A stretch of 37,778 nucleotides of DNA from assembly GCA_013362315.1 (NCBI GenBank), contig JABFWL010000176.1, positions 1 through 37,778 of the forward strand, written 5' to 3'. Positions 1-37,778 of this stretch are shown one piece after another. The translations under genes were made by a program, and so were the position numbers. The DNA is from Catenulispora sp. Its GTDB lineage: Bacteria > Actinomycetota > Actinomycetes > Streptomycetales > Catenulisporaceae. The number at the start of each line of letters is the position of its first letter. The first letter of the stretch is position 1. A model generated the notes under the pieces. That model did not search any database. It saw nothing but the letters and a program-made list of their open reading frames with translations, and was not told the origin of the DNA.

Positions 1-406
1 AGCGCGGCGGCCTCGGCGGCGCGGACAGGTGCTCGCCGACCCGCCGCACCAGCCGTGCCATCTCGTACGCGATCAGCCCGATGTCGGCATTAGCGTCGCT
101 GAACACCGCGAGCCCGGCACCGGACCCGGCCGCCATCACGAACAGGAACCCCTGCTCGAACTCGATCATCGTCTGCCGGACGCCGCCGGTCTCGAAGTGC
201 CGCGAGGTGCCCTTGGCCAGGCTGTGCAGCCCGGAGGCGACGGCGGCCAGGTGCTCGCCGTCCTCCCGGGACAGCGCCGCCGACGCCGCCAGCGGCAGCC
301 CGTCCGCGGACAGCACCATGGCGCAGCGCACCGCCCGCACCTGCCCGACCAGGTCGTCGAGCAGCCAGTCGAGCTCGCCCGGCGGATGGGTGCGTGCCTC
401 GGTCAT
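1..406 (-). CDS. Roadblock/LC7 domain protein (CvnB-like), partial
   Basis: Reverse-strand reading frame that starts at the ATG at 406-404 and runs off the left edge with no stop, giving about 135 residues, close to the usual family length. The start reads MTEARTHPPGELDWLLDDLV, followed by VRCAMVLSADGLPLAAS and later MIEFEQGFLFVMAAG, typical of Roadblock/LC7 proteins. Its ATG overlaps the TGA of the upstream histidine kinase (ATGA), so the two are translationally coupled. In conservons this protein is CvnB, which is thought to link the kinase-like CvnA to the small GTPase CvnD; CvnC and CvnD would be expected just left of the window. The family call is firm; the signalling role is taken from known conservons. 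Confidence 0.88.
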   Translation of the reverse strand, partial: MTEARTHPPGELDWLLDDLVGQVRAVRCAMVLSADGLPLAASAALSREDGEHLAAVASGLHSLAKGTSRHFETGGVRQTMIEFEQGFLFVMAAGSGAGLAVFSDANADIGLIAYEMARLVRRVGEHLSAPPRPPR

Positions 407-2700
407 CCGGACCCCCTTCGATCGTTCGCACCGTTCGGATCGTTCGCGCCGTTCGCGCTGTTCGGACCGTTCGGACCGTTCGGACCGTCGTCGTCGGCGT
501 CAGCGCGGCCGAGCGTCCACCCGTTCTGGAACGCGGCCATCGTGGCGCGCACCTCGTCCGGCGAGCGAGACTCCGGGACCCGCCGGTCGTCGGAGCCGCT
601 CACCTGGGTCGCCGTCCGGTGCCCGCGCAGCTGCGGCGCCAAGCTGGACTGGCGGACCCGGCGCGGCAAGCCGTTCTCCCCCACGGTCACCGGTACACGC
701 TGGTCCGTCCTCGAACGCTTCGCGCGCGGGTCCTGCCCCCAGCCGTCGACCGACCCGACGGGATCCGGTGTCCTGGAGCCGCGGTCCGGCCGCGCGTGGC
801 CGTCGAACCCGTTGAACCCGAAGGATTCTCCGGCCTGTCCGACCTGTCCGGTCTCTTCGGCCCGACCAAGCTGCTCGGGTTGATCGGGCTCTTCAAGCTG
901 CCCGGCCTGCTCGAGCACTGAGACCGGCAGCCACACCTGTGCGAGCGTGCCGCCCCCCGGCGACGCGCTCAGCAGCACCGTGACGCCGTGCCGCCGGGCC
1001 AGCCGGCTGACGACGAACAGCCCGAGCCGGTCGCTGTCGAACATGTCGCTGGCCCGGGCGTCGGCCAGGCGCGCGTTCGCCTTGGCCAGCGCCTCCGGGC
1101 CCATCCCGAGCCCGGCGTCCTCGACCTCGATAACGCACCGTCCCTCGGCCGATGTCGCACGGACCGTGATCCGCGCGTCGGGCGGCGAGAACACCGTCGC
1201 GTTCTCCACCAGCTCGGCCACCAGGTGCGTCAGGTCCGCGACCGCGCCGCCGACCACCCGGGCCGCGGGCACCCGGCGCACGTCGACCCGGGCGAAGTCC
1301 TCGACCTCGGCGACCGCCGAGCGCAGCACGTCCAGCAGCGGCACCGGCAGCCGCCAGCCGCGCCCCGGCGCCTGTCCGGACAGGATGATCAGGCTCTCGG
1401 CGTGCCGGCGCATCCGGGTGGCCAGGTGGTCCAGCCGGAACAGGTCCTCGACCTCCGCCGGGTCCATGACCCGGCGCTCCATGGCGTCGAGCAGCGCCAG
1501 CTGCCGGTGCACCAGGATCTGGCTGCGCCGGGCCAGATTCAGGAAGATCCGCGCGACGCCGCTGACCATCTCGGCCCGCTCGACCGCGGCGTCCAGGGCC
1601 GCGCGCTGCACGACGGCCAGCGCCTCGGCCACCTGGCCGATCTCGTCGTCGAAGGCGCCGCTCGGTGCCCGGCCGGGGCGTGCGCCACTGTTGCCGTCGG
1701 CACCGTTTGCGCCGCCTTCAAAGCCTTCGCCGCCGGATCGGCCGATCGAGGCCGGCCGCGGCGCGGCCTGCTCGAGGTCGACGGGGTCGCCGGCCCGCAG
1801 CCGGGCGATGGCAGCGGGAAGCCGGCGGCCGGCCAGGTCCAGCGCGTCGTCCCGCAGCCCCACGAGCTCCACCACCAGGCCGCGCCCGACCCGCACCGAC
1901 ACCGGCAGGCTGACCACCACGGCCAGCAACCCCAGCACCGCCGCCGCCTCGGTCCCGCTCGACGGCGCGTCGGCGGCCTTGGCCTGGGCCAGCCGGTCGC
2001 CGACGGCGCGCGCCGCGTCGATCGCGGTGTCGTAGGCGTCGAAGACGTCGGCGACGGCGACGGTGTGCGAGGCCACCTGCCGACGCAGGGCCGGCAGCGT
2101 GTCGAAAGCGGTGAGCGCGGCGTGGACCCGGGTTCGGAGATCGGCGGCGAGCGCCCCGATCGGCACCGCCGCGGCGGCCGTGCCGGTCCGGACCGCCGCG
2201 AGCGCGGTGTCGGTCGCCGCCGCCGTCGCGGTGAAGGAGCCGGGCTGGGGATCGGGCTGGGTCAGCAGCCTGACGGCGGCCCGCCGTTCCAGCTCCAGCG
2301 CGGTCTCCGCGTCGGCCATCGGGGCGCGGACCGGCTTGTCCAGAGCTGCGACCTGCTGTTCGGCGTAGGCGCCGCGGACTTCGGTGACGGTCGCCAGCCC
2401 CCACAGCGCCATCAGCGCGACCACTGGGATGGCGAGTAGGGCGACGATCTTCGCCCGGACGGTGCGGGGGCGCAGGCGCCAGGAGGCACTGGATTTCGGG
2501 ACTGTGGCCGGTGCGGCTTCGGCCGTCGCCTTTTGAGCCTTCAGTGTTTGAGGCTTCGACGTCTGGGACTTCGGCGTATAAGTGTTCGACGTTCCGCTCT
2601 TCGACGGCCGGGCCGTCGGCACGAGCGCGCCGGGCGCGGACCGGCCGGGCGCGGCGGCCGGGTTCAGGCGGCGGTGCCGACCGCCGGCGGGATGGCTCAT
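403..2700 (-). CDS. Conservon-type sensor histidine kinase (CvnA-like)
   Basis: 765-residue membrane-bound kinase-like protein. A low-complexity basic N-terminus is followed by a transmembrane segment (about residues 85-108, KIVALLAIPVVALMALWGL), an extracellular helical sensor region, a second membrane segment (about 255-280), then a dimerisation-like region with FRLDHLATRMRRHAESL. The HATPase domain shows the N-box ELVENATVFSPP, the G-box EDAGLGMG and RLGLFVVSRLA. This matches CvnA-type orphan kinases, which usually lack a partner response regulator. The C-terminal 130 residues are low-complexity and end in repeated NGPNGPN-like triplets (see repeat at 425-487). It lies 9 bases after the MHYT gene and overlaps the Roadblock gene. 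No good ribosome site precedes the ATG, consistent with coupling to the MHYT gene. Confidence 0.9.
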   Translation of the reverse strand: MSHPAGGRHRRLNPAAAPGRSAPGALVPTARPSKSGTSNTYTPKSQTSKPQTLKAQKATAEAAPATVPKSSASWRLRPRTVRAKIVALLAIPVVALMALWGLATVTEVRGAYAEQQVAALDKPVRAPMADAETALELERRAAVRLLTQPDPQPGSFTATAAATDTALAAVRTGTAAAAVPIGALAADLRTRVHAALTAFDTLPALRRQVASHTVAVADVFDAYDTAIDAARAVGDRLAQAKAADAPSSGTEAAAVLGLLAVVVSLPVSVRVGRGLVVELVGLRDDALDLAGRRLPAAIARLRAGDPVDLEQAAPRPASIGRSGGEGFEGGANGADGNSGARPGRAPSGAFDDEIGQVAEALAVVQRAALDAAVERAEMVSGVARIFLNLARRSQILVHRQLALLDAMERRVMDPAEVEDLFRLDHLATRMRRHAESLIILSGQAPGRGWRLPVPLLDVLRSAVAEVEDFARVDVRRVPAARVVGGAVADLTHLVAELVENATVFSPPDARITVRATSAEGRCVIEVEDAGLGMGPEALAKANARLADARASDMFDSDRLGLFVVSRLARRHGVTVLLSASPGGGTLAQVWLPVSVLEQAGQLEEPDQPEQLGRAEETGQVGQAGESFGFNGFDGHARPDRGSRTPDPVGSVDGWGQDPRAKRSRTDQRVPVTVGENGLPRRVRQSSLAPQLRGHRTATQVSGSDDRRVPESRSPDEVRATMAAFQNGWTLGRADADDDGPNGPNGPNSANGANDPNGANDRRGSG
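425..487. repeat. 9-bp tandem repeat at 3' end of the histidine kinase gene
   Basis: Seven consecutive 9-bp units related to ttcggaccg; the last three (461-487) are identical. On the coding strand they encode a C-terminal tail of NGP, NGA and NDP triplets. The unit length keeps the frame, so copy-number changes would lengthen or shorten the tail without truncating the kinase. Confidence 0.9.
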
Positions 2701-2709
2701 CGTGGAGTG

Positions 2710-3564
2710 TCAGTTCTCTGCGGACCGAATCTGCGCGGTCCCGATCTCTGCGGTCCGACGGCCCGGTTCCCCACCGGGACGCCCGCCGCCGGCGGGTAAT
2801 CGGGCGGCGGCGGTGCGGGCCCCCGAGGTCGGCGACAGCGCGACGAACGCCCACGCCAGGAACAGGTAGGACCCGAGCAGCACGGTCATCGGCACGATGA
2901 AGTCCATTCCCGAGGCGCCGGCCGGCGGCGGCGCGCCGGCCGTGACGTGGACGTGGGCCGCGGCCATCCCGGTGTAGTGCATGGCGGTCACGGCCAGCCC
3001 CATCACCAGCGAGGCGCCGAGCGCCGCCGGCGGGGTGTGCATCGTCAGCGTGAACCACAGCGCCACGGTCGCCGCCACCACCGCGATGACGACGGACAGC
3101 AGCACCGTGGCGTTGTCATAGCTGACGGTGCCGGACACGTGCATCGCGTTCATGCCCAGGTAGTGCATGGCGGCGACGCCGATGCCCATGATCGGGCCGC
3201 CGAGCGCCAGCGCGGCCGGCCGGCCGCGGACGTAGCCGACCACGAACACGCCGAATCCGACGACGACGATGGAGACCAGGAGGCTGGCGAAGGTCAGCAG
3301 AGCGTCGTAGCGGACCGCGCTGCCCGACACCGCGAAGCCGATCATCGCGATGAAGTGCATCGTCCAGATCCCGATGCCGATCGCCACCGACGACTGCAGC
3401 AGCCAGCCGCGGCGCTGCCGCCCGGCGGCGCCCAGCGCCCGCACCATGCACCGCAGCCCCAGCGCGCCGCCGACGCACGCCATGACATAGGAAAGAGCTG
3501 GTGCCACCCACCCGAAGCCGAGCTCTGTCGTGGAGCCCATCGGCATCGGCCCCATCGGACCCAT
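2710..3564 (-). CDS. MHYT-domain integral membrane sensor protein
   Basis: 284-residue polytopic membrane protein with about seven hydrophobic segments. Three MHYT-type repeats are visible: IWTMHFIAMIGF, AAMHYLGMNAMH and TAMHYTGMAAAH. In this family the Met and His residues are proposed to bind copper and sense oxygen, CO or NO; that role is prediction-based. The ATG at 3564 is chosen because a gtgggagg ribosome site lies just upstream and because upstream in-frame sequence does not look coding. The C-terminal tail is low-complexity (GRRTAEIGTAQIRSAEN) and its DNA contains imperfect tctgcgg repeats. The gene is followed after 9 bases by the conservon kinase, suggesting that it supplies sensory input to that kinase. 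Confidence 0.87.
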   Translation of the reverse strand: MGPMGPMPMGSTTELGFGWVAPALSYVMACVGGALGLRCMVRALGAAGRQRRGWLLQSSVAIGIGIWTMHFIAMIGFAVSGSAVRYDALLTFASLLVSIVVVGFGVFVVGYVRGRPAALALGGPIMGIGVAAMHYLGMNAMHVSGTVSYDNATVLLSVVIAVVAATVALWFTLTMHTPPAALGASLVMGLAVTAMHYTGMAAAHVHVTAGAPPPAGASGMDFIVPMTVLLGSYLFLAWAFVALSPTSGARTAAARLPAGGGRPGGEPGRRTAEIGTAQIRSAEN

Positions 3565-3938
3565 TCTGCCTCCCACCCGGAAACTCCCTCGCCGGGTCAG
3601 ACAATGGCACGATCGGGGGACACTTGCGGGGCCTTTCCAACAAAACGCCCACCACCTGCGGTGATTGTTTAGTGACGGAGGGTCGGCGCTGGCGCGGGCG
3701 CGGTGATGGGCCGATAGCGCCCCGGGTCGGCAGGGCTCACACCCGCTCGGCCCGGCTCGCGCCCGATCGTGCAACTTTCACCCGCGGCGGCTCGGAACCC
3801 AGTGGTCTGACATGCGCGGATGTCTTCGACACCGCGTTCTGCTCGCTCAACGGCCCGCTATGCCCTAGCTTCCACAACACGGCCCAGGCCTGGTGGGACA
3901 GCAGGCGAGCCGCCACCGCGAAGAAGGGCCGGATAACC
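3565..3938. promoter_or_regulatory. Divergent intergenic region between MHYT gene and secreted-protein gene
   Basis: 374 bases separate two divergent starts, so promoters for both must lie here. Both starts have good ribosome sites (gtgggagg leftward, gaagaaggg rightward). I see no convincing -35/-10 pair, riboswitch or RNA gene, and the open frames crossing it do not resemble proteins. Confidence 0.4.
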
Positions 3939-5015
3939 ATGATCCACCGCAATGGACGGGCACTGACATGGGGCACTCTCGTGGTGGTCCTCGGGCTGGG
4001 CTCGGCCGGTTTCGCACCGGCCGCCGCCGCGGGTAGCAGCGCTCCGGCCGGCGAGACCGCGGCGCATCACTGGGCGCCGAAGCCGTCCAACGGCTTCTCG
4101 CCGCGGGGGCCGTGGAACACCAAGCTCCCGGCGAACGTCCCGCAGGCGCCCAACTCGCAGGCGATAGTCGCCAACATCCTGCAGGACAAAACTGACAACT
4201 ACGGGAGCTGGGCGATCAACACCGTCGAGTACTCCGCGCCGATCTTCACCGCCGACCGGAGCACGCCGCGCACCGCCTGGACCTACTCGAACTGCCTGAA
4301 CATGCCCGAACTGGCACCGGTCATCGCCGACTCGCTGAAGGCCGTGCCGACTCCGCCGGACCTGATCGCGTCGCAGGGCACTGACGAGGCGGTGGCGATC
4401 TACGAGCCGGACACGGATACGTACTGGGACTTCTGGCGGGCCGAGAAGGATGCTTCCGGGCACTGGTCGGCGTGCTGGGGCGGCGAGATCAAGCATTACA
4501 AGCACAATCCTGGGATCTTCCCCAACCCGCTCGGCGCGACGGCGACCGGGCTGCCGATGGGCGCGTTCCTGATTCGACCGGAGGAGTTGGCGGCCGGACA
4601 TATCGATCACGCTGTCAACATCTCTGTGGTCCGGACTCAGGCGAACTGCTTCTCCTGGCCGGCGACTCGCGACGATGGCAACACGCCGGGGGCGGACATC
4701 CCGTGCGAGGGGCAGCGCTTCCGGCTGGATCCGACGTTTGATGTCAATACGCTGCAAAGTCCGGCCGCGCGCACTATTGCGCGGGCTATGCAGGAGTACG
4801 GGCTGATTCTGACCGACAAGGCCGGTGCGGTGGTCACGCAGGCTGAGGATCCGCGGCCTATTGCGGCGGCGAACGGTGGAGTGGATCCGTACGACCTGCT
4901 GTTCGATCCTTCTGGCACGTATCCCGAGTCGATGTCGCGGTATGTGCTGCTGAACGACATACCGATCGACCGGTTGCAGGCGCTGCCGTTGAACTATGGG
5001 GAGCCGGCGCGGTAG
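3939..5015 (+). CDS. Secreted protein of unknown function
   Basis: 358 residues from the ATG at 3939, preceded by gaagaaggg. The start MIHRNGRALTWG, a hydrophobic core (LVVVLGLGSAGFAPA) and AAAAGSS form a Sec signal peptide, probably cut near residue 32. The mature protein is rich in Trp, Asn and Pro. It contains the blocks YWDFWRAEKDASGHW, WGGEIKHY, LGATATGLPMGAFLIRPEEL and IDHAVNIS. The pattern of an ATGLP block, a glutamate-containing block and G-x-IDHA recalls a family of secreted actinobacterial proteins without assigned function. Four cysteines could form disulfides. I do not recognise a catalytic motif; a polysaccharide-directed role is possible but unsupported. It is transcribed away from the conservon and converges on the lipoprotein gene. 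Confidence 0.82.
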   Translation: MIHRNGRALTWGTLVVVLGLGSAGFAPAAAAGSSAPAGETAAHHWAPKPSNGFSPRGPWNTKLPANVPQAPNSQAIVANILQDKTDNYGSWAINTVEYSAPIFTADRSTPRTAWTYSNCLNMPELAPVIADSLKAVPTPPDLIASQGTDEAVAIYEPDTDTYWDFWRAEKDASGHWSACWGGEIKHYKHNPGIFPNPLGATATGLPMGAFLIRPEELAAGHIDHAVNISVVRTQANCFSWPATRDDGNTPGADIPCEGQRFRLDPTFDVNTLQSPAARTIARAMQEYGLILTDKAGAVVTQAEDPRPIAAANGGVDPYDLLFDPSGTYPESMSRYVLLNDIPIDRLQALPLNYGEPAR

Positions 5016-5024
5016 GGCGGCAGT

Positions 5025-5087
5025 GCATCGGGTAGTCCGGTGCCGCGCATCGGGTAGCCCGGCGCCGCATCAGGCAAATCCGGTGCC
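5025..5087. repeat. Three imperfect ~21-bp direct repeats between convergent genes
   Basis: Units begin at 5025, 5047 and 5067 and share the pattern gcatcgggtag-ccgg-gcc; the third is more diverged. A fourth partial copy (gcatca) overlaps the stop codon of the lipoprotein gene at 5091. They almost fill the 75-base gap between two convergent stop codons. I see no clear hairpin with a T-tract. Confidence 0.75.
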
Positions 5088-5090
5088 GCA

Positions 5091-5648
5091 TCAGTCGTTG
5101 TCGATCTTTGTGCCGTCGGAGTTGAGCAGGTACCAGCCTGCGCCGAACGCCTTCGAACCCTCGCCGTTGGTGTCACCGGGCTTGGTGTCGCCGGCGAAGT
5201 AGTACAGCGGGTGTCCGTTGTAGGTGACCTGCTTGGTGCCGTCGGCGCGGGTGGTCGTGCCGAGCTTGCTCATGTCGCCGCCGGTGATGGTTGGTGCGCC
5301 GGTGGTGAGGACCGGCGGCCAGGCGGTGGCGCAGGCACCGGTGCAGGTGGAGGTGGTGCTGGTGTCGGCCTCGAAGAGGTAGATCGCCTTGCCGGAGGAA
5401 TCGGTCAGGGCGGTGGGGAACTTGGGGGTGCCGAACTTCAAGGCTGTGCCGGCCGCTGGGGGCGCGGGGGTGGTGGGCGACGGGGAGGCGGGGCCGTAGC
5501 CTGGGGCGCTGCTTGAGGGGGGCGTGGTGGTAGGGCTGGTGGGGTTGGTGGTGCTGGTGTGGCTGCTGCTGCCGCCGCAGGCGGCTGCGAGGGAGAGAGC
5601 GGCGGCCGCTATGGCGGTCAGTGTCGAGGAGCGCCGGATCGTGGTCAT
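5091..5648 (-). CDS. Lipoprotein with secreted repeat of unknown function (COG4315-like)
   Basis: 185 residues. The ATG at 5648 follows an excellent aggagg site, which rules out the longer upstream start. The lipobox LAAAC places the lipidated cysteine at about residue 24. A Ser/Thr/Pro-rich linker (about 25-80) leads to paired repeats: GKAIYLFEADTSTTSTCTG with CATAWPPV, then VTYNGHPLYYFAGDTKPGDT and FGAGWYLL. This Y-x-F-x-D-x-x-CxGxCAxxWPP pattern defines the PF03640/COG4315 lipoproteins, which some studies link to redox proteins, although no activity is settled. It lies 47 bases beyond the ferredoxin gene on the same strand and could be reached by read-through, but nothing suggests it belongs to the biosynthetic cluster. 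Confidence 0.88.
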   Translation of the reverse strand: MTTIRRSSTLTAIAAAALSLAAACGGSSSHTSTTNPTSPTTTPPSSSAPGYGPASPSPTTPAPPAAGTALKFGTPKFPTALTDSSGKAIYLFEADTSTTSTCTGACATAWPPVLTTGAPTITGGDMSKLGTTTRADGTKQVTYNGHPLYYFAGDTKPGDTNGEGSKAFGAGWYLLNSDGTKIDND

Positions 5649-5695
5649 GGGAGACCTCCTGACCTGCTGTGCGCCGTCGGGGTGCGGCGGCGCGG

Positions 5696-5944
5696 TCACC
5701 CCCCGAAACGGAAACGGGCGTCAACGGGTTCAGCGGGCGAAGCCTCGATGGCTTGCACAGGACACAGCAGAACAGCTTGATCCACCGCAGACCGCAGGCC
5801 GGCGTCCGGATACGGCTCCCGCACCACGACCAAGCCCTCGTCGTCCTGATCGAACATCTCCGGCAGGATCGAGGCGCAGTTCCCCGATCCACAGCAGCGC
5901 GTGCGGTCGGCACGCACGGCGAGCCGCGGCTCGCCGCTCACCAC
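5696..5944 (-). CDS. 3Fe-4S ferredoxin, redox partner of the adjacent P450
   Basis: About 82 residues. The cluster-binding pattern is visible as RTRCCGSGNCASILPEMFD followed by LLCPVQAI: a Cys set separated by short loops with a final CP. This is the usual form of actinomycete single-cluster ferredoxins that feed P450s. Two adjacent GTG codons (5944 and 5941) could start it; the second overlaps the P450 stop (GTGA), so coupling to the P450 is likely either way. It is the last gene of the eight-gene leftward operon. No ferredoxin reductase is in the window, so a housekeeping one would supply electrons. Confidence 0.9.
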   Translation of the reverse strand: MVSGEPRLAVRADRTRCCGSGNCASILPEMFDQDDEGLVVVREPYPDAGLRSAVDQAVLLCPVQAIEASPAEPVDARFRFGG

Positions 5945-7149
5945 GCCACCTCCAGACGATGCACGCCGTGGATCATCCGGTCATGGGCGAACTCGATCCG
6001 GCCCTCGCCCTCAGCGACCCGCAGAGTCGGGAAGCGCCGGATCGTACGCTCGATCGCCACCTGGAGCTCCACTCTCGCGAGCGCCTGCCCGAGGCATTGG
6101 TGCACGCCGTAGCCGAACGACAGGTGGTGCCGGGCGCCGCGGTCGAGTCGGAGCCGGTCGGGGTCCTCGAAGGCCGCCGGGTCACGGTTGGCGGCCTCGA
6201 CGGAGACGATCACACCCTCGCCGGCCCTGATGATCTGGTCGGCGACCGTGACGTCCGCTGTGGCGACCCGACTCAAGCCGGCGCTCGCGATGGTGTGGAA
6301 GCGCAGCAGCTCCTCGACGGCAGCCGGGATCGCCTCAGGTGCCGAGCCGAGGAAGTCCCATGCCGTCCGGTCGCGCAGCAGCGTGGCCAGGGTGAGACTC
6401 AGCATGCTGGCGGAGGTCTCGTGTCCGGCGGTCAGCAGCAGGCGGGCCGTGCCCAGCAGGTCGGCCCGACTCATCCGGCCGTCCCGGACCGGCCCCTGGA
6501 CCAGGACGCTGAGCAGGTCCGTCTCAGGGTTCTTCTCCTTCCCCGTGACCAGCTCTTCGAGGTAGTCCGACAGGCCGCGCAGGGTGCCGATGAGCTGCCG
6601 CTGGGTTGCCGCCGAGTCGATCAGTGCCACGCTCAGCTCCTCGAAGTGCGGCCGATCGGCCACCGGCACGCCGAGGAGTTCGCACAGCACCAGCGAGGGC
6701 AGCGGGACGGCCAGCGTCGAGATCAGGTCGCAGGGCGGGCCCGCGGCCTGCACCGCGTCCAGGCAGGCCGCGGCGCGCTCTTCGACCATCGGCCGCAGCG
6801 TCGCGATCCGGCGGACGGTGAAGAACCCGGTCAGCAGTCGGCGCAGCTCATCGTGGGCAGGCGGATCCATCCGCAGCATCGTCGCCCCGCCCGCGCCGCC
6901 GGCCGCCGCCGCGAGCCGGCTGCCGCGGAATCCCGGACGCAGGTGCGGGTAGCCGGGCCGGCCGACGTCGGCGCTGAACCGGTTGTCCGCCAGCACGGCG
7001 CGGGCCTCCCGCCAGCCGGTCACGATCCAGGCCGTGCTGTCGTCCCAGAGCCGGACCCGGTCCACCGGGCCGCGCGCGGCGAGCTCCGCGAGCTGCCGGG
7101 GGATGCCGTACGGGTCGCTGCGCTGCATCGGGTAGGCGGGCAGACTCAT
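5938..7149 (-). CDS. Cytochrome P450
   Basis: 403 residues, normal for a bacterial class I P450. The I-helix reads LLLTAGHETSAS with the acid/threonine pair for oxygen activation, the ExxR region is VEELLRFHT, and the haem loop is FGYGVHQCLGQALARV with the thiolate ligand at about Cys352. The ATG at 7149 overlaps the stop of the upstream condensation-domain gene (ATGA), and the ferredoxin gene follows with its own overlap. It is probably a monooxygenase acting on the acyl or peptide product of this operon, for example hydroxylating a carrier-bound chain. The substrate cannot be read from the sequence. Confidence 0.95.
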   Translation of the reverse strand: MSLPAYPMQRSDPYGIPRQLAELAARGPVDRVRLWDDSTAWIVTGWREARAVLADNRFSADVGRPGYPHLRPGFRGSRLAAAAGGAGGATMLRMDPPAHDELRRLLTGFFTVRRIATLRPMVEERAAACLDAVQAAGPPCDLISTLAVPLPSLVLCELLGVPVADRPHFEELSVALIDSAATQRQLIGTLRGLSDYLEELVTGKEKNPETDLLSVLVQGPVRDGRMSRADLLGTARLLLTAGHETSASMLSLTLATLLRDRTAWDFLGSAPEAIPAAVEELLRFHTIASAGLSRVATADVTVADQIIRAGEGVIVSVEAANRDPAAFEDPDRLRLDRGARHHLSFGYGVHQCLGQALARVELQVAIERTIRRFPTLRVAEGEGRIEFAHDRMIHGVHRLEVAW

Positions 7150-8474
7150 CGCGAGATCACCGCCACCGCGCTGCTGAACGCGTCCCGCACGCCCCCGACC
7201 CAGTCGGCGTCGAGCCGGTCCGCGGCGTAGCGGAACAGCCCGGTGAGCCGGCCGGACCGCTGTGCGAGCACCAGCTCCAGCTCGAACCGGCTGGCCAGCC
7301 CGTCCGGCCAGGCCAGCTCGGCCGATTCCAGCCCGGCGAACAGGTCCCGGTCCTCGCCGGTGCCGGGCGGCTGCGCGATCATGTGGAACACGGCGTTCTG
7401 CGGGCTGCCGGCGGCTATCTCGGCGCCCGATCCGTAAGGCAGCGTGGCGTGGTGGACGCTCTGGTGCGTCAGCGCGCCGAGGACCGCGCGGCGAAGCTGA
7501 TCCACGCACCCGACCGGATCGTCCGTGATCCGCGCACGCAGGACGCTGAGATTCGCGAACATGCCGACGGTTCCGTGCAACTCGGGCCGGGAGCGGTTGG
7601 CGAAGATCGAGCCGACCGCCAGGTCCTCCTGGCCGGTGCGGGCCGCGAGGCCGTGCATGAACGCGCTCATCAGCAGTACGAACAGGGTGGTCCGGCGTTC
7701 GCGGGCGACCTCGCGGAGCCGGTCCAGCGCGGCCGGATCCAGCTCGACGTCCAGATGCCGGGCCGGCGGCCGCGACCCGGCGGCGCGGAACACGGTGGTG
7801 GCGAGCTCGCGCTCCGGTCCGGGCAGCTCGGCGAAGCGCGCGCCGCGCAGCACGTCGGCCCAGAACCGCCGGCCTGCCTGCGACACGCCGTTGCCGCTGC
7901 CGGCGGCCGCCGCGGCGAAGTCGGCGTACCGGGTCTGTTCCGGTTCCAGCTCCGGCCGCCGGTCGGCGACGATCGCGGTGTAGGCGCGGCCGAGGGCGGA
8001 CAGCACCAGGCGGTTCGACCACCCGTCCGTCATCAGATGGTTGACGTTGACGACGAACAGGTGCTCGTCCGGGCCGGTCCGCCACAGCGCCGCGCGCACC
8101 GGCCGGACCTTCGGGTCCGGCTCGTCCAGCAGCAGCTCGCGCACCTGGTCGAAGGCGTCCGCGAACGGCGTGACCGCGGCGGCGGGCCGCTCCAGCCGGA
8201 CACCGAGCGCCCCGGCCGGCCGGATCACCTGCGTCAGGGCCCTGTTGCGGACTTCGACGGTGGTGCGCAGCGACCCGAAACAGTCGACGACGGCGGCGAG
8301 CGCCCGCTCCAGGGCCTCGGCGTCGAGCGGACCGGTGAGCCGCAGGACCACCGGCACGCTCAGCAGGCCGAGCCCGCCCCGAGTGCGGTTCGCCAGCCAC
8401 AGCGTCCGTTGCGCCGGAGACGCCGGAGCGACCCGCACCTCGGTGTCCGTTTCCACATCCGCTGAGATGGTCAT
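7146..8474 (-). CDS. Free-standing NRPS-type condensation domain protein (I)
   Basis: 442 residues, the size of one condensation domain and nothing else. It opens with VAPASPAQRTLWLANRTRG (like C1) and has NVNHLMTDGWSNRLVL in the catalytic region. The canonical HHxxxDG is NHLMTDG here (N145-G151), so the first His is Asn but the catalytic second His (146) and Asp150 remain. LAVGSIFANRSRPEL and VGMFANLSVLR match the later C-domain core motifs. The ATG at 8474 overlaps the FAAL stop and the TGA overlaps the P450 start. Such stand-alone domains join two carrier-bound partners, or a carrier-bound acyl group and a free amine or alcohol. Donor and acceptor are unknown; the FAAL/ACP pair next door is the obvious donor candidate. 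Confidence 0.9.
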   Translation of the reverse strand: MTISADVETDTEVRVAPASPAQRTLWLANRTRGGLGLLSVPVVLRLTGPLDAEALERALAAVVDCFGSLRTTVEVRNRALTQVIRPAGALGVRLERPAAAVTPFADAFDQVRELLLDEPDPKVRPVRAALWRTGPDEHLFVVNVNHLMTDGWSNRLVLSALGRAYTAIVADRRPELEPEQTRYADFAAAAAGSGNGVSQAGRRFWADVLRGARFAELPGPERELATTVFRAAGSRPPARHLDVELDPAALDRLREVARERRTTLFVLLMSAFMHGLAARTGQEDLAVGSIFANRSRPELHGTVGMFANLSVLRARITDDPVGCVDQLRRAVLGALTHQSVHHATLPYGSGAEIAAGSPQNAVFHMIAQPPGTGEDRDLFAGLESAELAWPDGLASRFELELVLAQRSGRLTGLFRYAADRLDADWVGGVRDAFSSAVAVISR

Positions 8475-10063
8475 TCGCCGCCCTCCGGTGAGAACTTCAG
8501 CCACATTTCGCGGCGGCGCGGCTTACCGCTGCTGGTCTTCAAGATCTCCCGCGCGGCCACGCCGACCACCGAGAGCACGGCGTCCGGCTGCTGCCCGGCC
8601 AGATGCCGGACCAGCGGGCCGGGGTCGAGGTCGACCCGCCGGTCGTGGACCAGCAGCACCCTGATCCGGTCGCCTTCCTGACCCAGCAGGACGGCCGCCC
8701 GGCCCTGCCGGAACGCCGGGTGGTCCATCCGGGCCTCCAGGTCCTCGGCGAACAGCCACGTGCCGCGCACCTTGACCGCGTCGCCGATGCGCCCGATCAC
8801 GAAGAGCTCGCCGTCGGCCAGGAAGCCGGCGTCGCCGGTCCACAGCTCGCGCCCGACCAGGCGCGCCGAGCGCCCCGGGGTGCCGCGGTAGCCGCGGGCG
8901 GTCGCCGGGGAGGTGACGACGATCTCGCCGGGCTGTCTGTGTCCGGTGACCTCCCGGCCGCCGGGGTCGACGATCCGAACGTCCACGCCGGGCAGCGGCC
9001 TGCCGCAGGACACGTACTCGGCCGCGCCCGGACCGTCCAAGGTCACGGTGCGCAGCGGCTCGCCGGGCGCGGAGCCGGTCACCGCGAGCGTGGCCTCGGC
9101 CATGCCGTAGGCGGGGCAGAGCGCGCCGGGGTCGAGGCCGCGCGGGCCGAACCGGTCGCAGAACCGGTCCAGCAGGGTCGGCGGGATCCGTTCGGCGCCG
9201 ATGATGAGCGACCGCAGGCCCGACATGTCGAGGCCGGCCAGCACCCGGTCGTCGATCCGGCGCAGCAGCAGCTCCAGCCCGAACGGCGGCATCGCCGTGA
9301 TCGACCCGGCGCCGCCGCCGAACAGCGACAGGTAGCCGCCGGGATCGCGGACGAACTCGGCGGGCTCCATCACCCGCAGGTCCATCTGTTCGCTGATCGC
9401 CGTCAGGAAGGTCCCGATGAGCCCCATGTCGTGGTAGAGGGGGAGCCAGCTGACGGTCTCGTCGGCGGTCGTGGTGCCGAGCCAGCGGGCGATGCCGCTG
9501 ATGTTGGCGCCGACGGCTTCCGGCGCCAGCTGGACGCAGCGTGCGGCGCCACTGCTGCCCGAGGTGAGCTGCAGCAGATCACCCCGGCCCGCCGCGCGGG
9601 CCAGGGGCGCCGAACGCAGAACGCCCGGGTCCGGCGATCCGTCCTCCGGCAGCGGGGCCAGCACCGGCACCGGTCCCGCGAACCCGTCGAGGACCTCCTT
9701 CACCGCCGCGGCGAAGCGCTCAGGGCACAGGACCAGGCTCGGCCGCACCGCGCCGAGCGCCGTGCGCAGATGGACAGCATACGTGTCCTTATCGCCCAGC
9801 GCGCCCGGCGGTGCGATCAGGCACACATCGGTCCCGGCCGACAGCAGCCCGAACAACGCGGCGAACAACGCCGCGCACGGCGTCGCGATGATCAGAACGC
9901 TGTCCCGGGTCTCAGCCTGCTGCCACGGGACCGCCCCGCCCCACCGGTCGGCGAGCTCCGCCAGTTCTTCGTAGCCGATGCGCCGCGCAGGAGTGCCCAG
10001 CGCGGAGTAGGTGATGCCCGCACCGCTGCTGGGCTTGGCCAGCCAGTCCATCCAGTCGTCCAC
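8471..10063 (-). CDS. Fatty acyl-AMP ligase (FAAL family)
   Basis: 530 residues of the adenylate-forming superfamily. Visible motifs: LLQLTSGSSGAARCV (167-172 P-loop), VSWLPLYHDMGLIGTFL (206-215, very characteristic of FAALs), AYGMAEATLAVTG (319-328), ELWTGDAGFLADGELFVIGRIGDAV, and a C-terminal TSSGKPRR with the catalytic Lys near 514. FAALs activate a fatty acid as acyl-AMP and pass it to an ACP rather than to CoA. The GTG at 10063 is preceded at proper spacing by gaaggagc; an internal ATG at 10051 is less well placed. It sits 18 bases after the di-iron protein gene, and the free ACP two genes upstream is the likely acceptor. Chain length cannot be predicted by eye. Confidence 0.92.
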   Translation of the reverse strand: MDDWMDWLAKPSSGAGITYSALGTPARRIGYEELAELADRWGGAVPWQQAETRDSVLIIATPCAALFAALFGLLSAGTDVCLIAPPGALGDKDTYAVHLRTALGAVRPSLVLCPERFAAAVKEVLDGFAGPVPVLAPLPEDGSPDPGVLRSAPLARAAGRGDLLQLTSGSSGAARCVQLAPEAVGANISGIARWLGTTTADETVSWLPLYHDMGLIGTFLTAISEQMDLRVMEPAEFVRDPGGYLSLFGGGAGSITAMPPFGLELLLRRIDDRVLAGLDMSGLRSLIIGAERIPPTLLDRFCDRFGPRGLDPGALCPAYGMAEATLAVTGSAPGEPLRTVTLDGPGAAEYVSCGRPLPGVDVRIVDPGGREVTGHRQPGEIVVTSPATARGYRGTPGRSARLVGRELWTGDAGFLADGELFVIGRIGDAVKVRGTWLFAEDLEARMDHPAFRQGRAAVLLGQEGDRIRVLLVHDRRVDLDPGPLVRHLAGQQPDAVLSVVGVAAREILKTSSGKPRRREMWLKFSPEGGE

Positions 10064-10081
10064 GACCGCTTGCTCCTTCGC

Positions 10082-11047
10082 CTACTCCTTGACCAGACCC
10101 AGGGTCGCGAACACCGGCTGCAGGCCGGACCACAGCCCGAGCCGGCGCAGCGAGCCGGCGACGTTGCTGAACAGCACCCGCCGCAACGCCACCATGTCCG
10201 GATCCTCGCGGGCGTAGCGGCGGCCCTCGGCGACCGGCACCCCGAGCCGTTCCCAGACGCCGTCGAACAGGAAGCGCTGCGACATCAGCGCGACCGCCTC
10301 GGCGATGAACTCGCGCCGCTCGGCGAGCTCGGCCGAGCTCAGCCCGCCGAGGTGGCCGTCGAGGGCGACGACGCCGAAGCCGAGATGCCGGGCCTCGTCG
10401 CGCGCCACCCGGCGGGAGATGTCGGCCAGCAGCGGATCGGCGAACAGCACGTCGGCGAACCGCACGACGGCCAGCGCGATACCCTCCAGCAGCACCTGCA
10501 TGCCGATGAACAGCACGTCCCAGCGGGAGTCGGACAGCAGCAGCCCGAGCAGCTCCTCGATCTCCGCGGTCGGGCCGTAGGCGTGGCCGGTCCCGTCCAG
10601 GTAGCGCTGGAAGACCCGGATGTGCCGCGCCTCGTCCGCCACCTGGCTGGCCGCGACGCACTTGGCAGAGGTCTCCGGCAGGGTCTCGGCGAGCCGGGAG
10701 GTGAGCACGAGCGCTCCCTGCTCGCCGTACAGGATCTGACTGATGAGCCAGGCCTGGAGCTCGCGGCGGTAGACGCTCCACCGGTCCGGATCGCCCTGGG
10801 CGAACGGCGACGCGCGCAGCGCCGCGGCGTCCCGGTCCGACGGCCGGTAGTCGATCAGCTCCAGCGGCCGGGCCAGTGACCAGTCGATGTCGTCCTCGGC
10901 CCACTGCGCGGCCACGGCCTTGGTATAGATGTTCGCCATCCGGGCGTCGGCGTCGTCCGCGCCCCAGCCGATCCGGGCGTGGACGACGGCCGAGCGCGCC
11001 AGCCCGCCGGCCGCGCGGAACGGCGCCTGCCGGCCGGACTCAGCCAT
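10082..11047 (-). CDS. Ferritin-like non-haem di-iron protein
   Basis: 321 residues, mostly helical. A complete di-iron ligand set can be read: E109 (LYGEQGAL), E139/H142 (ADEARHIRVF), E188 (VLLEGIALAV) and E218/H221 (RDEARHLGFG). The two DEARH motifs on two helix pairs are classic for O2-activating ferritin-like enzymes, including acyl-ACP desaturases, AurF-type N-oxygenases and related oxidases. The extra His of AurF four residues before the last Glu is absent. The start overlaps the ACP gene by 8 bases, and the FAAL follows. By analogy with FAAL/oxidase/ACP trios (JamABC, CylABC), the likely substrate is an acyl chain on the ACP. Desaturation, hydroxylation or halogenation cannot be distinguished from sequence alone. 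Confidence 0.85.
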   Translation of the reverse strand: MAESGRQAPFRAAGGLARSAVVHARIGWGADDADARMANIYTKAVAAQWAEDDIDWSLARPLELIDYRPSDRDAAALRASPFAQGDPDRWSVYRRELQAWLISQILYGEQGALVLTSRLAETLPETSAKCVAASQVADEARHIRVFQRYLDGTGHAYGPTAEIEELLGLLLSDSRWDVLFIGMQVLLEGIALAVVRFADVLFADPLLADISRRVARDEARHLGFGVVALDGHLGGLSSAELAERREFIAEAVALMSQRFLFDGVWERLGVPVAEGRRYAREDPDMVALRRVLFSNVAGSLRRLGLWSGLQPVFATLGLVKE

Positions 11048-11324
11048 CGCTGCGCCGGGTCAGGGCTATGACGTAGTCCTCGATGTCGGCGACCGTCCGG
11101 ATCGAGGAGACCGATCCGTCATTGGTGAGGATGATCCCCAGCTCCTCCTCCATCGTCACGATCGCCTCCAGCAGCGCGAGGGAGTTGTAGCCCAGCTCGG
11201 CCTCCAGCTGGAGGTCGGATCTGTCGGACGTGCTCTTCACCGGGGCGAGGTCCAGCAGGATCTCGCGGACCTGGGCTCGGGTGGCCAGCTCGCTGGGGGT
11301 GTGTTCGTCGTTCACGGCGGTCAT
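11040..11324 (-). CDS. Free-standing acyl carrier protein
   Basis: 94 residues. The phosphopantetheine site is ELGYNSLALLEAIV with Ser48 as attachment residue; the usual GxDSL reads GYNSL. Helix IV and the tail (SVSSIRTVADIEDYVIAL) fit a carrier protein with a PKS/FAS-like or D-alanyl-carrier-like fold. The ATG at 11324 is preceded by gaaggagc. The stop lies 8 bases inside the next gene (di-iron protein), so the two are tightly coupled. It is the best candidate to receive the acyl group from the FAAL at 8471 and present it to the di-iron enzyme, a condensation domain or the acyltransferase at 17897. The Sfp-type transferase at 28824 could install its pantetheine arm. Confidence 0.93.
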   Translation of the reverse strand: MTAVNDEHTPSELATRAQVREILLDLAPVKSTSDRSDLQLEAELGYNSLALLEAIVTMEEELGIILTNDGSVSSIRTVADIEDYVIALTRRSDG

Positions 11325-11335
11325 GGCGTGCTCCT

Positions 11336-12820
11336 TCAGCGTGGCGTCAGCGTGTGCGCGGTTATCGGGTCGCTCGGGGTCTTCGGGGCGTTCGCAGTGG
11401 TCGCAGTGGTCGCAGTGGTCGCAGTGGTCGCAGTGGTCGCAGTGGTCGGAGTGTTCGGAGTGCTCGGGGCGGATCGGCGGGTCCCCGCCAGCGACTCCGC
11501 GGCGGTGACGTAGGCGTGGACGAACCGCTGGACGCGGGCGCGGTCGAAGCGGCTCGGCAGGTAGCGGACGACGCCGTCGAACCCCCGGCGGCGCGGGATC
11601 ACGAGCACCTGGAAGTCGAACCTGCTGCCGGCGCCGTCGGGGACGCGGAGCTCTTCGGCGACCAGACCGGCGAACGCGACCGCGTCCGGACCGGCGTCCG
11701 GCGGGACCGCGGACATGTGGAACACGACTTCCTCCGGCCGCCCCCGGGGCCGGACCGGGTCGGCGCTCCCGGCCAGGGGGACCTGAAGGAACGGGAGTTC
11801 TTCGTGCTCGAGCGCCGCGCGCACCGTGCGGTGGACCCGGTCGGCGAGGCCGCCCTCGCCCGTGACACCGAACCCGTCGCCGGTACCGGTGACCGGAACC
11901 CTGTCGCGGACGACGACCATGTTCGCGAAGAAGCCGACGGTCTGCTGGATCTGCGGCCGCGCGCGGTTGGCGAAGATCGAGCCGACGGCGAGGTCCGGCT
12001 GGCCGGTGACCGCCCGCAGCGCGGCGATCATCGCGGCGGTGAGCACCGAGTGCAGCGTGCCGCCCCGGCGACCGGCCGCCTGCTCCAGCGCCGCGATCAG
12101 CTCCGGCGGCAGGGCGAACCACTCCTGAGCCATCGCCGCGCCGCGCCGGGTCTTCAGATCGACTCCCCCGGGCTGATCCGGAAGCCGGCTGAACTCCACA
12201 TCGAGCAGTTGCTCGCGCCAGTACTCGCGGTGCCGGGCCAGCGTCGCCCCGGTGAGGTGCCGCTCCTGCCAGCGGATGTACTCGGACTGCTGCCAGGTGA
12301 CCTCGGGCAGCTCCGCCGGGACCCCCCGCACCGCCGCGCTGTACAGCGCCGAGAGGTCGCGACCGACGAGCCCGTTCGACCACGCGTCGGTGACCAGGTG
12401 GTGGATGTTCATCGCGAACAGGTGGTCGTGGTGTCCGATCCGCCACAGCGCTGTCGCGAGCGGCGAACGCGCGGGGTCCGGGTCCTGCCGCAGGAAGTCG
12501 GAAGCCTGCGATTCCGCGGCGGACCAGGGCTCCGGAGCGGACCGGAGGTCGGTGCCGCGGTAAGGCGTCTCAAACCGCTCAGGCTCGTGAACGAACTGGT
12601 GGAGGGTACGGCCGCGCATTCCGAAGGTGGTGCGCAGCGCTTCGTGCCGCCGGACGAGCCCGCCGACCGCCGCGACCAGGGCCGGCTCGTCGAGCTCGCC
12701 CCGGAGCCGGAAGAGCAGCGGAACCCCCATCGCGCGCTGCCCGCCGAGATAGCGGTCCATGACCCACAGCAGCCGCTGGCCCACCGAGGCCGGCTCGGCC
12801 CGCGCGGCGCCGACGGTCAC
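11336..12820 (-). CDS. Free-standing NRPS-type condensation domain protein (II)
   Basis: 494 residues from the GTG at 12820, which overlaps the stop of the upstream ligase (GTGA). The active-site block is NIHHLVTDAWSNG: both His are present (H140, H141) and Asp145, but the final Gly of HHxxxDG is Ala146. Later motifs LAVGSIFANRARPQI and VGFFANMVVVR resemble those of condensation domain I, so the two may be paralogues. The last 35 residues are a low-complexity tail dominated by repeated ATT triplets, encoded by a 9-bp minisatellite. It is followed after 11 bases by the ACP gene, whose ribosome site lies in the gap. The carrier fused to the upstream ligase and the free ACP are natural partner candidates. 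Confidence 0.9.
   Translation of the reverse strand: MTVGAARAEPASVGQRLLWVMDRYLGGQRAMGVPLLFRLRGELDEPALVAAVGGLVRRHEALRTTFGMRGRTLHQFVHEPERFETPYRGTDLRSAPEPWSAAESQASDFLRQDPDPARSPLATALWRIGHHDHLFAMNIHHLVTDAWSNGLVGRDLSALYSAAVRGVPAELPEVTWQQSEYIRWQERHLTGATLARHREYWREQLLDVEFSRLPDQPGGVDLKTRRGAAMAQEWFALPPELIAALEQAAGRRGGTLHSVLTAAMIAALRAVTGQPDLAVGSIFANRARPQIQQTVGFFANMVVVRDRVPVTGTGDGFGVTGEGGLADRVHRTVRAALEHEELPFLQVPLAGSADPVRPRGRPEEVVFHMSAVPPDAGPDAVAFAGLVAEELRVPDGAGSRFDFQVLVIPRRRGFDGVVRYLPSRFDRARVQRFVHAYVTAAESLAGTRRSAPSTPNTPTTATTATTATTATTATTANAPKTPSDPITAHTLTPR
11392..11463. repeat. 9-bp tandem repeat in condensation-domain tail
   Basis: Six identical copies of tcgcagtgg (11392-11445) followed by two diverged copies (tcggagtgt, tcggagtgc). 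On the coding strand the array encodes alternating Ala-Thr-Thr triplets in the C-terminal tail. The unit is a multiple of three, so slippage keeps the frame. Confidence 0.95.
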
Positions 12821-14730
12821 GACGGGACCTTGTCGGCTGAGTCCGCCCGGGCGTCGAGGAAGGCCGCCATCGCCGTCGCCGTCGCCGCCTCGTCGAACAT
12901 CTCCAGCGGCGTGATCGGCACGCCGAAGCGGTCGCCGACCGCGGCCAGCATCGTCGTGACGGCCAGCGAGTCGCCGCCGGCGGCGTAGAAGTCGGTGTCC
13001 GGGTCGACGGACTCCGTGCGCAGCGCCTGGCGCCACAAGGAGAGCACGATGGCCAGGGTGTCCGATGCCGAGCCGGCGGTGCCGGGAAACGGGTCGGGGA
13101 GCATGTCAGGGTCCGTGGATCGGCCGTCGCCGAGCGCGGCGGACCGCGCCGCGACGGACTCCGCCAGCACAGCGGCGATCCGGGACCTTGCCAGCTTCCC
13201 GGTTCCGGTGACCGGCAGTTCGGAGAAGACGACGACGGCCTCGGGCACCTTGAACGGCGCCAGTCGCCGGGCCGCGAAGCGGCGGAGCGTCTCGGCGTCG
13301 ACCGGGCCGGCCCCGCCGGCTCCCCGGGTGCCCTCAGTCTCGCCGTCCGCGTCGGCTCCCTCGGCCCGGTCGGCCCAGTCGGCGGCCAGCGTCACCGCCG
13401 CGGCGACCCGCTCGCCCAGGACGGGATCGGGGATGCCGGCGACGCACACCTGCTCCACCGCCGGATGCGCGCTCAGCGCGTCCTCCACCTCCCGCGGGGC
13501 GATGTTCTCGCCGCCGCGGATGATCAGCTCGCGGGCGCGGCCGGACAGCCGCAGCGATCCGTCGGCGGCCAGCACCCCCATATCGCCGGTGCGGAACCAG
13601 CCCTCGACGAACGCCGCCGGATCCGGCGGCAGGTAGCCGGGGAAGACGTTGGCCCCGCGGATGACGACCTGGCCGGTCCGGCCCGGCTCGGTGGTGATCT
13701 CCCCCGGCCCGGTCTCGATCGCGACCTGCGATCCGGTGGGGACCAGACCGGCGGCGGTCTGCGGCGGGAACGGCGACGACGCGATCTGGTGGGCCTCGGT
13801 CATGCCGTAGGACTCGGTGACCGGCACCCGGTAGAACCGCTCCAGCATCGCGCGCAGACGCTCCGACAGTCCGGCCGAACCGCAGCGCACGAACCGTAGC
13901 CCGGGTCCGGGCCGCCAGTCCGGTTCGGCGGCGTCGCAGATCTGCTGGTGCATCGTCGGGCTGGCCGAGAACCAGGTCGCCTCGCGCAGCCAGGACCTGG
14001 TCACGGCCGCCGGGTCGAAGGACGCGGCGCAGATCACGCTCCCGCCGGACACCAGCGCCGCCAGGACCGAGCCGACCAGGCCCTGGACGTGGAACAAAGG
14101 CATGACGTTCAGGCGCCGGTCCCGCGGGGTCAGGCCGTAGGCGCGCATGGAGGCCTCGGCTCCGGCGACCATCACCGGCCAGGGGATCGGCGCGAACTTC
14201 ACCGCGCCGGTGGTTCCGGAGGTCCCCAGCAGCAGGCCGCGCTCGGCGACACCGATGTCCGGCGCCGTGCCGACCGGGCCGGTGCTCGAGCTCGTGTCGA
14301 CCGCGGCCACCCGCGGTCGCAGACCGTCCGGTTCGAGCTCGATGACCGTGACGCCGGCCGCCCGCGCGGCCGCCCGCACCCGGGGCGAGCGGCCCGCCGC
14401 CACGACGACCGCCGCCGGCCGGACCACCTCCAGGCGCCGGGCGTACTCCGGCTCGGACAGCATCGGGTCGAGCGGGCAGCACATCCCCCGGCTCGCCAGG
14501 GTCAGCAGCGCCTGCGCGGCCATGACTCCGTCCGGCAGGACGGCCACGACCCGCTGCCCGGCGGGCAGTCCGCGCCGGGAAAGCTCGTCCCCGAGTTCCT
14601 CGACATGCTCCAGGAACTCTCCGTGGGTACAGGAGGCGCCCTCGGTGGTCAGCAACGCCGAATGTCGGGATGAAGTGCGGTTCAGAGTAGAGAATGGATT
14701 TTGCCGGTTGCCCCCGTGGCGGTTAAGCAT
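12817..14730 (-). CDS. Acyl/aminoacyl-AMP ligase fused to a C-terminal carrier domain
   Basis: 637 residues. The N-terminal 510 are an adenylate-forming enzyme: LLLGTSGTTGAVKFAP (166-181), NVMPLFHVQGLVGSVL, TESYGMTEAHQIASSP, GWFRTGDMGVLAADGSL, GRARELIIRGGENIAPREV and TGTGKLARSR. The core looks more like CoA-ligase and oxalyl-CoA-synthetase relatives than a typical amino-acid A domain, so the substrate may be a carboxylic acid. A Gly/Asp-rich linker splits the C-terminal subdomain (about 440-465). After another linker comes a carrier domain, DFYAAGGDSLAVTTML, with Ser588 as the pantetheine site. It is the first gene of the leftward operon. The ATG at 14730 has only a weak ribosome site (gaaag), so a start slightly downstream is possible. 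Confidence 0.9.
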   Translation of the reverse strand: MLNRHGGNRQNPFSTLNRTSSRHSALLTTEGASCTHGEFLEHVEELGDELSRRGLPAGQRVVAVLPDGVMAAQALLTLASRGMCCPLDPMLSEPEYARRLEVVRPAAVVVAAGRSPRVRAAARAAGVTVIELEPDGLRPRVAAVDTSSSTGPVGTAPDIGVAERGLLLGTSGTTGAVKFAPIPWPVMVAGAEASMRAYGLTPRDRRLNVMPLFHVQGLVGSVLAALVSGGSVICAASFDPAAVTRSWLREATWFSASPTMHQQICDAAEPDWRPGPGLRFVRCGSAGLSERLRAMLERFYRVPVTESYGMTEAHQIASSPFPPQTAAGLVPTGSQVAIETGPGEITTEPGRTGQVVIRGANVFPGYLPPDPAAFVEGWFRTGDMGVLAADGSLRLSGRARELIIRGGENIAPREVEDALSAHPAVEQVCVAGIPDPVLGERVAAAVTLAADWADRAEGADADGETEGTRGAGGAGPVDAETLRRFAARRLAPFKVPEAVVVFSELPVTGTGKLARSRIAAVLAESVAARSAALGDGRSTDPDMLPDPFPGTAGSASDTLAIVLSLWRQALRTESVDPDTDFYAAGGDSLAVTTMLAAVGDRFGVPITPLEMFDEAATATAMAAFLDARADSADKVPS

Positions 14731-15214
14731 GTAGCTTTCATACCGCTAACCAGAGCGCTGATGCAACATCCCGGACAACGAACGGTTGACCGCCCGCTCG
14801 CGGTCGAGTCACCGAAACCTGAGAAAAGCGTTAAGGCAGGCGCGAGAGATGCCAGCCAATCTGCGGGGAGAAGCTGTGAAATCGACGAGTGAGCCGCCCG
14901 GCGACGGTCCCGACACCGCTGCGTCGTCGCCACCGAGTCCGGAGCCCACCTGCATGAACAGGCTCCGACCTGGGCTTTGAGCGTTCGGAGAACCGAGACG
15001 GGTGTCTCAGAATACGAACTCAGGGCTTGAACCTCCGACTCTCGCTCAGGTATTCTCCCGGTGAGAGATAGCCAGCACTTCTTGCGGTAGGCGGCCGGCG
15101 GGGACCGGTTCGCCACCTTCCGCGAAGGAACGGTCGTCGTATGACCTCCCATTATGGTCAGACGCCGTTGCGGATCCTCCCTCCAGGGCATTCGGGCCCT
15201 CATGCCTCACGAGG

Positions 15215-15234
15215 TCGGCATTGCTTCGGCATTG
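15215..15234. promoter_or_regulatory. Direct repeat tcggcattg with 11-bp spacing (possible activator site)
   Basis: Two perfect copies of tcggcattg start at 15215 and 15226, one helical turn apart. SARP-type activators bind heptamer direct repeats with 11-bp periodicity near -35 boxes. A chance repeat is possible and no -10 element is evident 8 bases downstream. Confidence 0.3.
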
Positions 15235-15309
15235 TCCGACGCCGGCGGTCCGTGCTGTGGCGACGATAAGCGACGCAACGCGATGTGCCGGAGTTGACGG
15301 GGAGTCGAC

Positions 15310-15435
15310 ATGGGGGAGTTTCCGAACACGACCGCGCGCCCACGCGTAAATCGGGTAATCCTTGCCCGCATTGCGGCGACATCCCGGTCCACATCCGCGG
15401 CCGATGTCCTCGGCGTCGACCCGGATTCCAGCTGA
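15310..15435 (+). CDS. Candidate 41-codon small ORF upstream of the precursor
   Basis: ATG at 15310 is preceded by a plausible ggggag ribosome site six bases upstream, and the frame ends at TGA 15433-15435. The peptide starts MGEFPNTTARPRVN and ends ILARIAATSRSTSAADVLG plus a short acidic tail. Third codon positions are much less GC-biased than in neighbouring genes, which argues against coding. The second half faintly recalls the first helix of a carrier protein, so it could be a gene remnant. No known family is recognised. Confidence 0.2.
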   Translation: MGEFPNTTARPRVNRVILARIAATSRSTSAADVLGVDPDSS

Positions 15436-15552
15436 GCGCAATCCGCGCGTAACGAAAGTCTTTCACCGGCGGCCCGGTCCGAGGATGACTCCCGGGCCGC
15501 ATTCAGACCATATCAAGGCGGTATGGATTTCCATTGAGGAAGGAGGGAAATT

Positions 15553-15750
15553 ATGTCTGCAGTGATGGCGGAGATCGACCTCTCGGTCGACTTCAAGACG
15601 CTGAGCGCCCCGGCCCCGAAGGCGGGGGACCCGCGCGCGGCGGCCGTGCAGCCGGACGGCAGCGGCACGTTCACCACGACGTGCTGGACCTGTGGCGTCA
15701 GCTGCGGTACCTGCACCGACACCTGTGCCTGCACCCCGGAGTGCACCTGA
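15553..15750 (+). CDS. Class I lanthipeptide precursor peptide
   Basis: 65 residues behind a very strong ggaaggaggg site. The leader (about 1-38) is acidic and cysteine-free with EIDLSVDFKTL near residues 7-17, which recalls the FxLD-type box recognised by LanB enzymes of actinomycete class I lanthipeptides. The C-terminal core (about 39-65) begins TFTTTCWTCGVSC and ends CTDTCACTPECT. It has seven Cys (44, 47, 51, 54, 58, 60, 64) and eleven Ser/Thr. Most Cys lie two to four residues after a Thr or Ser, the usual geometry for lanthionine and methyllanthionine rings. The leader/core boundary is not marked by a GG or similar site; cleavage around GSG-T is a guess. It is followed by a stem-loop, then by exporter, tailoring, LanB and LanC genes. 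The operon has no YcaO or radical SAM gene, which argues against thiopeptide or sactipeptide chemistry. Confidence 0.93.
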   Translation: MSAVMAEIDLSVDFKTLSAPAPKAGDPRAAAVQPDGSGTFTTTCWTCGVSCGTCTDTCACTPECT

Positions 15751-15766
15751 TCGGGTGAGGCACGCC

Positions 15767-15801
15767 CCGGCAGGCCCGCCACAGGACGGCGGGCCTGCCG
15801 G
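15767..15801 (+). terminator. Strong stem-loop after the precursor gene (attenuator/terminator)
   Basis: A perfect 14-bp stem (left arm ccggcaggcccgcc, right arm its exact complement) encloses a 7-base loop, acaggac, and begins 16 bases past the precursor stop. There is no T-run, as is common for GC-rich actinomycete terminators. Its likely role is to give many precursor transcripts with limited read-through into the enzyme genes, or to protect the short mRNA's 3' end. Confidence 0.8.
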
Positions 15802-15971
15802 TCCCCCCACTCTAGCGAAAGTCCAGCGAACAAGAATAAGCCGGACAGCGGCCTGGCCATTCCCAGGTCAATGGCTGCTGCGGCGAAAAAGCCCGCGCCA
15901 CGCGGCGCCGTTCCACCCTGCCCGCGCCACACCGCCTGGACGGGGACCATTGCCGATGGTGAGGCCAGCCG

Positions 15972-17858
15972 ATGCGTAATCTTCTGGCGCGGATCGCGCC
16001 AGCTCCCGCTTACCAGCCGAAACCGGGAACCACCCGCCGGGCGCTGCACTGGTTCTTCAGCTACCGGCTCCAACTCGCCGGCGTGGTCGCGATCGCGCTC
16101 GTCGACGCGGCCCTGATGCCCGCCTTCCCCCTGGTGCTGGGCAGCCTGCTCAACCGGGGGCTGCTGCGCCGGGACATGAGCGTCGTCATCGAGCTCTCCG
16201 CCGAGGCCGGGATCCTGATGTGCCTGAAGGCGGTCACCGGGCTGCTCGGCCAGTGGGTCGCCACCCGGTACGGCACGGCCATGGTGCTCGACCTGCGCAC
16301 CAGGCTCTTCGACCACCTGCTGCGCCAGCCGCTGGACTTCTTCATGCGCACCGACACCGGCCGGCTGGTCAACCGGCTGCGCGGGGAGCTCCAGAGCCTG
16401 CAGACCGCCGCCACCGGCATGGTCGCCAGTGTCGTGACGAACGGCTGCACCTTCCTGATCGTGCTCACCGTCATGTTCTTCATCTCCTGGCAGATCACGC
16501 TCGTCGTGCTCGCCATCCAGCCGCTGGTGATCCTCGCCTCGCGGCTGATCGCCAAGCTCCTGCGCCGCATCGAACGCGAGCGGATGCAGCAGGGCGCCGG
16601 GCTCGTCGGCATGATGACGGAGCGGTTCAACGTCTCCGGCGCCATGCTCGTGATGCTCTACGGCCGGCACGACGAGGAGGTGGGCGGCTTCCGGGAGAAG
16701 GCCGGGAGCCTGCGGCGGCTCAACGTCGCCTCGAACACCTGGAGCCGGCTGCTGCAGAGCATTTACATGATGGCCGCGGCCGGCGGGATCGTCGCCGCGT
16801 ACGACATCGGCGGCGACTCGGTGGTGCACGGCGGCCTGAGCATCGGCGGCCTGATGTCGCTGGTGATGATCCTGCAGCTGCTCCAGCAGCCGCTCACCGC
16901 CCTGTCGAGCGTCCCCAGCCAGTTCATGACCTCGCTGGTGAGCTTTGAACGGCTCTTCGAGATCCTCGACCTGGCCTCGGCCCTGGAAGTCCGGCCCGGT
17001 GCGCAGCCGCTGGAGCTGTCCGGCGCGCCGTCGATCGAGTTCAGCCACGTCGACTTCGCGTATCCGAACCCTGGAGAAGTCCCCATCCCCTCGCTCGCGG
17101 CCGGCGTGCCCGCGCAGGCGGCGCCGGCGGTTCAGGCCGGCGAGACGCTGGTCGTGCGGGACATGTCGTTCCGGATCGAGCCCGGCGAGATGGTCGCGCT
17201 GGTGGGCCGCTCCGGAGCCGGCAAGACCACGCTCACCCACCTGATGGCCCGGATGTACGACGTCAGCGGCGGGGCGGTGACGTTCGCCGACCGGGACGTC
17301 CGGGACATCGAGCTGGCGTCGCTGCGCGCGGCCATCGGGGTGGTGACGCAGGAGACGTACTTGTTCCACGACACCATCCGCGCCAACCTCCGCTACGCCA
17401 ACCCGGACGCCACGGACGAGGACCTGGTGGCCGCCTGCCGGGCCGCGCAGATCTGGCCGCTGATCGAGAGCCTGCCGTTCGGCTTCGACACGGTGGTGGG
17501 AGACCGCGGCTTCCGGCTGTCCGGCGGCGAGAAGCAGCGGATCGCGATCGCGCGGCTGCTGCTCAAGGCGCCGTCCGTAGTGATCCTGGACGAGGCGACC
17601 GCCCACCTGGACGCGGAGTCGGAGGCGGCGGTCCAGCAGGCGCTGCAGGCCGCGCTGGCCGGACGCACCTCGGTGGTGATCGCGCACCGGCTGTCCACAG
17701 TCCGGGCGGCGTCCCGGATCCTGGTCCTGGACCACGGGCGGATCCACGAGTCCGGCACCCACGACGAGCTGCTGGCCGCCGGCGGTCTCTACGCCTCGCT
17801 GTGCGAGGTCTACTTCGGCGTGCCCGTGCCGCAAGCAGCCGCCCGGGTCGGCGGTTGA
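15972..17858 (+). CDS. ABC exporter, fused membrane and ATPase domains
   Basis: 628 residues: a six-helix membrane domain (about 35-340) and a C-terminal ATPase. Walker A GRSGAGKTTL has Lys near 418, the signature is RLSGGEKQRIAIARLL (from about 515), Walker B is SVVILDEATAHLD, and the H-loop is VIAHRLSTVR. There is no N-terminal C39 peptidase domain, so leader removal must be done by another enzyme. An Ala/Pro-rich insertion (VPAQAAPAVQAGE) lies at the start of the ATPase domain. The ATG at 15972 follows a gtgagg site. As a half-transporter it would act as a homodimer and probably exports the modified peptide (LanT-like role) or gives self-protection. It is separated from the precursor by the stem-loop and about 170 bases with no other gene. 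Confidence 0.93.
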   Translation: MRNLLARIAPAPAYQPKPGTTRRALHWFFSYRLQLAGVVAIALVDAALMPAFPLVLGSLLNRGLLRRDMSVVIELSAEAGILMCLKAVTGLLGQWVATRYGTAMVLDLRTRLFDHLLRQPLDFFMRTDTGRLVNRLRGELQSLQTAATGMVASVVTNGCTFLIVLTVMFFISWQITLVVLAIQPLVILASRLIAKLLRRIERERMQQGAGLVGMMTERFNVSGAMLVMLYGRHDEEVGGFREKAGSLRRLNVASNTWSRLLQSIYMMAAAGGIVAAYDIGGDSVVHGGLSIGGLMSLVMILQLLQQPLTALSSVPSQFMTSLVSFERLFEILDLASALEVRPGAQPLELSGAPSIEFSHVDFAYPNPGEVPIPSLAAGVPAQAAPAVQAGETLVVRDMSFRIEPGEMVALVGRSGAGKTTLTHLMARMYDVSGGAVTFADRDVRDIELASLRAAIGVVTQETYLFHDTIRANLRYANPDATDEDLVAACRAAQIWPLIESLPFGFDTVVGDRGFRLSGGEKQRIAIARLLLKAPSVVILDEATAHLDAESEAAVQQALQAALAGRTSVVIAHRLSTVRAASRILVLDHGRIHESGTHDELLAAGGLYASLCEVYFGVPVPQAAARVGG

Positions 17859-17896
17859 GCATGCGCATTCAGCGTGACCGTTGAAGGGAGTCCACG

Positions 17897-19006
17897 GTGT
17901 CCACGGTGACGGTGACCGACCACAGCGAACAGCGGCAGCCTGACAGCCGCGGCAAGCCCGAACAGGGATGGCTGGAAGTGCCGTGCTGGTGCTGTCAGCA
18001 CAGAACAGCCCGGCGCGGTCGGTCGTTGTTCATGCCCGGGGAATGGAGTGCCAGCGAGCAGGACCGTTCCGCCTATCACACGGTGATCAGGACTCTGGGA
18101 TACCTCCCGCCGGACCAGCTCTTCGACACGCTCAGAACGCTTTGCCTCAACGAGACTCTTCTCCTGCAGCCGCAGCGCGCCGCGCTGATCGACCAGGCCG
18201 CGCGTCGCGGCATAGCCGAGTTCCCCGATTTCCTCGCCGCGATGGACGTGGAGGCGTTCGTCGCGGCTCACACGCAGTTCAAGCTCACACGCGGCGTGCA
18301 CTGGGTCTACACGACGGCCTGCAAATCAGTCCCCGATCTCGCCGACCAGATCGTCGCTTATGAGGGCCGCGAGAAGGTGCAGCGGGCACTGGCCGCGGGG
18401 CCGGTCATCCTGGCCGCCTTCCACTTCGGCCCGAGCGAGTTCCTGGTCGGCGGGGTCGCCAGCCGGGTCGCTCCGGTGACCGTGGTGGTCTCGGACCAGG
18501 AGCGCCGCCCGACCCGGGCGAACCGCTGGGTCATGCGCTCGGCGGCCTCGGCCGACATCGAGTCGGTGCAGAACGGCTCCATCGGCGTTCTGCTGCGCTG
18601 CCTGCGGGCGTTGCGCGCGGGCCGGGCCGTCATGATCTTCCCGGAGCTGTCGTTCAGCACCGGTCCGGAGCCGCGGCTGGCGCTCTCGTTCGGCGGACGC
18701 ACGATCAACGTGCCGATAGGGATCGGGGTCTTGGCGGCGAAGAGCGGGGCCACGGTCCTGCCCTGCCACGTCGAAAGTCCCGCTCCAGGCCGCTATCGCT
18801 ATGTGTTCGGCGACCCGATCGGACCGGGCCCGGGTCTGCTCGCGGAGCTGTTCGGGTATTGCGAAGCCCTCATCAAGAGCGGCCTGGCCCCCGAGTGGGA
18901 GTTCTGGCCGCATGTGGACAGGCTGCTCCACGTCCCGCCGGACTGGCCTGATCACCTTGTCATGGATTCCCTTCCCGCGCAGTACGTGAAGAGTGGTGGA
19001 CGTTGA
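17897..19006 (+). CDS. LpxL/HtrB-like (LPLAT superfamily) acyltransferase
   Basis: 369 residues from the GTG at 17897, preceded by gaagggag. The catalytic motif HX4E is visible as AAFHFGPSEFLVGG (H176, E181). It is followed by RALRAGRAVMIFPELSF and INVPIGIGVLAAKSGATVLPCHVE, the order expected for LpxL/HtrB/PatA-type acyltransferases. LpxL-type enzymes take acyl chains from acyl-ACP, and others of the superfamily use acyl-CoA. The N-terminal 30 residues are polar, then comes an unusual Cys-rich segment, EVPCWCCQHRTARRG. No membrane anchor is obvious. It lies inside the lanthipeptide operon and its stop overlaps the next TTG start (TTGA), so it is very likely a pathway enzyme that acylates the peptide or a biosynthetic intermediate. 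Confidence 0.82.
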   Translation: MSTVTVTDHSEQRQPDSRGKPEQGWLEVPCWCCQHRTARRGRSLFMPGEWSASEQDRSAYHTVIRTLGYLPPDQLFDTLRTLCLNETLLLQPQRAALIDQAARRGIAEFPDFLAAMDVEAFVAAHTQFKLTRGVHWVYTTACKSVPDLADQIVAYEGREKVQRALAAGPVILAAFHFGPSEFLVGGVASRVAPVTVVVSDQERRPTRANRWVMRSAASADIESVQNGSIGVLLRCLRALRAGRAVMIFPELSFSTGPEPRLALSFGGRTINVPIGIGVLAAKSGATVLPCHVESPAPGRYRYVFGDPIGPGPGLLAELFGYCEALIKSGLAPEWEFWPHVDRLLHVPPDWPDHLVMDSLPAQYVKSGGR

Positions 19007-19872
19007 AGCTGCCTGACGATTTCTCGATGACGTTGCTGGAGTTCCTGGACCTGTCCGTCGACCGGCCGGCGTCCGACAAGCGCGGACTCGCCGTCGAGTC
19101 CGCTGTCCGCGCCGAGGAGTCCGGATACCAGCGGCTGTGGATCGCCGAGCACCACGGCCGGGCGGCGCCCTGCGGGAGTCCGCTTCCCGTCGCCGCCGCG
19201 TTGGGTGCCATGGCGCTCCGACTGCGGATCGGGACCGCGGTCACACTGCTGCGGCTGCGGGATCCGTACCTGACGGCACTCGACATCGCCCAGGCGAGCC
19301 ACTTCTGCTCCGGCGGTTTCGATGTCGGCCTCGGACGCGGCGATGTCAGAGGGCCCGCCGAAGGGGCCGTCGCGCATTTGCGGAAGGACGACGAACAGCT
19401 CGCCGCCGATCTGGACGCCCTGGCGGCGATGCTGCGGGAAGGCGGCGAAGCGTTGCCGCCATTGGCCGGGAACTGGCAGCTGTGGTTGCACGGATCCGCC
19501 ACGACGTCCGCCGAACTGGCGGCGAAGCTGGGCGCCAACTACTGCCACGCGCTGTTCTTCAATCCCGACATCGAGCAGTGCCGCGCCGCGTTCCGGCGCT
19601 ACCGCGAGCTCGGCGGGCAGGGCGCCACGGCGATCGCCGTCGCCTTCGCCGCCGGGCAGCCCGGGAAGACCACCGACGAGGACGCGACCCGCCGCTGGGG
19701 GGTGCGCGTCAGCATGCTGCCGGACGCGGACATGTGCGCTCGGACGGCGTTGCGGGCGCTGGCGATCAGCGGCGCGCAGGAGCTGGTGATCGCGGAGCTG
19801 TCCCCCGATCCGGCGCAGCATCTGGATCGAATCACGGAAATACGTTCAAGTCTGCTGAAGCAAGCGGGGTGA
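19003..19872 (+). CDS. Luciferase-like (LLM) flavin/F420-dependent oxidoreductase, candidate LanJC
   Basis: 289 residues from a TTG that overlaps the preceding stop. It reads like an LLM-class TIM barrel: FLDLSVDRPASDKRG at the first strand, AEESGYQRLWIAEHH, LRLRIGTAVTLLRLRDPY and FDVGLGRGDVRG, then a long helical C-terminal half. It is somewhat shorter than typical LLM enzymes (330-360). In lexapeptide biosynthesis an F420H2-dependent LLM protein (LxmJ, called LanJC) reduces dehydroalanine to D-Ala. A similar reduction of unringed Dhb or Dha in this peptide is the most economical role. Oxidative decarboxylation or hydroxylation remain possible. F420 versus FMN cannot be decided by eye. Confidence 0.85.
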   Translation: MKLPDDFSMTLLEFLDLSVDRPASDKRGLAVESAVRAEESGYQRLWIAEHHGRAAPCGSPLPVAAALGAMALRLRIGTAVTLLRLRDPYLTALDIAQASHFCSGGFDVGLGRGDVRGPAEGAVAHLRKDDEQLAADLDALAAMLREGGEALPPLAGNWQLWLHGSATTSAELAAKLGANYCHALFFNPDIEQCRAAFRRYRELGGQGATAIAVAFAAGQPGKTTDEDATRRWGVRVSMLPDADMCARTALRALAISGAQELVIAELSPDPAQHLDRITEIRSSLLKQAG

Positions 19873-19878
19873 TGGGGC

Positions 19879-22800
19879 GTGACACAGCCTCCAGAAGGAA
19901 CACAGCCACCGGAAGAGATCGTGATCCTGCGGATGGCGGCGCTGCCGCTGGCCACCGGAACAGCGCTGTTGCGCGGCGATCGCCCCGAGGACGACGAGCG
20001 CGTCCGGGTCGGCATCGAGGTCGCGGCCGGATCGGGGCTGCTCGACGCCGCGACGGACAGCGACCGCGCCAAGGCCGCTGTGCACAGGTATGTGGCTCGC
20101 ATGAGCGCCCGGCCCACCCCCTTCGGCCTCTTCGCGGCGGCGGCCGCCGTGCCGGTCGCCGATGAGACCAGGCTCGCGATCGGCCAGAGCCTTGATGAGA
20201 GCGAAGACTTCACAGCACGGGCGTGGCTGGACTGCGAAGTGCTCCAGGGCGTCGTGGACCACGGGCTCGACAGCTGCGACGAGGACGCCGTGCCGCTGCG
20301 GCGCAACCCGACGCTTCAGCTGGTGGACGGGGCGTACCGGTACCGGCTGCCCGGGGATGAGACCTCTGATGTGGTCGAGGTCCGGGCGACCACCGTGGTC
20401 AGCCGCGCGGTGACCGCTTGCGGACCGGAGTCGGCGACCACCACCGAGATCGTCGCGGAACTCGCGCGGGAGTTCCCCACCGTGGACCGAGAAGGCCTGC
20501 GCGCAGTGGTGCGCGCCCTGGTGGAGCGCGGAGTGCTGCTCAGTGACGCGGGGCTGATCGTCCCCGGCGTCGAACCGGGTGATGCCGTCGCGGCCTTCCT
20601 GCGCCGATGCGGCCTGGACCGGCAGGCGGACACGGTGAGCCGGGTCAGTTCCCTGGTCGCGCGGCCGCAGAAGGCCACCGGCGACTATGTGGCGCACCTG
20701 GACGACGCGTGGAAGGAGCTCACTTCGGAGATACCGGGGCTGGACGGGATACCGCCGCAGTTCCGGTTCCACGTCGAGATGCAGGCGAACGTCGAGGGCA
20801 CGGTCAGCCGCGAGCTGCTGCGCAGCCTGTCGCAGGCGGTCATGCGACTGGAAGAGGTGTATCCGCCGGTCGACATGGCCAGCGACTTCTTCGACCGGTT
20901 CCAGGAGCGGTACGGGGACGCGACCGTGCCCCTGCTGCAAGCAGCGGATCCGGAGCACGGCGTTCTGGGACGCGGCAAGCGGGGCCGGTCGGCGATCGCC
21001 GCCGGCGTCAACATCGGCGGCGGGGGCTCGGACGGCCGCGGCAAGGTGAGCAGCGTGCAGTTGGCCGCTGTGGACCATTTCATGCGCACCGGAACCCCCT
21101 ACGACCTGGGAGCCCCCTCCAAGGACAATCCGGGTTCGGACTGCCTGGGTCTGATCGCGAGCCTGATCGGCCCCTCCGGCGCTCCGATGGCGGCGGTGCT
21201 CCACGGCGGCTCTCCCCGCTCGCCGGGGGCCTTCGCCGCGCGGTTCTCCGCGGGGCGGGGCGAGCTCACGGCGCAGTTGCGCGCCCAGGTGCGCGCGGTG
21301 AGCATCGGCCGGGCCGGGGCCGAGGACGCCATCTCCGCCGAGGTCGTGTATCACCCGTCCGGGCGGATCGGCAACGTCCTGGTACGGCCCGCCCTGTGCG
21401 ACGAGACGATCGCGCTTTCGGGCGCCGGCGGCGGGACGCTGGCGCTGGATCGGCTGCTGCTGCGGGTCGAGGGCCACCGGATCGCGGTATATGACGCGGT
21501 CACGGGACGTCCTGTGGTGCTGTTCGTGAGCTCGGCGCACGGGACCGAGAACGATCGTCTCGATCCTTTGTACTGGATGCTGGCGAACATCGGGGCGCGC
21601 GCCACGTGGTCGTGGCTGTGGGGGCCGCTGAGCCGGCTCTCGCATCTGCCGCGCGTCTGTTGCGGCGACGTGATCGTCGGGGCCGAGACCTGGCGGGTGC
21701 CCAGCGCCTCGGTCCGGGACGCCGTGGGCGCGGCGGACCCGGTCACCGCGCTGCGGGCGCTGCTTCCGGGCCTGGGCGACCGGACCTGGGTCGGCATCGG
21801 GCCGGCCGACGAGAAGCTGGCCATCGACACCACCTCCGCGCAGTCCATCACCGAGATCCTGAGCCGGCACCTCAAGGAGCGGGAGATCCAGCTCACGGAG
21901 CTGCCGCACGTCGAGCACCCGGCGGTCGCCGGCCGCGGCGGCGCCCACGTCGGGGAGATCGTCGTGGGCCGGGCCGCGGTGCGCGACCGGATCCGGGACA
22001 CCTCGCCGCACTGCCCGCCGCTGGCCCGGCCGGACTGGGTCTACTTCCAGTACTTCAGCGGGGTCTCGTCGTCGGAGCAGGTGATCTCGCGGGCGGCGCA
22101 GGTGGTGCGGCAGCTCAGGGATGCCGGTGCGGCGGACCAGTGGTTCTTCATCCGCTACGACGAGGGTGGGAACCATATCAGGGTTCGGATCCGGGCGGTG
22201 TCGGCGGCGGCTCGTCCCGCGGTGTTGGCCGCCCTGGACACGCTCGGGGGCACCTTGCTCGGCGAGGGCGTGATCACCTCGTACCGGTCCGATCAGTATG
22301 TGCCGGAGGGGCGCCGTTACGGCGGGCCGGAAGGGATGTCGGCGGCGGAGCGGCTGTTCAGCGCGGACAGCGACGATCTCGCGGCGCGGGTCGTCGGCGA
22401 GCCGAGCGAGGAGGACCGGCTCATCGCGGCGGCGTGCGACGTGTACGCATGGTGGCAGGCGGCGGGCGGCGGGGCTCGGCCGGAGTTGGAGGCGATGCGG
22501 CGCGCGCAGCGGGGGGTGGCCATGGGCGGCAATCTGGACCTGAAGCTCATCGGGAAGATCACCCGGAAGTACCGGCCGGAACTGGACCGGCGGTTCAAGC
22601 CGGAGCTGCACCCAGCGGTGCAGGCCGAGCTGGCGCGGTTCCTCGCCACGGTGAAGAGCAGCTGGGGCGAGCGGTATGTCAACGACCTCATGGCCTCGGT
22701 CGTGCACATGCACTGCAACCGCCTGTTCGCGTTCGACCCTCGGCGCATGGAGTACCTGGCGTACGCACTGGCGATTCAGAAGGCGGTTCAGGCGCATGCC

Positions 22801-22887
22801 TTGGCGGCCGCTTCGGGGAACAGCGACACGGCGGTTGGAAGCAAGCATGGAAGTGCGCATGAACTTGACCATGGAAGTGAGCACTGA
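19879..22887 (+). CDS. lanB: Class I lanthipeptide dehydratase LanB (full length)
   Basis: 1002 residues, the full LanB size with both domains. The N-terminal glutamylation domain carries the hallmark ARMSARPTPFGLFAAAAAV (about 75-93) and continues to about 700. The C-terminal elimination domain (SpaB_C type) begins near 715 with PDWVYFQYFSGV and includes ADQWFFIRYDEGGNHIRVRI. LanB uses glutamyl-tRNA to glutamylate Ser/Thr of the precursor and then eliminates glutamate to give Dha/Dhb. The two activities are on one chain, unlike the split dehydratases of many thiopeptide pathways. The GTG at 19879 follows the oxidoreductase stop by 6 bases; the ribosome site is weak, suggesting coupling. The tail is His-rich (KHGSAHELDHGSEH), which is unusual. 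The TGA overlaps the LanC start by one base. Confidence 0.96.
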   Translation: MTQPPEGTQPPEEIVILRMAALPLATGTALLRGDRPEDDERVRVGIEVAAGSGLLDAATDSDRAKAAVHRYVARMSARPTPFGLFAAAAAVPVADETRLAIGQSLDESEDFTARAWLDCEVLQGVVDHGLDSCDEDAVPLRRNPTLQLVDGAYRYRLPGDETSDVVEVRATTVVSRAVTACGPESATTTEIVAELAREFPTVDREGLRAVVRALVERGVLLSDAGLIVPGVEPGDAVAAFLRRCGLDRQADTVSRVSSLVARPQKATGDYVAHLDDAWKELTSEIPGLDGIPPQFRFHVEMQANVEGTVSRELLRSLSQAVMRLEEVYPPVDMASDFFDRFQERYGDATVPLLQAADPEHGVLGRGKRGRSAIAAGVNIGGGGSDGRGKVSSVQLAAVDHFMRTGTPYDLGAPSKDNPGSDCLGLIASLIGPSGAPMAAVLHGGSPRSPGAFAARFSAGRGELTAQLRAQVRAVSIGRAGAEDAISAEVVYHPSGRIGNVLVRPALCDETIALSGAGGGTLALDRLLLRVEGHRIAVYDAVTGRPVVLFVSSAHGTENDRLDPLYWMLANIGARATWSWLWGPLSRLSHLPRVCCGDVIVGAETWRVPSASVRDAVGAADPVTALRALLPGLGDRTWVGIGPADEKLAIDTTSAQSITEILSRHLKEREIQLTELPHVEHPAVAGRGGAHVGEIVVGRAAVRDRIRDTSPHCPPLARPDWVYFQYFSGVSSSEQVISRAAQVVRQLRDAGAADQWFFIRYDEGGNHIRVRIRAVSAAARPAVLAALDTLGGTLLGEGVITSYRSDQYVPEGRRYGGPEGMSAAERLFSADSDDLAARVVGEPSEEDRLIAAACDVYAWWQAAGGGARPELEAMRRAQRGVAMGGNLDLKLIGKITRKYRPELDRRFKPELHPAVQAELARFLATVKSSWGERYVNDLMASVVHMHCNRLFAFDPRRMEYLAYALAIQKAVQAHALAAASGNSDTAVGSKHGSAHELDHGSEH

Positions 22888-24068
22888 TGAGTGAGCAAGC
22901 GGCGATGGACCTCGCCACAGTCCTGCTTGAGGACGCCATCAAGACCGCGGATGAGGAGAGCGAGAACTTCTCGCTTCAGCTTGATGTCGCGCTGTGCTTG
23001 CTGGAGCGCGAACGAGCCGGCGGGCCGCCCGGGGACCCCACCGCGTATCTGGGACGCGCGATCGAGATCATCCGCGGCCGGGAGGAGACAGGGCCCTGGA
23101 TCTACGGCGGTGCCGCCCAGCTGGGCTGGGTGGCCAACACGCTGGTTCGCCGCGGACTGCTCAAGGCTCTGAACGCCGAGTGGATCGACGAGTACGTGCT
23201 GTCGAGCGCGCGGGACTACCCGGAGTCACTGGACGTCGACCTGCTCCAGGGCGTCATCGGCCTGGGAGTGTACGGGCTCAGCACCCCTTCGCCGTCGGCC
23301 CGGGAGGCGATCACCGCGGCCGTGGTCGACGTGATCGGCAAGCGGGCCGACAGTGACCAGGACGGGATGTTCCTGCGCCGGTCGAGCCCGTACCGGGCGA
23401 GCCTGGGGCGCGGCTACGTCCTCGGCCAGCGGGACCTCGGCGTGGCCCACGGGACGATGGGGGTCGCCGCGTACCTCGCGATGGTGGCGCGCAGTGGCCT
23501 GAGCCCGGCGCCCCAGGCGCTGGAGCTGCTGACGCCGATGGCGCGCTGGCTGCTGGCCATGGCGGTCCCGGACGACGAGACGACGGTGTTCGGCGCCATC
23601 GCCGAGAGCCGCTGGCACCCCACGCGCAGCGCCTGGTGCTACGGCGACCCGGGGTCGTCGATAGCGTTGGCGCTGGTCGCCGAGTCGCTGCAGGAGCAGG
23701 AGCTCAAGAGTGCGTGCGAGGAGCACGCGCTGCGAGCGGCCACCGCGGCGGCCGGCCGGCCGAGCGAGCGGTCGGGGGTGACCGATGCCAGTGTCTGCCA
23801 CGGAGCCGCCGGGTTGTGCTACTTCGGGCGTAAATGGTCGCAGACGTTCGATCTGGATAGCATGGGCTACGCCCAGGAGTGGTATTCGTGGATTGAGCAG
23901 CGGCGGATAGGCGGCAGGCTCAGCTACCTGAAGCCCACCGGGCAGGTCCAGGACGCCTCGTTCCTGGAAGGGGACTGCGGGACTGCCGCAGTGCTCTTCT
24001 ACCTGGCGTCGGGCAAGGCACCGTTGTGGGAGGAGCTACTTCTTATGGCGCGTCCGGAGGACGTGTAG
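22887..24068 (+). CDS. lanC: Lanthionine synthetase C-like cyclase LanC
   Basis: 393 residues, typical of stand-alone LanC. Zinc ligands are in place: Cys251 in SAWCYGDPGSS and Cys304-His305 in ASVCHGAAGLCYFG. The first conserved Gly/His motif is GVAHGTMGVAAYL. LanC folds as an alpha/alpha toroid and adds Cys thiols to Dha/Dhb to form (methyl)lanthionine rings. The start overlaps the LanB stop by one base (TGATG) and the stop shares its last base with the GTG of the protease gene, so LanB, LanC and the protease are co-translated. Nothing essential appears missing. Confidence 0.96.
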   Translation: MSEQAAMDLATVLLEDAIKTADEESENFSLQLDVALCLLERERAGGPPGDPTAYLGRAIEIIRGREETGPWIYGGAAQLGWVANTLVRRGLLKALNAEWIDEYVLSSARDYPESLDVDLLQGVIGLGVYGLSTPSPSAREAITAAVVDVIGKRADSDQDGMFLRRSSPYRASLGRGYVLGQRDLGVAHGTMGVAAYLAMVARSGLSPAPQALELLTPMARWLLAMAVPDDETTVFGAIAESRWHPTRSAWCYGDPGSSIALALVAESLQEQELKSACEEHALRAATAAAGRPSERSGVTDASVCHGAAGLCYFGRKWSQTFDLDSMGYAQEWYSWIEQRRIGGRLSYLKPTGQVQDASFLEGDCGTAAVLFYLASGKAPLWEELLLMARPEDV

Positions 24069-25063
24069 TGCGTCGAGGCGCGTTGGATCCGCGGACTCCG
24101 ACACAGATCGAGAAGTACCTGAGTGGCGCGCTGAAGGTGATTCAGCGGGAAGGGCTGTATAGCGGCAGCATGGATTGGGACGCGATTCACGCGCAGGCGC
24201 GGGAGTGTGCGGCGCAGTCGCGGAGCTATGCGGGTACGCATCGGCTGCTGTATCGGGTGTTGAAAGAGGCGGGTGGCGATCATAGCCATATGGCTTTGTC
24301 GTATCGGCCTCCTGGGGAGGAGGGCGGTACCCGGAAGGCGGGCACCGGAAGCGCATCGTCGAACAGTGCCGAAGATCCGCCGTTGCCGGAGGGCCGCTTG
24401 ATCGAAGGTGCGGCCTACCTCACGCTGCCGACCCTGTCTCGACGATCCGGCGGACCCCTCCTGGCGCACCGCTACATCACAGCCGGCAGCCGCCTGATCG
24501 ACGAGCTCGCCGCCGCCGGGCCCCAGGGGTGGATCGTGGACCTGCGGGAGAACACCGGCGGCAACATGTGGCCGATGATCGCCGCCATCGCCGGGCTGCT
24601 CGACCGCGGAGTCCTCGGCCGGTTCCTGCTCCCGGACGGCCGCAGCCAGGCGTGGCGCCTCAGGCGCGGCTACGCCAGCGGCTACGTCAGCCTGAATCGC
24701 CGACCGATGGCCCGGGTGCCGCACCGCGCGCAGCGCAGACGCGGCGCACCGCTCGCGGCACTCGCCTCTGCCCGCACCGCCAGCGCCGGCGAGGCAGCCC
24801 TGATCGCCCTGCGGTCCCAGTCACCGTCGCGCACCTTCGGCACCCCGACCGCCGGGATGACGACCGGCAATATCACGCACTTCCTGCCGGACGGGACACG
24901 GCTGATGATCAGCGTCAGCCACTACGCGGATGCGGAGGGGCGGTTGATCAGGGGGCGGATCGAGCCTGACGAGGTGGTTGCGGGCGGCGAAGTCGGGGAC
25001 GCCGGCGGACCTGGTGGTGGCGACAGCGCTCTGAAGCAGGCTCTTGCCTGGATCGGGGCGTAG
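24068..25063 (+). CDS. S41-family serine peptidase, candidate leader protease
   Basis: 331 residues. The GTG at 24068 shares one base with the LanC stop and removes an unlikely N-terminal extension. The N-terminal helical part shows MDWDAIHAQARE and AGGDHSHMALSY, common in S41 peptidases. The core has GWIVDLRENTGGNMWPM, ARTASAGEAALIAL with likely nucleophile Ser239, and RTFGTPTAGMTTGN. The GKG-type lysine of CtpA proteases is replaced by Met in this last motif, which places it nearer the tricorn/IRBP-like branch. No signal peptide is visible, so it should act in the cytoplasm. Because the exporter lacks a C39 domain and no subtilisin-type LanP is present, this is the best in-cluster candidate for leader removal or trimming. 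It is the last gene of the operon and converges with the ArsR gene. Confidence 0.85.
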   Translation: MRRGALDPRTPTQIEKYLSGALKVIQREGLYSGSMDWDAIHAQARECAAQSRSYAGTHRLLYRVLKEAGGDHSHMALSYRPPGEEGGTRKAGTGSASSNSAEDPPLPEGRLIEGAAYLTLPTLSRRSGGPLLAHRYITAGSRLIDELAAAGPQGWIVDLRENTGGNMWPMIAAIAGLLDRGVLGRFLLPDGRSQAWRLRRGYASGYVSLNRRPMARVPHRAQRRRGAPLAALASARTASAGEAALIALRSQSPSRTFGTPTAGMTTGNITHFLPDGTRLMISVSHYADAEGRLIRGRIEPDEVVAGGEVGDAGGPGGGDSALKQALAWIGA

Positions 25064-25067
25064 AACC

Positions 25068-25412
25068 CTAAGACCGCATCCCCCGCGGCCCCGCTTCTCG
25101 CAGCGAGGCCCGCAGCACCGCCTCCAGGAGGCCTGGGAACGCATCGTCGAATTCCTCGCGGCGCAGGCTGTTCATGCGGGAGGTGCCGGCGTAGTACTGG
25201 CGGATGAGGCCGGCCTCGCGCAGGACGCGGAAGTGGTGGGTAGCGGTGGACTTCGTGATTGTCAGGTCGAAGGCGCCGCAGGCGATGTCGGCGGGGTGGG
25301 CTGAGAGTTGCTCGATGATCGCGCGGCGGGCCGGTTCGATGAGGGCTTCGAGGACCTGCTGGAGGGGGATGTCGCGGGGGTCGGGGTGGGGTGGGATGCG
25401 GTCGGCGGGCAT
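25068..25412 (-). CDS. ArsR-family winged-helix repressor
   Basis: 114 residues from the ATG at 25412. It shows IPLQQVLEALIEPARRAII, a recognition helix region TKSTATHHFRVLREAGLIRQ and the wing YYAGTSRMNSLRREEF, typical of ArsR/HTH_20 regulators. No metal-binding CxC motif is present, so it probably senses a small organic or redox ligand, or acts constitutively. It is divergent from the quinone-oxidoreductase-like gene, with a 35-bp dyad in the 64-base gap, so it most likely represses both. It lies just after the lanthipeptide operon but points the other way (4-base gap between stops), so there is no positional evidence that it controls the cluster. Confidence 0.92.
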   Translation of the reverse strand: MPADRIPPHPDPRDIPLQQVLEALIEPARRAIIEQLSAHPADIACGAFDLTITKSTATHHFRVLREAGLIRQYYAGTSRMNSLRREEFDDAFPGLLEAVLRASLREAGPRGMRS

Positions 25413-25421
25413 GCGGGAATG

Positions 25422-25456
25422 GTACGACGACGGTCAAAGTTTGACCATGGTCGTAC
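25422..25456. promoter_or_regulatory. Dyad operator between arsR-type and oxidoreductase genes
   Basis: Nested inverted repeat: outer arms gtacgac/gtcgtac and inner arms ggtcaaa/tttgacc around a single central base, all matched perfectly, with a 3-bp imperfect joint on each side. It sits 9 bases from the repressor ATG and 20 bases from the oxidoreductase ATG, where it would cover both promoters. It contains a ttgacc block usable as a -35 box. Confidence 0.85.
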
Positions 25457-25476
25457 TTCTGTGCTCCTGTAGAGGC

Positions 25477-26517
25477 ATGACGCGAACCGTGCTGTTCCAT
25501 GAACTCGGCGGGCCCGATGTGCTGCGTATTGAAGAGCTCGAGGTTGGTGCGCCGGGGCCCGGAGAGGTGCGCATCCGGGTGGATGCGGTCGGGCTGAACC
25601 GGGCTGAGGCACTGTTCCGCGCGGGCCGCTATATCCAGCCGGTGCGGAGCTTTCCGGCGCGGCTGGGCAATGAGGCGGCGGGCGTCGTCGAGGCGGTCGG
25701 GGACGGCGTCGGCGGGGTGCGGGTGGGGCAGCTTGTCAGCACGCTGCCGGCCTTCTCGCAGAACGACTACGGCGTGTACGCCGAACGGGCCATCGTGCCC
25801 GCGGCGGCGGTGGTCGCACGACCCGAGGGGCTGGACGCCGTGCGGGGTTCGGCGGTGTGGATGCCGTACCTCACCGCGTATGGCGCGCTCGTCGAGACCG
25901 CGAGGCTGCGGCCCGGCGGCACCGTGCTGCTGAACGCCGCCTCCAGCAGCACCGGGCTGGCGATCATCGATGTCGCCAATCAGGTCGGCGCCACGCCGAT
26001 AGCCCTTACGCGCACCGCCGCCAAGCGCGAGTTCCTGGTGAAGCACGGCGCTGCGGACGTCGTGGTGACCGATGACGAGAGCGTCTCGGAGCGCGTCCTC
26101 GCCGCCACCGGCGGCCGGGGCGTCGAGGTGGTCATGGACGCGGTCGCCGGTCCCGGCATCACGGACTTGGCGCGGCTCGTCACCCCCGGCGGCACGCTCG
26201 TGGTCTACGGCGGCCTCAGCGGTCAGCCGACGCCCTATCCGGGTGTGGAGCTGGGCCTGCCCGCGTTGAACATCCGCTCCTTCACCATGCTGGAGATCAC
26301 CGGCGAGCCGGCGCGGCTGCGGCGCGCCACCGCGTTCATCGGCGCCGGGCTGCGCACCGGGGCGTTCGATCCGGTCGTGGACCGGGTGTTCGCCCTCGAC
26401 GACATCGTGGAGGCACACCGGTACCTGGAGTCGAACGCGCAGGTCGGCAAGATCGTGGTCACGACCGGCAGCGCCACCGCGACCGGCGGCACCGTCACGA
26501 CCGCCGACGCGCCGTGA
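25477..26517 (+). CDS. Zinc-independent quinone oxidoreductase / MDR-family alcohol dehydrogenase
   Basis: 346 residues of the medium-chain dehydrogenase/reductase family. The N-terminal GroES-like domain contains VLRIEELEVGAPGPGEVRIRV split by short loops and VGLNRAEALFRAGRY. The nucleotide-binding domain has LLNAASSSTGLAIIDVANQVG, where the usual GxGxxG is the looser A-S-S-S-x-G form of quinone oxidoreductases. The catalytic-zinc ligands of alcohol dehydrogenases are missing (NEAAGVVEAVG instead of GHE with His). NADPH-dependent reduction of quinones or activated alkenes is likely. The ATG at 25477 has little ribosome-site sequence before it. The gene is probably controlled by the adjacent ArsR-type repressor. 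Its 3' end overlaps the converging membrane-protein gene by 23 bases. Confidence 0.9.
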   Translation: MTRTVLFHELGGPDVLRIEELEVGAPGPGEVRIRVDAVGLNRAEALFRAGRYIQPVRSFPARLGNEAAGVVEAVGDGVGGVRVGQLVSTLPAFSQNDYGVYAERAIVPAAAVVARPEGLDAVRGSAVWMPYLTAYGALVETARLRPGGTVLLNAASSSTGLAIIDVANQVGATPIALTRTAAKREFLVKHGAADVVVTDDESVSERVLAATGGRGVEVVMDAVAGPGITDLARLVTPGGTLVVYGGLSGQPTPYPGVELGLPALNIRSFTMLEITGEPARLRRATAFIGAGLRTGAFDPVVDRVFALDDIVEAHRYLESNAQVGKIVVTTGSATATGGTVTTADAP

Positions 26518-27433
26518 GGTACGCGGCGCGCAGGTGGATGGCTCGGTCGAGTTCGGAAAGGGTGCGGTCGAAGAACTCGCGGCGGTAGGTGGTGTCTGTC
26601 AGGGCGGTGATGGCGAAATACAGGGCACTGAGACCGGCCAGTAGTACCGCGACGTGGAGCAGTTCGCTGCTGACGCCGGGGATGCGCAGGCCCAGCAGGT
26701 GCGCGTCTGGTACCGGGTGCTTGAACCACTCGGTGAGGACTTCCGGGCGGATCGCGATGGCGCCGAAGACCACGTAGAAGAAGAACACCATCCAGCTCAG
26801 CAGGCTGACTTGGATGGTCTGGCTGAGCAGCAGGTACACGAACATGTTGCGACGTTGGGCGGGTCCCAGGGCGGGGTCGGGATCGAGATCCGTGCCGTCG
26901 GCGGCGAACTCGGCCAGCGGGGTGGCCGTGCAGCTGGCGCGGATGCGGTCCGGAGTGCAGGCCTTGGGCAGCGTGCCGAACTCCTCGGGGAGCCGGGCGA
27001 TGAGGAAGGCCTGGATCAGCACCACGAAGAACGCCGCGGTCACCCACAGCCAGCCGGAGTCCAGCGCCGCTGCGACCTGCCAGAAGTCGGCGGTGAAGAA
27101 GATGACCATCCCGAACAGGGCTAGGAGCGGCAGCGCCCGGACCGCCAGGTGCCCCACCTCGCGGGCCTCGGCGACCACGCGCCGTACCGTCCAGAAGGCC
27201 AGCATCAGGCCCAGGCGCAGGAGCTCCAGCGCCGCCGCGAGTGGACGCAGGGGGCCTGGCAGCCGGGTGGAGGCGCGGCCGCCCTCGGCGAAATGCGGGA
27301 CGCCGGCGCGGACGAACCAGCGCTCGGTGGCGGCCAGAGCCGCGCGGGCGCGGGCGGCGGCAGCCTCGTCAGCGACCTCAAAGCCATCGGCACCGTCGGA
27401 CCCGGGCGTTCCCCGGGGCACGGAAGAAACCAT
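26495..27433 (-). CDS. Polytopic membrane protein of unknown function
   Basis: 312 residues with five or six hydrophobic segments, including PLLALFGMVIFF, WLWVTAAFFVVLIQAFL, QVSLLSWMVFFFYVVFGAI and VAVLLAGLSALYFAITAL. The N-terminal 60 residues are charged and cytosolic-looking (AAARARAALAATERWFV). I see no transport or enzyme motif. The ATG at 27433 has no Shine-Dalgarno sequence, but a tatagt box lies 9 bases upstream, which would suit a leaderless transcript. It sits 22 bases after the truncated acetyltransferase gene on the same strand and overlaps the converging oxidoreductase by 23 bases. Confidence 0.78.
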   Translation of the reverse strand: MVSSVPRGTPGSDGADGFEVADEAAAARARAALAATERWFVRAGVPHFAEGGRASTRLPGPLRPLAAALELLRLGLMLAFWTVRRVVAEAREVGHLAVRALPLLALFGMVIFFTADFWQVAAALDSGWLWVTAAFFVVLIQAFLIARLPEEFGTLPKACTPDRIRASCTATPLAEFAADGTDLDPDPALGPAQRRNMFVYLLLSQTIQVSLLSWMVFFFYVVFGAIAIRPEVLTEWFKHPVPDAHLLGLRIPGVSSELLHVAVLLAGLSALYFAITALTDTTYRREFFDRTLSELDRAIHLRAAYLTARRRS

Positions 27434-27454
27434 CAGAATTCGACTATAAGCCGA

Positions 27455-27667
27455 TCAGTCCAGCCGGAACACCACTTCGTCGAGCTCGACCACCAGGCGC
27501 ACCATCCGCTCGTCGGCCAGGTGCCGCCGGTGCTCGGCCAGACAGCCCTCGCGGTCCAGGCGCGGGTCGGTGAAGGCCGCCATCCGCTGCGCCTCGGGAT
27601 CGTCCTGGATCGCGAACAGCGCCGGAAGGTCCGATTCGCGCATCTCGCGCAGGATGGGCTCGCTCAT
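27455..27667 (-). pseudogene. Truncated GNAT acetyltransferase N-terminus
   Basis: 70-codon frame: PILREMRESDLPALFAIQDD then PEAQRMAAFTDPRLDREG, matching the start of RimJ/RimL-like GNAT proteins (about 160-180 residues). It stops after VELDEVVFRLD, before the acetyl-CoA-binding R/QxxGxG/A motif, so it cannot be an active acetyltransferase. The region downstream is taken up by the membrane-protein start. It is probably a deletion remnant; a short functional peptide is less likely. Confidence 0.6.
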
Positions 27668-27735
27668 GGATCCAGACTATTGCGACGTACTGACAACCCC
27701 GGTTTGGAGTGCCCGGCCTCGGAAAGTTCAAGTCC

Positions 27736-28827
27736 ATGGGGACCCATTCCGCCGCCGTGCTCCGCGTGTCCGATTACCGCGATTTCGCGGCTGAACGCCT
27801 GCCCAAGCCCGTGTGGGACTTCGTCGACGGCGGGTCCGGAGACGAGCGCACGCTGCACGGCAACACCGCCGCCTTCGACCGCTACAAGCTGCGCCCGCGC
27901 ATCCTGACGGACGTGGAGAAGGTCGACACCCGCATCACGCTGTTCGGCACGCCGCTCGACACCCCGATCGGCCTGGCCCCGATCGCCTACCATCGCCTGC
28001 TGCACCCCGACGGCGAGGTCGCCACCGCCCGGGGCGCCGGCCGCGCGGGCGCGCTGCTGGTGGTCGGCATCTTCGCCAGCCGCACCCTGGAGGATGTCGC
28101 CGCCGTCGCGAGCGGGCCGCTGTGGCTGCAGCTCTACTGGCTGCGCCAGCGCGCGGTGCTGGAGCAGCTGGTCGAGCGCGCCGAGGCGGCCGGCTACGAG
28201 GCCTTCGTGGTCACCCTGGACGCCAAGCAGATCGGACAGCGGCTGCGCGATATGCGCAACGAGTTCTCCCTGCCGGAGGGCATGGCGGCGGTGAACGTCG
28301 ACCCGGCGGAGATGGCCCAGGCCCACCAGGCCACCGCCGGCGACTCGGCGATCGCCGCGCATGCCGAGTCCTCCTTCGATCGGGCCCTGACCTGGGCCGA
28401 CCTCGCGTGGCTGCGGGCCCGGACCAGCAAACCGATCCTGGTCAAGGGCGTGCTGACGGCCGAGGACGCCCGGCTGGCGGTGGAGCACGGCGTCGACGGC
28501 ATCGTGGTCTCCAACCACGGCGGCCGGCAGCTGGACAACGCGATGGCGTCGATCGACGCGCTGGAGGAGGCGGTGCAGGCGGTCGGCGGCACGATCCCGG
28601 TGCTGGTCGACGGCGGCTTCCGGCGCGGCACGGACGTCTTCACCGCGCTGGCGCTGGGCGCGACCGCGGTGCTGCTGGGACGGCCCTTCCTCTGGGGGCT
28701 CGCGGTGGACGGCGCGGACGGCGTGGGCAGCGTGCTGACGATGGCCACCGCGGAGCTGAAGCACACGATGACGCTGATGGGCACGCCGAACCTGGCCGCG
28801 ATCGAGCGGACGGCGGTGCGCCCATGA
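27736..28827 (+). CDS. FMN-dependent alpha-hydroxy-acid oxidase/dehydrogenase
   Basis: 363 residues from the ATG at 27736, which follows ggaaag; a GTG at 27709 in the same frame is less well supported. It is a TIM barrel of the glycolate/lactate oxidase family: VSDYRDFAAERLPKPVWDF, IGLAPIAYHRLLHPDGE, WLQLYWLRQRAVLE, ILVKGVLTAEDA, VVSNHGGRQLDN (catalytic His261, substrate-binding Arg264), then VLVDGGFRRGTDVF and the phosphate-binding LGATAVLLGRP. It oxidises an L-2-hydroxy acid to the 2-oxo acid, using O2 or an acceptor. In some NRPS pathways such enzymes (HmO type) prepare arylglycine precursors. It overlaps the phosphopantetheinyl transferase gene (ATGA), so it may belong to secondary metabolism. 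Confidence 0.9.
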   Translation: MGTHSAAVLRVSDYRDFAAERLPKPVWDFVDGGSGDERTLHGNTAAFDRYKLRPRILTDVEKVDTRITLFGTPLDTPIGLAPIAYHRLLHPDGEVATARGAGRAGALLVVGIFASRTLEDVAAVASGPLWLQLYWLRQRAVLEQLVERAEAAGYEAFVVTLDAKQIGQRLRDMRNEFSLPEGMAAVNVDPAEMAQAHQATAGDSAIAAHAESSFDRALTWADLAWLRARTSKPILVKGVLTAEDARLAVEHGVDGIVVSNHGGRQLDNAMASIDALEEAVQAVGGTIPVLVDGGFRRGTDVFTALALGATAVLLGRPFLWGLAVDGADGVGSVLTMATAELKHTMTLMGTPNLAAIERTAVRP

Positions 28828-29516
28828 CGGACCGGGTGAAGGTCTGGGTGATCCGCACCGGCGCCGCGGCCGCGTCCGCCGAGCGCTACCTGGACCTGCT
28901 GGACGACGACGAACTGCTGCACGCCGCCGACTTCCTGCGCGAACGCGACCGGGTGCGGTACCTGGTCGCGCACGGCGCCCGCCGCCTGATCCTGGGCCGG
29001 GAGCTCCAAACGGCGCCGGAGTCGCTGACCTTCCGCGCCGATGCCACCGGCAAGCCGGAGCTGGACGGCGACGGCCGCCCCCGCACCTCGCTGGCCCACG
29101 ACGGCGACCTGGCGCTGCTGGCGGTGACGCCGCGGCGGACGGTCGGCGTGGACGTGCAGCAACTGGTCGAGGGCCTGAACCCGGTGGACATGTCCGAGAC
29201 CTACTTCCTGCCGTTCGAGGCCCGCTACGTCGCCGGCGGCCACGACCTGCTGGAGCAGACCGACCGCTACGCGCGCCTGTGGACCCGTAAGGAGGCGGCG
29301 GCGAAGGTGGCCGGCGGCGTCGGCTGGGCCAACACCCGGGCTGCGGTGCTGCAGCGGGACCTGGTGGCGTGTGTGGAGCCGGCGGCGCCGCACCGGCACC
29401 GGGTGGCGCCGGTGGAGGTGCCGGCGGGCTACCGGGCAGCGGTGGCGCTGTTCGGCGAGGCGGCGTTCCGGGTCGAGGTGGCGGCGTTCGAGGTCGCGGA
29501 GTTCGAAGGGGTCTGA
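28824..29516 (+). CDS. Sfp-type 4'-phosphopantetheinyl transferase
   Basis: 230 residues. The magnesium/CoA motifs are clear: TVGVDVQQL (Asp110) and LWTRKEAAAKVAG (W153, K156, E157, K161). Upstream there is FLRERDRVRYLVAHGARRLIL, normal for the N-terminal half of Sfp-type enzymes. It transfers the phosphopantetheine arm of CoA to a carrier-protein serine. In this window the free ACP (11040) and the carrier domain fused to the ligase (12817) are candidate substrates; no other carrier genes are seen here. The ATG overlaps the stop of the hydroxy-acid oxidase gene. It lies about 4.5 kb past the lanthipeptide operon, so cluster membership is plausible but unproven. Confidence 0.93.
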   Translation: MTDRVKVWVIRTGAAAASAERYLDLLDDDELLHAADFLRERDRVRYLVAHGARRLILGRELQTAPESLTFRADATGKPELDGDGRPRTSLAHDGDLALLAVTPRRTVGVDVQQLVEGLNPVDMSETYFLPFEARYVAGGHDLLEQTDRYARLWTRKEAAAKVAGGVGWANTRAAVLQRDLVACVEPAAPHRHRVAPVEVPAGYRAAVALFGEAAFRVEVAAFEVAEFEGV

Positions 29517-29585
29517 GTCACTGCCACAAGCCTCTGGGTCCACAAGCCTCTAGGTCTCCCTCGCACCAGGCATAGTCCTCGGCCG

Positions 29586-30899
29586 TTGTCTACGATCGAG
29601 GCCGTGGCAGTGCAAACCGGGGTAGCCAACACACCGACGGCCCGCTCCTGTCTATGGCGGCATCGCGACTTCCTGCTCCTGTGGGCCGGGCAGTCGGTCA
29701 GCGAGATCGGCTCCCAAGTCACGGTGCTCGCGTTGCCGCTCGTCGCCGTCGTCCTGCTCGACGCCGGCACGCTCCAGGTCGGTCTGATCTCCACCGCCGC
29801 CACCAGCGCCTACCTGCTTGTCGCGCTACCGGCGGGAGTCATCACCGACCGTATTCCCAAGCGCCGGTTGATGATCTGGTGCGACCTCGCGCGCGTGCTC
29901 CTGATCGGCTCGCTTCCGGTCGCCGCAGCCGCCGGAGTGCTGACGCTCGCCCAGCTCTATATATGTGCCCTGCTATCCAGTGTGTTCAGCGTCCTGTTCT
30001 CAGTGTCCTACCAGACCTATCTCCCCGCGCTGCTGGCCGACGACCAGCTGATGGACGGCAACGGCAAGCTCGGAACCTCGCAGTCCGTGGCCCAGATCGC
30101 CGGGCCGAGCCTGGGCGCCGGGCTGGTCGGCCTGGTGGGTGCGGCGAAGGCCATGACCGGCGACGCGATCTCCTACGCGATCTCAGCTTTGTCGCTCTTG
30201 GCGATCAAGACCCCGGAACCGCAGGGCGGGCCGGCGTCCGGCAGCCGCGAACGAACACCGGTGCGCACTCAGATCGGCGAGGGACTGCGCTATGTGCTGC
30301 GCGATCCCATTCTGCGCAAATCGGTGGCCTGGAGCGGCTCGGCGAACTTCTTCGTCATCATGGTCGAGTCGCTGGGCCCGGTGTTCCTCGTCCGGACCGT
30401 CCACCTGCGCCCCGGCTACGTCGGCCTGCTCCTGGCCCTCGGCGCGGTCGGCGGCGTCGTCGGCGGCCTGGCCTGCGGCCCGCTGGCCCGCCGGGTCGGC
30501 TCGGCACGGATCAGCTGGCTGTCGATGACCGTGTTCGCGCTGCCGGGACTGCTCATCCCCCTGGCCGGACACGGTCCGCTGGTGCTGCTGTTCGCCGTCG
30601 GCTGGATGTCGTGGACCTTCGCCTCGACGCTGTGCTTCATCGCGCTGACGAGCTACCGCCAGGCGACGTGCCCGCCGGAACTGCTCGGGCGGGTGAACGC
30701 CAGCGCCCGCTGGATCGTCTGGGGCACGCTGCCGCTCGGCGGCCTGGCCGGCGGCGCGCTGGGATCGGCGATCGGCGTCCGGCCGACGTTGTGGCTGGCG
30801 GTGATCGGCGGCTGTTCATCAGGGCTCTGGTTGCTGTTCTCGCCGCTGCGCGGCATGCGCGACATCCCGATCAGCGCGCCCCGGCCGGAGCCGATCTGA
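29586..30899 (+). CDS. MFS transporter (MFS_3 / enterobactin-exporter-like)
   Basis: 437 residues with about twelve hydrophobic segments. FLLLWAGQSVSEIGSQVTVL opens the first helix, and the A-like loop is AGVITDRIPKRRLM. These are hallmarks of the MFS_3 group, which includes EntS and macrolide exporters. The TTG at 29586 has no obvious ribosome site; an in-frame GTG at 29604 is an alternative. It may export a small molecule. It is on the same strand as the oxidase and transferase genes but after a 69-base gap containing a short direct repeat (cacaagcctct, twice). Confidence 0.88.
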   Translation: MSTIEAVAVQTGVANTPTARSCLWRHRDFLLLWAGQSVSEIGSQVTVLALPLVAVVLLDAGTLQVGLISTAATSAYLLVALPAGVITDRIPKRRLMIWCDLARVLLIGSLPVAAAAGVLTLAQLYICALLSSVFSVLFSVSYQTYLPALLADDQLMDGNGKLGTSQSVAQIAGPSLGAGLVGLVGAAKAMTGDAISYAISALSLLAIKTPEPQGGPASGSRERTPVRTQIGEGLRYVLRDPILRKSVAWSGSANFFVIMVESLGPVFLVRTVHLRPGYVGLLLALGAVGGVVGGLACGPLARRVGSARISWLSMTVFALPGLLIPLAGHGPLVLLFAVGWMSWTFASTLCFIALTSYRQATCPPELLGRVNASARWIVWGTLPLGGLAGGALGSAIGVRPTLWLAVIGGCSSGLWLLFSPLRGMRDIPISAPRPEPI

Positions 30900-30935
30900 G
30901 GTCGCGCCGTGCGCTAGATCGCTGCTGCCCCGCCG

Positions 30936-31853
30936 CTACCCCGCCGACGAGGGCTCGGAGGCCGTGGGCGGCGGGCAGCCGCCGGAAGGCGCGGCGACCG
31001 GCGCCGCCACCGGCAGGCCCGCCGACTGCGGCGGCCGCACCCCGAACCCGGCGCCGGTCCGGGCGTCGAGGAACGCCTCGATCAGGGCGGTGTGCACCGG
31101 TCCGTTGGAGGCCACCAGGTCCGCGTCGCCCGGGTGCCACTCCAGGCCGGCATAGGTGGTCGCCTTCCCGCCGGCCTCGCGCACGATCAGCACCCCGGCG
31201 GCCCAGTCCCACGGCCCGCACCGCTGCTCCCAGTAGCCGTCCAGCCGGCCCGCGGCCAGCCACGCCAGGTCGATCGCGGCGCTGCCGGTACGCCGCACGA
31301 CGCGCGAGCGGCGGAACACCGAGGAGAACTCGGCCAGGTTGTCGTCGGGGTCGAAGGCCCGGGTCGGCGGGAAGCCGGTGGCCAGCACCGCGCGGTCCAG
31401 CCGCGGGACCGGCGAGGCGCGCAGCCGCCGCCGGCCCTCGTAGGCGCCCCGCCCGGCCTCGGCCCAGTAGAGGCGCCGGCGCGCCACGTCGGCCACCACG
31501 CCGAGGGCCAGCCGCTGGCCGTCCCAGAACGCCAGGGAGCAGGCGCAGTGCGGGATGCCGCGCACGAAGTTCGTGGTGCCGTTCACCGGATCGATGAACC
31601 AGGTGGGACGGGACAGGTCCATCTCGGCCAGGCCGCCCCCCTCGGCCACCACGGCGTGGTCGGCGTGGGTGGCCTTGAGCCAGGACCGGACCAGTTTCTC
31701 GACCCGCAGGTCGGTGTCGCCGAGCTGGCCGGCCAGGTCGGCGCAGGAGGATCTGAAGCGCAGGCGGCGGGGCTGCGCGGAACGGCGGATCAGGGTGGCG
31801 GCCTCCCGGGCGACGCGGATCGCGCCGAGGGTGGCGGGGCGGGGCAGGGGCAT
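30936..31853 (-). CDS. Inositol monophosphatase-like protein with altered metal site
   Basis: 305 residues from the ATG at 31853, which follows gaaggac. The family motif DPxDGTxNF appears as WFIDPVNGTTNFVRGIP with Asp replaced by Asn. The preceding paired-acid motif is AEGGG instead of an EE pair. The C-terminal GPWDWAAGVLIVREAGG is intact. The changed residues normally help bind catalytic magnesium, so activity may be weak, lost or shifted to another substrate. The C-terminal 40 residues are Ala/Pro-rich and look disordered. It is the last gene of the leftward inositol-type operon, 34 bases after the ATPase. The context (importer plus IolD) supports a role with inositol phosphates or cyclitol phosphates. 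Confidence 0.85.
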   Translation of the reverse strand: MPLPRPATLGAIRVAREAATLIRRSAQPRRLRFRSSCADLAGQLGDTDLRVEKLVRSWLKATHADHAVVAEGGGLAEMDLSRPTWFIDPVNGTTNFVRGIPHCACSLAFWDGQRLALGVVADVARRRLYWAEAGRGAYEGRRRLRASPVPRLDRAVLATGFPPTRAFDPDDNLAEFSSVFRRSRVVRRTGSAAIDLAWLAAGRLDGYWEQRCGPWDWAAGVLIVREAGGKATTYAGLEWHPGDADLVASNGPVHTALIEAFLDARTGAGFGVRPPQSAGLPVAAPVAAPSGGCPPPTASEPSSAG

Positions 31854-31887
31854 GGCGGGTCCTTCATCAGCTTTCTCGTCGAGCGCT

Positions 31888-32829
31888 TCAGGCGCCGGGC
31901 GGGGGTGGGTCCGCCCGGGGCCGGGGTTCATCGCGAGTCTGGCCCGCCGCCGCCGGGGCGGGCGGGGGTTCGGCGCCGGATTCCGGTTCGAGTCCGGTGC
32001 CGGGTATCCGTTCCAGCTCGTGACTGAGCGCGTCCAGCTCGGCTCCGCCGGACATCAGCCGCACCAGCTCCGGCCGGGTGACCTCAGCCTTCGGGTAATC
32101 GCCCAGCAGCCGCCCCCGGTTCAGCACCACGAACCGGTCGCCGACCGGATGCGCGTGGTGCGGGTTGTGGGTGATGAACACGACGCCGAGCCCGCGTTCC
32201 CGGGCCTGCGCCACCCGCCGCAGCACCGCGCCGGCCTGCTTCACGCCCAGCGCCGAGGTCGGCTCGTCCAGGATCAGGACCCTGGCTCCGAAGTGCACGG
32301 CGCGGGCGATCGCCACCGACTGCCGCTCGCCGCCGGACAGCGTCCCGGCCGGCTGGTCCGGATCGCGCACCTCGACGCCCATCGCGGCCAGGGCCGCGCG
32401 GGTCTGCTCGCGGGCCGCCGGCACGTCGAAGCGGCGCCACGGGCCCCACCCCTTCGTCGGCTCCGAGCCGAGGAAGAAGTTCCGCCAGACCGCCATCAGC
32501 GGCACCATCGCCAGGTCCTGGAAGACTGTGGCGATCCCGGCGGCGCGGGCGTCGCGGGGGCTGTGGAAGCGGACCGCCTCGCCGTTCACGCGTACCTGTC
32601 CGGCGTCCGGTGGGAACACGCCGGACAGGATCTTGATGAGGGTGGACTTGCCGGCGCCGTTGTCCCCGAGCACGCACATCACCTGTCCGGCCCGGACCGA
32701 CAGCGAGACGTCGTGCAGCGCCCGCACGCTCCCGAAGTACTTGCCGACCGCTTCGGCCGCCAGCAGCGGCGTCCGCGGATCCCCCGAAACGTCTGCGGCC
32801 TCCGCGGCCGCTGAACCTGTCGCCGTCAT
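31888..32829 (-). CDS. Sugar-type ABC importer ATPase (single NBD)
   Basis: 313 residues with one nucleotide-binding domain: [14 protein letters not shown] (Walker A), [20 protein letters not shown] (Q-loop region), [17 protein letters not shown] (signature), [12 protein letters not shown] (Walker B) and [14 protein letters not shown] (H-loop). Most ribose-type importers use a double-NBD protein; this matches the single-domain FrcA-like branch. The last 45 residues are Pro/Glu-rich and low-complexity. The start overlaps the permease stop (ATGA). It powers the importer formed with the permease at 32826 and the lipoprotein at 33965. Confidence 0.94.
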
Positions 32830-33965
32830 GTGCGCGCCCTCATCGCTCGCCGGTGGGTCACCGTGTTCACGGCCACGGCCAGGAACAGGATCACGCCGAG
32901 GAACGTGAAGTTCCACGAGCTGTCCCAGCCGGAGTAGATGACGCCCTGGAACGCCATCCCGATGATGCAGGCGCCCAGGGCCGCGCCGAACGCCGAGCCG
33001 TGCCCGCCGGTGAGCAGGCAGCCGCCGACGACGGCGGCGATGATGTAGTAGAACTCGTAGCCGACGCCCTGTTCGGAGACCGCCGTGCGGGTCTGCAGGA
33101 ACGAGATGACGCCGACCAGGGCCGCGGCCGTCGAGGTCCCCATGAACAGCAGGATCTTCGTCCGCCGCACCGGGACGCCGGTACGGCGCGCCGCGTCGGC
33201 GTCGCCGCCGACGGCGAACACCCAGTTGCCGAACCGGGTCCGGCCGAGCACCCAGACGCCGAGCAGGGTGACGCCGACGAACCACAGGATCGCCGTCTGG
33301 TAGCCGGCCGGCAGGGCACTGCTATGGGCGAACGAGCCGCCGAACACGTCCCGCGCGCTGTCCATGCCGGGGTGGCGGGTGCCGGTCAGCCCGATCGAGG
33401 TGCTGCCGTGGTTCACCTTCAGCACGCCGCCGACGCTCAGCCCTCGGAAGACGAAGTACGCCGCCAGCGTCACGATGAAGCTCGGCAGTCCCGACCGGGT
33501 GACCACCAGCCCGTTGACCAGTCCCACCGCCGCCCCGAAGGCGAACGTCACCGCCACCGCGGCCCACGCGTTCCAGTGCTCGGTGCCGACCAGCAGTGCC
33601 ATGATGATCGCCGAGAAGCCGGTCATCCCGCCGGTGGACAGGTCGAACTCGCCGCCGATCATCAGCAGTCCGACCGGCACCGCCATGATCCCGAAGAAGG
33701 CGGCCTGCTGCGCCCAGGCCTGGAAGCCGGTCTGGGTCAGCCACAAGTGGTTCGGCGTGTTGTCGGTGGCCAGGAAGACCACGAACACGGCGATCGCCCC
33801 GACCAGCGCGCCGAACGCCGGCCGTCGCAGGGCCTTGACGAACAACCGCGCCGGACCGCCGCCGCCCGGATCACCACCGCCTGGGCCGTCACCGCTCGGA
33901 TCACTACCGGCGGCCGGTGGCCCGGCCGCATCCGGCCGGGCCACCGCGAGGTCTTCGCCCGCCAT
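32826..33965 (-). CDS. Sugar-type ABC importer permease
   Basis: 379 residues. After a Gly/Pro-rich cytosolic N-terminus (about 1-40) come eight to ten hydrophobic segments. They include the family signature [22 protein letters not shown], here split by position (about 95-118), and [36 protein letters not shown] near the end is also typical of RbsC/BPD_transp_2 permeases. The ATG at 33965 shares one base with the substrate-binding-protein stop. The co-transcribed iolD suggests inositol or a related cyclitol as cargo. Confidence 0.93.
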
Positions 33966-35041
33966 CAGTCGTCCCCGGCGGCGATCGCCGCCGCCACCGA
34001 CTTGACGTTGCCGCTGTCCACCAGCTTCGGGCCGCTCGCGACGGTGGTGCCGCCGCCGACCGCGTTGCCCTCGTGCTTGCTGTAGACGTAGAGGAACTGC
34101 ACCGGCAGATAGCCCTGCAAGTACTGCTGCTGGTCCACCGCGAAGTCCATGGTCGGCGGCGAGGCCTGCAAGTCGTTCTGCACGTCCTGTGACAGGTCGA
34201 AGGTCGCGATCTTGACGTGCGCGGGCTTGGCGACGACCAGGGCCTGCCCGACCGCGTTGTTCAGCGTCATCACCGCGTTGATCCCCGGGTGTGACTGCAG
34301 GTAGGCCGTCACCTGGCCGATCGCCTGCTGCGGGTTGGAGGCCGCGTTCGGCGTGGACAGGATCAGCTCGGTGCAGGCGGGGCCGGCGGCCGGGGCGTCG
34401 CCGGTGCCGCACTTGACGCCGACGCCGAGGCCCTGGGCGATGCCGTCGCAGCGGTCCAGCAGGTTCTGCCCGGACTGGTGGATCACGCACAGCACGTTCG
34501 ACGCGTTCTCCTTGGCGAACCGCGCCCCGGCCTGCTTTCCGGCCAACTGCTCGGGCTGGCCGACGCAGGTGATGGCCTTGGCCGCGGCGATATCGGCGTC
34601 GTCGCAGCCGGCGTTCACCAGCACCACCGGGATCCCGGCGTCAGCCGCGGCGGCCAGCGTGCCGTTCATCACCGACGGCGCGTGGTCCGAGACGATGATC
34701 CCGTTGACCTTGGCGTTGATCGCGTTCTGAATCTGCGCGTTCTCGGCGCCGTCGTCCGGCTCGGCCTGGCCCTGCTGCTGCGAGCCGTAGGTCTCGGAGA
34801 GCTTGCAGCCGGTGTCCTTCGCGGCGTCCTTGGCGCCCTTGTAGACCACGCTCCAGAAGTTGCCGTTGTCGCCGTGGGTGATCAGGGCGAAGGTGTAGGG
34901 GCAGGAGCCGCCGGCCGAGGTCTTCGGGGCCGAGCTGGACGACGAGCAGCCGGCGACCAGCAGCGCGACGGCCAGCAGTGCGGTGAGCAGCCGCTCGGGG
35001 GAATGCCGCGTTCTGTGCTCTCGGAATGCCATCCGTGCCAT
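33965..35041 (-). CDS. Sugar/cyclitol-binding lipoprotein of the ABC importer
   Basis: 358 residues from the ATG at 35041, chosen because ggagg lies 8 bases upstream. The signal peptide ends in the lipobox LLVAGC, with lipidated Cys32. The mature part is a Peripla_BP_4-type periplasmic-binding fold: YTFALITHGDNGNFWSVVYK, INAKVNGIIVSDHAPSVM, AGIPVVLVNAGCDD and HPGINAVMTLNNAVGQALV. These align with ribose- and inositol-type binding proteins. Six cysteines in the mature protein are more than usual and may form disulfides. It lies 24 bases downstream of iolD on the same strand. Confidence 0.92.
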   Translation of the reverse strand: MARMAFREHRTRHSPERLLTALLAVALLVAGCSSSSSAPKTSAGGSCPYTFALITHGDNGNFWSVVYKGAKDAAKDTGCKLSETYGSQQQGQAEPDDGAENAQIQNAINAKVNGIIVSDHAPSVMNGTLAAAADAGIPVVLVNAGCDDADIAAAKAITCVGQPEQLAGKQAGARFAKENASNVLCVIHQSGQNLLDRCDGIAQGLGVGVKCGTGDAPAAGPACTELILSTPNAASNPQQAIGQVTAYLQSHPGINAVMTLNNAVGQALVVAKPAHVKIATFDLSQDVQNDLQASPPTMDFAVDQQQYLQGYLPVQFLYVYSKHEGNAVGGGTTVASGPKLVDSGNVKSVAAAIAAGDD

Positions 35042-35065
35042 ACGTGCCGCCTCCACTGTGTGGTG

Positions 35066-37018
35066 TTACAAGTACGGTCGTTGAGCCTTCTTCGAGTCTT
35101 CATACCCCGTTCGGGCGGCCCGAGTGGATGCGATCTCTGATACCTCGGCGACCGGCACCTCCCACCAGGCGCCGCCGTCGGGCGCGCCGGCCAGCGGATC
35201 GGTCGCGACGTGCACGACCGTGATCCAGTCGGCGTCCTTGGCCCGGGCCAGAGCGGCCTGCAGTTCTTCGAGGTCCGCGGCCCTCTCGACGCGCGCGCCG
35301 AGGCTGGCGGCGTTCGCGGCGAGGTCGACCGGCAGCGGGCCGCCGTCCAGGCGCCCGGTCGGGGTACGGAAGCGGTAGGCGGTGCCGAAGCGTTGCGAGC
35401 CCAGGGATTCGGACAGCCGGCCGATCGAGGCGAAGCCGCCGTTGTCGACCAGCACCACGATCAGCTTCACGTGTTCGGCGACCGCGGTCACGATCTCCTG
35501 CGCCAGCATCAGGTAGGAGCCGTCGCCGACCAGCACGTAGACCTCACGCTCGGGCGCGGCGAGCTTCACGCCGAGGCCCCCGGCGATCTCGTAGCCCATA
35601 CAGGAGAAGCCGTATTCGACGTGGTAGGTCTTCGGGTCGCCGTTGGAGCGCCAGAGCTTGTGCAGGTCGCCGGGCAACGAGCCGGCGGCGCAGACCACGA
35701 CGCCGTCCGGTCCGGCGGCCTCGTTGACGGCGGTCTTGTCTACAGCGGTCTTGTCTACAGCGGCCTTGTTTACAGCGGCCTTGTTTACAGCGGCCTTATT
35801 TACAGCACAGATCACCTCGATCTGCGAGGGCAGCGGGGCGTTCCGGAAGTGGTAGGCGTCCGCGAGCCGCCGCTGCCAGGCGTCGCGGGCGTCGGCGGTC
35901 CGGGCACGGTGCTCGTCGTCGACGCTCCAGCCCGCGAGCGCGGTCGTCAGGTCCTCCAGCACGGTCCGGGCGTCACCGAGCACTGCTATCCCGGCGTGCT
36001 TGGCCGCGTCGAAGGCGGCGATGTTGACGTTGACGAACCGCACGCCGGGATCGGCGAAGGCGGTGTGCGAGGCGGTGGTGAAGTCCGACCAGCGAGTGCC
36101 GACGCCGATCACGACGTCGGCCTCGGCGGCGACGAGGTTCGCAGCGTACGTGCCGGTCGCGCCGACGGCGCCCAGGGACAGCGGATGATCATCGGCCAGC
36201 ACGCCTTTGCCGGCCTGGGTTTCGGCGACCGGGATGCCGGTCGCTTCGGCGAAGGCGCGTAGTGCTTCGGTGGCCTGCGCGTAGACCACTCCCCCGCCGG
36301 CGACCAGCAGCGGACGCTGGGCACTCCGGATCGCCGTGGCGGCGCGCGTCAGGGAGCTGATGTCGGCGCGCGGCCGGGGGACGTGCCACACCCGGTGCTC
36401 GAACAGCTCCTGCGGCCAGTCCCAGGCCTCGGCTTGCACGTCCTGCGGCAGCGCCAGGGTCACCGCGCCGGTCTCGGCGGGATCGGTGAGCACTCGCATG
36501 GCGGCCAGCAGTGCTGCGGGCAGTTGCTCGGGCCGGTTCACCCGGTCGAAATAGCGGCTGACCGGCCGCAACGTGTCGTTGACCGACACGTCGTGGCTGC
36601 GCGGGTCTTCGAGCTCTTGCAAGACCGGGTTGGCGGTGCGGGTGGCGAAGAAGTCGCCGGGCAGTAACAGGACCGGCAGCCGGTTGACGGTCGCCAGCGC
36701 GGCGCCGGTGACCAGGTTGGTGGCGCCGGGGCCGATGGAGGTGGTGCAGGCGTAGGTGGACAGCCGGTCGCGCATACGGGCGAAACCGACGGCGGTGTGC
36801 ACCATCGCTTGTTCGTTGCGGGCCTGGCGGTAGGGCAGCAAGTCCGGGTCCTCGAGCTCCAGGCCCAGCAATGCCTCGCCGAGGCCGGCGACGTTGCCGT
36901 GGCCGAAGATGCCGAAGACGCCCTCGATCAGCCGGTGCTGCACGCCGTCACGCTCGGTGTGCTGCACGGCGAGGAAGCGGACGACCGCCTGGGCGACGGT
37001 GAGGCGGCGGGTGCTCAC
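35066..37018 (-). CDS. iolD: 3D-(3,5/4)-trihydroxycyclohexane-1,2-dione hydrolase (IolD)
   Basis: 650-residue thiamine-diphosphate enzyme that opens the cyclohexane-dione ring in myo-inositol breakdown. The N-terminal domain shows VFGIFGHGNVAGLGEALLG and IGPGATNLVTGAALATVNRL. The C-terminal ThDP domain shows CAAGSLPGDLHKLWR, VEYGFSCMGYEIAGGLGVKL and LVGDGSYLMLAQEIV followed by VDNGGFASIGRLSESLG. This set fits IolD rather than acetolactate synthase. An internal insertion near residues 405-435 is made of VNKAA/VDKTA repeats (repeat at 35727-35801). The GTG at 37018 overlaps the aldolase stop (GTGA). Confidence 0.94.
   Translation of the reverse strand: MSTRRLTVAQAVVRFLAVQHTERDGVQHRLIEGVFGIFGHGNVAGLGEALLGLELEDPDLLPYRQARNEQAMVHTAVGFARMRDRLSTYACTTSIGPGATNLVTGAALATVNRLPVLLLPGDFFATRTANPVLQELEDPRSHDVSVNDTLRPVSRYFDRVNRPEQLPAALLAAMRVLTDPAETGAVTLALPQDVQAEAWDWPQELFEHRVWHVPRPRADISSLTRAATAIRSAQRPLLVAGGGVVYAQATEALRAFAEATGIPVAETQAGKGVLADDHPLSLGAVGATGTYAANLVAAEADVVIGVGTRWSDFTTASHTAFADPGVRFVNVNIAAFDAAKHAGIAVLGDARTVLEDLTTALAGWSVDDEHRARTADARDAWQRRLADAYHFRNAPLPSQIEVICAVNKAAVNKAAVNKAAVDKTAVDKTAVNEAAGPDGVVVCAAGSLPGDLHKLWRSNGDPKTYHVEYGFSCMGYEIAGGLGVKLAAPEREVYVLVGDGSYLMLAQEIVTAVAEHVKLIVVLVDNGGFASIGRLSESLGSQRFGTAYRFRTPTGRLDGGPLPVDLAANAASLGARVERAADLEELQAALARAKDADWITVVHVATDPLAGAPDGGAWWEVPVAEVSEIASTRAARTGYEDSKKAQRPYL
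35727..35801. repeat. 15-bp tandem repeat inside iolD
   Basis: Five 15-bp units of the form acagcggccttgttt (two identical copies at 35757-35786, the others differing at one to three bases), with a partial sixth copy. They encode repeated five-residue AVNKA/AVDKT blocks between two conserved domains. The unit length preserves frame. Confidence 0.95.
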
Positions 37019-37778
37019 GCGCGCTCCCCGGCGGCGACCGGGCCGGACTTCACCAGCGCGGTCGCGGTGTCGACGGCGGCGGCGACGTCGCCGTCCGGCG
37101 GGTAAAGCAGGGCTCTGCCGACGACGAGGCCGAAGACGCCTTCCAGCGCCAGGGCCTTCTCCCAGGCCGCGAACGTCTCCTCGGGCGCGCCGTCGGGATC
37201 GCCACCGAGCAGCAGGACCGGCAGCGTGGTGGCGGACAGGACGCGCTCCATGTCCTCGACGACGGGGAGCTTGAGCCAGGTGTAGGCGCTGGTGGTGCCG
37301 AGTCCGGCGGCGATGGCGCAGGCCCGCAGCACCGCCGGCGGCGACAGGTCGTTGCGCAGCCGGCCGTTCTCGCGGCGGGCCATGAACGGCTCGATCATCG
37401 CCACCCGGCGGTGCGCGGCGAGTTCGGTGACGGCGCGTCCGCAGGCCTCGAGCGTGACGACGGTGGCCGCGTCGTCGAGGTCGATCCGCAGCAGCATCTT
37501 GCCGCCGTCCAGGCCGAAGCGGGCGATGCCGGCGGCGTCGTAGGCGGTGAACCGGTCGTCGAGCTCCGCGACGGACCCGGCCAGCCCGCCCCGGTTCATC
37601 GACCCGAGCACCACCTTGCCCTCCAGCGCGCCGAGGACCAGCAGGTCCTCCACGACGTCCGGGGTGGCGAGCACCCCGTCCACCCCGGGCCGTCCCAGCG
37701 CCACCACCAGCCGGTGCAGCAGTTCGCTGCGGTCGCCCATGGCCAGCGGGTCGTCGCGCACCCCGAGCGCGCCGCGCG
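37015..37778 (-). CDS. Cgl0158-type TIM-barrel aldolase of inositol catabolism, partial
   Basis: Reverse-strand frame that enters from the right edge (first readable residues RGALGVRDDPLA) and stops at 37015, giving about 254 residues. It shows GVDGVLATPDVVEDLLVLGA, VLGSMNRGGLAGSVAELDDR, GLDGGKMLLRIDLDD, GLGTTSAYTWLKLPVVEDM and LPVLLLGGDPDGAPEETF. This is the Cgl0158/DeoC-LacD-like family, found beside iolC and iolD in actinomycete inositol operons and often annotated as deoxyribose-phosphate aldolase. A role in splitting 5-dehydro-2-deoxy-phosphogluconate is inferred from context. The N-terminus, with its own start, lies outside the window. It overlaps iolD by 4 bases and is the most upstream gene of the operon visible. 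Confidence 0.85.
   Translation of the reverse strand, partial: RGALGVRDDPLAMGDRSELLHRLVVALGRPGVDGVLATPDVVEDLLVLGALEGKVVLGSMNRGGLAGSVAELDDRFTAYDAAGIARFGLDGGKMLLRIDLDDAATVVTLEACGRAVTELAAHRRVAMIEPFMARRENGRLRNDLSPPAVLRACAIAAGLGTTSAYTWLKLPVVEDMERVLSATTLPVLLLGGDPDGAPEETFAAWEKALALEGVFGLVVGRALLYPPDGDVAAAVDTATALVKSGPVAAGERA

Follow-up and report, generated by a model that had tools for sequence, protein, structure and literature searches.

A class I lanthipeptide operon divergent from an acyl-activating, NRPS-like operon in Catenulispora sp., a candidate locus for an acylated lanthipeptide

Gene content of the locus

The window, the whole stretch of DNA that was analysed, comprises 37,778 nucleotides from Catenulispora sp. 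(GenBank assembly GCA_013362315.1, contig JABFWL010000176.1). The host is a soil actinobacterium. An earlier note had listed a LanA/LanB/LanC set with an LpxL-like acyltransferase (AT), back-to-back with an operon holding a FAAL, an ACP, a di-iron protein, two condensation domains, a ligase-carrier fusion and a P450/ferredoxin pair. All of these are present at the locus (Table 1), with family-level support for every left-operon part and for LanB, LanC and the AT, and with support from alignment for LanA. The control region that the two operons were said to share, put at about 820 bases, measures 822 bases between 14730 and 15553, and no sigma-70-type consensus promoter was found within 14600-15990. 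The LanT exporter, the LLM flavoprotein and the S41 peptidase, which are missing from the first list, belong to the same lanthipeptide operon.

Table 1. Features of the two divergent operons. Start codons are approximate for C1, the P450, the S41 peptidase and ADH (see text).
Feature	Coordinates	Strand	Description
Left operon	5696-14730	minus	ligase-PCP fusion, C1, ACP, di-iron oxygenase, FAAL, C2, P450, ferredoxin; tightly packed
Ferredoxin, single-cluster	5696..5944	-	Pfam Fer4_13; likely P450 partner
Cytochrome P450	5938..7167	-	Pfam p450; tree
C2, free-standing condensation domain	7146..8504	-	Pfam Condensation, 136.4 bits; motif NHLMTDG, second His kept
FAAL	8471..10063	-	530 aa; Pfam AMP-binding; NCBIfam PRK09192, 257.8 bits, under cut-off of 600; top PDB match a FAAL
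AurF-type ferritin-like di-iron oxygenase	10082..11047	-	321 aa; Pfam AurF, 36.8 bits (cut-off 29.6); two ExxH motifs
ACP	11040..11324	-	94 aa; Pfam PP-binding, 24.7 bits (cut-off 20.8); carrier Ser in GYNSL
C1, free-standing condensation domain	11336..12820	-	Pfam Condensation, 175.3 bits; motif HHLVTDA
Ligase-PCP fusion	12817..14730	-	637 aa; acyl/aryl-CoA-ligase-like adenylation domain and PCP; Pfam AMP-binding, AMP-binding_C, PP-binding
Divergent intergenic region	14731..15552		822 bases separating both operons
Class I lanthipeptide operon	15553-25063	plus	LanA, LanT, LpxL-like AT, LLM, LanB, LanC, S41 peptidase
LanA precursor	15553..15750	+	65 aa; leader block L--D--T---P and core start TTCW, both common to relatives; aligned with 5 relatives
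LanT ABC exporter	15972..17858	+	permease and ATPase; Pfam ABC_membrane, ABC_tran
LpxL-like (LPLAT superfamily) AT	17897..19006	+	369 aa; Pfam Lip_A_acyltrans, 24.0 bits (cut-off 22.3)
LLM luciferase-like oxidoreductase	19003..19872	+	Pfam Bac_luciferase; kept throughout lanthipeptide family
LanB full-length dehydratase	19879..22887	+	Pfam Lant_dehydr_N, 214.9 bits, and Lant_dehydr_C, 138.4 bits (PF04738, PF14028), far over cut-off
LanC lanthionine cyclase	22887..24068	+	Pfam LANC_like (PF05147), 79.5 bits; CYG (251), CHG (304)
S41 peptidase, NSR-related	24026..25063	+	PDB 4y68, E 1.1e-19; motifs HSH (86), TASAGE (251)

The LanA precursor has seven Cys within its last 22 residues; its last Lys is residue 23, with none on the core side. 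It matched no Pfam or NCBIfam model, and it aligns with LanA proteins (n=5) that adjoin homologous LanB genes elsewhere. Its sequence places it among the class I precursors, in a small family from actinobacteria. Separate LanB and LanC are present rather than the class III synthetase of microvionin-type lipolanthines, and LanC, in which we take CYG and CHG to be zinc ligands, scored far under the cut-offs of the LanKC and LanL models. A C39 peptidase domain is not among the Pfam matches of LanT. The S41 peptidase has the family match and the Ser and His motifs of the nisin-resistance protein (NSR), and no hydrophobic N-terminal stretch was seen by eye in its translation. No protein of 5696-25063 matched a GNAT model in Pfam; a weak hit to the GNAT family at 27455-27667, with 19.7 bits against a cut-off of 25.4, sits in a flank that is syntenic in congeners. 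ADH (about 25474-26517) was considered as a LanJA-type reductase and excluded from the cluster; an opposite-strand ArsR-type regulator (25068-25412) separates it from the S41 gene.

An acyltransferase gene within the lanthipeptide operon

The AT gene overlaps that of the LLM by 4 bases and is thus integral to the lanthipeptide operon. The motif of the LpxL/LPLAT family is H-x4-D/E. In the AT a match to this family is combined with HFGPSE (H-x4-E, His176), and FPE (248) is also present; the Pfam match is a marginal one, and none of the NCBIfam models reached its cut-off. The position of the gene inside the operon, with both motifs kept, speaks for one pathway. Against one pathway, the AT is barely over its Pfam cut-off and might use ordinary acyl-CoA. 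In searches that scored the top 2 to 6 candidates of each genome, the AT was met in the window's own genome only among 293 genomes of the order (E 1e-8), and among 394 genomes of the class (1e-9) there was one weak match besides its own (30%, L100). No relatives were found in plasmids or IMG/VR. Within the genomes examined, the AT is met only where both halves of the locus meet.

LpxL/PatA-type enzymes use common acyl donors, and the AT might acylate the lanthipeptide from housekeeping acyl-CoA or acyl-ACP, the left operon being unrelated. The nostolysamide GNAT, according to an excerpt of the cited work, accepted ordinary acyl-CoAs in vitro (PMC13060382). We nevertheless consider a housekeeping donor unlikely, as a dedicated acyl-ACP operon would then lie next door by chance. 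Relatives of LpxL/PatA acylate membrane lipids, and the AT shares its operon with an S41 protein similar to an immunity peptidase, so that the AT might spare the peptide and modify a membrane lipid for self-protection alongside the NSR-like peptidase. This appears very improbable: the neighbours of L100, the only class-sample relative among the top 2 to 6 candidates of each genome, are a P450 and other metabolite-type genes, as read from translations, and not lipid genes.

Related lanthipeptide loci

A small family with the order LanA-LLM-LanB-LanC-two ABC genes is found at five loci, in Glycomyces fuscus, a Kutzneria MAG, Nocardiopsis alborubida and two other genomes. These resemble the window in the LanA leader and the TTCW core start, and are 43-49% (LLM), 40-42% (LanC) and, for LanB, 35-38% (longest tblastn segment) identical to it. 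They differ in having a short core with three Cys, where the window LanA has seven, and in having two ABC genes and no NSR-like S41 peptidase (0/5). The left operon and the AT are likewise absent from all five, a contrast that rests on about three independent lineages as three of the loci are near-copies of one another; one listing of their neighbourhoods excluded ABC-protein matches. The conserved linkage of the precursor family to FAAL/C/ACP genes that the earlier note proposed to look for is absent at all five related loci. As the AT is missing from these five homologous loci and is rare, it was probably added to the lanthipeptide pathway beside the acyl operon. The AT is, however, not the sole difference from the five relatives, the S41 and ABC genes differing too, which counts against one pathway. 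Plasmids yielded only LanB relatives of 22-29% identity, and core fragments of the five relatives drew 12 hits in the literature, all on one string that also reads as DNA letters and none, judged by title, in a lanthipeptide paper.

P450s 38-45% identical to that of the window lie near four of the five loci, and the P450 was considered as a bridge between the operons; this was rejected both by a tree and by commonness. Among 32 P450s, those four form one clade (99/95) within a larger group (97/95) that excludes the window P450, a further point against one pathway, and similar P450s (up to 44%) occur in 19 of 60 class-sample genomes at E 1e-60, own genome included.

The left operon and its counterparts

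A FAAL and a stand-alone ACP lie together in the left operon, as in FAAL lipo-initiation sets. In a PDB sequence search, the closest solved relatives of the ligase-PCP fusion were oxalate-CoA and malonyl-CoA ligases. The likely metal ligands of the di-iron protein, chosen by eye from an alignment with eight relatives, are E109, E139, H142, E188, E218 and H221. The Pfam matches of the operon include none to a thioesterase, an exporter or a regulator, which is consistent with one pathway.

Among the best eight di-iron matches besides the window's own, from a search that scored the top 2 to 6 candidates in each genome, FAAL genes and close di-iron relatives adjoin NRPS genes at three loci (L057-L059), which fits an acyl-starter role. 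Of four plasmid regions with di-iron relatives that were examined, one has AMP ligases and carrier proteins nearby (L006), one does not (L005) and two lie in unannotated records. Partial left-type cassettes that lack LanB, LanC and the AT are present in two members of the same genus (L075, L079), as FAAL-ACP-C-P450 cassettes, and in one other genome (L060), in neighbourhood listings that excluded ABC and LanT matches and, for L075/L079, also HK. No second genome carrying both halves was found in these searches or in one scan of a large genome collection, which counts against one pathway. Among the matches listed, none of nine other genomes of the genus has long pieces of 5690-25069. Synteny over the right flank (26495-37761), by contrast, holds for four of these nine, those that possess a closely similar FMN dehydrogenase; the contrast speaks for one pathway. 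The left flank, HK-MHYT, has a match in one congener only and on a different contig (G006:C642), so that a clean insertion (empty) site is not demonstrable.

One pathway or two

The earlier note proposed that acyl-ACP made by the left operon is attached to a class I lanthipeptide. The arrangement behind this stands, in that a LanA/LanB/LanC operon with an integral AT gene diverges from an operon whose protein families point to activation and modification of an acyl chain on a carrier protein; that both operons serve a single joint product is what we infer from it. Overall, we judge the case for one composite cluster that makes a class I lanthipeptide with an acyl group to be evenly balanced. 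Separate occurrence of the two halves had been named as the sign of unrelated clusters, and it is found in part: lanthipeptide relatives occur without the left operon and partial left cassettes occur alone, but no LanB/LanC/AT operon was found without the left operon.

In the large genomes of actinobacteria, neighbouring biosynthetic clusters are common, and the main alternative is that a class I lanthipeptide cluster (15553-25063) neighbours an independent, small NRPS-like cluster (5696-14730) making a free N-acyl or acyl-ester metabolite. This is a serious possibility, although we lean against it. That each half occurs alone favours it over one pathway, as do differences in base composition and codon use: GC is lower in the right-operon genes (GC1 0.707 versus 0.749), and the codon-use distance to the flank genes is larger for the right operon (0.563) than for the left (0.390), a contrast that allows different origins. 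It fits less well with an AT that lies in the lanthipeptide operon and is missing from the five relatives, with the lack of both a release enzyme and an exporter in the left operon, or with one short region from which both operons diverge.

If the locus is one composite cluster, its product may be a RiPP/NRPS/fatty-acid hybrid in which a tail built by a stand-alone mini-NRPS is attached at the N-terminus of the peptide or on a hydroxyl, with an LpxL-type AT in place of a GNAT, a more specific proposal that, taken as a whole, we place slightly short of even. By their families, LanB would dehydrate Ser/Thr, LanC would close the thioether rings and the LLM would act in the LanJC role, as reductase of a dehydro-residue, which Walker et al., in an excerpt of the cited work, proposed for this enzyme family (PMC7268733). 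The FAAL would activate a fatty acid and load it on the ACP, where the AurF-type enzyme might oxidise, desaturate or halogenate the chain; the ligase-PCP fusion would load a second small acid, C1 would couple both acids and the P450/ferredoxin pair would oxidise the coupled product. The AT, or possibly C2, would then hand the acyl thioester to the peptide. LanA has no Lys after residue 23, which would leave the N-terminal amine or a hydroxyl as acceptor. LanT would export the product, and the apparently cytoplasmic NSR-like S41 peptidase may serve in leader cleavage or self-protection.

Relation to known systems and significance

Microvionin, goadvionins and lipoavitides are lanthipeptides with an acyl tail, as proposed here. 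As described in excerpts of the cited papers, known lipolanthines and N-acylated lanthipeptides are class III and acylated by GNAT enzymes (PMC13060382), and the microvionin cluster includes fatty-acid or polyketide genes (PMC7268733, PMC13060382). In contrast, the window has class I LanB and LanC, an LpxL-like candidate transferase and acyl genes that encode a FAAL, ACP, di-iron protein and C domains. Selidamides and nostolysamides, as excerpted, carry acyl groups placed by GNATs on Orn or Lys side chains (PMC13060382), whereas the window precursor has no core-side Lys and its operon no GNAT. In CylC-type halogenase clusters, according to an excerpt, a FAAL and an ACP lie beside a dimetal-carboxylate enzyme whose expected substrate is the fatty chain (PMC8406957); the window shares this FAAL, ACP and dimetal enzyme set by gene content, and its enzyme is instead an AurF-type ferritin-like protein. 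Neither a lipidated class I lanthipeptide nor a RiPP/NRPS/fatty-acid hybrid of this type was found in the literature searched.

If the two operons cooperate, class I would represent one more origin of fatty acylation among lanthipeptides, based on another transferase and another route to the tail, and the enzymes could couple unusual acyl groups to ribosomal peptides. Even without such cooperation, the right operon is a member of a small family of class I lanthipeptide loci that have an LLM and, in most cases, a P450; in the window an NSR-type peptidase is added.

Organization of the two operons

The source assembly is a draft (7.97 Mb, 770 contigs, 81.6% complete) in which the window is one entire contig. 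The gene content that an earlier note had assigned to it, an operon with LanA, LanB, LanC and an acyltransferase facing one with a FAAL (fatty acyl-AMP ligase), an ACP, a di-iron protein, two condensation domains, a ligase-carrier fusion and a P450/ferredoxin pair, was recovered gene by gene, and the shared control region of ~820 bases measures 822 bases between the divergent operons. Neighboring genes in the left operon overlap or are separated by short gaps. On the right, the LpxL-like acyltransferase (AT) and luciferase-like oxidoreductase (LLM) genes overlap by 4 bases, LLM and LanB are 6 bases apart, LanB and LanC overlap by 1 base, and 221 bases separate LanA from the ABC exporter gene (LanT). 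No promoter-like site was found in 14600-15990 by a simple sigma-70 consensus scan, a consensus that says little for an actinobacterium.

Features of the two operons and their immediate neighbors
Feature	Position	Strand	Content or remark
Left operon	14730 to 5696	-	8 genes: ligase-PCP fusion, C1, ACP, di-iron protein, FAAL, C2, P450, ferredoxin
Right operon	15553 to 25063	+	7 genes: LanA, LanT, AT, LLM, LanB, LanC, S41
S41 peptidase gene	24026-25063	+	within right operon
Secreted-lipoprotein gene	5091-5699		left of ferredoxin; own ribosome-binding-like GGAGG; excluded from cluster
ArsR-type regulator and ADH	right side of right operon		excluded from cluster

As judged from its genes, the right operon is a class I lanthipeptide pathway and the left an acyl-activation and modification set. 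A motif check placed the carrier serines in both the ACP (GYNSL) and the PCP (GGDS). The free-standing condensation domain C1 has HHLVTDA and C2 has NHLMTDG, with the first His substituted, and alignment of the AurF-type di-iron protein revealed two ExxH motifs and two more Glu residues common to 8 relatives. The P450 heme loop (HQCLG) and the expected motifs of LanC (CYG, CHG), AT (HFGPSE, FPE) and S41 (HSH, TASAGE) are also present. A standard amino acid is an unlikely substrate for the ligase-PCP, since the solved structures closest to the ligase in a PDB sequence search are oxalate-CoA and malonyl-CoA ligases. The single strong PDB match of S41 is the nisin-resistance protein (NSR) 4y68 (E 1.1e-19; runner-up, E 0.0013), and a role as leader peptidase or in self-protection is predicted. 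Inspection of the translation by eye found no hydrophobic N-terminal segment, so the peptidase may be cytoplasmic; an NSR-like peptidase with no obvious membrane anchor is located within a lanthipeptide operon. A 42% identical relative in a congener (L078) is a lone gene on a 4.4 kb contig, with lanthipeptide genes absent.

Relatives of the lanthipeptide genes

LanB has matches in 6 of 394 genomes of the class at E 1e-40: the window's own, two near (39 and 43% identity) and three distant (30-31%). The window's LanB and the two near ones were aligned, and scanning a genome collection with this alignment gave 66 pattern matches and 8 confirmed relatives, five of which have a distant LanB (25-35%) and no LLM match. 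The near members of the small class I LANTHIPEPTIDE family are in Glycomyces fuscus (L019), a Kutzneria MAG (L020), Nocardiopsis alborubida (L021) and two genomes of the search samples (G536, G505). These five loci share LLM (43-49%), LanB, LanC (40-42%) and two ABC genes, and four have a nearby P450, all of one clade. As L019, L021 and G536 are near-copies by their P450s and cores, the five count as about three lineages. Their LanA sequences all align with that of the window, in which the final lysine is residue 23, across the leader and core start, and their cores are nearly identical, about GTTCWGTPCPSANTISC. The window core is, however, longer, with 7 cysteines rather than 3; the window also has LanT and AT between LanA and LLM, one ABC gene rather than two, and the additional S41 gene.

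The conserved linkage of this precursor family to FAAL, C and ACP genes that the earlier note had suggested looking for was not observed at the five near loci. Searches of these loci, at E 1e-3 for G536 and G505 and at E 1e-4 for L019-L021, found no match to AT, S41, FAAL, C1, C2, ACP, the di-iron protein or ligase-PCP; at each locus the sequence extended 3.6 kb or more upstream of LanA.

Relatives of the left operon and of the acyltransferase

Members of the di-iron family are common: at E 1e-20 they occur in 94 of 394 class genomes, counting the one that contains the window. Four matches stand out at 41-45% and 229-234 bits; all others are at most 40% and 187 bits. Leaving the window's own gene aside, neighborhoods were read around the 8 best matches. 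Three close loci (L057-L059), all from the same order, have a FAAL (39-40%) within ~2 kb and NRPS-type C domains around the di-iron gene. At L060, the fourth close locus, there are a C domain (39%), ACP (30%), AMP ligase (28%) and P450 (32%), with no separate FAAL match, and the four distant loci (L061-L064) have no FAAL, C domain, ACP, AMP ligase or P450 match. Two congener loci (L075, L079) have a FAAL (37-38%), ACP (38%), C domain (37%) and P450s, with the di-iron protein absent; both cassettes carry additional P450s and, by translation reading, L075 also methyltransferase-like genes. In L076 a FAAL (34%) adjoins a distant di-iron match (30%), and in L077 a di-iron relative (35%) is alone. 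A di-iron relative on a Streptomyces plasmid (L006, 5546-22472) has AMP ligases and two carrier proteins for neighbors, along with an anthranilate-synthase-type gene. LanB, LanC and AT have no match at L057-L064 (E 1e-4) or at L075-L077 and L079 (E 1e-8). Because such loci recur in this way, the FAAL, di-iron, C and ACP genes are, by gene content, a recurring acyl-starter chemistry theme that would work elsewhere without a lanthipeptide. FAAL-ACP-dimetal halogenase sets have been described (PMC8406957).

AT (ACYLTRANSFERASE) is rare: apart from itself it has no match among 293 genomes from the order at E 1e-8 and one (G443, 30%) among 394 class genomes at E 1e-9, with the best 5 or 6 candidates scored per genome. 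Three further matches in a family sample of 14 genomes (E 6e-6 to 8e-4) are, as their translations read, general LPLAT proteins; AT relatives were not found among the plasmids or viral contigs searched. Near the G443 relative (L101-L102) are a P450 and, by translation, metabolite-type genes; the translations also suggest a flavin-dependent halogenase-like gene and a gene for a threonyl-tRNA synthetase there.

Genomic surroundings

Nine other genomes of the genus, one a single 10.5 Mb contig, were compared. Four carry an FMN dehydrogenase closely similar to that of the right flank (79-84%), and the surrounding genes keep their order at 73-88% protein identity. The exception in identity is an MFS gene, at 35-37% in three of these genomes, and one of the four contigs spans just four flank genes. 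Among the matches listed for the block 5690-25069, only short or gene-family ones lie outside the window, mostly to the ABC exporter (longest ~1.5 kb), some leading to the FAAL cassettes and the lone S41 gene. With such matches beside a syntenic right flank, the block looks accessory. No empty insertion site was found among the nine congeners, and the two halves of the block show slight differences in GC and codon use. A weak GNAT match (27455-27667) in the syntenic flank, with the 26495-27433 gene on one side and the FMN dehydrogenase on the other, was rejected as a cluster member because its DNA matches the same position in three congeners.

One pathway or two

Acylated lanthipeptides discussed in PMC13060382 include class III members with N-terminal lipids and members with a side-chain acylated group made by GNATs, the nostolysamide case being class II, and a preprint describes lantibiotic-dehydratase-like enzymes within NRPS clusters (PMC10769383). 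No lipidated class I lanthipeptide is recognizable from titles and abstract openings in the literature searched, where most subscription papers are missing. The earlier note proposed that acyl-ACP from the left operon is attached to the lanthipeptide, and that LanB/LanC/acyltransferase operons lacking the left operon, together with left operons alone, would instead indicate two unrelated clusters. No AT-bearing LanB/LanC operon without the left operon was found, but the parts have separate histories. Their position, an AT found only here and the absence of a release enzyme and exporter among the 8 genes of the left operon are consistent with a functional union of the two operons, to which we give an even chance.
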